Source: Thuidium tamariscinum
Lineage: Eukaryota > Streptophyta > Bryopsida > Hypnales > Thuidiaceae
DNA: 64,000 bases
Assembly (NCBI GenBank): GCA_947034885.2
Contig: OX344751.2
Coordinates: forward strand, 11,656,001 to 11,720,000
Direction: 5' to 3'
This document shows positions 1-64,000 of the stretch, one piece after another. Numbering within the stretch: the first letter of the stretch is position 1; each line of letters starts with the position of its first letter. Under the pieces are notes generated by a model that worked only from the letters and a program-made list of their open reading frames with translations, was not told the DNA's origin and searched no databases. Both the position numbers and the translations under genes were made by a program.

Positions 1-3000
1 ATGTGATGCAACTTTATCACCAGAAATAGCAATGATGTCTAAAATCCCCTATCATAACTCACAATTCTGTCAGTACTCCCAAGGTACCTGATCAAGATCC
101 ACCCTTTGGACCGAATCTGTGTAGCTGCGATACAAGAAAAAAATCAAATCTTCACAGAAGACATCGCAAAAAGAAAGCTTACGTGCAAATGATGAAACGA
201 TATTAATTACAAAGGAATACAGTGCATGACCGTTCAAGCAAATTGGAGGACAAGAATGACATTTGACCAGGACCACGTAGCTTACATGTACTCCAAGACT
301 TTCTCAAAGGCTATGGCGCTCAAATCGTACTCTTGCAATACCGGCAGAGAGTCGGCCCGGGAATCCGTTTCCCTACTCGCTACTACTCCTTCACTGAATT
401 CCATTGTCCTCGAGAAGCGTGCCTTGAAGTATTCAGACCGAGCACCTAACACAAAACGATGACACCTGAACTTCTCATCCGCCACCAGGAAGCACACGTC
501 CGCATGATCTTCTTCAAAATGCTCGTCCCGCTCACTAGTGGAACATCCCTTCAATGCCCCCTCCAACCTCTCCACATCGCCTCCCTGTTAAAGGGGTCAG
601 GCGTCAGTCCCTATAAACAACGAACAAATACAACCACGCCCTGACAATCACTACTCAGTCAAACACCTCATGAAGATCAACAGACATCAAGGACGGATAA
701 ACATCGTCTACCATAGAGACATAGAATTTAGAAAAACCCTAGAATCAATTCCAAATGCATGAAACATTCTGCAAAATTAACACACGGAACCCATTCCATT
801 GGCTTTCAGATTTTTTTCTCAGTACTTTCTACTACAAGAAAGAAAAAAAATTTAGGAGACTGCCCTTGGACCATGAGTATTGAATCTAGGAGGTATTTCA
901 CGGAAGCATCTTTGACTGGGATAGAACCTAAAAGTATATCAGTTCTTACAAGTCACGAGTTTGGATGACTTGAATTGTAATTGGATGACTTTTCTAGAAA
1001 ACGAGTTCCCTTCCTTCCTTTCCTCCAGGATAATAATGCATACACCAACGGAAGGGCTATTACTAATAAAGAAACTAAAATAATCTTTCTGGTGCATAGC
1101 AACCTTGAACGAGAAAAGCATATTACCTCACTGGCACACGGCTTCGTTTTCTCGAGGGATGGTTTTACTTTATCCTCCTCGTCATCACCATTTGCATTTT
1201 TTCTTTGCCCCGAGTTCATAAGTGCCAAAGTAAGGAGACCGTGAAGTGCTGCAGGCAGACGCTCACATTCAGGCAAGGAAGATCCTTGGAAAATGAATCT
1301 CTTTTGAGAATCATCCACTCGTTTGATAGACTTGTAATCAGCGTATTTCTGATGCACCATCTCCTTCTCCAAAACTCTCTGTAAACCCAAGCACCTGCAA
1401 TACTTGCAGACTCGCGATAGATCCTCCATGTCCTCAACTGCAACATCCAACCTGTCTGTGTAGAAATAATGAACCAAGCTGAAAAGTGCAGCATACGTAA
1501 GCTTTGGATTTGCTAAACGAACTTCTTTCCGGTGTTCCCACTCAGCTGCGAACTTTTTCTTGAAGAATGGACTCCTGGCTGCAAGTAAAGCACGGTGAGC
1601 TCCCAGTGGTCTTCCCCCAACATAAAACACAATGTCAGGCCCAAGACTGTCCCCCATCTCTCTGTCACGATCGGTAGAATCTGTAGGAGAGCCCTCAAGG
1701 TACCTGTCCAAACGCCAAACGCTGAGTAAGGATTCGTTCCATTAGCATAGCAACATAAAAATGTTTTCAGTGAAATTCAACTATTTCAGAAACTTCCAAT
1801 CATGCCAAGGCCTCCCTTTGATATAGAGTCCACAAAACGTTTGACATGTAGAGGTGTGGATACCTGAAATTGGGACCAAAGCAAACGAAAAGCTCGCGGA
1901 ATGACCGAGGGAGGGGATCAAGAGGGGGAGGCCGAGCCTCGAATGCCTTTAAAAGTCTGCGCACGGACAGATTCAGAGATGCATAGTGACACCTGTCGCC
2001 ATCAAACGTGTTTTCACTGCAAATGGCCCCTTTCTCCAGCAATATACGAGCTGCATCGAGATGCCCTGCCAAGCACGCGTAATACAGAGCTACCGAGTCC
2101 CAGTTGTCACGAGCATTGACGTTGATTCCTTCTTCCAGCAGGAGCTTCAAACGCTCAATGTCGCCTGCCCTGGACGCCTCGTATATATCTCCCATAGGAA
2201 CCTGTATTATTGTTGAATGATGGAGACGTAAATTAAATTGTAACATGACAAGATGGCCCCTTGCAAAGTATAAATAGTAAAATCACTCTTGCAACATGCT
2301 AGTGGGATTTGCCTATAGTGCCCCAGAAGAAACCGTTGCAAGAAAGAACCTTCGACAGAAGGCATGGATTCGTCCACAATGAATTCCGTGAGGAACATGT
2401 CTCATGGAAATGTTCTGAATTGCTACATACAGATGATTGTACCCAAATTAACTGGAAATAGAATAACATCGACCATTCAATTGAAGCGAAAATCCAGTCT
2501 CGTCCGCGACGCAGAGTACAGGTTGGCAACTGCACATTGAAACCATGTAAATCCATTCTGGTATACCGTATATATTAACTTAGAAAAAGCAGTCAAGGGC
2601 TTTAACAATGTCCCAGGGCAGGCATCTTTCCCTAAGAATGAGATTTACAAAGCAAGCCAGAAGTCCAATCGATACTCGCTCTTAAAGTTTCCTCTGTAAA
2701 CTTATGAATCACAAGACACGGTTGAAATTTGATGCTGAAACCCTACATTGTGACTGAAGTCTCTGATTCACGACAAATGCTCTAATCCTACAAAGCAACA
2801 ATCGATTCACTGAGATTGTAATTTCGCCAAATTTCATCCCCGAATGCAATACTCTCATATATTAAAATCACGACGCATCAGAAGCTTGATGAAAGTCTCA
2901 TGGGCAAGCAATTCCACAAGCGTAAAAGACGACATATTGCAAATGACAGGTGACGGAAAGAAGAGACTAACGTGACACATTATTCCAATTCCGATTCCGA

Positions 3001-3413
3001 TTCCATGCTATCAAATTTATAAACCCCGCAACCACTTCAAAAAAATGAAAAATGAATTGAACAATGGTAATTGCACGAGCTAGAAGTGGAATCTATACTC
3101 AGTCTTCGTGTGTTTTTCTGTAAACTTATGAGTGAAAGATATGACTTAAATTTGACGCTTAAACCCTACATTGCGACCTAATTCACTGATTCAAAAAAAT
3201 AGCTCATATATCCTATTCACGTGATACATTATTTCGTCCATTCGATTCCAGTCAAGCTTCCAAATAAGCGAATCACACAATCACTTCAAAAAGTAAAAAT
3301 TTAAAAACTAAAACCATGGATTGTACCTTTTTCTTTGGAAGCAAGGGCTCTTCAGGTTCATCCCCATAGAGGCCAATGTCAAGATCCTCCTCCACCAACG
3401 GATCCATCGCCAT
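1..3413 (-). CDS. Ankyrin repeat and double BTB/POZ domain protein (ABTB1-like), 3' end outside window
   Basis: Spliced minus-strand gene. Exons 3413-3327, 2201-1864, 1703-1127, 584-286 and 124-88 are separated by GT-AG introns and join in one open frame of 446 codons; the family is longer (a little under 600 residues in flowering plants), so the last exon or exons lie left of position 1. Residues 1-29 are acidic, then KKKVPMGD leads into ankyrin repeats (about 33-100, with [20 protein letters not shown]). BTB domain 1 covers about 164-265 ([20 protein letters not shown]) and BTB domain 2 starts near 361 ([19 protein letters not shown]). By analogy with this family it is probably a cullin-3 ubiquitin ligase substrate adaptor; that role is inferred. 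The start is the first of two ATGs two codons apart (3413 and 3407). Splice joins restore family motifs across exons (KK|VPMGD, NF(R)YLEG, EY(I)YTD), which supports the model. Confidence 0.9.
585..1126 (-). other. Intron 3 of the ABTB-like gene, readable for 57 codons with a membrane-like segment
   Basis: The exon 3 donor reads GAG|GTAATA. The frame stays open past it to a TGA at 953-955, adding 57 residues. They include a stretch of about 20 hydrophobic residues ([18 protein letters not shown]) flanked by basic residues (CTRK before, RKGRKG after). If the intron were retained, the product would have the ankyrin repeats and first BTB domain plus a C-terminal membrane anchor. The spliced form, which continues into the second BTB domain, is clearly the family form. 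Confidence 0.5.
2202..3326 (-). other. Intron 1 of the ABTB-like gene, with an internal direct duplication
   Basis: A 1.1-kb intron between the acidic N-terminal exon and the ankyrin exon. A stretch of about 120 bases near 2660-2780 recurs in direct orientation near 3082-3200; both copies contain CTGTAAACTTATGA and AAACCCTACATTG. Similarity seems to continue into the following A-rich part (CACTTCAAAAA near 3030 and 3280). No coding exon is apparent inside. Confidence 0.6.
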
Positions 3414-3518
3414 GGCCACCTCTCGCCACGCAATTAACTCAAAAGCTGTTCAATTTTACAAATTGAACCAACAAATTTGTAGAATTCGCAAGCTTTCAGA
3501 TCGAAACTACAAAACCTC

Positions 3519-3527
3519 AAACCCTAA
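3519..3527 (+). promoter_or_regulatory. Telo-box (AAACCCTAA) upstream of the ABTB-like gene
   Basis: The exact plant telo-box motif AAACCCTAA lies about 105 bases upstream of the ABTB-like start codon, in what is probably its 5' UTR or core promoter. The motif is known from promoters of plant housekeeping and translation genes. Function here is inferred from motif and position only. Confidence 0.35.
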
Positions 3528-3889
3528 TGTCGACAATACATTGACTGGAAGATTTCTCAAAGACCCAAATCCAAGCACCCATTTCAAGGAAGAGAGAGCT
3601 TGTCAATTCCCGAAATTCAAATTTCAATGTGAATTCTGAAAAGGCGGTGAAACAAGGTGCCGAAAAGGTTTGAATCCGGAGGCTCTCGTGAAACGGAAGC
3701 TGTCACATGTACTCCTGATGTACATTTCAGGACCAGATCACCTTGTTTTAGCATTTGTGCCCTAAGTTAGAGCCATTTTCACAGTGAGTTTTGAAGTCCT
3801 GTGACAAGTAAAGCTATGTAAGTAAGCCTAATGAAGTGCATTTAGGGTCAGGCAAAATAACTTTTAAGAGAATTTTAAACTTACGAGTA

Positions 3890-4572
3890 TGTATAAACAT
3901 ATCATAAGTAATCAAACTGTAATTGAGGCAGTGACTGCCTCTTTTGAGCTCATTGTCATTGTCATTGTCATTGTGAGCTCACTATGTCACAATGAGCTCA
4001 AAAACTAAAAAAATTTAAAATTAAAAAAAAAATTAGCACCTCCCCCTCAGCCCCTTCCAATCTGATTTAATGATTTAAACATTAAATTTTAAATATTAAA
4101 ATTTTTAAGCCCCCTCCCCTCCCAATTTGATATAAATATGAAATATGAAATTTTCAAATTTTTTTAATTTGTAAATCCCCCCTCCCCCCACCCCCTCTTG
4201 TAATTCTCAGAGGGTGGGGTTGGAGACAAAGGATATGGGATAGAGGATACAGTATATAGTATCCATATACCCGTATATCATATTTGTATTCATCTTATCT
4301 GTATTCAATACTAGTATCCATATTCTGCATCCGTAATCTACATCCATAATCTGTATCCATATTAAGTATCCGTATTCAGTTTCCGTATTGGTATGTGGTA
4401 TCTATATCAGTATCTGACGGTTGTTGATATTCTTTGGAGGGGGGTTGGGATTTTTTTTATTCAAATCCAACGGCTACTGATTTTTCTGATGAGGGGGGGG
4501 AGGAAAATTAATCACATCACAGTGACTGCCTCTTTTCGTCACATTGCATTGTATAAACATATCATAAGTAAT
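3890..4572. repeat. Insertion-like block flanked by a 23-bp direct repeat
   Basis: Twenty-three identical bases (TGTATAAACATATCATAAGTA plus AT) occur at 3890-3912 and again at 4550-4572. Between them lie CAGTGACTGCCTCTTTT near each edge, four ATTGTC-type hexamers flanked by GAGCTC palindromes (3940-3990), A-rich and T-rich tracts, and the degenerate TATCCGTATT repeat. The arrangement looks like an insertion with a long target-site duplication, or a short tandem duplication. No open frame is present. Confidence 0.55.
4250..4425 (+). repeat. Degenerate tandem repeat of TATCCRTATT type
   Basis: About 175 bases consist of imperfect copies of a roughly 10-12 base unit such as GTATCCATATT, GCATCCGTAATC and GTATCCGTATTC. 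It is low-complexity and non-coding, and lies inside the block flanked by 23-bp repeats. Confidence 0.7.
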
Positions 4573-7500
4573 TTCTATTCACAAACTTGAAACCAAAAAA
4601 ATTCATTTTCAAGGTAACAGTGAGATTTGAAAAAAAAAAAAAATGTCCACTACAATGTTTGAAGTTTGGACCTCAAAGGCAAATTAATCATTTCACCTCC
4701 TCTCTTAATTTCTTTTAGAACCAACTACATTCTTCATTATATAGAGGGATTACCACATACCATAATATTTTGATGCCATCACATTATGTCAATTGATGTG
4801 TTGTGATAAAAGGCTACCAATTATTGTTATCCTAATAAGCATTGACATTAAAGAAACAATGACTTTCATCTACTTTGTATCTTTTAGCAAATTTCTTGAT
4901 GATATATTTACATCATTGAAATTTCACTTATTTTTCATCAAAATTTTGAAATACATAAGGTTAACCCATCCATAGCCAACCAACACCCCATTCCCAACTT
5001 GTAAACCGCATTTATTTCTAGTAAAGCTAGTATAGATTTCTAAACAAGGCTAAGAATGTTTTTATTTTTATTTTTCAAGGTTTGGACTAATAAATTCATA
5101 ATATATGTCCCAAACTAGTGAACAAGAACATAGGAAGTAATGAACACAAAAGGAATTCTTCAATGATTGAAATTGAAAGAGTCTATTCATTGGCTATAGG
5201 TCCGCAACACTTTTTGCTTGTCAAAATTTATAGTAAGTTTAATTCATGTTATAAAATTACCAAAGTTTTTGCAATCCTTGTCATTTCTATCATTGCACCT
5301 CCAAAAATAGGGTTGAGCTTTCACTATGTGAGCCTAAGAGTGTGAGCTCATGAGCCTAAAAGACTACATACATATATATAGTATAGATGTTTATAGTATC
5401 AAATTTTTCTATAATTATAATGCAACTAAATTATAGATACCTTTATTGTAGGTGTTTATGTCAACATCACCATCAATGGTTGTTTTATATCTAATTATAT
5501 ACATACTCAAGGCTCACATGCTTGCATCTTTGTGCTCACATACTAGCATTGTTGTCAAGTCTTTTCAAAATAATACAATAAATAATGCAATAAAATAGTT
5601 CCCTCTATTTTCTAGAATCCTTATCACAAAAAATTTAAGATTGGACTCTAGAAGTTCATTCAATTAATCAAATGACTTAGAGACGAATGTGATATAGTTC
5701 ATAACTTTTTGATGAAAATTCAATGAAGGCAAATGAAAATTGGAAAAATTCACATTAATTAATTGAAATAGAATAAGTTTTTTTTTGACTATATTATATT
5801 GATTTTTTTTTAAATACTATATACTAGAATACTAGTCTACTTTGCAAATTCACCATAATTTTCAAACTAGTGGAAGTTAGTGCTATAACTAAGAGATACT
5901 AAATGAATTAATATATGAAGTTGTATTAGTTATTTTTTCAAATTCATATATGGAATTTGTTTCCAATTATGGACTATCTATATAGTGTATTTTAATCCAC
6001 GAATGCTCAAACACCCATGAGATGATGATGAATGGTTTCAAAATGTTTTCAAATGTGTTTTTCATTCAATCAATATTCATTGTCAAAGTTTCACGAAAAT
6101 ATATGTAATGTACCAATGGAAAAAAGGACATTCTACACATATTATTTAGTATTCTCTACTTTTTGGAGGATTAAATATTTAATTTACCATTTATTTTTTA
6201 ATAGAAATTTTACTATCCTTATTTTTTAGAACTTAAAAATAACCACTTATAGTCTTTTGAGTCTTGAATTAGATTTTGGCATTCAAAATGGATGTATTTC
6301 ATAAGAAGATTTTTGGTTGTTTTAGAAGAGTGCAAGTTTCCAAACGTTGAGAACGTTGTGGGAACATTGTAAATGCTAATAGATCATGATACTAATGCAA
6401 TCGAGCAATTACCACATTAGAAATTATTAAATTAATTATTAAATATTTTAAAAATATCTTTTAAATAATTTTCTTTCTTTTTAATACTCTTTTTTTAGTT
6501 AATTTTTTTTCTTAATTTTTTTTTAAATTCAAAAATTCAGACTAGTAGAGATAGGTTTGTAGCAGTAGGAACAATTTCAAGGAACAACCCTAAAATCCTC
6601 TTATGCATATTGAATAGTTTGATTGAAAAAATGAAGCTTCTTCTGTTTAGTTTTTCTCACACCTAACAAATTTTGAAAGAATCCCTCAAATGTAATTTTT
6701 ATTCTATAATTATTTTTCTAAATATAGACTAATACATATTAAATTTGATTAACCCTTATAAGATCAAAATTCCATGGTAATTTGAAATTTTCACTCAAAA
6801 ATTAGAAAATTTAATGACATGTACCAGTCAAGTAATTTCATATTTGAAAAATAAAATTAACAAATTTCACTCATAAATAGAAAATAAACAAGGGACCTTT
6901 AAATTCTAGTGTAAGATCATAGGCTTTATCCTTTAAGGTGGATAAACTATGGAATATCTATGGCATTAGAATGAATGTAGCCTTTGGTTGACATTCAAAT
7001 ATTGGTATACATTTTGAAGATTAAGGTGTCAATTTGTAATTCTTTTTCTTTATCTTGAACCCAAAACTTTTATCATTGGTGTATTGTCTATTTTTGTATG
7101 AATTTGGATGTGTGTACCATGAATTTAACTTCTTGTGTATTTGATAACTTCTAGCTATATACTATAGATATGAATTTCATTCATGAAAATGATATTTCTT
7201 GGAATTTGGTTTCAACTAATGAAATAAAGATAATGAATAATAGCTTCTATTATAATTTGAAATTTTATAAAATTTCTAGACTTGAATATTGTTTTTAAGC
7301 CATGGTGTGTTGATGTTATATATATAAAATGACTTTGAGTTTTGTTTGCACTATAATATTTGACATTGTCTATATAAAAAATTTCAAATTCATTGAGGTA
7401 ATTTTTTAAAATTTAATATGACTTTTTAATTTTCACTTTTCTTCAAGAAATCAATGTAATTTTGAATAATGACTAGAAAGTTTAGAAATTTAAAGCTAAT

Positions 7501-7863
7501 AGAAGACATAGGTTTTTACCTTTAAAAAATAAAATAAAAAATTACCACTCAAATTTATTGACATAATAGAGCAAACAAAGAAGAAATAATGAAATAAATA
7601 ATTTGGCCACAATCAATCCTTCAAAGTATATTGCTTTATTTTCTTTGTAGAATGACCATCAAATAGTGAGTCTTATATACTTAATGTCTTGAAGTTATTA
7701 TCCTTTTGCCCATTCACTTAACAAGAAAGTGGATTAATAACTCTAGTATTTTAATTTTTTCATAAACTACCCCTTATTTTTATATTTTTTTAAGATGCTA
7801 AATTGCATTCAACATAAAAATTAACCATATCTCATATCCTACACTTGCATTACCCATATGTTG
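4573..7863. other. AT-rich intergenic block, no gene seen
   Basis: Strongly AT-rich sequence with homopolymer tracts and short chance frames only. I see no conserved protein, RNA gene or clear terminal repeat. Confidence 0.6.
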
Positions 7864-8963
7864 CACTGGGTGATTGCATGAAACACTTGTACTACTGTGT
7901 TGCATCATGTTTTGTGGTGACTAGTTTTTTAGCCATAACTTTTGTTTTTTAGCTCCAAATGATTCAAATTTTCTTAAATGGGTACTCATAACTATTATAC
8001 ACCATTCAGAATTTTTGAGGATTTTTAAAAAATATTTTACTATTTTTAAATAGCCCCCGATTTTTTGTCACATATTCCAATTTAGGGGTTTTTAGTACTA
8101 TTTAGAACCCAAAAAAATGAATTTTGAGCTGAAATTTTGAGAGGATGTTTTCTTAGTAGAATTATAGCTTACCTCAAAAGGAATTTCAAAAATAGTCATT
8201 TTCATGTGGTGTAGAAGTCTACAAAGAGACCTTTTTTCTGCTTGCTTTTTGAAACGTGTAAAACATTTTTTTGGTGATTTTCTTGGTCAAGCCTTATCAC
8301 CAAAAAGTCTTCTCAAATGGCCAATTTTTATTTTTATTTTGAAAAATGTTTTTTATTTTTTATTAATTAAAACATTGAAGTATATATTTTCTTCACCGGA
8401 ATTCTATGTGTTCTATGTCCAAAATTCTAATGAAGAAAAATACAACTTCAACATTTTTATTTGTAAAAAATAGAAAAAACAAATTTAATGAAATCTAAAA
8501 ATTGTCCATTTGAGAAGACTTTTTGGTGATAAGGCTTGACCAAGAAAATCACCAAAAAAATGTTTTATATGTTTCAAAAAGCAAGTAGAAAGAAGGTCTC
8601 TTTGTGGACTTCTACACATCAAAAAAATGAGTATTTTTAAAATTCCTTTGGAGATAAGCTATAAGTCTACTAATAGAATATCCTCTCAAAATTTCAGCTC
8701 AAAATTCATTTTTTTGGGTTCTAAATAGTACTAAAAACCCCACAATGTCAAAGTGTGACAAATTAACAAAATTGAATTTTAAATATCAAATGATTTTTTT
8801 AAATTTGTAAAAAATAAGGATAATAATGTAAGTCAAGATATCTAGGAAGTGTTTTTTTTATTTTGGGCACCTAGTTTTTTATTCAAAAGTTAGAGCCATC
8901 TTAAAGCGGTCAACTCAAAAAAACGCAACAAATAGTACAGGTGTTTCGTGCAATCACCCCACT
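7864..8963. mobile_element. GGGTGATTGC-family foldback element, palindromic copy, TSD CACT
   Basis: The element body is 7868-8959 and is flanked on both sides by CACT (7864-7867 and 8960-8963). The left end reads GGGTGATTGCATGAAACACTT. The right end is its inverted counterpart, with AGTACAGGTGTTTCGTGCAAT then CACCC. Beyond the termini the whole element folds back: the stretch near 8220-8320 (TTTGGTGATTTTCTTGGTCA) recurs inverted near 8510-8600, and the GTCTACAAAGAGACC segment recurs as GGTCTCTTTGTGGAC. No transposase frame is present, so it is a non-autonomous element. The superfamily is not assigned. Confidence 0.85.
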
Positions 8964-10015
8964 ATATTAGAAATTAGTATATTCCATTTGAGTTTTGTAT
9001 ATCATATTTATAATTATTCTCTCTTTCAATTTGTACTATTGGAGAATCTAGTGAACCATTTTTATCTTCTACATTTATCTTATCATTTTTTATTTTTTGC
9101 CATATTAAAAAATATATCAAAACCTAGGATTCACTTTCATTATTATTGTTGGGGATTGGCATAAAGATTGATGGGAATTAATCTTAGAATATTCCAAATT
9201 GGATACTCCACTTTAGTATATTAAATGGTATCATTAGGAAGTCACAATATTGGGCCATAAGCCATAAGATACCATAATCAGTATTATAGCTATTATCTTC
9301 ATTATCTTTACTATAGCATATGCAATCTTGAATAATTTAACAACCTAAGTCATTACATGACAAAAGTGTTATTATATGGAATTACAATTACAACCAGACA
9401 ATCGTCCAAATATGATGAAGTCATAGCTCTTAGCAAGAATATAGGAATGCCAAGATCATGAGCAATTATAATTCTCATCTATTCAAGCAACCTAACCCGT
9501 GTAATAACATGGTAATCAATTGTTCATGCTAAGTTCTTCTTCTTACATGTTGTGACATCAAATGACTGACACCTCCTATACACAAACCATTCAATTCCTT
9601 AGAAAATATTGGCTAATCTCAGATGGATGCAAGTATAGTGATTGTTGTTGTTTCTACTTGCTTGTGTACTTACTTGATTATAGCATGTCTTAAAAGGGAC
9701 ATGCACAAATCTTATCAATTAACTAATCACCTCCAAAAATTAAATAAAACATCTAATTTGTCCACACCCCAAAAAACCAAACCCCCTAGTTTCTTGATAT
9801 GAATATGAAATATGGAACAAAGAGAGATAGAGTAGGTTAGTATTCCCCCACAATAAGACATTTTCTACCTAAGCATAATCTATACCTAATATTTTCAAAC
9901 TTTTTAGACAATTGACAATTGTCATGTTTCAATTAACTAGAACATGTTGGATGCAAGGGTGTGTATAAGAGGGACAACCATTTAAGGACATATGTGTATA
10001 ATGCATGTTCTAAGG
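8964..10015. other. AT-rich intergenic block, no gene seen
   Basis: AT-rich sequence between two foldback elements. No feature is recognised. Confidence 0.5.
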
Positions 10016-10780
10016 TTAACTCCTAAAGGTTCAAACATCATTTTTTTGGCAACATAGCGATGAAAGGCAACTCACTAAGGATGGAGTTTGTATTTTATTT
10101 TTTTAAATATTCATACAACATGTGCCCAAGGAGTAGCTTTAAGGCCCAAAATTTCACAACTATTGACCACATGGTTAAAAAGTTATTGAATGATAATATG
10201 ATATGTCATTTTCATCATTTGGTGGATATCCTAAGTTACAACTTGTAAAACTCCTTCAAAAATCACTCTATTAATAAATGAAAATTTGAAATTGATTTTC
10301 TAGACTTATATAGATATAGATATAGGAAGCTTTGAATCATTCCATTTAATTCATGAGATGAAAGTTATTAAGAGTTTTAATTTGCAGATAGGTATGATTT
10401 TCATAAACTTTATACCTACCTACAAACTAGAATTCCTCATATAACTATCATGTCATTAATCAAAACAAAATCATTCAAAGCTTACTATATCTATATCTAT
10501 ATAAATTTAGAAAATTTATTTCAAATTTTAATTTCTTAATAGATTGAGTTTTGAAGGGGTTGTACAAGTTACTTGGGACATCCAACAAATGATGAAAATG
10601 ACATATCACTCAATAACTTCTTAACCATGTGGTCAAAAGTTATGAAAATTGTTGGGCCTTAAAGCTAATCCTTGAGCACATGTGTGAATATTTCAAAGAA
10701 AAAACAAAAACTCTATCCCTAGTGAGTTGCCCTTGATTGCTATGTTGCCAAAAAATGATGTTTGGACCTTTAAGGGTTAA
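10016..10780. mobile_element. TTAA-flanked foldback element, long palindrome (family 1)
   Basis: Bounded by TTAA at 10016-10019 and 10777-10780. The left end is TTAACTCCTAAAGGTTCAAA and the right end, inverted, is TTAACCCTTAAAGGTCCAAA; both continue into CATCATTTTTTGGCAACATAGC-type sequence. The two halves mirror each other: the stretch with ATAGATATAGATATAGGAAG near 10312 is mirrored by CTTACTATATCTATATC near 10480, and CACATGGTT near 10168 by AACCATGTG near 10623. There is no coding capacity. Confidence 0.85.
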
Positions 10781-13700
10781 CTTCATCACTTGATCTAATA
10801 TTGCAATCAAATAATAAGTATTGATTACTTAGCCCAATCAAAGGCTCATAGCATACTAGGATGCTATATTCTTAGGCAAGTAGAAGGCTACATTATGCCT
10901 ATTGCTATTCCAACAACCATTGCTAGCAATTTAGAGCTATGCGATTAGTCCATTATACATATCATCATTGATAAAGAGTCATGGAAGTGTGCTACTAGAT
11001 ATGAAAGAATGCTAAATGAGACTACTTCCATAAATCCATAAAACTTTAGCTAAATAGGACAGGAAGAAATTGTTTTGAACATTCAGAGCTATTGTTAAGG
11101 GAATTGCCTCAATTGCACCCATGGCTACAAAACAAATAAATATTTAGTTTTTGGTTGTGTGTAAGGTGGCTACAACAGCTACTTTCTTTGTTAGTATACT
11201 AGCTATTTTCTTTGTTACAACACAAGCAATAGAAGTTAGAATAGTTTTTCGTTATTAGCAAGTAATACTATCCTTCTCTCATTTTGTTTCTCATAAATTG
11301 AACTCAAAACCTTATCAACCATCACTATAAAGGTAATGAATTTACACTACAATCAATCAAATCCTCTCATATGCTTTGTAGATATGCTATAATCAACATC
11401 ATGTCATATAATTAGTAGTGGAAAAGCTTATACAACTTTTGTCATCGCTAGAATTGGACTTATAATTTATTGCACTAATAAAAAGAGGCCATAGAGCTAG
11501 AATTTTCATCCTTAAGTTTAAAAAATAAAAAGATGACATCTTGAATAACTAGGGTAGAAGTACCTAAATGTAACATTTATTCAAGATTGGTAGATCTTGA
11601 GGGTAGCTACAAAATAGAATAATGTGCATTTATAAAATCAACAAATTTGGTTTTGTATTTTTTTGAGCTTGTATAAATATAGTATGAATTTTTCTAAACA
11701 ACAATGTTGAATGACACACCTATTGCGAATAATAGACTAATTCCAAAATGGACATGTGAACACTCAAAAGTAATACACTCTAATCTTCAATTAGGTGAAG
11801 GTAATTGGCCAATTCTTGGAGGAGTGACAACTTTTTAGAACCCCACTTGTCTACTTTGGGTTGACTTGTCCTTCAATTAAAGTTTTTCTTAGATGTTAGA
11901 GAACAAATCATGTTACATTTTGGTGCTTCTACCTTAAATTGATATATGCATGAGACTTGTAGTCTTCAACTTTTGGTACAAACTTCAACATTCAATTCTG
12001 AACAAGAAGCCACATACAAAATTTAATTTTCCTCAGGTAATTGTAAGATGTTAAAAAGTAGAAGGAAAAATTAAAATTAAAATTAGTTGTATAGTTTAAT
12101 AGAAGTTACATAGTGCATCAAGGTAGAGATCTTTGGAAATTCATATGAGAAATACTGCTATAGACATAGTTACTAACTGAGTAAGGAAGTTTAAAGTATA
12201 AGGTAAATTGAAGAAACATTTGTTGTATACATCAATTTGACCAAAATCAGAAATTGACTTTGCAATTGTTTCAATGATTACTTTGTAGAAAATAATTAGA
12301 AAAATTGAATAATTTTCAATTGAAATAAGCAAAACATTACATGTAAACATATGTAGAAAGAAAATAGAAATTTGAATATGTTACTAATCCTTATGTATTT
12401 AATAGAAGCGAGTATTGTGGAATATTTTTCCCTTAGTCATTATAATTGTCAATGAGATGGAGAGTATAAAAATAAATTCCTATATCCTATATCCTAAAAT
12501 CATAAATTAAAAAAAAGATATCATTTATCTTGGCAAATCTTTTGTTTATTCAAACATTTAAAAGATGAAGAAATCAATAGCATCCTTGAGAACATAGAAA
12601 CTTTTAGTCAATGTCTTCATTTTATTCTAGGAATTAGTGAATAAATATACAATTCATGCAAAGGTGAAAAAGTGGTTGGAAAGGGAGACTATCTTCTAGC
12701 AATTATTAGTCGGGATTGGAAAATAAGTGTTTCAAAATGGACATCACCTAATGCATAGACTTTGTACCTAGATGAGCAATACAATGAAAGTATTTTGTGA
12801 ATGAAGTAAGTATAAGCAAGGTGGATATACTTATCATCCCTAATTTCTATTCTCTACTACCTAAAAATGAACTTTAATGATAGCTATTTGAGTCAAAATT
12901 AATACAACTTTTTAATGCAATCAAGAATGGGAATAAGCTTTTTTGAGGCAACCAATGAATGTTGAAGCATTTCTTACTTAAAAGGTATTGATTGAAGATG
13001 AATTTGACTAGTGTTATATACAAGCTATCCTATGTTATCAACTTTGAAAATTTGTAAAATGTTGCTAGTGCATTGAAAAATTGTAAAATCAATATGCATT
13101 GTGTTTCTCTTGAATTCACTAATAATCTCATCCAATTTTTTAGATCACTATCTTGATCTTTGAAATAATGGATTTAGCAAAAGTGTTGCTTTTAGGTGTT
13201 TCACTATTTGGCTACTTTAACCATTGTTGATGTTGTTTAAGACACAAAAGTAACATAAAGTCCACAAGCCATTTGGGCTCTAAATGCATTCCTTTTTTAG
13301 AGCATTCCTATGCCAACACACTAAACAGGGCACCTCGGGGAGTGGCCAGGCCTAGGCAATATAATTGACCCACATTTGGTACAGATAAGCCAAAATCATG
13401 ACGGGCCACAACCAAATTTAAAGAACACACACAATTTTGAGGAGTGTTCACAGTGGCTCCCTAAGCAATATAAAAGACTTTTTGTCCCTACCTTTTGGAA
13501 AAATTCATTTGAAAGGGTGAAGAGATTTTTTTTGAACTAATAAACTGATAGTTATTGATGGAAGTTTGACCACTTAGCAAGTCTCGCATGGGGATGTGAT
13601 TCTTCAAATGAAACGAACATACACCAATCCAAAAAAAATTCCACTTTGTGCCCCATTTGTGCCCCATTTGTTGTCTCTAGCATCTATATGCTTTTAGGAA

Positions 13701-14071
13701 TTAGTGACATATTTGATAAAAAATTTATGATTATCATTGATAGAGTAGTTATTTTGAAAGGAATATTTCTTGGAAGTTGTAGTTTACTAGTAACTTGTAA
13801 ACAAGTAGACAAGTGAAGGCTTATAGCAATGAATGATGCCATTTTATGAAAGATTCGGTTCTTAATATGAACAATTTAGGATGAATCTTGAATAGAATAA
13901 AACTAATACTAACAAATTCAAAATTACTTTTCTATCTTGTTACCTTAAACAGTGGACAATTGAGAAACGCAAGCACGAAACTTGATCAAGTTACTAGAAG
14001 GCCTTGCTTGCTTAAAAGTAATTTAAATGCATACTGTATTCAATTTGCACTTATTTACCAAAATATGTGTA
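10781..14071. other. AT-rich intergenic block, no gene seen
   Basis: No conserved coding sequence is recognised. A GC-richer patch near 13310-13450 starts GAGCATTCCTATGCCA and contains GGCACCTCGGGG and CCTAGGCAATA. It resembles the start of another GC-richer patch near 22516, so it is probably an old repeat. Confidence 0.45.
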
Positions 14072-14719
14072 TTAACCCCTAAATGCCCAAGGCACCAAAA
14101 TGTGGTGTCGAAGAAACTTTGAAGTTAAATAAAACCTTACCAAACCTTACCTGATTTTTACTAGTTTATATTTTTGAAAGATTCTTTTGAAGTCTAGTTT
14201 TAGCATCAATAATCCAATTTTGAAACTGAATGATTATGATTTTTCTATTCAAGATTTAGTGTAAGGGTATCCATTGCAATCTTGACATTTTTTAGTGTTA
14301 AGGACTCTTGGAAATGAGCCTCAAATACACTAGATCTTCAAAAATAAATCACATTAAAAATTCATTTAAAAAAATTGTAGAGTAGATTTTGAATAGCCAT
14401 AAATTGATTGGGATTATGCTTGCTAGGCCCTTCAACCTCATATTTTTTTGGTGACCAATTTTTTAGATTTGACATGCAAAAAGAGAACTCAAAGATTTTC
14501 ATAGTTTTAACACCCTCATGATCATAGATTATAATCTTTCAATCCTTAAATGACATTGTTGTGTTTTCTTTTCCTATGTGATCTCTGACATATCTAGTTT
14601 GAATTTGTAAGGTTACAATTCAAAAAAAATTGATTCAACTTATCAAAATGTTGGATTTTTGTTCAATTTAGAACAAATTCCAAGAGGCTCAAAACAAACC
14701 TTGGACAATTAGGGGTTAA
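14072..14719. mobile_element. TTAA-flanked element, subfamily shared with 21214-21792
   Basis: TTAA bounds both ends (14072-14075 and 14716-14719). The left end is TTAACCCCTAAATGCCCAAGG and the inverted right end is TTAACCCCTAATTGTCCAAGG. The interior matches the element at 21214-21792 in reverse orientation; shared segments include GGTGACCA with a T-rich flank and GAGCCTCAAATACACTAGATC. It is non-coding. Confidence 0.8.
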
Positions 14720-15747
14720 ATTTGTAAAAGACTTTTTCTAGTGTTGTATGTGTATCTAGCAAATTTACTGAATGCTATTAAAACAAGCAATCAATAGAAG
14801 AATGGAGATTTTGCACTGGAGAAGCTTTGTCCATTCAAGATTTCAATGACTTAGCAATGATTTAAAACATGGTTTTGGACTGAGTGAGTACTAGAGAATC
14901 CTGCAATGGGCTTGGAATGGGAATTTCACTGGTTCGTTGGACAGAGATTACAAAGAATTGCCAATGGTATTCAAAGAGCTTAAAAAGGAAGAAAACAATA
15001 TTTCTACAGCATATGGGCGAATGCCTTCCTAGTGCAAGTTTTTTGTAATTATGTTTCACAATGAATTATGCAACATCTATTATATTAGTTTTGAATGTTT
15101 TTTCGTGCATTTTTGAAAGGAAGAATTGTATGTTTTCTATTCATTCTAAAATTCAATTGATTAGCAAAGAAATAGTATACAAAACTACTAGTGAAATACT
15201 ATACAAATTATGTGCTATTATAGATAAATTGGAGTATTGCAGTCTTACTAAGGGGATCGATAAGATAATCAGATGCTAAACTCAGGAACTTAAGCCAGGT
15301 TTAAATACAAGAGTCTTCAGCCTAACGTGAAGTAAACGAATGAGAAACTGAATCTAAATGGATGAAGCCCTACGCTACTTGGATATGCTAACAGCTATTT
15401 GGTAGAATTTGTTCTGCAACAGTTTAGTAAGTTTAATATTCACTTTAATGCAATACAATACCAAACACAGTTGAGATGATATCGAATTCAATAGTTTTGC
15501 AATGAGTGTGAAATGATACTTTGTAATCAGTTTCCAAATAATACAACTTAATGGCAATTATAGTTGGTAGCAATGGAATTCTAATAGTGTTTTGTTGTTT
15601 TAACAAAGTCATTGTGGCACTGTTTAGTCGTATTGTTTGTAACGGTATCTCAGACACTCAAGTCAAGGGCCTGCCTCAGTCATATCCTAATACAAAGAAT
15701 AATAATTCGTGTTAATTTTGATTTTCAACCGGACTCACAATTTTTCT

Positions 15748-17849
15748 TCAAGAAATTGTACACCCGCCGCCTCTCTTGAGGTGTGCATTTTCGGCTCGAG
15801 CGTTATCCAACTCCGTTTGAAGATTTTCCAATTGTCTATCGTGAGCTTCTTTATTTTGCCGGAGAGTTTCTGAATTTCCAATCGCTTCTTGAATCTAGCT
15901 CCATTCTTCCGTGCATTGGACTGGGAAATTTCCTCAATCTACATTTCAAGTGAACAACATCAGCGTGTGCATGTGTCCTTGAAGGACGCAACAAGACCAT
16001 ATTTGGCCTCAGACATTGTTGTCTCTCGCACCATTGTGAAGAGCTAGCATATGAAACTTCTTTTTTGTCAAAGTTCTGTTGGGCTCTACTACCAACGCAA
16101 ACAACGTTCCACCCTTGATCTAGCTAATGATGAAAGATTTTTCTCGTTAAATTGTAATTTCCACGATAAGATCAATCAAAGAGGACGATTCAAAAACCAT
16201 CATTTTTTGTCCTGAAAGCGTTAAATAATCAAATCCTCTACCCTAAAACAGCTAAATCAAGTTCTGGATAGACACAACTCTTACGCAACATCTCTTGTTC
16301 GTATTCCTTCCGCTTGAACTTGGATTTCTCTCGCTCCATTCTCAATGCGTGGTCCTAGGGCACAGAAACACAATATTCAAGACATCTCGAGCACGAGTAC
16401 TTCACAAGTTATAGAATTACAATCTTTAGGCTTTTCGATTGCTCTAAAATTCAAAATGATTACTCCAAAAACTTGTGAATGACCCCACTAACGATCTGAA
16501 GCCTTAGTGACAATAATGCAGGTGCTTCAATCCGCCGAAGCACTCTGTCTAGACATTAATTCCTCTGGCTAGAACAAGGTAGCCAACCAAGACAACCATA
16601 CATTGATTTCAAACCAACCAAAAACAGCACTGCTTGTAGTAACTCCCAGAGAATATCAACAGCCTTCTCCTTGAGAGAAAGAGAAGTGTGAGGACAAAAA
16701 TAAAACCTGAGCTGCCTTCAAGGCCTTGCAAGTGTATTGCCGACCACCATTTCTCCCCACCATGTCTACGACTTGGACCAGGCTGTTTCTCTGAGAATCC
16801 AGTGCCACCTGGTTCGTCGTTTCGTTGTCAAAAAGTACCTTCCTGTGCTTACACTTCCTCAGAAAATCCTGAAAAAAAATGTATATGAAAATAGTGTCTT
16901 AGGATGATGATGATTCAGTATATGATATAAACTCAAGATTCATTTAAAACTGCTATAAAACTCATTTTAAACGGAACTCTGGATATGTTGGCGTGAACGT
17001 GCCAACATGAACTCTCATACACAGGTAAAGTAACATGTGTATAAGTGACGAGTTCCGTCCAGGGCCTCTAACAGAAAGTCGTCGATCTCTACAATAGTTT
17101 CAATTGGATTTAGACGAGATCTTACATGGAGGAAACGGGGAGCGCCTTCCAATGCTTGTCAAGGGTTTCATCATCTTTGCTCAGCTGATCTCCTCCTGTG
17201 AAGACAACAACCAAGTACTTCATCACCTCCTTACCAAAGATTCAGTGCAAGCTCTCGGCAGCTTTGATTTCTTCGTCTGTGAACCGAGTTTTTGCTGAGA
17301 GCACCAGCACCAGAGCATTCACTCCACCTTTCGCCAGAAGCAGACAATTCGAGATCTCATGGTTGATTGATTCAGCACTCCGTTAGGCATCACACAGCCC
17401 TGTACCGTGCCGTCAAAGCAAGAAATTGCATTCTCATTACTCGATCCAAACTTTAAGATTATGTGTATTTTGTCGGTTGAAACGGGGGTCGCTTGAAAGA
17501 AGAAGCAAGATGAAATGGGCTAGCTTTTGAATCAACCCTCTATCACAGTCATCAAAGAAAAATCAAGCCAGGTGATGGTTGTGGTCTACAGAATTTGTGA
17601 GTACAGATAAACAGAATGATAGAAAAGGTAAGAAGCTAGATAGAGCCGCTTACCTGGAGTGTCGATGACATGGATTTCACGTTGGTCGGGCAGCGTGGCC
17701 GTCTTGAGATTGCACAGGGAAGTGATACTGCCGCAAGAACTTTTAGAAACGAAGAGTTTGGGGCCCAAGATGCTGTTTCCAGTGGCACTTTTACCGTGCC
17801 CAATTTTGCCAATCAGAACCAGCGTGATCCGTGATGAGGCACTGGCCAT
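15748..17849 (-). pseudogene. AIG1/IAN-type GTPase pseudogene, paralogue of the intact gene at 48527-50889
   Basis: All five exons of the intact paralogue are recognisable in order: 17849-17654 (P-loop GKIGHGKSAT and DTPG), 17399-17126, 16868-16707, 16354-about 16280 and 15938-15748. Exon 2 is broken: TAA replaces the CAA codon a few codons after the G3 loop, TGA occurs after AAESLH, and the exon is 274 rather than 272 bases, which shifts the frame. The exon 4 donor has changed from AAG|GTATGC to AAGAGTTG, and exon 5 lacks about ten codons of the coiled coil. Exon 1 stays open and the terminal Cys-Thr-Ile-Ser then stop is kept, so the decay looks fairly recent. The family comprises GTPases linked in plants to pathogen response and stress. 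No functional product is expected, although exon 1 alone could be transcribed. Confidence 0.88.
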
Positions 17850-18200
17850 GGCTACAAGCAAGTAGATGACAATCAGTCGTGGAGAAGACCAACTACGCAC
17901 CGCAAAAGAAGTTTTGCACCAAGACCTAGCTCCTCACCGATTGACCGATAAGCACTTCATACGCAATCTCTTTGCTGTAAGTAACCAGTTCTCTCACTCA
18001 ATCTTCTAGGTACTCTTCGATCTGATTGATCTCCCTTCCAGACAATTGTATATACCTCAAGTGAACAACGCTTACTGTAATGCTGGTGCAGCGGAATGTA
18101 TCTTATTGTAGACATGAGCAGTGGACAGATTGTCACTTTGAAGCTCCTGCTCAATTGCGGTCAGACGGTAAGTAATTTAAAACGTTGTGATCACTTCCGC
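17850..18200 (-). promoter_or_regulatory. 5' flank of the AIG1 pseudogene, shared with both intact AIG1 genes
   Basis: Just upstream of the pseudogene start, the reverse strand contains CAGCAAAGAGATTGCG and CAATCGGTGAGGAG, which match the 5' region of the intact plus-strand AIG1 gene (48398-48445). Further out, the plus-strand segment at about 18010-18130 (ACTCTTCGAT, GACAATTGTA, GCAGCGGAATG) matches 46279-46400 upstream of the minus-strand AIG1 gene. This looks like a retained promoter and 5'-UTR block from the common ancestor. Confidence 0.5.
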
Positions 18201-18779
18201 AGTAAACCTAAACCCTCCATCGTCAGATTCCTGACAACCAGAAGCCGCCACTACTCAAAGCGAACTCTTAAACAATACATTTGGGACTGCAGTGCAAGCA
18301 AATGCTTTAAAATGTCAGCAAAGTAGACCCAAAATTTGGAGCACCCTCTTAATGAAGAAAACAGCTACGCCGGCTACTCGAATTTCAATAATAACGAAAG
18401 TCGGCCCCGAACCAGAATGCAACGAGACTTAATTAACTGTGCCAACTTGTTGTGCAACGATTGCAGTCTTTTCTTTAGGAAAGACACAACCATCAAATTA
18501 AAGTGCATTGCTCAGTCTTTCTGTGGGAGCTCTCCAAATCACCAGAGTCTTCTCTAATTTTTCAGCGATCAGCCTGTGATCGATGAGTCACACAAGTGGT
18601 ATAGCTTGACTATTGAGTGCGGGAATGGACCTTGAATATTTCTACCCGCAATCTGTACCCATCCTAGTTTGTGACCTGAATTTGGACGTTTATGAAGATA
18701 AAGGGCGGAGATGAATCTGGAAAAAAGTGTGAAACTGCTATAAACCCACTGTAACAATAGACAACATCTGATTATTTTC

Positions 18780-19350
18780 AAGTCCAGTGAAAGATTGATC
18801 TTCAATTAAATATGTTGAGGATTGACTAAGTTAAAGATTGGTCTTTAATTAGCTTGAGGATTGACTGCGTTGGGTGAATATGTTCTTTGATGATCAATTG
18901 CATTGTGTTGTGATTAATTTCCAGATGGAGGAGCGACTAGCCACATTGCAACAATCCGTTGAAAGTGCCAATCCTCAGCTTCAAGAGATGGCCAGAGAAG
19001 CGAGAGAGGCAGAAGTGAAAGCCATGCAGAGGGAGCTGCAACAGCTAAGGCGAGACAACGCCACTATGTCGACAACAGAAAGGCAGCGGCCTTCTTTCTT
19101 TGATTCCACAATCCACACTTCCTCTGTTGAATTAATGTCCATTTACTAATTAGATATGCCTGTAATTGAAGGCAGAGAATACGGACCCATTGAAATGCTG
19201 AGGTAGTTTCATTCTACACCTGTCTAAATTTGTGTTCAGGAGATCAATTCATAAACTGATAAACCTCAGGCCTGCACTTTTCCATTTAGGGGATATTTAT
19301 ATAACTTAGACTTGACTTGCTTAGTGCTCTTCAGGGTTCAGTTCTCTTTA
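18780..19350 (+). pseudogene. Detached copy of the last exon of the minus-strand AIG1 gene
   Basis: The plus-strand exon at 18925-19149 reads MEERLATLQQSVESANPQLQ and continues nearly identical to the last exon of the AIG1 gene ending at 43518. The preceding intron is also almost unchanged (AAAGATTGATCTTCAATTAA, then GACTGCGTTGGGTGAAT). The tail diverges after RQRPSF and ends after a different 14-15 residues. Similarity continues into the 3' flank (TTGTGTTCAGGAGAT, GACTTGCTTAGTGCT). No upstream GTPase exons are present, so this is a 3' fragment. Confidence 0.85.
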
Positions 19351-19743
19351 TGCCAATTATATGAACCTATTCCGAAAGACGAGGATTCATGTTGCAGGGG
19401 CCTGTTTGTCTGAGAAGTGCCAGAGTTGTAAATCGACACAAAATTTCAATGAAATTGTTGGTCATATATTCATGACAGTCCCAGCAGAGTTTTCTCGAGT
19501 AACTTAGAAGCTTTCAGGATTCTTCTTGTATCCAATGCAATATAATCCCCAGGTCAACTCCATGTCTGAGCGAAGTCAACAAATAATGTCAGTTTCGTCA
19601 TATTGGCGAAAATACTCGCTGTTCAACACTGCACACTTTACTAAAGAGATTTATAAACATTTACAGTTAGAAAAATCATTCTCTTGAAAGTAGTACCCGA
19701 AGAACGAGAAATCCATTTAAATTGTTATTCCATCACTATCTAC

Positions 19744-21157
19744 TTTAATCCTTAAGCGACGCCAGCGCCATTTTTTTGGCACATTAGATGAAATTTGAGG
19801 GCATTAGGAGACTGCGGGTTCCCGGACTGCGGGAACGCTGTTTCTGCCCTGTGAACTCGAATCCTACGTGGTCGCGACCCTGCCACGTAATAAAAAATTT
19901 CAAATTTCAAATTTTTTTTTACTTATTTTCATATTTCAGGACCCCCAAATTTATTTATTTATTTTTTAATTAAAGCCGACCTGACATTGACCGACAACAT
20001 TGGGAGCCATTTCAGGAACAGATCCGAAACGGCCCTATACATTAGAGAAAATATGGACTCTCCGGAGGGCCGCTAAGCGCTGCCAGAGAGACCCATCGCA
20101 AAGATTTATTTTCATTTCGACAGTTTTTTTCCCCTATTGACGTTCGTGTCAGTTTTGGTGTTGTCAGAGCATTTAATCGTAAAGGAAATACAAAAAAAAT
20201 TCAAGTTGCAGCTTCCAGCTTCCAAGTGGACTGCGAAAGAAGGAACCTGTCATCTCTCCTTGACAGATCTAGAATTAAAAAAGAAAGATGCTTAAGATAT
20301 TCACACAAGCTGAAAGGCATTTCTGTCAGTAATTTCTTCCTTTCAGTAGCTTAGTAGAGGTGCAATACAGGTGCAGTAATAGACTGGTTTGTCAAAGTCT
20401 GACGGCCCTCCACAGAGTCCATATTTTCTCTAATGATAATGCCCTCAGATTTCTTCTAATGTGGATGACTTCAAGGGCTAGAAGAAGATCTGAACAATAG
20501 TTTTTTCATCCATATTCTTTTTCATGTCTTTGGATGTTGAGTTATGAAGAGTGTCCAACTAAGTTTTTAGTCTAACTGATGTTTATTTTCATGTGGTTGA
20601 AAAGTAATTACAAAAAACGGAAGGCAAAATTTGTTGTTTTAGTGTATTTTGAGAAATTGAGTAAATTTGAAATTTCTCCTTGAAAATGACATTTTCTGAA
20701 TTTGAGCCCAACTAACAAAATGAAGATCCTCACTTCTAGCTTCTACTCTAATTGGAATTTTGGAAAAATTTGGAAAATTGAATGTTTCATTGCAATTTGA
20801 ATTTTGGCTTCATTTTTTATGTCTATTGCACCTTAGAAATAGGTGTACACGGAAGTTGAGTTTACACCATAATGTTTGTCACTGTAATGTACACACATGG
20901 TGAAATTTTGAGATTTTTTGAGATTATTTTCTATTTGATATGATTTTTTCTTCACTTTTTCTTCAAAAATTGTCATAAAAATCAATTTTCCTCAAAAAAA
21001 ACTGAAATTTCTGTGAAGTATAGAAGACATGTACTTTCATCTCTAAAAAATAAAAATAAAAATTTTCATACATGACTGGTTCTAAAACGGTAACAAATTG
21101 AGTGATGGGGAAGGATCCTTCAAACCATTGGTCATAGGTTCGTCCCTTAAGGGTTAA
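19744..21157. mobile_element. Possible larger TTAA-bounded element containing nested foldbacks
   Basis: The left end is TTAATCCTTAAGCGACGCC at 19744 and the inverted right end is TTAACCCTTAAGGGACG, ending at 21157. The termini resemble those of the 229-bp elements at 41529 and 54418. The interior contains the nested inverted repeats at 19782-20461. The pairing of these two ends is inferred from the termini alone. Confidence 0.4.
19782..20461. mobile_element. Nested foldback pair (MITE within MITE)
   Basis: Outer arms 19782-19806 and 20437-20461 are inverted copies (CATTAGATGAAATTTGAGGG versus the reverse of CCCTCAGATTTCTTCTAATG). Inner arms 20040-20061 and 20414-20435 are a near-perfect inverted pair (CATTAGAGAAAATATGGACT). 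Both pairs begin CATTAGA, so one element probably inserted in or beside a relative. No coding sequence is seen. Confidence 0.65.
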
Positions 21158-21213
21158 TTTACCTGCAACCAAGCAGTACACACAAACATTGAAACGATCA
21201 TGTAAATTTATAC

Positions 21214-21792
21214 TTAACCCCAAAAAGCCCAAGCCTTTTTTGGAGCTTCTTGGAATTTGCTCTAATTTGAACAAAAAGCCAAAATTTTGATATACTTTAT
21301 CAATTTTCTTATCACTTATGGATTAAAAGATTATAATGTTTGATCATGAAGGTGTTAAAATTGCAAAAGTGACTTCAAGTCTCTCAATCCTATTTTCACA
21401 TGTCAAATAAAAAAAAGGTGGTCACCAAAAAAATATGATGTGGAAGGGTCTAAGATGCATAACCCCAATAAATTTACAACTTTTCAAAAATTGCTCTACA
21501 ATTTTTTTAAATGAATTTCTAATGTGATTTTGTATCCAAGATCTAGTGTATTTTGAAGCTCATTTCCAAAAGCCCTTAAAACTATGAAAAGTCAAGATTG
21601 CAATGGGTACCCTTACACAAAGTCTTGAACAAAATAATCATAATCAATCATTTTTACAATTGGATTTTTTGATGCTTAAACTAAACTTCAAAAAGAATAT
21701 TTTAAAAATAGTAACTACTAAAAATAACAACTTGGTTAACTTCAAAGTTTTGCAAACATTTGATTTTGGTGGCTTGTGCAATTAGGGGTTAA
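21214..21792. mobile_element. TTAA-flanked element, inverted relative of 14072-14719
   Basis: The left end is TTAACCCCAAAAAGCCCAAG and the inverted right end is TTAACCCCTAATTGCACAAG. TTAA is present at 21214-21217 and 21789-21792. The interior runs in reverse to the element at 14072 and shares GATCATGAAGGTGTTAAAAT and CTCTACAATTTTTTTAAATG-type segments. It is non-coding. Confidence 0.8.
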
Positions 21793-21945
21793 AGAGAGAT
21801 GAACTCCATGGCAGTGTGATCAATTGAATTACATAGCATTTGCATCTAGCTAGAATCTACCTTAAAGCTCGTCTTGATGTTTGTGTCTTGAGTTGTCAAA
21901 GTTGACAGATGCCTTCCCTAACCTCAATGAGTGGTTGGCAACATC

Positions 21946-22178
21946 TTAATCCCTAAATGACGCGCAGGCCATATTCTGGTTGATGAACAAGAGAGAATCT
22001 TTCTGTAAATAATGGATAGAAATACAATTATTCATTCTCGGAATAAAGGCAAAAAGGGAAGATCTTCTATAGGGCTTTGACATCCAACGAGAGCTTTTGA
22101 ATTTTTTGGAACCTAATGATTCCCTTGGTATCAAAATTCAAGATTTCCATAGCCACCGGCTTGTCCTTTTGGGGTTAA
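21946..22178. mobile_element. Short TTAA-flanked element
   Basis: 233 bases, from TTAATCCCTAAATGACGCG at 21946 to the inverted end TTAACCCCAAAAGGACAAG, ending at 22178. The termini fit family 1. It is non-coding. Confidence 0.65.
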
Positions 22179-22509
22179 TTCATTTATATTGTTGCATTCC
22201 ACTAGTGATGGATTGCTAATGTTTTTTTTGTTAAATTATACTTTGTACTATTCATTGTCCGTGGCTGGGCTCTGCCCTCAAACTCCAGTTTCTTTTGTCT
22301 TTTGCATTTGTCTCAAATCAGTGAAATTCCTTGTATCTTTAGGCAAGATACTCCAGTCTTGATTTTGGGGCCAAAGATGATTTGTTGTTTGTTTTTGGCG
22401 TTAGCTATTAAATGAGATGAAGCACAAGAAGTCTACATCAGTTTATTATGCAGATTATCATTTATAAAAAAATTCTCAAAATTGAATTTTTCAAAGCAAT
22501 TTGAAGTTG

Positions 22510-22880
22510 ATAAGAGCATTCCTAGCACAGCTCAATAAATGGCACAATCTGGGTATATAGGCGGGCTAGGCAATAATAAGTTCCCTACCGCATGCAAGAG
22601 AAGATTCATGAAAAGCTTGGCCACGGCCAAATTTGGTGAGCGCATGGCAAAATGGAGAGGAGGAGGCCACACTCGATATCTGTTGTGGTTCTCCCCCCAA
22701 AGTATGATCCTCGATTTTCGGCGCAACGCATTCAAGGAGATGGAAACAATAGTGGAGCTTCTGCACGAAAAAGATGGGGGAGAAGTCCCCATGCACGCAC
22801 CCCACCTAGGGAGATTACTTGCAATTTTTATAAAACTATGTAAGTTAAAAGATAGGGTCTATTTAATTCAAAGGGGATAA
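22510..22880. repeat. GC-richer island, probable old repeat with chance open frames
   Basis: The block starts GAGCATTCCTAGCACAGC, and CTAGGCAATAATAAGTTCCC is loosely mirrored near 22800-22830. It is open for 113 codons on the plus strand (22539-22880) and for about 85 codons in an overlapping minus frame, with no recognisable domain. Its first 70 bases resemble the GC-richer patch at 13310. I treat it as a repeat rather than a gene. Confidence 0.4.
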
Positions 22881-23988
22881 ATTTTATATATATGTAGAAC
22901 TACTATAGAGTTCTTGAAATGTCACATATCCTATTATATATAAATTAGGCTATGTATAAACATCATTTAGTAGGAATTTTTATTAATAAATTAGCCTTTA
23001 CAAATGGGATTCATATGAAAAGTATGTAGTAGAATGAGTATAGATGTAAACAAACTTTTTTAATTGAATGATAAAACTTACACAATTTAGTAAATCTAAG
23101 GATGTTTTTCAGGAGATTTTTTGTTATCATCAAATAATTCTAGCCTGTACATACAAATCTTTCCTTGAATATACCAATTATGTAACATGTAAGAATCTAT
23201 TGTTCCAAGACAAAAGAATTGAGCTGTAAATTTACAATGAGGTTGTATTATAGAGATTTGTGTTCACTCAAAGTACCCATTAAGAAATTGGTGTAGAGTG
23301 TGCAATATTTGCATGGAATCTTTTCTATACTTTGACACTATAAACTCTAGATTTGCCTCAACTACTTGAACATATACTTGTAAATGTTTAGAATCATCTT
23401 CTTTTTACTAGTGTTTAATAAACACTCTTTTATTTTTTGATTCTAAATTCAAAACCATTCTAAATGCATATGTAAAAATAAAATATATAGGCTCTATATT
23501 AAAATAGAGGTCATATTCTTGGGTTAATCTACAATGTTTTTAGAGTGTCAATTTCTCATGTTGTTCATGTTATATTATTACTATTGGTGTTTTTCTTAGT
23601 TTTAGTATTATAACTATATTTAATGTTTCTATGATGTTTATTATTCACGATATTAGGTTGTTTAGAATACATGGCATAGAATTTAAAATATTTAAAACTA
23701 TTGTTGCATTTTACATTTTTATTTGTCATTTGAAATTGTACTACAATACAAGTAGTGCATATATTAAAAAAACAATGTATATGTAAGACACTACTTTTAT
23801 AGTGTGTTGTAAATGGATATGAAAAAGTTAGACATATAAATTTTGTATATAAGATAGCCTAACTATAAAAACCAAATGATTGAATTTATATGTAAAAATA
23901 CGGTCATTTTAATTACTAAAATGAAGGTAAATAGCCCTATATATGTTAAATATCCTCTTAACTCAGGTGTACACTTAAAATTACAAGG

Positions 23989-24220
23989 AGTGATCTCCCC
24001 GGGGCACCCCAACATGAAACCTCACAAGGCTGTGTTCAAACTGCTCATGACGTGGCCAACATTTTTTTGGAAAAAACATGTTGATCTCCTTTCTATCCAT
24101 TTTCCTAAGCCTAGAGTGGGGCAACCTCACTCCACATGCTCCAGCCAACTTCTTGCCTTATGCTAAATACTATTTGCTCGAGCCTCTTCTTGAGCCTAGC
24201 GTTGGGGATGCTTTAAGGTC
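23989..24220. repeat. GC-richer island, possible old DNA-transposon remnant
   Basis: Begins near GAGTGATCTCCCCGGGGCAC and ends CTAGCGTTGGGGATGCTTTA. Read inverted, the right edge starts AGCATCCCCAACGCTAG, like the GAGCATTCC starts at 13310 and 22516. The evidence is weak and there is no gene. Confidence 0.3.
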
Positions 24221-24375
24221 AAAGATTAAAAAAAATTAAACTACTCATTTAATCTAGATCAAGTTTCAAGCCATTCTTATATAGATATGAATACAATCAT
24301 AGAGAAGGCACAATAGATTTACACGGAGGCTTTGTTCTTTACAGAATCTATTCTTATTTAAATGAACATTGCACT

Positions 24376-25308
24376 TTAACTCCTAAAGGACCAACATGCC
24401 TTTTTTGGCAACATAGCAATTTTGGGCAGGTACGTGTGGCTAGAGATTTCCATATGTTGGAAACAAACTTTAATAGAAGGTGCAGACGAGGAGTATCTTC
24501 AAAGCCCAACAATTTTCGTGACTTTTGACTACATGGTTGAAAAGTTATCGCATAAAACGTTGTTTGTTTCTCAACTCGGGCAGTTTGGGCAGATCAGAAA
24601 AAATCACTTTTTTTGGAAATAAATATTTGAAATTGATTTTATAGATTTATACATACATGAAAAGCTTTTAATCATTCCATTTGGATTAATGAATCAAAAG
24701 TTATGAAGGATTTTAGTTTGCGGGTAGTTATGGATTCTCTTTTCTAAAATAAACTTTGAAGTCCTTTATTTTACTCAATTTTCAATATTTTTGAAAAAAA
24801 ATAAAAGCATTGGGTGTATATTGTTTATTAAAACATTTGAACCATTGGGATTGGCATTTTTCAATTCAATAAATAAATTGTTACCATTTTTGTATTTTGA
24901 ATCATTCTCTACTTCTTTCTTCTTACTATTTTTTTTGTACATGTTGTACAATTCCAAATGATATGAAAATTTTCAAGCAAGTAGACAACTTGAATTGGAG
25001 AATAATTCCAAAGAGTTGCAACCATTTTGGACATTTTTTCATACAAATGTGACCTTCTGAAGTGCAGCTGCCCGGATTTTCGCAATGGAAAAAAAATTAT
25101 TTTTGTAACTTCAAATAATAATATCTTGCAATCTACATGGCGGAAATTTCGGAAATTTTTTCTACATCTTCCCAAACGAGTGCACTAAGAGATCCTATAG
25201 TTACATGTGTCAAAATTTTTTTTTTTTCTGAAATTTGGTAGCTGTCCTAGAAATGACAATTTTGGAGTAGTTTTGGTGGAAACATAGTTGCGGTCCTTTA
25301 GGGGTTAA
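24376..25308. mobile_element. TTAA-flanked family 1 element
   Basis: The left end is TTAACTCCTAAAGGACCAAC and the inverted right end is TTAACCCCTAAAGGACCGCA, with TTAA at 24376-24379 and 25305-25308. The interior shares ATCATTCCATTT then AAAAGTTATGAAGG with the elements at 10016 and 32766. It is non-coding. Confidence 0.85.
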
Positions 25309-25594
25309 TTTGTAACTATTACAACCTCCTACTATCCAATTTTTTTAATTTTTAATTAATATAAAATATTACACAATAGAAAGAATATTCTAATATCAAA
25401 ATTTGATATTGTATATATGTGAATATTGTATAGGTATGTCCATTTTGACATATTTTATGTTAATTAAGGATACTCAAATTTTCTTGAAGTTTGAAATTGT
25501 CCGGAAATGATATGTCTAATTGTAAAACATTCAATTTTCTTCTATGAGTGTAACTATATACACCTTTCACTAGAAGAAAAGCCTCAAAATCTGT

Positions 25595-25639
25595 GTTTGT
25601 TTCAACATAACGCGTCAAGTGAGTTATGTTGAAACAAAC
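25595..25639. repeat. Perfect 17-bp hairpin
   Basis: GTTTGTTTCAACATAAC at 25595-25611 is followed by its exact inverse at 25623-25639, with an 11-base loop. It lies at the left edge of sequence that matches the GGGTGATTGC family. Confidence 0.7.
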
Positions 25640-26149
25640 GCAGAAAACGCAGTGAAAAAGTGAGAAAATGCAGAAAAATGCATTTTTGAGATGAAATTTG
25701 GATGAAATGGTCTTCTAGTAGACTTCTATCTCTCTTGGAAAGGATTTTAAAAAATAATTAATTTTATGTGGTAAGGAGGTCTACAAAGTGAGCTTCTTCT
25801 TGCTTGTATTTTTAAACATACAAAATATGATTTTGCTAGGTTTTTTGGTCTATGACTATTTTCATAGAGTTGTTACAAATGTACAATTTTTTTTTCTGTT
25901 TAATCATTTTAACTATTTTTAACTAATTTCAACATCCAAGTACCTATTTTCTTGAGATTTGGCACTTTTCTAGTTCTCCTACTTAAAGAAATTTTCTATA
26001 AATTTCCTTCAGTGGATCCCTTTGTCTTAAAGGGGTATACATAATCCATATTTTTGAATTAAAAAAATTCTAATTTTAAAATATTGCCAAAAAAATCATG
26101 AGTACTATTGAAAATGCAACAAAATTGACCGTGTATCTTGCAATCACCC
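25640..26149. mobile_element. GGGTGATTGC-family fragment with intact right end only
   Basis: The interior (GATGAAATTTGGATG, GGTCTTCTAGTAGACTTC, GAGGTCTACAAAG) matches the copy at 52135-52867. It ends TGTATCTTGCAATCACCC at 26149. No left terminal repeat was found, so this copy appears truncated. Confidence 0.65.
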
Positions 26150-26299
26150 AGGTGCATTTCTCCCATATCCAAAGTCTAAAAAATCCTAATTTCAATCATT
26201 CCATAATTGCTTTCTATTCACTTTTACTCACTACTATAAGACATGTGTCATTACCTTGATACTCCCAACTTTGAAAAGGCCCCAAAAAATACACTCTAC

Positions 26300-26722
26300 G
26301 CTTTGGTTGGATACTTGGATATCACTCCATCCCTTGTTTGGAATTACTGCACTTTTAGAAGTTGGCTAATGGGAGTGGTTGACAATTGGTGCTTCTACCT
26401 TAACTAGACAAACTGGAAGGTGGATAGACTTTGTACACTAGCATGAATAGAATTAGTATTTGGTTTGGGAGGAAGAAGAATGTATAGATTGAGCATTCTA
26501 AAGAAAAGGTAACATCAAATTAATTCCAAAAAATGTAGGTGTTGGCAGTTTGGCACACACTCGTTTGGAAACTAGTATAAATTAGGATAGAATAGAATTC
26601 CAACCAACGAGAGTAGAATTCCAACCATCCATTGCTAACTAGGGATCCATAGTACCTAACATCTACAAGAATATAAGAGTAGCTATTTTCAACCAAGGTT
26701 AGAATTGAATTCCAACCAAAGC
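26300..26722. mobile_element. Possible MITE with GCTTTGGTTGGA ends
   Basis: GCTTTGGTTGGA at 26300-26311 is mirrored by TCCAACCAAAGC at 26711-26722, with further AATTCCAACCA motifs inside (about 26600-26630). No clear target-site duplication is visible. It is non-coding. Confidence 0.4.
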
Positions 26723-26985
26723 TTGAAATGTATTTTTTACTCTTTTTTTTAGACTAGGACTAATGGATGATTGCAAGAAATACTTCATGTTTTTGGCCAC
26801 AGGACTAATAGTGCTACGCAATATTGGCAATACAGTGCGTCAGCACTATGCCTACAAATCTTAACCATCAATTTTGGGCACTTACAGATCTAGGTCGCGA
26901 GTTCGTACTATGCAATCTTATAGACTTCTACAAAGCACTATTGAGGCCACTACTAGCAAAAAATAGTAGAAAAAGGGGCTATAAA

Positions 26986-27736
26986 CCTGGGTGAATGCAA
27001 AAAAGACTTGTACTATTTAGCGTCACACTTTGAGTGATGGAGTTGTCATCTGCTATAAATTTTGAAGCATTAACTCTTTGAACTTGAAATTTTTATTGGA
27101 CATGGATAACTTGATAGTAATCAAAACGCTTATTTAAAAAAAAAAAAAAATCATTTTATATTTAACTTTAAATTTAGCTAATTTATCACACTTTGTAGTT
27201 TAGAGATTTTTCATATTGTGGAGTACGTAAAATTAATGATTTAGAGATGAGATTTCTAGGGTATATTCCTACACTAGGTAGGCATGTTTCTACCAAAGGA
27301 AATTTAAAAATTCATTATTCTCTTTCTTCTACATGTGTGCTAATAGGCCTCCCTTGCGCGCACATTTTTGATCAATCAAGATGGTTTTCAGATCATTATT
27401 TTAGTGAAATATCTTCACTATAAAATCTTCCCAAATGGGAAATTTTTAGTTTTAAGAAAAATTACTTTCTCTATTTTTTACAAATTAGAAAATGTGAAAC
27501 TATAGTGAAAGTTACAATTTTCATGAAATTATGCACTTTTCTACTTCTCCTACTTAGAAAATTTTCCTATGCTTTTCCTTCCTAGGGTACCTTCTTCTTG
27601 AAGGTATATTCATCAAACATATTTTTCACTATTTTTTAAGATTGATTTACTAATTATACAATACTCCTAAAGAAAAAAATGAGTATTGCGCAAAATGTTA
27701 CGCTTTTCAGAAGGTCTTTCTTGCAATGACCCACCT
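26986..27736. mobile_element. GGGTGATTGC-family element, TSD ACCT, nested
   Basis: The body is 26990-27732, flanked by ACCT at 26986-26989 and 27733-27736. The left end is GGGTGAATGCAAAAAAGACTT; the right end finishes TCTTTCTTGCAATGACCC. Sequence right of it (27737-28267) is the right part of a second family member, so this copy seems to have inserted into that one. There is no open frame. Confidence 0.8.
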
Positions 27737-28267
27737 TTTCATTTTTAGTGATTCAAAAAAAATTCAAAAAATTATTTTAAGAAAATACATTTTTTTAGAC
27801 AAGATTGTATTGACAATATTACAATAAAAATTCCTATGAAACAATTTTTCCCTCTTCATAGCCTTTGTGCAAAAGAAGGTCACTTTGACCCCATGTATGC
27901 AACAAACATGTTGCCAAACATGTTGTGTGCAACAAATATGTTGCTAATTTTTTATGTTAATAATGTTAATAGACCTTCAACTTCTTAAATTTATGGCTTC
28001 AAATTCAAATTTTTGGGTCAAAAATAGGACTAAAATAGTAAAATCCCCCCCAATGGCCAAGGTAGACACCCACTTGGAGGCAGATTAAAAATAGTAAACT
28101 AACTTTTTTTTAAATTGAAAAAATTACTCATCATCTAAAACTTTTGTGTACACCTTCATTCCAAATTTCAAGCCCATAGGACAAAAGATGAAAAATTTAT
28201 GAGCAAAAAACAACTTATTGGAGGTCAAGGGGACAAAAAGAAGGACAAGTGTTTCTTGCAATCACCC
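27737..28267. mobile_element. GGGTGATTGC-family fragment, right part
   Basis: Ends GTGTTTCTTGCAATCACCC at 28267. The interior matches the right half of 39524-40251: GGTCACTTTGACCCCATG, CCAAGGTAGACACCCA, and CAAGGGGACAAAAAGAAGG. A possible left end is GGATGATTGCAAGAAATACT at 26765, with the nested copy in between; the flanks there do not match well (TAAT versus TACA). Confidence 0.65.
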
Positions 28268-28479
28268 TACAAGAAATCTCCCAAAATAATGAGTGGGAAA
28301 GTAGTTCTCGAATGGTCAAAATTGGAAGTCTTGATGTACTAAGAGTAGGTTCAAACCAACTTTTGGCTTCCAAATCTCATAATAATTTGAACTCATGGAA
28401 AAAAATTATGAAAAATTGACAATTTCTATGATTTTTAACTTCCAACATGGCAAAAAATTTCCATTGCCTTACACTACTC

Positions 28480-30900
28480 TAGAACATATGTATGCGGAAT
28501 TACTGAAGCGCTTGACCATGGGTGGTTCTACCATACACAGTATTGTATTGACTTCTCTACCCACGCCACTTAATAAGTGTAAAAGTTGGAAGTAAAGCAC
28601 CCCCCCGCTCTTCCGACCAAGATCACTACGGAAGTCATGGCTGCCGGGAGCTTCTGCAAAACGACCTCCTTCAGTGTATATTCTCCTATAATGCTTGGCT
28701 TGCCTTGTAAGTACATCCTGAGACTGTTCAGTCGCCAAGCTTCCACAGCTGGGGTCGCTGGGGGCTGATCGATTTGTGTCTGTACGTTACGCAATTTGAA
28801 CTTTTGAAGGCCAAGTGAGTGAGATATCAAGCAGTGGTTTTTAATTAATTAGTTGATCATGTACGAGTGCCAGAGAAGGAATGGTTTTCATTCGTCAGTC
28901 CATCGATGAAGTCGACTTCGTCGTCGATCGAGTTGCTTTGTCTGGCTAGCTACACTGATTTGTCCTGCTACAGTAGTGAAGGCCGGGGGAACGACAGTAG
29001 CGTGTGAACCTAGAAAATTAGTGAATTTAGTAATCTTTCAACCTGAACTAATTGGAAAGAGTGTGACTTGCTAAACGAGTGTAACACGGATGAAAGCAGT
29101 GTAGCTTCTAGATGCATTCTAATTCGATCGGGTCGCTACGTGTTGTCATTTGTTTTCTTCCAATCCTTCCGCTTCTCTTTCTTTCTTAAATATGGAGACT
29201 GTGGATTATATTGCTTAAACAAGTGGGTAAACTTTTTATTTCCGCACGTAAACTCAATTATTTTATGACCAAAGTGATACTCCGTATGATTATCTTGGCG
29301 TTTGTCAAGGCGTGGGAATGGTCACGTTTTACCTCTTTAAGCCTTCAACGTCAATTTCGTTGAATTGGCGATCATGTTTCACTACTTTGGGCAGTTCAGG
29401 ACGTCTGTACCAGTCTGTACTACTCTGTGGCCTGAAATTAGAGATGTAAGCTTATGTCATTTTTGACTGCGAATATTTCGTTAAATTGACCAATTTATCG
29501 AAATTATATGAGTTGTTTTGAGCAGATTCACATGTGTGTAGCGGTTGAAGTGAATGATCGCATTAATAGTTTGTGAGTAGTCTTGACCCTGAGGCGCTAC
29601 CTGAGGTCGGTGAAATTATCGTATATCTAGCTAGTGACTATTCAGAAAAGTGTGCTCGAGAAAGGGAAATTGTAATGTGCCCACGGCCTGACTGAAGATC
29701 AATAGTGACAGCAATTAATGATCTAGCGCATCAATATCGTTTTCTCCACACGAGACAATTAAAGAACGCCACATCTCTGCAAGACAGAGACAACTGGTGA
29801 TTGTAGGCAATTCGATTCTGCACTTGGATCCGGCCAGTTGCAGATGAATGATGTAATCCTTCTACAGTAGCTAGAAACTTTGACTCGTGACCACAGGAGA
29901 TCGATATAAATAGTATGATCACAACCCATGTGTTGACGGCGAAACATTTTAAAGAATTGATGGATCCAACAAGATGATGACTTGGAATTTAACCTAGCCA
30001 ACATACAGACAATTGACCGGAAACCGAAATACGAGAGGAGTGCTGATCGAGCACTGTGGACACGCCACTCCGCCAATGGATAAAAAGACCGCAGTCGTAA
30101 CAAAACTGTCGGCAGCCTCTGACTGTACTTCGAGAAAATAAGGAATATGCGACCGCTGGAGGTAGCTTCCTCGTGAAGACTGCCGGTAACCCTAGCTTGT
30201 CCATTGCTAGAATAAAACCGAACATGAATTACGCACTCTCTTGATGTTCAACCTAGACGGTCGGCTTCAGTTTGGGTTGTGTTGATAAGGGTTTGAGGGT
30301 CTTTCTTGTGTCGACAATCGCTCGCAGTGTTGACGATTCATCCTGAAGGACTGACGGCTCTCTGACTTTGATTTGTTGTGAGTGATGCATTGTTTTGAGT
30401 GATGCATTGTTTAAGTCTCTGTGTCTTTCGTTTAAGTTTTAACGGCTAGCTTTCCTTTGCGCTTGCTTCTGACCTAATTTTTTTGGGTGCTGTGATTGGT
30501 AGGAGCCACGACGAATTGTAATTCCCCAATTTCAGCGAAATCCTCGCCAACTGAGTCACACAAGGAGTCGAACTTAAGCTCAATTCGGTAAACCCTCACC
30601 GCAAAAGCAGACATTTGTGCGACAACTACAAAATCTCTTTCAGATGATATATCAGGCTCCTAAAACTTTATCATTTGTAAGTAGGTAAGAGCACACAAAG
30701 GTTGTGTTCAACCTTATCAACTGTAACGCAACTAGATATCTGTATATTCAAAAACAAATCAACGAGAGGCAGGGTCTACGAAATTGATTGGTCCAATCAT
30801 ATTTAACCCCTATGGCAAGAATGGTTGTGTTAGTTTGGAAGATTTCCCTAGATCCCATTTACAATAACTCGGTAGTAACGTAGTGACGTTGATTATGTTC
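28480..30900. other. GC-richer intergenic tract without recognisable gene
   Basis: Base composition resembles the gene islands. All open frames are short (at most about 115 codons, minus strand 30103-29759) and show no family motif, and I found no consistent exon chain. It includes a short direct repeat GAGTGATGCATTGTTT near 30377 and 30399. It could be promoter or UTR sequence, a non-coding transcript or a very decayed gene. Confidence 0.35.
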
Positions 30901-30909
30901 TTTGAGAAG

Positions 30910-30916
30910 TATATAA
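30910..30916 (+). promoter_or_regulatory. TATA box of the 31078 gene
   Basis: TATATAA lies 168 bases upstream of the ATG at 31078 in a GC-balanced context (AAGTATATAACCTC). A transcript starting about 30 bases downstream would have a 5' UTR of roughly 135 bases. Motif and position only. Confidence 0.5.
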
Positions 30917-31077
30917 CCTCTACACTCCTATTCATGGAACATTCCATTCCACTACCACAAGCACACTCGTAGTATAAAACTTTAGGGCTCCTAAAGAAGC
31001 CCTAAACCAGGAAAAGAAATTCTAACCCTAGCATCTTGAGGGTTTCGGCATTTTGCAGGCCGAAAGCACAAGACACC

Positions 31078-31560
31078 ATGGGCTTCAAATCGTCACTTGC
31101 AATTGTGCGAACCACGCGGTTCAAAAGAAAGCTGCCGAGCGCGTTGACACCCCCGGCCACGCCATTCAACAACACGTCCTTCCTAATCCAGCTGCAGCAA
31201 CTGCGCGAGCAATACAAGAATCATTGTTCCTCCCCAACAAAACATTTTCGATTCGACCAATACGGATCTATGGACAATATGATCACCAGCTCCTTTGCGG
31301 CTCCAGCTTCGCCGCAAAACCATCCCAACATCTCGGGGACGCATTCGAATCATTCCAGCAACATTCACTATGAGTGCTCACAAAACAGCGAGTGCTCTAC
31401 AGCTGGACAAAACAAAGAGGGCTCCGATTCTCCAGAGGCACGAATTCTTTCATGTGAGTCAGATCAATCAGGGATTGAGCAACAATTGAGCTCCTGCAGT
31501 GAGGATGCAAGCTTCGACTATGACGGAATTGAAAATCGGAACTGGTCCAGAGATGCGTGA
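31078..31560 (+). CDS. Unrecognised 160-residue hypothetical protein, possibly frameshift-shortened
   Basis: Single-exon frame of 160 residues starting MGFKSSLAIVRTTRFKRKL, with a strong start context (ACACCATGGGC) and a TATA box upstream. It has a basic N-terminus, a TPPATPFNNTSFLIQLQ motif at about 24-40, then a Ser/Asn/Gln-rich and acidic tail that looks disordered. No signal peptide or membrane segment is seen. I do not recognise the family. A second copy of the 3' part at 42465-42087 (minus strand) continues the sequence in an open frame (RFHLALPFYERRGFLSW). Here that continuation is cut by the TGA at 31558 and a 4-5 base deletion near 31598, so this copy may be truncated. Possibly expressed as a short protein; otherwise a decaying gene. 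Confidence 0.5.
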   Translation: MGFKSSLAIVRTTRFKRKLPSALTPPATPFNNTSFLIQLQQLREQYKNHCSSPTKHFRFDQYGSMDNMITSSFAAPASPQNHPNISGTHSNHSSNIHYECSQNSECSTAGQNKEGSDSPEARILSCESDQSGIEQQLSSCSEDASFDYDGIENRNWSRDA

Positions 31561-32014
31561 AGGAGATGGCAATCTCAGGATCCGGCATCGCCAGCATTTC
31601 ATGGACAACTTGGACCAACATGCTCAAACCTCTCCACTGGCAGGTCTTGGCTACTGAATCGGAGATTTCATTTGGCTCTTCCATTCTACGAAATTCGTAG
31701 GCTGATGGGAGTTTCCATAACATTCAGTAGCCCATGGAAGGACTGCCTTCCCCTTGGTGAAGTCCCCATCACCTAATTTCATCTGACATTTCTTGGAGTT
31801 GCAACTTTAGTTATTGAATGGTGTGGAATACCATTGGTGCTTGATGGAGTGGTGTGGGATATTTCACACCATTTCATCCGTTAGAAGGCAGTGTGACAGG
31901 CTGCTACTGAATGTTATGTCTTTGTTTCTTTGTCAATTTTTCTATTTGTTTACACAGCGTCTATGTAGATGTGAAACCACCTAATTAAGTCGTAGATGCT
32001 GAAAAGAGAACTAC

Positions 32015-32020
32015 AATAAA
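32015..32020 (+). terminator. Possible polyadenylation signal after the 31078 gene
   Basis: AATAAA occurs about 455 bases downstream of the stop codon, just before the sequence becomes AT-rich repeat. The motif is common in AT-rich DNA, so support is weak. Confidence 0.25.
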
Positions 32021-32765
32021 TGGGGGTATTAAAGGGACCCCTACTCCTTAATTGCTATTCCACACTGCATAAATATCTATCTTTTTTGTACATCAATAAT
32101 CATTAAAATGTTTAAAAGTTGTATACCATGCTTCAAAAACTCATAGTTCTCTATGATAAGTCCCTTTAATTTTTTGGTCCCCTTAAAACCTCTATTGAAT
32201 GTTTATGTGAAGGTAATTGATCCTTATATGGTTATGGATATTATTTATAGGTATTACTACAACACTAGTGCAAATTGCAACAACACCATAAAGGCTTTGA
32301 CAAGCATGATTTGGGTTTAGCAAAAACAAATGAATGAAAATTTGTAGGATGAAAATGGAATATATGGATTGGATATAACAATTTGCTTTTACTTAAGAAT
32401 GTCACTTATATCATTGCATGAAAACAAGCTCCTTGTCACATTTTGATGTCATGTTTTCATCTTGTTGTACTTTTCATTTGGTTAGTTTTGTTTTTCTCAA
32501 TGATTACTCACTTTATGAAGTCTCTAAGTTTAAGTGCAAATATCAATTTGTCAAATTTATTTATCTTGTAGTAAATGATAAGTTTGTGTGCTTTAAAAGT
32601 AGAAAATTAGAATTGACCTTATCTTTGCTATCATCCCCTAAATGAATGCGCATTCAAAAAGTGGATGCAATTTGGTCAATCTTAATTGTAACTTTTCAAA
32701 AAATCCAATTTTAATGACTAGTTTAATCTAAAAGAGACTTGTTGAATTTTGGTTCTATTCCATTT

Positions 32766-33717
32766 TGAACCCCTAAAGTTCCAAGGCATGTTTTTTGGAA
32801 ATATAGATTTTTTGGGTTGGTCACCACGAGTGTAATTTTGGGGTTTTTTCTTATGATTTTTCACACAACTTGTGGAGTTGTGGTTAAGGAGTAGCTTCAA
32901 AGCAAAACAATTTTTATAACTTTTGACTTAATGATTAAAAAATTAAAGTATAATATGTAGTTTCTTTCCAAGCTTGAGGAACTTGGGAAGTTAAAAAAAA
33001 CACTTCTTAAAGAAATAAAAATTTGAAATTGATTCTCTAAATTTATAGATATATTGAAGGCTTTGAATCATTCTATTTTAATCAATGAGATAAAAGTTAT
33101 GAAGAGTTTTAGTTTGTAAGTACTTATAAAATTTTGACCCTAAAATAAACTTTGAAGTCCTTTATTTTACTCAATTTTCGATATTTTTGAAAAAAAATGA
33201 AAAAAATTGGGTGTATATTGACTATTAAAACATCATAACCATGAAGGTTGAAAAATTTCAATTCCATAAATAAATTCTTAACAATTTAGTTTTTTGAATC
33301 ATTCTTTACTTCTTTCTACTTATTGTTTTCTCCTATGTGTTTTCCAATTCCAAATTATCTAAAAAATTTCAAGCATGTAGCCAATTTGATTTGAAGAATA
33401 AATCCAAAGACGCACTACCATTATAGATATTTTCTCATACAAATATGAGCATATGAAGTGCAAAAGCCCAATTTTTCATAAAAATTAAAAAAAAAAATTC
33501 TCAACTCAAATGCTAATATCTTGCAAGAAATATGATGAAAATTTCTGAAATTTTTTCTACATCTTCCCAAACTAGAATACTACAAGATCTTATAGTCATG
33601 TGTGTCCAAAAATGTTTTGAAAAAAACCCTTGGTACTTGTATAAAAGAAGGGTAGTTTTAAAGTACTTTTCATGAGTCTGTATGATAAAAACATAGTCTA
33701 AAACCTTAACGACTTAA
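32766..33717. mobile_element. Family 1 element nested in the 32632-35310 host
   Basis: Begins TGAACCCCTAAAGTTCCAAG and ends ACCTTAACGACTTAA. The terminal TTAA is partly mutated on the left. The interior parallels 24376-25308 (TTGATTCTCTAAATTTATAG, AATCATTCTATTTTAATC, CTCAATTTTCGATATTTTTG). It interrupts host sequence that is continuous at 46534-47398. Confidence 0.75.
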
Positions 33718-34091
33718 AAATTTCAAAATTAGCAATTGCAAGCTCCAAGTTCTTGAATCAAATTTATTTACTCAATATTGAATGTTTCAATTTTATTTTT
33801 TTCTTTTAAAATGGTTTAAATTTAGGCTACAAAATTATGTTTATTATTCTAACCTTCATTTATGCATAAAATTCCAAATCATTTATATACATTATCATCA
33901 ATATAATTTTATTTCACTCCTTTACTTTAGAAGATTAGGATCATTTGATTTTTCGCTAAAATTTAAAAAAAGATCAACATCAATAAAAATTTAGATAGAT
34001 TGATGGATCGATAGATCGATTAAGATAGGATATAAAAGATTTTATTCCAAGGTCATTTCTAAAGATCTTTTTGTTGCAAAAAATCAAAAAA

Positions 34092-35026
34092 TCAACCCCT
34101 AAAGGACCAAGCCCTATTTTTTGCCAAAAAACATTGAAAATTGCCATTTTCATAGCAAAGAGTAAAAAAATATAAATTTTGTTTCCACATCTGAGTATCT
34201 AACCATAGGATCTTACACCTTACTGGTATAAAAAAGTGTAGAAAAAATTTCAAATTTTTTGACCCCATAGATTGCAAGATATTTGCATTTAAAGTAGAAA
34301 AAACAAGTTTTTTAGCACATTGCGGGACTAGATTTTTTGACTTTGAACATTTTTAACATAAAAATATTGCACTAAAGAATTTTGAGCTTTAAATATTTAT
34401 AGTGTAAAATTGAGTAGAGAATCTAGGGAAAAAAAATAATTTCAAAAAAATTTAATTTTCATATTTAAGGAAATTGTTAAGTAGAACTGTAGAAGTAGGT
34501 ACGAGATAAAAAGAAAATCTAAATTATTAATATCTTTTAGATGGAATTAAAATGCACTAATCCTAATGGTGAGATTATTCTAGCAAGTAAACCAAACCAT
34601 GAATTCTTTTTAAAAAAATTGCAAACATTGCATTTAGAAATGAATCCTACAAGTTATTTTTTTAAGAAGATGCTCTATTTGCTCAAAAAACAAGAATATC
34701 CATAACTTTTTCATAACATATCCAAATGAAATGAATCAAATCTTTCTAGATAGACAAAAGTATAATCTATAAGGAAAAAATTTAAGAAAAAGAATTTCAA
34801 AGCTTTTTTTACTGCCCGAATTGCCCACCAATCCACCATTCCCTATTTTGAGCTTATTTGGGCATAACATTTGTTCCCAGGCACTAATTGAAAAAATAAT
34901 TATATCCCTACAAAGATATTCAGTTTTTCTATCTCCATAAAAAGTTTCAAAAATTCAGAACAAAAATTCAGCCCGTAGGTACTTGCCTGAAATCACATTT
35001 GTCCCCTTGAAGAGACAAGGGGTTAA
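34092..35026. mobile_element. Second family 1 element nested in the same host
   Basis: The left end is TCAACCCCTAAAGGACCAAG and the right end finishes GACAAGGGGTTAA. A related but eroded copy occupies about 38070-38940 (both contain AACCATAGGATCTT and an ACAAGTTTTTT tract). It is non-coding. Confidence 0.75.
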
Positions 35027-35310
35027 GTAGAAAAAATTCATTCTAATTTCCGTCTTTACTTGTACCTCTTCGAACAATTTCAAATTAATTTTATTGTTTT
35101 TTAAGTACTTTTGCATTTTTTTCACTTTAGTTATAAAATCATAATGATAACCTAATTTTCATGAAATTAAGTAAAATTTTCACAATAGTACTTATTTCAT
35201 AGAGTCATACAATACAATTATATGTTTGATATTTGGACACAATTTGAGAGGTTAAATTTAACTTAAATATGATGTTTCACAAAGGATATAGTCCTAATGA
35301 GAGACACCTT

Positions 35311-37054
35311 GTAGGAATTATGTAACTTCATGGGAACAAAGACAAAGGGGCATTTAATCTTTTGAAATCAAAATGATATACTTTTTTGTTTATAATACAA
35401 GATCATGTGTATAAAAATGTGAAAAATAAATAATATGAAGAAATTTAATAATCAGGAATACTAGGGACATATAATAATTACATAGAACATGATATATTCA
35501 TGATAGGCATTAATAATTAGTAAATTCCTTTTTGGACTTGGCACTTTATAGCTTGTGTTGTACAGTACATTGGCATGATGGGCATTTTCTCTTACATATA
35601 TAATTTATATAATTTATATATATAAATCAAGTGTAGTAATGATATGTTTTTATTTGATTTAGAAATGGAAGGCATCAAGGCAATGCAATACATCAACATA
35701 ATGCGATACAAAAAGTTGTTGGTATATTTGATATGAAAGTTACATATATATTCATGGAATATAGATTCTAGTATGAATAATGTGTTTTTTTGAACTTGAA
35801 GTTTTTGTTGAAGGTTACAAGCAACTTTTTACTATTGTACATATGTGGCAAGACCTTGATCCATGTTTGTAACTACATATATGAATGGAACTTTATGTTA
35901 TTCTAAACATTTGAATTTATATGTTCATGCAATTATGATAGAATCCTTTAGTAATAAAGATTTGATTCTAAAATTTATTTGTTTATTGTTATATTGCTTT
36001 ATTTGAAAGAATTCTAATTTTGTACAAAATTTTGATGAAATTTTTTGATGCAAATTTTTAGGGTGTTGTATTGAAGAAAATGATAATTACAATGGTGATA
36101 ATGCTAATGATAAGCATCGCTAATAGGATAGAAAAAATAATAACAATTTTCTAATCAAAATTAATATCTATTGCATGTTAGAAATTGGGGTTACTTCAAA
36201 AAATTGGTAATTATAGAGGCTAAAAATTAAGGCACTTTTGGAACATATCCATTCTTTTAACACCTCAAGGACCAAACAATGTTCTTTATACTGAGCTCAA
36301 GATACTAATTATAAATGGAATTTTCATTTTTCTTCCTTGCAATTTTGAAATATTTGTAGTTAGAGAGAAGCTTTAACCCTTGAAGGACCAACTCGAGTCA
36401 CACTCACTACATTTGGGGGCCTCATGTACAACGGAGGGTTTTTTTTGGGGGGCTTATTTACTTCCTAGGCAACATTAAGAGGGCCCTTATCATTACCTAA
36501 TGTGTAAAAATCTCCTACATAATCATCTATATCAATACTTATAATATGTAGGTCTTTGCAAATTTTTTTAGCCTATATTTTTTGTGAGTAAAAATAAAAA
36601 ATAATAAAATAATAAAAAAACAAAAGTGATAAGGAAAAATTTCATAGAAAAAAAGATTTAATTTCTAACTCAAAATCTTATGCAATCTCAAACAATGCAA
36701 GGTTTAAGGTTTAAGAAATGCAGTTTATTGAAAGAACATTTTGAACATACATACTTTCAAATGCATTGACATGTGAACATAAACAATAAGCACACTTCAA
36801 TACCAATTAGCATGAATGAATCAAACACAAAACATTAGAATTGAAGGCCCTACTAATTGAAAAAGGAACTTGTGAAGACAATTGCTAATAATCACGTGTT
36901 TTGTAATATTGTTGCAAATATTTAATTTAATATATGAATTGCTATGTATCATAATGTATAAGACCTACTTTCAAGCATTTATTGAAGTTGTTTTGATAAT
37001 TAAATTCCAAAATTGATCACAATTATGTTATTTACTTTCAAACATGTAGAGTAG
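35311..37054. other. AT-rich block with isolated element ends
   Basis: Contains an AT microsatellite near 35595-35630 and isolated family 1 left ends TTAACACCTCAAGGACCAAA (about 36259) and TTAACCCTTGAAGGACCAAC (about 36373). No gene is seen. Confidence 0.4.
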
Positions 37055-37733
37055 GTTGTTGTGGTTTTTGGAGGCAAAGGATCAGGGAAGACAACTCAAC
37101 GCCCTCAATTCATATTAGATAAGGCCATTGAAAATGAAATCACCAATAGTTGTAACATTGTTTGTACACAACCTTGTCATATCTCTGCTATTTCAATGGC
37201 GACGTGTATTGCTATTGAAAGATGTGAATCTCTTTGATTGACCATTGGATATCAACTTCATTTAGAGACAAAAATGTCTCCTCAAATAAAATTGTTGTTT
37301 TGCACTACTAATGTATTGCTTCAGCATCTTGTAAGAATGTTTGTAATATATATCTATAACATATGCATAAGTATATTTATTTATTATATTCTTGCAATTT
37401 GATTCATTTTAATCACAATAATTTTTTCTTCTTAAGAAAATATTACCAAAATTACTTTAGTGATCAAAAGGATTATTTGCAAATAATTGAGAGTAACATT
37501 CGAATGAAAATTGCATATAAATAATTAAAAATTTGCATCATATGTATATATAGCTCAAGGATCCAATCATTTCTAGTGTGAGCCATATAGTAATAGATGA
37601 AATCCACAAACTAGGGATGAATGAAGATTTTCTTTTGAATGTAGTACATAAATTGTTGATGAATCAACATAACTATAAAGTCTATGGATATAAAATCACA
37701 CCTTCATTGATTGATTTGGAGATACTGCTATAA
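37055..37733 (+). pseudogene. DEAH/RHA-type RNA helicase relic, two exons
   Basis: Exon 37055-37330, preceded by TGTAGAGTAG and followed by a GTAAGAA donor, reads VVVVFGGKGSGKTTQRPQFI, then about 70 further residues including CNIVCTQPCHISAISMA, YQLHLETKMSPQIKLLFCTT and LLQHL. This is the first part of a DExH helicase core: the Walker A loop is GKGSGKTT (usually GETGCGKTT) and the TQP motif (Ia) is kept. An in-frame TGA follows RCESL. A second exon from 37554 reads LKDPIISSVSHIVIDEIHKL then GMNEDFLLNVVHKLL, which carries the DEIH box. Later motifs are missing or unreadable after 37650, and the frame stops at about 37733. Many conserved Arg residues are replaced (TQPRR to TQPCH), so this is an old non-functional fragment of the DHX29/DHX36-like group. 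Confidence 0.85.
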
Positions 37734-38069
37734 TGCTCCACATTTTCATCCTTCAATGTAGAATTGTATTATAACTTTAACCTCGACTTTAATGTAGTAT
37801 TATATTGTAACTCTGACGTAGTACAAACAGACCCTATTAAATGTAGTTCCTTAGATCTAATTCTCTTGCCCCTAAATTACATGTACCTAAAAATTAATGG
37901 ACCATATTTTTTGGCTACCTACATTTCTTATAATGGACTTGCCACTTTTTATGTCCCCTACTTTATATGCAATTCTTTTTTAAATAATTATGAATATTAC
38001 CCAAAATGAATTAAATCCATTCTATGTTCTACTGCACGAAGGTTTCTAAAATATAGGAAGTGTCCCCCC

Positions 38070-38940
38070 CCCCCCGAGAAAACCATGGTCGTTTTTCTAT
38101 CAAAAACCATCCAAAATTGTTATTTTTATTGCATTCATTTAAGAAAAAGATTCATCTTTTTAGAATCAAACCATAGGATCTTTTACTTTATTAGTTTACT
38201 TGCCTAAGATTACATGGTAAAAATTTCATGGATTGGAAGACATTTGCACTCAAAAATGGAAAAACAAGTTTTTTTGAACATTAGCCTATAATTTCAGATG
38301 ACTTTGACCACCAATTGTAGAATTTTTTTCCATTACAGACATTGAATTTTTTTTGTTTTGTATTGAAGAATTGAGTTGAAGGTGTAGGAAAATATTTTAA
38401 GAAAAAAGTTTGAATGCCATTCTTTAAAATATTGTTAGTAGAAGTAGGCTGGTTTAAAATTGAAATCTTGAAAATCCAAATCATTAATAGCTCTAAGATG
38501 GGATTGGAACATAATAGTCCCAACCTCAATAAAATTTAACCTTGTCAAATTCTTCTTTCTTTAAATTATGAAAATTACATTAAGAATTGAATCGTGTAAG
38601 TTATTTTTTCAAGAAGATGTTCAAATTGCATCCAAAATAAGATTGTTTGAAGATTCAAATCAATGATCTAAATGGAATGAATCAAAACTTTATATGTAGA
38701 CAAAAGTAGGATCTGTAAGAATTTTTTTAATTAAATTAATTTCAAATTTTAATGAATTATTTTTTCTGTGCGGTAATGTGTAAAATATGTTTTAAATGAT
38801 AAAACTTTTGCTCTCGGTCATTGATTGAAACAAAAATTATATTCTAACAAAGCTAATAAGTTTTTCTATCTTATGGCAAAGTTTGACAAAGTTTCAGTAA
38901 ATATTGAGGTCATAGGGACCTACCTTAAATCCATTTTTTC
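38070..38940. mobile_element. Eroded family 1 element related to 34092-35026
   Basis: Starts after a run of 13 Cs. It shares AACCATAGGATCTT, an ACAAGTTTTTTTGAACATT tract and a CATAGGGACCTACCT-like end with 34092-35026. No intact TTAA ends are found. It is non-coding. Confidence 0.5.
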
Positions 38941-39519
38941 TTGTGTTGGAACAATGATCCTTTAATGATTCAGTATGGCACAATACTTTTCATGACTTTT
39001 GACTACACAGTCAAAAATGATTTATATCATATAGTTTTTAGTTTTAAATTGTTAAATAGAACATTATGTCTTCGGAAATTGTTTTTTTTCAATTCCAAAA
39101 CAAAATTTGTAACAATTTTGTATGTTAAATCATATTCTACTTCTTTCTATTTAATATTTTTTGAGCATATGTATGAAATATTTTTTTTCTAAGATTCAAT
39201 ATATGTATTTACAATTTTTTATGATATATTATGAAAAATAATAAGTTGTAGGATCTACACGTTTTGGGGGAAAAAGTTTGAAAGATGAAATCTAACCATT
39301 TGAGAAGAGTTGAAAGTAATTTTTTTTCAAATCCAACAAACCTCATCTTACAACATTAAATGTTTTAAAGGGCCTTTAGAAGACAGTGGATTCTTGGACA
39401 ATGTAAAGGTATGAGCAACGTTTGTTGGTAACTCTTCCATATATTAAGCAATTTGATGTTGCCAAGAGATTGCCACATTAGATGATACTAATGAATGATT
39501 ATTTTAAATTGATTATTAA

Positions 39520-40255
39520 TTATGGGTCATGGCAAGAAACACTTACCAGTTTTGTCTCAAAATGGCTCAAAATAAGTGAGTCCTGTGAGTCGTGTGACCC
39601 TTTGAAATAAATTTTTTTTAAATTGAAAAAAATATAGATAATTTGAAGAGAAATGAGAATATCATGTCTCATGAAATTTAAACCTAAGAAATGTTTTCTC
39701 TAAATGTTATAGACAATGGAAAATACAATGAAAATAGCTCTTTTTTCACTAATTTGGTAAAAATAGTAAAAAAATTCAAAAAATGAAAATGAAAAATCCA
39801 TTTTTCTCCAAGTAAAGTTCTTCATATACCAACAAATTTCATCTTTGGAAAAAATTAATTCTATTCTCTACACTTGCACAAAGTTAGTCACTTTGACGAC
39901 ATGTGGAGGTTGAACAATATATTATTTTCAAAAAATCTCTTTGTTGTATTGTGTAACTTTAGGTGAGGTCCTTGCATGCCAATATTCAGCTCAAAATTTT
40001 CATATTTGGGTCAAAAATAGGACTAAAACCCCCCCAAATGGCCAAAGTAGACACCCAATTGGGGGCAATTTAAAAATAGTAAACTAATTTTGAAAGAATT
40101 GAAAAAATTACACAAAATGTAAAACTTTTGTAGGCACCTTCATTTCAAGTTTCAAGTCAATTGAACAAAAGATGCAAAAGTTATGAGCAAAAAACTACCT
40201 CCTAAAGGTCAAGGGGACAAAAAAAAGGAGAAGTGTCTCTTGCCAAAGCCCTTAT
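39520..40255. mobile_element. GGGTGATTGC-family element, TSD TTAT
   Basis: The body is 39524-40251, flanked by TTAT on both sides (39520-39523 and 40252-40255). The left end is GGGTCATGGCAAGAAACACTT and the right end finishes AAGTGTCTCTTGCCAAAGCCC. The right half matches 27737-28267. No open frame of note. Confidence 0.8.
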
Positions 40256-41528
40256 TTTTATTTAAAAATAATTATTAAATGTTTTAAAAATACATTTTTG
40301 AATTTTTGAATTAAATAAATTATAATTTCTTTTATAATTTTTAAAAATTTTCAAAAACAAAATAATTTTTTTCTTAAAGAAATTCAATATTTCAAACCAA
40401 TAGTAGCTAGTTGATTACATAAGGAATAGTTTCAAGGAACAACCTTGAAATAGTCTCTTAGAACCTTGAAAAAACTTAAAGTGTTGCGTAAGGTTTTTTT
40501 CCTTTGAAATTTTAGAAGGATGTACTCTAACAAGTTAACTAAAGGATCCTAAGATTAGATTTGTTAATAGATAAATGTAAATGAAACTTTAAAAATTGCT
40601 TTTGGGTTTAAATACTTTGAAGTAATTTTGTACCTAATAACATTGAATGCATTCAAGGATCAATACCTCCTTATATTCAAATTCTTAAGAAAAATTGTCC
40701 ACACGATTTGGTCACTTAGGGCTTATTACTAGGGTGCAATATATAACAAAAGTTGCTTCAATAGATTAATAAATCTACAAAATTAGAAAATGCAAATTTG
40801 TAAAACAAACTAATTTAGATGTTTACAGTATTTAAAATGAAATCAATATTAACAATATAGTCTATGCTACTCAATGTTAGACTTTTCATCTTAGTTTCAT
40901 TTAAACATCCAAATTAATGTGACAATGTGTCACAATAACTATAATAGTTACATCTATAGCATTGGCTTACACAAAAGAATATAAAAAAATAAACAACAAA
41001 AAATACAAAGTCACTATATCCTTTTCAAATATGAAAAAATTATTTTTGGTCAATAAAAGGTCCTTGAGCCAAATGATGGAATATTTTGCAATCATTCAAA
41101 AGAAGTCATTGAAAAGTTGTTGTTATAGCTTGATTTTATAGTTTTCTTGTTTAAGAATGACAATATGAATCTAACATTAATTATTCTAAATCACATGAAT
41201 TTAAAACACCAATGAAGAAAAATTATGAATGTCAAAATGATTAAAGTTTTGTTGATATTTCTAGACTCCAAATTTGATATACTCATTTCTTAGTTCTCAC
41301 TTGATATTACTCATTTTCACATGATTCAAAATGGTTAAGAAATTTATATTCTTTTACAAAAAAAATACAAAATTATAAAGTTTTAATGAAGTTTAAAGTT
41401 TACCAAATATAAAAGTACTTGAGAACCGTGTCTTAGTTTACAGATAATGTTTTTTAGTTTTTTAGTAGCTCAAAAAATTACAAAGAACAATAATTTAAAG
41501 GTTCAATACTTGGATCTAAGGTGGTCTC
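40256..41528. other. AT-rich intergenic block, no gene seen
   Basis: AT-rich, with homopolymer runs and no conserved coding sequence. Confidence 0.5.
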
Positions 41529-41757
41529 TTAACCTTAAATCACCTCAATCTTTTTTTGAATTTTTGCACATTTTTGTTTATAGCTTTGTACAAATATATC
41601 ATTTACTAGAATTTAATGAATTTGGTCACTAAGGAAGGTTGTCTTTTCTAGATTCAAGTGTTACATTTGATAAATGAGAAGTCAATTGGATGAAACAGTG
41701 CCTTGAAGCCCTCTATTCGTCGTCCAAAATATGGACGTTGGAGCACTTCAAGGTTAA
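41529..41757. mobile_element. 229-bp TTAA-flanked miniature element, copy 1
   Basis: Begins TTAACCTTAAATCACCTCAA and ends CACTTCAAGGTTAA. It has the same length (229 bases) and nearly the same sequence as 54418-54646, sharing GCACATTTT, TTGGATGAAAC, CTTGAAGCCCTCT and ATATGGACGT. Confidence 0.8.
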
Positions 41758-41776
41758 GAAACAAGCAACAACTCAC

Positions 41777-42071
41777 ATAAGGTGGGTACACCTAAAAGTG
41801 CTTCTTTTTGGTACTGCGCCTAGTAATTGTTACTAGTTTGATCAAATTTTCATATAGTCTTCTTGGCAAGTGAAAGCACTTTCCAATGCACCAAAAAACG
41901 CAGCAATTGGATACAATATGCAAAAGTTATTAAGGTTCAAAGTCTGTTTCTAAAAGCGCTTTAGCCAAATAGGTACATAATGGAATTCAGATATGTACAA
42001 CAACTATAGATGGCACTTTTAAGTGAGGTGCAATTTTAGGTGAGGTGCAATTTTAGGTGTACCCACCTTAC
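41777..42071. mobile_element. MITE with TAAGGTGGGTACACCTAAAA ends
   Basis: The left arm TAAGGTGGGTACACCTAAAA at 41778 is mirrored by TTTTAGGTGTACCCACCTTA ending at 42070. If TA is the target duplication, this is a Tc1/mariner-like (Stowaway-style) miniature element. GTGAGGTGCAATTTTAG is repeated twice next to the right end. A partial left end of the same kind occurs at 51539 (GTAAGGTGGGTACCCCCCAA). Confidence 0.7.
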
Positions 42072-42086
42072 TACAACATTATCCCT

Positions 42087-42465
42087 ACAACATTGGCTCA
42101 CGAGTAAGATCCTCCTCAAGCTTCTTCACATGTGAACCCTCAGATTTCTCTCCTTCAATCCTAAGCCAGGAAAGAAAACCCCTTCTTTCGTAGAACGGAA
42201 GAGCCAAATGAAATCTCCGATTCGGCTGCCTCCAAGTGCCAGAGCAGGAGGTTGGAGCATGCTGGCCCAAGTTGTCCCTGATCGAACTGCTGGCGATGGC
42301 GAATCCTGAGCTTGCCATCTCCTTCGAGCTTCTCTGGACCAGTTCCGATTTTCAGTTCCGTTGCGGTCGAGCTTGCATCCTCACTGCACGAGCAACGCTC
42401 AATTGTTGCTCAATTCCTGATTGAGCTGAGTCAGACTCACAGGAAAGAATTCGTTCGTCTGGAGA
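42087..42465 (-). pseudogene. Broken copy of the 3' part of the 31078 gene
   Basis: The minus strand matches 31430-31690 (AATTCTTTCCTGTGAGTCTG, GAATTGAGCAACAATTGAGC, AAAATCGGAACTGGTCCAGA, GGAGATTTCATTTGGCTCTT). It has lost one base upstream of the TGA at about 42380, yet from 42318 down it stays open for 77 codons and reads like a real C-terminus (PNRRFHLALPFYERRGFLSW, then a charged KKLEED tail). The two copies together suggest an ancestral protein longer than either. No promoter or N-terminal part is found here. Confidence 0.7.
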
Positions 42466-43517
42466 ATCTGAAGTATATGTTGCCAAAGAGGACAAGTAAT
42501 TTGGGATCGACAAATGCAAAGAACAAAAGAGACTAAGGTTCAGGGACAGAGCCCGGGATTTGAGTAGTGTGATTTACAAAAATATCATTCGCAATTAATT
42601 AATCCATCACCGGTGGAACGCAGCAACACAGATGAGGACGACGCCAGCGACTCACTGAGGCTGGGGAAGGCATCCGTAAATCTTTGACAACCCGGGACAC
42701 AAACATCATTCTGGACGAGCTTTTGATTCTAGCTAGACGCAAATGCTGTGCAACTCAATCGATCACATTGGAGTACAGTTCAATAGCCAGGGTTCATAAA
42801 TCTCTCTTTTCATATAAATTTACATGACCAATTCTATGTGTGTATGTACTGCTTGGTCGCAGGTAAATTAAAGTAGATAGTGATGGAATAACAAATGGGT
42901 TTCTTGTTCTTTGGGTACTAATTGAGAATGATTTTTCTGAAAAATGTTTTTCTATCTTTCAAAAAAGTGATAGTATTCATTGAGTGCATGTTACCGCCCG
43001 TATGCATGAGATCAGATTGCACTGGTTACAGGAAACAACTGGAAAGCTTAAGTGCTCAAGAAAAGTCTCCTGGGGCTGTCTTCGAAGACCTCCCTGGTAT
43101 GAATTTATGAACGACAATTGCATTTAATTTTCGTAGAAATTCACAACTTCAGCACTTTTTACAGACAGGCCCCTGAAAGATGAATCTGTATTGATCCAAG
43201 TAGTCTTTCAGAATTTCAATCTGCAATTGTATGTCCAATATTGGTGTTTGGAATTGCGCCAATTATACTGTATGATGATATATTATTTTATATATATGAA
43301 GCATGCTTACACTTAGAAAAAAGAGAAGCACGAAGAGCTAGCACTAAGCAAGCCTAGTTTGAGAAATTTACATCCTTTATCTGGAAGTCTAGAGCATGAA
43401 GTTTACTTGTGGACTAATCTCCTGAACACAAACATATCTAGAATGACACCATGTCTACTCAGCGTTTTGGGTAGACTCTGCCTTGAATAGCAGGCATAGC
43501 CAATTAAGAATTGGACC

Positions 43518-46124
43518 TTACTTAAACAGACGAATGATGGGCTGTATGAACTCAAAGAGGGAAGGCCGCTGCCTTTCTGTTGTCGACATAGTGGCGTTGT
43601 CTCGCCTTAGCTGTTGCAGCTCCCTCTGCATGGCTTTCACTTCTGCCTCTCTCGCTTCTCTGGCCATCTCTTGAAGCTGAGAATTGGCACTTTCAACGGA
43701 TTGTTGCAATGTGGCGAGACGCTCCTCCATCTGGAAACCACAACACAATGCAATTGATCATCGAAGAACACATTCACCCAACGCAGTCAATCCTCATGCT
43801 AATTAAAGACCAATCTTTAACTTAGTCAATCCTCAACATATTTAATTGAAGATCAATCTTTCTTAGGACTTTAAAAATCATCAGATATTTTCTACTGTTA
43901 CCAATCATTGTCATTCTCAACTTCGCCAACTCCCAAATTGGCTTCGATTTTGCTTACAGGATTACCACATACTCGTGTATGGATGATATATATCCATCAA
44001 ATATTGGACATTAGTGTAAACAATGCATGCGTTTTCAATGCCTGCTACTAATAATTCAGCTACAATAAGTCCAAGATCGAGCAAGTTCACCTTCTCTTGC
44101 TGTCGACTGTCCTGCTCCTGCTCCAACTGCAGAGCAACTTTCGCCTACAACGTCACATGAAAGTCCGAGTAGCAAAAATTTTAGTCAAGGTTGACCACGA
44201 GATTTGATCATCAAAACCTTGGAGATTTTGCCGCTCAATCTTTCGGTAATCAACGTGAATCATTTCACTCCAACATCAGGTAAGTTTCGACATGATTGTT
44301 AAAGCCTTGATTAGCTTCAACATAAATTGAAGGACACTCACGTACCTTGATTTCCATCTCGCGTTTCAGCTCCTCCTGCTTGAGTTCCTCTTCAATGCAT
44401 CTGTTCTTCTCCTCCTCAATCTTCAACATGATCTCCTGGGACAGCATAGAATGATGCATTCCTGTTAACCGTACGTACGTCAAGATCGTGAGCTTGCTAG
44501 GTCATGGTGCGTTCACTTGTTGTAACTTACATGCTCTTTAATTGGATGAGACATCACGAAGTCCAAACTCTAGTTTGATCGAACCTGTGAATATGCCAAG
44601 ACATGGGCAATCGACCTGGAGTGCCGAAATTATTAGTTACCCCCATAATCTGGGTTTCTATTTAAGATTTTAGACGGAAGGTAAACCTGTGCTTACTTCA
44701 GATGCTGGCTGGTGTATGGCACACCGCCATTTTTGAGGACTAGATCATCAACGACTCGAAGCAGCTCATTTCTTTGGGCATCCTGTTTCGTTGGATCCGC
44801 AGTCTTGTTGTCAAAAGAAAGCTTCCGATGCCCACACCTCCTCAGAAAATCCTGAGAAGCCAAGGTCTGTCATAATTAGAAAGGCGTCCGTTCCTGAAAA
44901 TATGAATGTGCCAAATACTTTCACTCACAAGACCCTATATCCTATAAAACCCTAAAATCTTGAAACCCTAAGTGAGCGAATGATATTTCGTCAGCAGTCA
45001 ACTTTGAACGACAATTTCGTTCACGTAACGGTAATCCATGAAGTGTGTCCGGTACGAGCTTACACAAGGATATACATTCCAGACTTATCTAGCACAATAA
45101 ACATGATTGTCCACATGGGACTGGAATAAAAAACTTCCCCATTGATCACGAGAGTGCAATGCACGTATTCAAACTAACATTCAATTCAAATTAATGCATC
45201 GGACGTCTTACGTGAAGGAACGGGGGAGCTCCGTCGAGGTACTGATCCAGAGTTTGGCCGTCCAGGTGGTCGCCTCCAGTGAACACCACGACCATGTAAT
45301 CCATCACCTTCTCCCCGAAGATGGCGTTCAAGCTTTCCGCAGCTCTCAGTTCATCTTCCGTGCAGCGGGTCCGCCCCGACAGCACCAGAATAATGGCATG
45401 AACTCCACCTGGAGCCAGCACCAAGCAATTCCTGATCTCTGCTTCGATGGACTCCGGAGACCGATTGGTATCACATATCCCTGCTTGCACACCCAGATCG
45501 AGAATCTCACTGCGATTAGAAAGTTCGAAACGCCCAGCTAGGCTAGGTAGTAGGTACATCATGGGATGATCGAGCTTGGGTGACTGGATAAATTCAACCG
45601 AATGGTCCATAATTGACACAACTAGAATTGCGTACTGAAAAATGTCAACTGCATGCTTGCTTCAGGCTTTCAGCATGGTCCAAAATCTGCATGTTTGCTG
45701 TATAATGTTGAGCAAGCATGTACCAATTAAAACGACGAATGTAGATCTGAACTTTAATTGCTGAAGTACGCAGTTAAACCCTTTATATTCTACTAGTGTG
45801 AGAAAAGATATCATTATGCTGGACACACAAGTTATCAAGTAATGATGAGTATAAGCGAAAACCTGGATTCGTGAGAGAAGGTGGTAATATATACTACGAG
45901 TACATGATTGTGCACTAACCTGGAGTGTCGATAACACTGAGGAAGCGGCTGTTGGCCAGAGTGGCGGTCTGCAGATTGCAGATGGAAGTGACACTGCAAC
46001 ACGCGTTGAGGGCCTTAAAAGCTCTGGCTCCCAATATAGAGTTGCCCGTGGCACTCTTGCCGTTCCCTGTCTTGCCCACCAGCACCAGCGTGCGGGCTTG
46101 CAGACACGGCGATTCTCCTCCCAT
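43518..46124 (-). CDS. AIG1/IAN-type immune-associated GTPase with coiled-coil tail (copy B)
   Basis: Model of 338 residues: exons 46124-45920, 45480-45212, 44851-44697, 44615-44585, 44435-44346, 44144-44091 and 43730-43518, all GT-AG and in frame. The GTPase domain shows G1 GKTGNGKSAT (17-26), G3 DTPG (66-69) followed by the AIG1-typical ICDT, the family segment IILVLSGRTRCTEDE, G4 TGGD (136-139) and the FDNKT block near 171-175. The rest is a Glu/Lys/Gln-rich coiled coil (about 220-325). The 31-base fourth exon is the least certain; without it the frame stops. There is no CaaX tail; the C-terminus is FIQPIIRLFK. Residue 2 is Gly, but Pro at position 6 does not favour N-myristoylation. It is transcribed divergently from the AIG1 gene at 48527. 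Plant AIG1 proteins are nucleotide-dependent assembly GTPases linked to pathogen and heat responses; the role here is inferred from family. Confidence 0.82.
44945..44972 (+). promoter_or_regulatory. Two telo-box-like motifs in intron 2 of AIG1 copy B
   Basis: AAACCCTAA occurs twice within 30 bases, inside the intron between exons 2 and 3. It may be chance or a degraded repeat; no function can be shown. Confidence 0.25.
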
Positions 46125-46533
46125 GGCTCGTGCTTAAATCGAAATAATCAGAGTATTGTAAGCAAAGCGGTCGCACAGAACAATTTGAATTCTGTAGGAG
46201 CCCCTTCCCCCAAGCACGAAAGAAGACTACTTGACAATTTAGCTCAGACGTACACAAGAGCTCAATCTTCCAGGCACTCTTCGATATATTTGATGAATCT
46301 GATCGACCTGATTGATCCCCTTCTAGACAATTGTACCTCAAGTTAACGATGACTACGAATGCAACTTAACACTGGCACAGCGGAATGCTTCTCTTGGTAG
46401 ACATGAGCAACATTTGGAGAGAGCGTCTCTTTAATTTGAAGCTTGCAATTGCAGACCTGTAGACGCCTTCCTCTGACAGACCCCCTCCTCCGCCGTCCCT
46501 TTCAGTTAATGATGTAAAACTTGTTGCAGGACG
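46125..46533 (-). promoter_or_regulatory. 5' flank of AIG1 copy B
   Basis: GC-balanced sequence upstream of the copy B start. The 46279-46400 part is shared with the flank of the AIG1 pseudogene (18010-18130). No clear TATA box was chosen. The right limit is the insertion of a TTAA element at 46534. Confidence 0.4.
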
Positions 46534-47398
46534 TTAACCCTTTAAGGTCCGCGCATCCAAAAAGTGGATGCGCCTTGGTCAACCCTGATTGTAACTTTCA
46601 AAATATCCATTATTGGTATATATTTTAAACTAAGAAAATGAAGCTTGACAAGTTTTCTTTCTATTCCATTTTGAAATTTTGAAAAATGTCAAAAATTGAA
46701 AGAATTATTGCAACTGAAAGCTCCATGTGTTTGAATCCAAATAACACAGTATGGTGTGTTTTTTATTTAATATTTTCTTTTTTTTAAATGTATTTTGAAT
46801 TTAAATTATAAAATTATATTTTTCATTCTATCCTTGATTTATAGTAAAAATTACAAATTTTTCTAATATATTTTCTAGTTGATATAATTTTATTTCCACC
46901 TTTAGCTTAAGAAAATCACAATAATTTTATTTTTCCATAAAAATTATTGAAAAAAATAGCATAAATATAAAATGCACTTTTCCACTAGTGAAAAATATGA
47001 AAATTTTATACACCAATTAAATAAAAGGATAAATTTGGTTTGATAGTTGAATTTGACTTCAAGGTCTTTGTTGTGGCTGTTTTGGATGTAAAAAATAAAA
47101 TAACCAATTGAAAATTTTTCACACTAATCTCCATTTCTACTTGTACCACTTGTCAAAAATTCAAATAATTTGGATTGTTTTTTCTATTTTTGCTTATTTA
47201 TGTTCAAATTTTGCAACAAAAATGATAACAATTATAATTTTTGACGAAACAAATTGAAATTTCTCATAGTGATATACAATTCTTAGTTTCAAGTAATAAA
47301 AATATAATATTGTTGTTTGAACACAATTTAGAAGGCCAAATTTAGTTCAGACATGATGTTTGACCATTTCACAATGGATGAAGACGTTTAGGGGTTAA
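46534..47398. mobile_element. Uninterrupted TTAA-flanked element between the divergent AIG1 genes
   Basis: The left end is TTAACCCTTTAAGGTCCGCG and the inverted right end is TTAACCCCTAAACGTC; TTAA is at 46534-46537 and 47395-47398. It is the intact reference copy for the interrupted element at 32632-35310. It has no coding capacity and shares its right TTAA with the next element. Confidence 0.85.
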
Positions 47399-47649
47399 AT
47401 CCTAACAACGAAGGTGGGCCCAGTAGGGTGGGTTTCGGATTCTCCGGGGTGAAAGTGAAAAAAAAAAGCCCCCTATTTTATGCCGTGTCTAGGGCATGTT
47501 GTTCGTCTTTTTCACCTAATTTGGGGTCTGTGATTGCAAATAAGAATTCAGAATTTGAAAAAATATATATTTGAAAAAAATAAAAAAATTCTGCGTTTTC
47601 CCCGATGTAAATCCACCCTGCCGGACCCATCCTCGTTGGTAGGATTTAA
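47395..47649. mobile_element. 255-bp TTAA-flanked MITE abutting the previous element
   Basis: About 40-base terminal inverted repeats: TTAAATCCTAACAACGAAGG on the left mirrors TTAAATCCTACCAACGAGGA on the right, and both continue into GGGTGG/GGGTGGAT. TTAA is at 47395-47398 and 47646-47649. Confidence 0.8.
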
Positions 47650-48103
47650 CGTCCTGCAAACTTGTTACCATAGTGTAGTCGTTTATACAGGGGTACAGAT
47701 ATTGCTTGAAAAATGGGTATGTACAGACATATCTAGAAAATCGCGCTTTTTTCCAGCCGACCTAAGTTTAGACTTCCAGCGAAACCCAAGCCAGGCAACT
47801 ACGACCCACAAGAACAATGAGGGGCTTGGCATTTCCTCAGCCGTGGATCTCCCGCACGAAACAAGGAACAATGAAGATCAATTGCTTTCATGCTCAATTT
47901 TTTACCGGGGTTTTTTCAGTATCTTCAAATTCCAGCCGGTTTTTTCCCCAAGTCTGCCGGCTAACAATTTGTGAATTAACTTGGCGGTTCTCCCCCAACA
48001 TTGCAGAGCAATGCTTTTGAATTTGACGGTTGCTTCTTTCCAGAAAAAAGAAAGAAAAAGACTGCGCAATCACTGCTCAACAAGTCGGCTCAGTCACTGC
48101 ATG

Positions 48104-48110
48104 TATTTAA
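48104..48110 (+). promoter_or_regulatory. Possible TATA element of AIG1 copy A
   Basis: TATTTAA in ATGTATTTAAATCGG, about 420 bases upstream of the ATG at 48527. Weak, and the distance would imply a long 5' UTR, perhaps with an intron. The 5' region 48398-48445 is conserved with the pseudogene flank. Confidence 0.25.
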
Positions 48111-48526
48111 ATCGGGGCCGAATTTTGCTACCATTTCAATAATCATACATCCTCACGTCGTAATTGTTGAATTCATATAAGTAATGTGAATTAATTCCTT
48201 CCATCTCACACCTGCTCAAAGCATCTGCCCTCACATTGATCCTAACTCTCAGTCTCTTCTATAATTTGACAGGCTCTGTCCTGGCTTGGGGTGTTCATTC
48301 AAGCAGTTTGCTCTTGACATGTGATTGTTGACTCTATCCAGGTTGCGAGAATCGCTTAATTGTGAGGAAGATTGATTGAGAGAGCTCATCACTCACAGCA
48401 AAGAGATTCCGCACGGCGTGCTTATCGAGCAGTCGGTGAGGAGGTCTTGGTGCGTAACATCTTCTGCGGTGAGTCGTTACTGCTTTTCGAGTTAGACCGA
48501 GTGTCAGACGTTAGCTGCTGATAGCC

Positions 48527-50889
48527 ATGGCCAGTGCCTCATCACGGATCACGCTGGTACTGGTGGGCAAAACCGGACACGGTAAAAGTGCGACTGGAAA
48601 CAGCATCTTGGGCTCCAAACTCTTCGTTTCGAACAGATCCTTCGGCAGTATCACGTCCGTCTGCAATCTCAAGACGGCCCCGCTGCCCGACCGACGTGAA
48701 ATTCACGTCATCGACACTCCAGGTACGTGGCTCTTCTAAGCTTCTTGCATTATTATCGGTAAGCTTTCTGTATTGGTGAATCCTACCACAATCAGTACCT
48801 GGCTTGAATTCGATTAGGTGACAGTGTTGAAGGTTGATTCAAACGCTAGCCGTGCCATCTAGCTTCTTGTTTCAATCGACCCTCCGTTTCAACCCGAGCA
48901 TAAGTCCATTGTATATTGATTGAGTAATGACAATGCAATTTCTTGCTTTGATGGCACGGTGCAGGGCTGTGCGATACTCAACGGAGTGCTCAATCGATCA
49001 TGCATGAGATCTCTAATTGTCTGGTTCTAGCTAGAGATGGAGTGGATGCTCTGGTGCTGGTGCTCTCAGCAGCTGCTCGGTTCACAGACGAAGAAATCAA
49101 AGCTGCCGAGAGCTTGCACTTAATATTCGGGAAAGAGGTGATGAAATACTTGGTTGTGGTCTTCACAAGAGGAGATCAGCTGGATGATGGCCAGACCCTT
49201 GACAACGACTTGCAAGGCGCCGACGGTTTCCTCCATGTAAGATTGAAACTAGAAATCGACGACATTCTGGATGACATTGTCATGTTAGAGGCACTGGGCG
49301 GGAGTTGTGTATTATTTTACCTGTGAGTTTTCATGTTGGCACGTTCATATATGCCTACAGAGTTACGAACAGATATTTCGTTAAAATGGCGGTATTCCTA
49401 CGCCATTTTTCCATTCAATTTCTAGGATCGGTATAGATTTCAGACTTCAAGGTCTAGAAATCTAGGAGAGGTGTACAGTTTAGACCACATGGTCTAAACC
49501 TGAAAATGCCAAGTTTGTGGCATACCGCCATTTTAACGAAATATCCGTTTACGTTAAAAATGAGTTTATATAGCAGTTTTGAATGCATCGTTTATAATTT
49601 TACATCGTGAGTTTATAATTATATTGTATATATGGTAGCATCAATATAAGTCACTGATTGCATTTACATTTTTTTTCAGGATTTTCTGAGGAAATGTAAC
49701 GATAGAAAGGTTCTATTTGACAACAAAACGACGAACCCGGTGACCCTAGAGTCCCAAAGAAGTAACCTGATCCAAGTCATTGACGACATGGTGAGGAGCA
49801 ACGGTGGTCAGCCATACACTTGCGAGGCCTTGAAGGCAGCTCAGGTTTTATTTCCCTCCTGACTCGCACATCTCTCTCTTTCAAGGAAAAGGCTGTTGAC
49901 ATTCTCTGGGAGTTACTACAGTGAGTGCTGTCTGTTCGGTTTAAAGTCGATGTGTGGTTGTCTTGGATAGCTGTTGTGGTCTGAGTAGTTAATGTCGCTC
50001 GAGGCAGAAGGTGTTGCGGTGGATTGAAGCACCTGTAGTACCGACGTACTGTCAATAAGACTTTACTTAGTTACCGGTGTCGTTCCCAAAGCATTTGAAA
50101 CTGTAGCCTTTTTTAACCACAGAACAATCGAAAGGCCTGCTAATTGTAATTCTGTTTGTTAAGTACTCGTGCTCGAGATGTCTTGAATTTTTGTGTTTCT
50201 GTCCGCTACTTAGGATCACGCATTGAAGATGGAGCAGGAGAAATCCAAGGTTAAGCGGAAGGAATACGAACGAGAGATGTTGAAAAAGGTATGCGTCTAT
50301 CCAGAATTTGATTGAGGTATCTTTTCGGGTAGAGGTTTTGATTAACGCTTTTGAACAGCACGAAGGATGATACTTAGATTTGAATCTGACCTCTTTGATT
50401 GATCACATCGTGGACAGTAAAATTATATATTTTTACGAAGAAAATCATTTCCTCGTTTGCTATATCGATCAAGGAATTGAAGGAACATTGCATGCGTTGG
50501 TAATAGAGCCCAGTAGGACTTTGACATACAAAAAGTTTAATATGCCAAGTGAACTCTTCACAATGGTGCGAAAGACAACCATGTCTGAGGCCAAATAAGG
50601 TCTTGTTGCGTCCTTCAAGGACACATGCACACGCTGATGTTGTTCACTTGAAATGTAGATTGAGGAAATTACTCAGTCCAATGCACGGAAGAATGAAGCT
50701 GCAATCCAGGAGCGATTGGAAGCTTTGGTGAAGTCCATGGCAGAAACTAATTCAGAAACTCTCCGACAAAATAAAGAAGCTCATGATTTACAAATGGAAA
50801 ATCTTCGAGCAGAGTTGGATAATGCTCGAGCCGAAAATGCACACCTCAACAGTAGAAGTAGCGGCGGATGGCAGTGCACAATTTCTTGA
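48527..50889 (+). CDS. AIG1/IAN-type immune-associated GTPase with coiled coil and CaaX-like tail (copy A)
   Basis: Five GT-AG exons, 48527-48722, 48965-49236, 49680-49844, 50214-50288 and 50659-50889, give 312 residues. G1 is GKTGHGKSAT (14-23), G3 DTPG (63-66) followed by LCDT, then the AIG1-specific LVLVLSAAARFTDEE segment (95-109), G4 TRGD (133-136) and VLFDNKTT (167-174). Residues 212-300 are a charged heptad-like coiled coil (KMEQEKSKVKRKEYEREMLK). The last four residues are Cys-Thr-Ile-Ser, which fit a CaaX box with Ser at X, the farnesyl type, so membrane attachment is likely but inferred. The start matches the pseudogene paralogue's start. Family role: GTP-dependent assembly on membranes, and immune or stress signalling in plants. 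A MITE sits in intron 2, and a decayed 3' duplicate follows at 53.2 kb. Confidence 0.92.
49366..49552. mobile_element. MITE in intron 2 of AIG1 copy A
   Basis: Inverted arms of 24 bases: GATATTTCGTTAAAATGGCG at 49372 (continuing GTAT) is mirrored by CGCCATTTTAACGAAATATC ending at 49545. The corresponding intron of the pseudogene (about 16985-17010) runs straight through from GAGTTCC to GTTTAAAATGAG, the empty state. Exact ends and target duplication are uncertain. Confidence 0.75.
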
Positions 50890-52130
50890 AGAAAGATTGT
50901 CCGCTTGCTTGTGAAAATCAACAAGAAATTGATGTCATTCTGCATCTTCGTAAATTATGATACATATACGAGGTAGGATCTCGACCTGATCGATCGTGTG
51001 GGGTTACCGTTATTCGGCATAGCATATTAATTTTGGTAACTAGTCGGTTTATTGAATCCATCGTATGGCGTGGGCCGCGGTATTCATGAGAGGCCACATC
51101 AAGCACTGGCATGTGTGACGCGGAAATATTCAAAAGCTGCCATTTTCTGATTTTTTTTTAGTGCAGTTGGACGAACTCTGTTGCCATGGATGCCGCACCA
51201 GTGATGGCGATTGTGTCGGTAGACAATCATGAATTTGTTCAGCGTTGTTGTCTTGATACATTTTCACTTTCATTCATTTTCACTATGGAATACATTATCG
51301 TTCAAGGTGGGAGCCTACCTGGTAATTCATTCCGTCTTCAATTGTAGACTGCATTATTTCATCATATCAAGCACTTAAAAAGCAGTTTGATAATAAGCTT
51401 CTTTCTGTGTCATGAATGACAATAAATCATTACGTGTAACTATAAATTAAATATTCCGTGGATGAACAATTATACTACGGGGGAGAGGCTTCCCCCATAG
51501 GATTGTAAGAGCTTTGTATTCTCATTTCTCAACTATTGTAAGGTGGGTACCCCCCAAACTGCCACTTTGGGCTACAGACTGTGCGTAGTGACTATTACTA
51601 GACACCAGGAGAAATTTGGTCTCTGCACAAACAGCTCTCGCCATCCAAAAACAACTTGCTTTTGCAAAAAACAATTCTTGTGGACGAGTTACTCCGGTCG
51701 GACATTGTGTCCCAGTCTAATGCACGAAATTTCCCAGTCCATGCAATGCACAGAAATTGACCACCCGGCCAATTTTGCAGCAACCATGATAAGATCATTA
51801 TACCTCTTGAATTTGAGCCTAACCTAATGCCGATCACAACAGAGGAGCAAAAGATTGCCGCAATCCTAGAAGTACATTGGAATTGATTTTTAAATAAGAC
51901 TATTCTATCATCTCCTTTTGCACTAGTGTACTTACTGTAGATGATTAAAAGATTCCACCTCACCGATTCGCATGGAGAGGACGTGGTGGCACAGATTCAA
52001 ACCCACAATCTGTGGAAACAGACAATCCTTTCTTTGCATTGTCGTAAATTATTATTTGAATGTATATTGGTAGTTCTGAACTCGTAATGTCACAGGGCAA
52101 GTTGCAAAGGTAGAACGGAAGCACCATGAG
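50890..52130. other. 3' flank of AIG1 copy A
   Basis: GC-balanced flank without a recognised gene. AATAAA at 51421-51426 could be a polyadenylation signal. GTAAGGTGGGTACCCCCCAA at 51539 is a partial end of the MITE type seen at 41777. The segment up to about 51170 recurs, decayed, at 53850-54250. Confidence 0.4.
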
Positions 52131-52871
52131 CAGAGGGCAATTGCATGAAACACTTGTACTATTTTCCGTCACACGTCTCATGCTGATCTGTTTTTTGACC
52201 ATAACTTTTGCATTTTTGCTCCAAATGACTCAAGATTTCTAGAGAAGGTACTCATAACTATCATACAGCTTACATGAATTTTTGATAATTTTCAAAAATA
52301 GTTTGATACAAAAATAGTACTAGTGATTGAATGTCACATATAACAATTTGGAGGTTTTTAGTACTATGGAATACCTTTTTTTAATGATTTTGAGATGAAA
52401 CTTGGATGGGATGGTCTTCTACTAGACTTCTAGCTTTCCACACAAGGATTTTCAAAAATAGTTAATTTTATGTCATGTGGAGGTCTACAAAGAGAGCTTC
52501 ATTCTGCTTGTATTTTGAAACATATAAAATATTATTTTGGTAGGTTCTTTGGTGAATGACCATCTCCATAAAGTTGTTCCAAATGGCCACTTTTTATTTT
52601 TTGTATTTACTTATTTTTACTATTTTTCCCTAATTAAAACATGAAGGTATGTATTTTCTTGAGGTTTGGCACTTTTCCAGTTCTCCTACTTAGAAAATTT
52701 TCCTATACAATTCCTTTTGTAGTTACCTTTGTCTTAAAGGTGTATATATAAGTCATATTTTTTTTTAAATTTAAAAATTAATTTTCTAATTAAATAGTAC
52801 TCTAGAAAAAGTCAAGAGTACTATTGCAAAACGCAACAAATAGTACAGGTGTTTCGTGCAATCACCCCAGA
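52131..52871. mobile_element. GGGTGATTGC-family element, TSD CAGA
   Basis: The body is 52135-52867, flanked by CAGA (52131-52134 and 52868-52871). The left end is GGGCAATTGCATGAAACACTT; the right end is ACAGGTGTTTCGTGCAATCA then CCC. The interior matches the left half of 7868-8959 and the fragment at 25640-26149. It lies between AIG1 copy A and its decayed 3' duplicate. Confidence 0.85.
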
Positions 52872-53199
52872 TTATATATGTGCTACTTAAAATGTCATTG
52901 TCGTTAAAGTTGTCCACCTAATTCGCATGATCTTTCCAATACATATTGCGATTATAGCGGTACTCACTAATTGAGTGAATACCAACTGAAGATTAAGACG
53001 TGAAACCTAATTTGGTAGTTGAAACAATACCGAATCACCTGAGTGTGTGCAGAACTTGGTAAACGTCAATACGTTCGCTAGGCTGCTCCGTGCTTAATTA
53101 CATTCTATGCTCTGTGCTAAAAAATTTTGATTTAATTTCAGGGTGCTAAGTTTATAATCGAATTTTCCAGAGAGTAATTTTATTTTCCATGTTTGATCA

Positions 53200-54250
53200 G
53201 GTGAGTAACTTAATGCATGTCTATCCCGAGGTCTATCCAGAAATTGATAGAGGTATACATTCGAGAAGAGGTTTTGATGAACGCTTTGAGGACGAAGGAT
53301 GAACGAATTCAAACCAAAATGACCATTTTGATTGATGATAAGTAAGTTTTGTGGAAAGTACAATTTAGATGTGGAAAATCTGTATAACTTATTCTTAGCT
53401 TGATTCAAGTGAAGAACATTTCCTGATTGCGTTTGCTGAAAAGTCCATAAATTCGTTGATCGAACAAAAATGATTTCAATCCATGGATATAAACTCTTCC
53501 AAACGCATATGACTGTAAACATAAGTCCTTCAAGGACAAACCCACTACAGTAGTATTGTTTAGTCATTTGACGTGTAGGTTGACAGCATTACCCTCTCAA
53601 ATGCACGGAAGAATATAAGAAGCTAGTAGGCAGGGGTTGTTGGAATTGGCAAAATCCATGGCAGAAGCAAATTCGAAAATTCTCCGGACGGCAGAAAATA
53701 GATTGGATCTTATGATCAACAACTGAAATGGAAAATCTTTGAACAGAGTCAAATCAATTATGCTCTTGAATTCAAGCCAATAACACACAGCTCTGAAAGC
53801 AAAGAAGGAGCGGCGGGTGCACAATTTCTTGACGAATAATTGGTGGTGGAATATCAAAGTGAGTACGAAGTATGATTCTGCATCTTCATTTGGCACTCTC
53901 ACTGATGTAAGGCTGTCTAACATCTTAAATTGCACTAGGATGTAATACGCTATTTAATTTTACGGGATACTGTTCATCTTCACAGCATATTTGGTAGTCG
54001 ATCCGTCCGCTTGAACTGTGGTGGTTTTGAAGGCCTGGGTATTCAGGAGAGGCCACGTCAATAATAATCGTCAAAGGGGGATAAATTATGTCAGAAGTGG
54101 AATTAAAAAAATAGCTGTTTTCTGGTTTATAAATCTCAGTAGACTTGTGTTTAGTTCCCCATACATTCCAAGTTTGTAAAATTTGTATCCAGAGCTTGGA
54201 ATGTGAGTTTACATTTGATCTGTGAGCAACTGGCAGGGAAGAAGCCATAT
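53200..54250 (+). pseudogene. Decayed duplicate of the 3' end of AIG1 copy A
   Basis: Matches copy A from intron 4 through exon 5 into the 3' flank: CTATCCAGAAATTGATAGAGG (intron), AATGCACGGAAGAATATAAG, AAATCCATGGCAGAAGCAAA, AATTCTCCGGACGGCAGAAA, ATGGAAAATCTTTGAACAGA, and finally GGCGGGTGCACAATTTCTTG, which still encodes Gly-Gly-Cys-Thr-Ile-Ser then stop (to about 53833). Exon 5 is broken by several indels and stops. The flanking match continues to GGTATTCAGGAGAGGCCACG. No GTPase exons precede it. It is a partial tandem duplication. Confidence 0.82.
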
Positions 54251-54417
54251 GGACTGTGATGCTAAACGAGTGAGCGCATGGAGGCTCTCAAGGTTTGGTC
54301 AACGCCTGTTGACTTAATGGTTGAGCGTGCGGACTGGCACGTGTCCCCCTCTGATCATCCAGATTTGAATTCATAACAAAAATTCTCAGTGTGCTCCTGC
54401 TAGTATTGAACTCTAAA

Positions 54418-54646
54418 TTAACCATTAAGCGTCTCAATCCTTTTTTGAATTTTTGCACATTTTCGCTTATAGCTTTGTACAGATATATCATTTACCAGAA
54501 TTTAATGAATTTGGTCATTAAACAAGGTTGTCTTTTCTAGATTCAAATATTACATTTGATAAATGAGAAGTTAATTGGATGAAACCGGGCCTTGAAGCCC
54601 TCTGTTCATCGTCCAGAATATGGACGTCGGCGCGCTTCAGGGTTAA
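54418..54646. mobile_element. 229-bp TTAA-flanked miniature element, copy 2
   Basis: Begins TTAACCATTAAGCGTCTCAA and its inverted right end is TTAACCCTGAAGCGCGCCGA, so terminal inverted repeats of about 14 bases are visible. Same length and layout as 41529-41757. Confidence 0.8.
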
Positions 54647-55555
54647 GTGAGATTTTGGAGAGTCTCCAAGCTTTTCCAACCAAACTATATTATGGAGTTG
54701 GATTGTCAATTCCCAACCACCCCAATTTTTGGAAATACAAACTAAATTACTCAAAGAGGATCCAACTTTCCTACCTTGGGTTCTTGGGTTCTTTTTGAAA
54801 AATCAAAAGCTTATGGGTTAAGTTTGAATTTTCTTTGAGAAACCAAAACTGATCCTTCCTAGATGATGGTATGCCCGAGCCCATTTTTTTTACTTTTTGA
54901 GAAAGTGCCAAGATGCCGATCACTTCAAATTTGGTGAAGCATTGTAGTTTTACATACATCTATCTTTTGGACTTCAAAACATTTTATCATCATTTTCATA
55001 CACTTTTTCATTCAAATTTGGCAACTTCATCCATATTTTAAAAAGATTACTAGAAAATTTCTGGCAAAAAAAGATTAGTACTCTCTTTTATCTGGGAAAA
55101 AAAGACATTTATTTTGAAATGGTGCAATTTGGTCCCATGGTGTCAAAAAAAAGGGTTGGTATGCCCATAAAAATGGTCCAACCCCCCTGTCTAGCAACTG
55201 ACTGTTCCTTAGGAGCCGGTTAGAAATTTTATGAATGGTCCACCGGGTTAGTGGCACTGCTGGGTTGGGGCTCAGCGGTACTATTGAGCTTGTGAGTGTG
55301 AGCCTGTGAGCGTAGAGCAGGGACTCTGTGAGCACAGAGCTTAAAAATTTGAAGAAGCATTATAAAACTTAATTTTATTCATTAAAATTGATTCCATCTT
55401 AAAATTTGAATCAAATTTTTTATTTCTAATAAATTTTAGAACCTACTTTTGTAGACCTATTACCATGGTTATGTTGAAATTGGATGAAGATTCTAATTTT
55501 CAATCTTACTTAAACGTATACATTACAAAAATGAAGAACTCAATTGATATGAAAG
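54647..55555. other. Intergenic block, no gene seen
   Basis: Short frames only. A patch near 55260-55345 is rich in GTGAGC/CTGTGAGCGT-type short repeats, like the GCTCACAAGTTCACAAGC patch near 57080. Confidence 0.4.
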
Positions 55556-56288
55556 ATGAGGGTGATTGCAAGAATGACTTGTCCTATTTGTTGTCCCCTA
55601 GGCTTCGGACAGGTGGTTTTTTGCTCATAACTTTTGCATTATGTCTTTGTTTGTCATGAAATTTCGAATAGAGGTACACACTAAAGTTCTTGACATTTGG
55701 TAATTTTTTGAAATTTTTTAAAATTATTTTGCTATTTTAAAACTGACCCCGATTGGATGTCTACCTTGGCCATTTTGAGGTGTTTTAGTACTATTTCCAA
55801 CCCTAAATTTCAAATTTGAAGGTGAAAATTGGGATACAAGGACTTTTACTATAGTTACACAAGCTTGTGAAGAGATTTTCTAAAAATAGTAAAGTATTCA
55901 CCTTCCACATGTGCTCAAAGTGCACTACCAAGGTACACTTGTAGAGAATACAAAATAATTTTTTTGAAGATGAAAATTGGCAAGAAGAAGCAACTGTAAG
56001 TTGGGAAAAATGGATTTTTTTTTGAATTTTTGAATTTTTTTACTATTTAAAAAAAATTAAATTCCAAACTACCTATTTTCTTGTATTTTTCATCACTCTT
56101 TGAGAGAGCATAACTTTTTGAGCTAAATTTTTCTAAGTTAGAACTTTCATCTACATACTATTTAGAGTGTTCTTAACAGTATCCATATTTTATTTCATTA
56201 AAAAAAATTGATTCCAAAAGTCACAGTACTCCAATACTAAGGCCATTTTGAGACAAAACCATGAAGTCATTCTTGCAATCACCCATGA
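55556..56288. mobile_element. GGGTGATTGC-family element, TSD ATGA
   Basis: The body is 55560-56284, flanked by ATGA (55556-55559 and 56285-56288). The left end is GGGTGATTGCAAGAATGACTT and the right end is AAGTCATTCTTGCAATCACC then C, an almost exact inverted pair. No transposase frame is present. Confidence 0.85.
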
Positions 56289-58098
56289 ATAAAGGTGGAA
56301 TTAAGCTGATATAGAATATTGGTTGATCGTTATCCTATAATAATGTAGATCTTTTTGAAGCCTAGAAAAAGGTACTAATGATTTTTATTGATGTATTATT
56401 ATTACAGTTGTTTAGATTTTAGAAAGAAAATTTGTTGATAAAAATCTTTGCTATACTAAATTTTATTTTGGTTGATCATGTCTTGTAGCATTATAAGTCT
56501 TCTCAAGGCCAATAGGAGGGCATCAATTATTCCCTCTTCATTTTCAAGTCAATGGACTTGTTTAAATTTTAGAAAAAAAAAAATTTGTATGATTTCATTA
56601 TACATGGAAAGAACTTAGTTGCACCAAATTTCATTTTGTTCATGAGTGTCTTATAGTAGCATAGGTCTTCTCAAAGGCCAATGTAGGCACCTACAATTTT
56701 GTCTTAATGTATCAATAATAGAACTTGTTAAGATTTAAAAAAATATATTTGATTGATAGGAATTACTTTTGTAAAGAATGAACTTTGTTACACAAGATTA
56801 TTGATTAGTTGACTTATTATCCTTTTGTTCATCCAATGAAAGGATTCATATCTTCTTTCTTGACCCAATGGTTGTTTATTTATCATCTTGAAACAATACT
56901 TGTCAAACTTTGCTAGATTTTTGTGAACACTCTCATTGGTCTCTCTTCTTAGTACCCCTCGGCGCCGAGAGGAGTCCCACAGCTATGATAAAATTATTAT
57001 TGCAAAAAAAAAAAAAAAAAAAAAGTTTTTTTGGGCCAAAAGTTTTAAATGGAATCTTCAAAAAATTGTGTAGGCTCGCAAGCTCACAAGTTCACAAGCT
57101 CACGCTTACAGGCTCACAAAATAGCAACCCTGGGTTGTGCTCTAGTAACATTAGCTATGGATGCTTCTATTTTTTGTCATCACCAGTAACTAATGCAAAT
57201 GCATCACACCATCAAATATGTGCTAGCTTTTTTTTTCTTCCTTCCTCTCCATCTTGGTATAGTAAAACTTTGTATACTTAGGGCCCTTCACCCATCTTCA
57301 TTCACAATTTTTTTTTAAAGTACAATCTCATTGAATCTTTTTTTGATAGTAGAACTATTTAGTACATTGTGTGCCCTTGTTTTGTAAAATCCCACCTCAA
57401 AAGGATGTGATTTAGAGTAACCAAATGGTGATTCTAGAATAATATTCTTTAGATTACATGTTGTGTAACTCTTGCATACCATTCTCTATTATTTTATTCT
57501 AAAGGGGTTAAGTTTCAAGGGTTGGTGCAAACAATTCCATGACACATATATAGTGTTAACATGTAACACCCATGAAAATTGATTTAAACAATATGTTACA
57601 TCTATAGAGGTTGTAAAAGTTTAAAATGTCATTTTTTAGTCTAATATTGGTACCTTACAACATCTATACTCTTTTACTAGGAAGGGACCCAACCTGATAA
57701 TCAAAACCTTGGAAAATTTGAATATGCCATTGATAAATTGTAGGCAAGTCCTACACTCTCTTGCAAATCATAGTCTTTTGTATATTGTCTAGAACCTACT
57801 TTTCTTCTTTGACTCTTTAGATTCTCGTGAGAGGATTCTTGTCGTGACTTGTTTTTTCACTTGACTTTCATCAAAGCTTCCCAACCTTCGCTATACTTTC
57901 TTAGCTTTGCCTTTCATAGGTGGCAGTTATTCCTCTTCTTATTCTTGTCATAATAACTACAAAATTGTTTATTTTAGAATGGTCAAAGAAGAAAACATTG
58001 CACTTGATCGAATGCTTAGTTTATGAAGATGATGGCATGCATGTTTAGTTGGAATTCTTGTTCAAGTCAAGAATAAATCAAAGTCTCATATGAGAGTG

Positions 58099-58148
58099 AA
58101 GGCAAAGGTTAGAAATGAAGGTGCACCTTCATTTCTAACCTTTGCCTT
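58099..58148. repeat. 50-bp perfect palindrome without spacer
   Basis: AAGGCAAAGGTTAGAAATGA then AGGTG is followed directly by its exact reverse complement, centred between 58123 and 58124 on GTGCAC. It could extrude as a cruciform or give a tight RNA hairpin. Confidence 0.9.
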
Positions 58149-58921
58149 ACATTTTACTACCTTAAACAAAAAAATTATGTTTAAAGTTCTTTCAAAAACT
58201 CAACCAATTAGACAACAATCAAATTACCTCCTAACATCCCAAAGTTTCCCTAGAGGACTCTTAGGATTTCTAATAGGCTTTGTGTGACTTCAATTTATAA
58301 CATGATTTTTTGAAACCATTCCTGAAAATTGGAAAACTACATAAGCTTTCTTGGAATATAAGTTTTTATTTCAATGGTTGCCTAGGAGCAAAAGTTATAT
58401 CACCCTAAGTTCAAAAAGTAGTTCACTAGGCAACACAATAGAATTTGCTTATGAAAAATAAAAATAAAATTTATCTTTTTTCTCAAAGATTTTATTTTTG
58501 TCTAAATGTGAATCTTTGATTCATTCTATTTCAATTGGTATTTTCAGAGTGATGGAATATTTTTTGGTTTATAGGTAGGCATTGAAAAGATAACTTGTAG
58601 GATTCATTTTTGAAATTCATAATTTCAACTAAAATTTGAATTTACAAGAAAAAATTGAGGTGGAAAATATGAACATCTTCACCTTAAACTCCCCCCCCCC
58701 CCCCAAATATCCTCTAATCTAAAAAATTGTTAGTTCTCTAACTATGTACCATTAGAAAGCTCTTTGCAAGGAAGGATGCATGGGTTTGGTTTTGTGGTGT
58801 TTGGACCAATGGTGTAAAAGTTGTTGAATTTCAAATTCTTTTTATGAATTCAAAAATTGAATTAAATTATCTTTTATTATGAAAAAGTCATTACTTTCAC
58901 ATTATTTGTCTAAATGCCATA

Positions 58922-59098
58922 AAACAAAGCCTTTGCACTCCTTTGTGCATAAAACTTTGTAATCATATCAAGAATGCAATCTTTCACATGGCAACAAAGC
59001 CTTTGCATTCCTTTGTGCATAAAGCTTTGTGATCATATCAAGAATGCAATCCCTCACATGGCAACAAAGCCCTTGTACTCTTTTGAGTATAAAAGATA
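58922..59098 (+). repeat. Tandem repeat, period 70, about 2.5 copies
   Basis: The unit begins ACAAAGCCTTTGCA and contains TCCTTTGTGCATAAA, TTTGTAATCATATCAAGAAT and TCACATGGCA. Copies start near 58924, 58994 and 59064. Copies 1 and 2 differ at only a few positions; copy 3 is partial and diverged. Confidence 0.85.
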
Positions 59099-60003
59099 TT
59101 GAATTTCAAAGATGTACAAATCAAAAAATAGAAAATTAATTTTACTTTATTTTGGTTGTAGCAATGGCATAGGGCTCATTAGTTAAATTTAAACTTAACA
59201 TTAGAAAAAATATAAATATTTTGTAAAATTTTTTATTGATAATATTCGCTAGTACAATAATAGATCTATACAATAATCCAACCATATAGATATGTACTAG
59301 AAATCCTAAGCATAATTCAACTTTTGATTGAAAGTCTTCCTTCAATTATTATTCTAAATAAGATTTCATAACACATCTTCAAAGTTTGGGAAATTTGCAT
59401 AGGTAAATCAATTCATTTCTACCAACTACCTATTCCATCAATCCAACATGCTCCAAAATTCATCTAAATTCCTTCATTTCTTAACAAAATTATTGCATTT
59501 ATGCCAACAAGGAATGATTGGTAAATTCTTTAGTGGTGATACTTAAGTACTATTGGATACAAGGGAAGGTAGTTATGAGTTGATTATAGAAAATTTGTGA
59601 CTTCACTCTTTTGGTAATTTTGAAGTTTCAAAGTAGACTACTTCAAAAATTCCCATAAATAATAGTTTTAATTAAAAAAATTACAAATCCACTTGGGTTT
59701 GATTCATGATATTTAGATTGCAAATTAGGGTGGTAATAAGAAGCTTGTCTACCTTCCCCCAAGTCCTTGACTCCGATTTGTAGCCAGTTAAGCCGTTTCT
59801 CTGTAAACGATTTTTAAAATTTTCATTTTAGTTTAAATTCCTGAATCCAGAGCCGTGAAAGAGTGAACGATCAAAACTAGCTTTCAGTGTGTTGGGCTCT
59901 GGTCTGCCTTTAGCCTCATCACCATCTCCAACTGCTGTTGCCTGCTGATTTTGCTGCAATTTGCACCACCAGAAGGTGAATTTGCACATTCAGTAAGTCA
60001 GCA

Positions 60004-61585
60004 ATGGAGACATCGCTCCGCTACAACAACCTTGACAACCACCTGCTCCTGCACGCCAAGGAAAAGTTCCTCCTTGACAAATCCTTCTTCTTCCAGGTAC
60101 CCAACTCATCACAATTGCTTGTGGGGATTGGCTTTTAGGGTTTGGGTGCATTTCTGCCGAAGATTATGGTTTAGCAGCTGGGAAGATGGAAGAGGTTTCA
60201 AGCGGGAGAATTCGTATTGGTGACTGTTCAATTGAAATGAGCAGTGTCACAGTGTTCACAGTGTCTATAAGAGTTGCCAATTTTGGTTGTAGATGTTCTT
60301 GGTGTTTGCGAATTGAAAGGATATCTAGGTTGTGTATGATTGCTGTGAGTTTGCAACTGGTGGAGGTTGTGTTTCGCTCGTTACCTTAATTTACACCGTA
60401 TATGACGAGGGGCGGTTGTGGACGAGGTTAATGGCAATGCAGGAGTATGTCAAATCTTCAGCCGTTGATTCTAAGTATGCTAAATGACCAGAGCAGTCGA
60501 ACCTCGGGCAGTTCGTCCTCTTCTTCGTATTTGTCTTCAATACCTCCTTTAGAAGGGTTCATTTTAGGGTTCCATTTTGGTTCTTGCCGATCAAAAACTG
60601 GTTTCACCGTACTGTTTTGTATTGTACTGTCTGAATGGTGTCGCCTTCTTGATTGGTGTCAGGTGCATGGAAAGCTGAATGCTCATACAGGAGCTGCTCA
60701 TGGAATTGCTCAGCTGAAGCGCAAATTTTTTCCTGAGGTACGTAAAATCACACATGAGCTAAATGTCGGAGACCACAAAATGACACATCTTCCAAAGAAG
60801 CATGCGCCTAATTATCCAACTCAAATAGAATTGTCCGACTTCTCATCTATTTTTTCAAATTTTTTTTGCAATTGCTTCTGATCCAGACCTTTGGAACTGG
60901 CTTCCTCCTATGCAGCTGTTGACGAGCTTTGATGTAGGGGCGAAGTTCGACTCGCTGCTCCGAGAGTTTACTTACGACATTCAAGGGAAGAAGACTTTGC
61001 CGGTTTCCGACAATGGCTTGCTAAGTGTCGACTTGAAAGGCGGCTACAATTTCAATCCCGGCAGTAGAAAGGTGGGCAATCTATTTATCTTATAATCTAC
61101 GAGTCCCTGAGCTCTTGACTAGGAGCCTTTTGTATGCAGTCAGATCACTATTGACGAGGGCTACGCGTTTCGCTCTTGTTATCTTAAATGTGATTGAATG
61201 CTAATCTGACAAGGAATTTATATTTTGGGAAGCAGGGACTGCCGAGGGGTTTCATCGAACTCAGTTACAAGGTTTTTAATTTCACAGAAGATCAGGATTT
61301 GAAGGTGAAGATTGGCTATAATGCTTTCAAGCAGGTCAGTGTTGAATGTTTTTACTTCCTTTCAATTGGTCCTACTCTGTAGGTCAGTCATGTTGATTCC
61401 ACTAATTAGGATCGAGCAAGAGCATCTAGCAGGTTATTGTGCATATTAGACGTTTTACATTGCAGTTCTTTATTAATAGTTGGTTGGTGATTATGCAACA
61501 GACGCCATACTTTCAGATTAGGGAAAACAACTGGACGCTGAACCATGAGCTCAACGGCGGTTGGAGTGTACTTTACGATTTATGA
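60004..61585 (+). CDS. OEP21: Chloroplast outer envelope pore protein 21 (OEP21)
   Basis: Five GT-AG exons (60004-60096, 60663-60737, 60916-61071, 61236-61334, 61502-61585) give 168 residues, close to the family's usual 175-180. It begins METSLRYNNLDNHLLLHAKE, contains KKTLPVSDNGLLSVDLKGGY, YKVFNFTEDQDLKVKIGYNA, and ends TPYFQIRENNWTLNHELNGG WSVLYDL, all at the positions expected for OEP21. It has no transit peptide, signal peptide or hydrophobic helix, as expected for a beta-barrel inserted directly into the outer envelope. The family forms an anion-selective, ATP- and triose-phosphate-regulated channel for phosphorylated carbohydrates. All internal introns fall between codons. The start is the only in-frame ATG before METSLRY. 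The gene stands alone. Confidence 0.95.
60135..60143 (-). promoter_or_regulatory. Telo-box in the first intron of OEP21
   Basis: TTAGGGTTT (reverse of AAACCCTAA) lies 39 bases after the exon 1 donor. In plant genes this motif acts near transcription starts; here only motif and location support it. Confidence 0.3.
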
Positions 61586-63319
61586 TTTACAAGATTCAGA
61601 AGATTTTAAGGAGGTTTCAACCCTTTCTTTTGAGATTGTATTGGCTGATACTTTTACGTGTAGATTTTGCCTCTTCAATGGCCTCATCCATTTGACAAAA
61701 AACCCTCAAACTTCTCTTTGTTTTCTCGGAAGAGCCTTGGGAACGAGATGGGCGTCTATCGTAGATCGCAGGCTGCAAGAGTCTCAAGCGGTGATTATTT
61801 AGAATTCTTGAGTACAGATTATTGAACAATCTGTGCTGAGCACAAAAGACATGAAGAGACCTTCGAATAGTTCCTAGTGCAGATCTCGGAAGTTGTTGCC
61901 TTGTGGATGCGAAGGGTGCTGCTGACAAGCAATCCAGGTTTTCTCTCATTTACTTGGGCTCCGCAGTTGGGCTCCTATCATTGAAATCAAGTGGTATATA
62001 TTTTAGTGTTGTTGAACAATGACAGGTTTTGAAGAATGTAAGGCAGATTACATTATTTGCATCTCTATTAAGCATTTCGACATTTGTTGTTGGAGTGTGA
62101 ATTTTCGGTAATCAAAGTTGGGCCGCTGAGGGATCACTTTGGGTGTAAGAGCGAAGTGTATTGAGGACAAGTGTTATCACTTCAAAGTGGGAAGTTGTGT
62201 ATGACTATGATAGTATACAACCCCATTTCCATTTGAATATGAGACACATAGTCCTGGAAGGGCAACCAAGTTTGAATATGGTAACCGCTCTTGGTAGTGA
62301 CCCCTTTCCCAAATGAGCCTAAATTGCATTTTCTTTCTCCCTAAAGATGTAAGGTGATTGTTGTTGGGTGCATTCATTTTCAACACTTTGAAAATGCATA
62401 AGGTTCATAAGATTTCAAGAAATGCATCTAAAATATTCTTTTGACTTCCCAATAAGATCCAATGAAAAATTAGATAATTTTGGAATATGAATAATGTTTT
62501 TTCAAATGCATTTAGATGTAGTTACTTTAGATGGTTATCATTAAGGGGGGCCAATGTAGGAGATGGTAAAAGGTACAAATCATTCTAGTGTCTTTTAACT
62601 TCCATAAAGAAAATCATCCTATTTCCATTTTTTGATTTTGTCCTTATCTACCCCAAGGGGGTACAATTCATGACAAAAATGTATACCAAATGGACATGGA
62701 TTAAACCTAGAAGAATAAATTGGTGATTTATCACTGTAGAAATCATCATTTGGGGTATTGTGTGAATCATTTGTTGAAAATGTTAGTGCATTTGTTTCTA
62801 AAAAAGATATGTGTTCTCTTTGTACAATACAAACGAAACAAGGGGCATTTTTAGAAGTCAATGGAAATATGAAGAACACTTAATGTTTGAGGTCAAACTA
62901 ATACTATATCAACAACATCCTTTTGAGGTAAACATAGTTGTAATTCTTACAATTGTTGATTGTTTGTAGTAAGGTGTCACTGGTGGTAATGTAAAGACTT
63001 TTGAGGTCATAAACCCTATAAGAACAAACTGTAAACCATAGAAATAATCCTTTGTAAAAAAGTGTGAACCATCTATATTATAAAAATCAAAAGTGTTTAT
63101 TATAGGTCAAACTACTATGCAAAACTTCCCCTTTTTTGCACGAAATTCTAATGATGAACAATTGCACTCTTGTCTTACCATTACTAGAGAACTGTTGAAA
63201 ACCAAGACAAAACCAATACAAGTCTATTTGATCCAACATAAAAATGAGTTTTTGTAGTGAAATGCAATTTTATGAATCACATGAATAAGTTTTGTGTTGG
63301 TTCAATGTAAATCAATAGT
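61586..63319. other. OEP21 3' flank passing into AT-rich DNA
   Basis: GC-balanced to about 62160, then AT-rich. The longest frames (about 110 codons, minus strand 61949-61617) have no family features. No RNA gene is seen. Confidence 0.45.
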
Positions 63320-63525
63320 CACTACAAGAGAATGAGGTCTTTTAAGTAGTGTCTTAGACATCATGTCTTTTAAATAATGTCTTTTAATGCGTCTTTTAAG
63401 TAAAATTTTACTGAAAAGATAGTCTTTTTAGTAAAATTTTACTTAAAAGACGCATTAAAAGACATTACTTAAAAGACATGATGTCTAGGACACTACTTAA
63501 AAGACCTCATTCTCTTGTAGTGAGT
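63317..63525. mobile_element. CACTA-type MITE, 203 bp, TSD AGT
   Basis: The body is 63320-63522, a nearly complete foldback: the left end CACTACAAGAGAATGAGGTC is the exact inverse of the right end GACCTCATTCTCTTGTAGTG. It is flanked on both sides by AGT (63317-63319 and 63523-63525). The CACTACAAGA terminus and 3-bp duplication are the signature of CACTA (En/Spm) transposons. Internal TCTTTTAAGTA motifs repeat on both arms. No coding sequence is present. Its clean ends and duplication suggest a fairly recent insertion. Confidence 0.93.
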
Positions 63526-63539
63526 CTTCTACTATTTTG

Positions 63540-63760
63540 GACAATTTTTTGGGAATATCTTTAGAAAAATGAAGAATCTTTTGAAATTCCATAGAATTTT
63601 TTAGGAATCTCTTACAATCTCTTGAGAATGTTTTAATATTTTCAAGAATATTTTAGGAATCTATAAGAATCTTTTTGAATTTTAAAGAGTCATTTAAAAA
63701 TCTATTTAAAAATCTTTTGAAATCTTCTATAATCTTTTGAAATCAATTACAATTTTTTAT
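63540..63760 (+). repeat. Degenerate AATCTTTTGAAATC-type tandem repeat
   Basis: Many imperfect copies of GGAATCT, AGAATCTTTT and AATCTTTTGAAAT occur in about 220 bases. It is low-complexity and non-coding. Confidence 0.55.
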
Positions 63761-64000
63761 AAGGTATGAATTAAGAGTTTGAATTTTGATCAAATTTTTA
63801 ACAAATGTAATAATTTAATTTTGAATTTAATTTGAATCCATTTGTGATTCAAATAATAGAATGAAACTTCAAAATCTAAGGCAAATCTCATTTAATATTC
63901 ATGTAGAATTGAATTTGATTAGAATTAAAATTTATAATTAGATTGAATTTCTAACTTATATTTTAAAGTGTAATACAACAAGTATACATAGTGGATTTTA

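What the first reader, a model, noticed from the sequence alone, without database searches (positions are those of the whole stretch)
7864..56288. Second foldback family (GGGTGATTGCAAGAAACACTT) with 4-bp target-site duplications
Five copies have exact 4-bp flanking duplications: CACT (7868-8959), ACCT (26990-27732), TTAT (39524-40251), CAGA (52135-52867), ATGA (55560-56284). The lengths are 725-743 bp apart from the palindromic 1092-bp copy. Four-base duplications at unrelated sequences plus GGG-starting ends fit none of the common plant superfamilies (hAT 8, Mutator 9, CACTA 3, Harbinger 3, mariner TA).
Basis: seen in the sequence. Interest (0 to 1): 0.75.

Follow-up and report, generated by a model that had tools for sequence, protein, structure and literature searches.

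The report
Plant mini-transposons duplicating four target bases
These repeats are short non-coding hitchhiker transposons, very numerous in an unnamed land plant, and each insertion duplicates exactly four bases of its target; the enzyme that moves them was not found.

Summary
All five reported copies lie between GGG...CCC inverted ends and exact 4-bp repeats (one start is off by one: 26989, not 26990). In two samples from the same genome, 40 of 53 and 21 of 34 TIR pairs have exact 4-bp duplications, against 1.4 and 1.0 from shuffled flanks; none matches at 5 bp or more. Two paralogous empty sites show a single copy of the 4-bp target. Conservation stops at the GGG boundary. The 21-base TIR (up to 2 mismatches) occurs 14,857 times, its reversed control 0 times.

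These are MITEs, mostly 710-760 bp, plus a palindromic 1.09-kb subfamily (40 scored copies, 96-100% to the window copy); only that subfamily is a true foldback. Most likely they are moved in trans by a transposase making 4-bp staggered cuts. Sola, with 4-bp duplications and known from a moss, is the best candidate (about 45%), but no transposase or autonomous copy was found, so membership is unproven. The genome search gave no answer to any request, which cut that hunt short. A new member of a known kind.

The parts
7868..8959 (.). 1,092-bp palindromic copy, duplication CACT at 7864-7867 and 8960-8963; arms 8064-8403 and 8423-8762
   Evidence: 40 scored copies genome-wide at 96-100%
26989..27732 (.). 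744-bp copy, duplication ACCT at 26985-26988 and 27733-27736, inserted in the older copy 26765-28267
   Evidence: empty site against L024/L025, which are one element
26765..28267 (.). older copy of 755 bp without its insert, split by 26989-27732; no matching 4-bp duplication (TAAT / TACA)
39524..40251 (.). 728-bp copy, duplication TTAT at 39520-39523 and 40252-40255
   Evidence: 39 other scored copies at 92-94%
52135..52867 (.). 733-bp copy, duplication CAGA at 52131-52134 and 52868-52871
55560..56284 (.). 725-bp copy, duplication ATGA at 55556-55559 and 56285-56288
25671..26149 (.). 5'-truncated copy ending in a TIR at 26129-26149

Best explanation
These are MITEs: short, non-coding, non-autonomous DNA transposons with inverted ends of about 30 bp. 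A transposase made elsewhere recognises the ends, cuts at the GGG/CCC edge and joins the element to a target cut with a 4-base stagger; filling the gaps gives the 4-bp duplication. Shown: the ends, their sharp edge, the 4-bp duplications, two empty sites with one target copy, nesting, high copy number, several subfamilies. Inferred: cut-and-paste by a DDE/D transposase acting in trans. Inferred and weaker (about 45%): that the transposase is of the Sola superfamily. The confidence given is for the MITE reading without Sola.
For: Duplications 40 of 53 and 21 of 34 against 1.4 and 1.0 expected. Sharp edge: at most 0.19 bits at each of 20 outer positions, 2.26 bits at position 1. Empty sites: 78% over 619 positions, no gap at the ACCT junction; L096, 95% over 3.1 kb, single ATCT; L095 also aligns across in one piece, its junction was not displayed. 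14,857 TIR places, 0 in the control. Uniform lengths and subfamilies.
Against: No autonomous copy or transposase was found, so movement in trans is inferred. 13 of 53 and 13 of 34 pairs lack an exact 4-bp duplication; some are wrong pairings or old copies, not each was explained. The first sample is partly biased, because rank copies by likeness to a window copy, and the other sampled loci all lie on contig C1.
Confidence: 0.94

Rival explanations
1. The transposase is of the Sola superfamily (Sola1- or Sola2-like), and these are Sola MITEs.
For: Sola has 4-bp duplications, TIRs of 11-1124 bp and a DDD transposase, and is reported from Physcomitrella (passages of PMC10741241) and from Capsicum (table passage of PMC9033089). 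Insect MITEs have been filed under Sola1-3 by duplication and TIR (passage of PMC5199201). Our targets prefer A/T at the outer positions, 37 and 36 of 43 (copies picked for a 4-bp match).
Against: No Sola transposase was available to search with and none was seen. Sola2 of Dictyostelium has AWWT targets and 12-13-bp TIRs (passage of PMC3627910), whereas our inner positions are A/T in only 31 and 26 of 43 and our TIR is about 30 bp. The source on plants says Sola seems uncommon in flowering plants.
Confidence: 0.45
2. The transposase belongs to an undescribed superfamily that makes 4-bp staggered cuts.
For: None of the common plant superfamilies fits by duplication length; the 15-base TIR core is in no held paper; a survey of 207 plant genomes sorts MITEs into five superfamilies and one special group (passages of PMC12550479).
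Against: Sola already explains a 4-bp duplication; no protein evidence either way.
Confidence: 0.22
3. A common plant superfamily (Mutator, hAT, PIF/Harbinger, CACTA, Tc1/mariner) with an unusual duplication length, or another known superfamily with 4-bp duplications (Ginger, Chapaev-type).
For: Such superfamilies are abundant in plants; one hAT-like family gave 139 matches in this genome.
Against: No pair of 53 and none of 34 matches at 5 bp or more, and the excess is at 4 bp only. Of 20 loci of the hAT-like family, only L094 has our TIR at 5 or fewer mismatches, as an inserted MITE; 9 others have a single site at 6 mismatches. Its right ends read CACTG (left ends not fetched). Ginger and Chapaev ends (TGT..., CAC...) are recalled and do not match GGG.
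Confidence: 0.2
4. The 4-bp repeats are chance in an AT-rich region.
For: Short matches are commoner here than 1 in 256.
Against: Shuffled flanks give 1.4 of 53 and 1.0 of 34, against 40 and 21 observed; two empty sites.
Confidence: 0.005

Closest known systems
Sola superfamily (Sola1, Sola2)
   Same: 4-bp target duplications; TIRs within the reported 11-1124 bp range; reported from a moss (passages)
   Different: No DDD transposase seen; 30-bp TIR and only outer-position A/T preference, against 12-13 bp and AWWT in Dictyostelium Sola2 (passage); ends not compared with Repbase Sola ends
MITEs of the five common plant superfamilies
   Same: Short, non-coding, inverted ends, very many copies of uniform length
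   Different: 4-bp duplication, and longer than many MITEs (mostly 710-760 bp)
Foldback elements
   Same: The 1,092-bp subfamily is nearly all one hairpin (-510 kcal/mol as RNA, no shuffles at that length)
   Different: The other subfamilies have ordinary short TIRs; Foldback duplications are about 9 bp (recalled)

Membership tests
MITE | inverted ends with target duplications of constant length | tested here: met
   40 of 53 and 21 of 34 at exactly 4 bp
MITE | short, non-coding, very many copies of uniform length | tested here: met
   14,857 TIR places; lengths cluster at 710-760 and about 1,092 bp, with a few at about 960-1,080; no long ORF noticed inside the copies (ORF list, only the 70 longest of 113 shown)
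Sola superfamily | 4-bp target duplication | tested here: met
   feature from a passage of PMC10741241
Sola superfamily | DDD transposase of Sola type | tested here: inconclusive
   no autonomous copy found; no Sola protein or model to search with; genome search unanswered
Sola superfamily | first 11 bases match known Sola ends with at most 1 mismatch (Repbase rule for non-autonomous elements, passage of PMC4455052) | not testable with these tools
   Repbase sequences are not held
hAT | 8-bp duplication (recalled) | tested here: not met
   0 of 53 and 0 of 34 at 8 bp
Mutator | 8-11-bp, mostly 9-bp duplication (recalled) | tested here: not met
   0 of 53 at 8 to 11 bp; 0 of 34 at 8 bp
PIF/Harbinger and CACTA | 3-bp duplication (recalled) | tested here: not met
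   3-bp matches 1 of 53 and 1 of 34, expected 1.5 and 1.0
Tc1/mariner | TA duplication | tested here: not met
   2-bp matches 8 of 53 and 5 of 34, expected 5.3 and 4.1
piggyBac, Kolobok, Sola3 | TTAA target (piggyBac: passage of PMC5199201; others recalled) | tested here: not met
   31 different 4-mers among the 40 duplications, none TTAA; none among the 21
Foldback element | most of the element is a long inverted repeat | tested here: inconclusive
   met by the 1,092-bp subfamily, not seen in copy 55560-56284; other copies not folded

The most novel reading that the evidence does not exclude
A superfamily of cut-and-paste transposons distinct from Sola, with GGGTGATTGCAAG ends and 4-bp target duplications, whose MITEs number in the order of ten thousand in one land-plant genome and have spawned a palindromic, hairpin-forming subfamily that could feed small-RNA silencing.
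Probability: 0.22. Interest if true: 0.7.

Novelty: new member of a known kind. Interest (0 to 1): 0.42.

Why it matters
A survey of 207 plant genomes sorts MITEs into five superfamilies and one special group (passages of PMC12550479); a 4-bp family of this size could be misfiled or missed there. It points to a transposase, perhaps Sola, that is rarely reported in plants. The palindromic subfamily (40 scored copies at 96-100% to the window copy) suggests fairly recent movement and is a natural source of hairpin RNA; both are inferences.

Tried and rejected
Autonomous partner. The one pair of exact TIRs seen 2.3 kb apart (L053) is a cluster of MITEs. Of 40 further exact TIR hits on C1, 34 have a partner (6 or fewer mismatches) within about 1.1 kb. 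Of the other 6, whose inward 3.5 kb was fetched (L114-L119), one (L116) has its partner at 1,628 bp with duplication TTAG and carries an unrelated insert of about 860 bp; 5 show no partner. Ten ORFs of L114-L119 gave no Pfam match at E 0.1; their other ORFs were only read by eye. L119 keeps about 90 bp of MITE-like sequence; the stretch inward (L119-L120) holds a gene with a sub-threshold RING match and two unnamed relatives. I take it as a truncated end beside a gene, not as an autonomous copy.

Other tests. PF07592 (ISAzo13): no match in the genome, but none in the 14 controls either, so it says nothing. The hAT-like ORFs beside MITEs in L007 and L037 were tested as a transposase source and rejected. 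The 15-base TIR core is in no held paper; other paper searches. Species: a land plant by its BTB/ankyrin gene; bryophyte is a guess, and PMC13182070 (a liverwort, passages) does not settle it. PMC7466625 (Physcomitrium transposons) has no mention of Sola, TSD, MITE or TIR in its held main text.

Full report
What is there. The window is a 64-kb piece of contig C3 of a 363-Mb, 19-contig genome. Its BTB gene places it among land plants: the best named hits are seed plants at 57-64% identity, the best unnamed ones reach 80%. All five reported copies were confirmed with exact 4-bp flanking repeats; one start is corrected to 26989. Two further members exist: an older copy 26765-28267, split by the 26989-27732 copy and without a matching repeat, and a truncated copy 25671-26149. 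Together they cover 5,238 of 64,000 bp.

More than chance. The window holds 13 TIR-like sites with 5 or fewer mismatches, and all are ends of these seven members; three more sites at 6 mismatches are not, which is what base shuffles give (2, 0, 4). Genome-wide the 21-base TIR with up to 2 mismatches occurs 14,857 times and 0 times when read backwards. If the window's ratio held everywhere (8 such ends for 7 copies), this would be about 13,000 copies and 2-3% of the genome; that is an extrapolation from one window.

Duplication tally. First sample: 57 TIR pairs from the window and loci L001-L052; 4 were dropped for short flanks; 40 of 53 have exact 4-bp duplications, expected 1.4 from shuffled flanks. 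It is partly biased, since 18 of those 52 loci were ranked by likeness to a window copy. Second sample: of 40 further exact TIR hits on C1, the 34 with a partner within about 1.1 kb; 21 of 34 have exact 4-bp duplications, expected 1.0. In neither sample does any pair match at 5 bp or more. The 40 duplications are of 31 kinds. In 43 copies picked for a 4-bp match, the outer positions are A/T in 37 and 36, the inner ones in 31 and 26.

Edges and empty sites. Conservation is at most 0.19 bits at each of 20 positions outside the ends and 2.26 bits at position 1. The nested copy 26989-27732 can be compared with a paralog of its host element (L024/L025, one element): the joined flanks align through a single ACCT without a gap there (78% over 619 positions). 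A 725-bp copy in L094 sits in a hAT-like element; its paralog L096, 95% alike over 3.1 kb, has one ATCT and no insert, and L095 aligns across in one piece. So the target is duplicated on insertion and the edge is exactly GGG/CCC.

Kinds of copy. At 70% identity, 42 elements fall into four groups of 22, 10, 8 and 2. In small samples, seven copies of the 728-bp group are 93.8-96.4% alike pairwise, five of the 722-bp group 77.1-92.5%, nine of the palindromic group 96.3-99.2%; those of the 728-bp and palindromic groups were drawn by likeness to a window copy, so youth is overstated. The palindromic type is a subfamily, not one odd copy: 40 scored copies at 96-100%, the window copy included. Its halves pair at 78-84% and the RNA folds as one long hairpin of -510 kcal/mol (no shuffles at that length).

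How it works. Shown: ends, edge, 4-bp duplications, empty sites, nesting, many copies. Inferred: a DDE/D transposase acting in trans cuts at the ends and joins them to a target cut with a 4-base stagger. No transposase or autonomous copy was found in what could be examined.

What it is nearest to. [quoted passage not shown] the 4-bp length fits none of those five as commonly described (lengths for all but Tc1/mariner recalled). Sola elements have 4-bp duplications, a DDD transposase and variable ends, occur in Physcomitrella and seem uncommon in flowering plants (passage of PMC10741241), though Sola1 is also listed for Capsicum (table of PMC9033089). Sola2 of Dictyostelium has AWWT targets and 12-13-bp TIRs (passage of PMC3627910), which these copies do not share. 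The original Sola paper is not held. Hence Sola is the best candidate at about 45%: these copies work like Sola MITEs in the duplication they make; that they are such is not shown.

Verdict. The likely answer is a large, partly young MITE family of a known mechanical kind, with an unproven link to Sola.

Noticed in passing
window 15773-19108 and 43547-50852: Long inverted paralogous segments (pairs of 69-265 nt at 78-96%); ORF 17589-17933 (-) looks like an AIG1/IAN-type GTPase (recalled motif, not scanned).
   Followed up: no
window 63314-63528: Near-perfect palindrome: arms of 106 nt, 95% complementary, 3 nt apart.
   Followed up: no
window 10240-10570, 24598-25223, 32994-33618, 34197-34313, 39016-39160: Another AT-rich repeat family in direct and inverted copies, without the TIR of this finding.
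   Followed up: partly
L037:1884-2726, L007, L094-L113: An abundant hAT-like gene family (139 matches), several loci with open frames of 650-890 aa; right ends read CACTG; ORF of L037 has no Pfam match at E 0.1. The hAT label is recalled.
   Followed up: partly
L116:26-1653: A MITE of this family carrying an unrelated insert of about 860 bp; about 10 bp of MITE sequence is repeated on both sides of it, which hints at another transposon type.
   Followed up: partly
L120:1359-2111: Gene with a weak RING-type match and only two relatives, both unnamed, among 5.8 billion proteins.
   Followed up: partly
L015:2272-2913; L042:2891-4090; L041:3-713: ORFs beside MITEs with a weak STAND-NTPase match, a protein kinase match and a VCPO second-domain match.
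   Followed up: no
window 41529-41758 with 54418-54647; 58923-59062: A 230-nt direct repeat at 89% identity, and a 70-nt tandem pair at 93%.
   Followed up: no
window 953-2282: Plant ankyrin + BTB gene on the minus strand, used to place the genome among land plants.
   Followed up: yes
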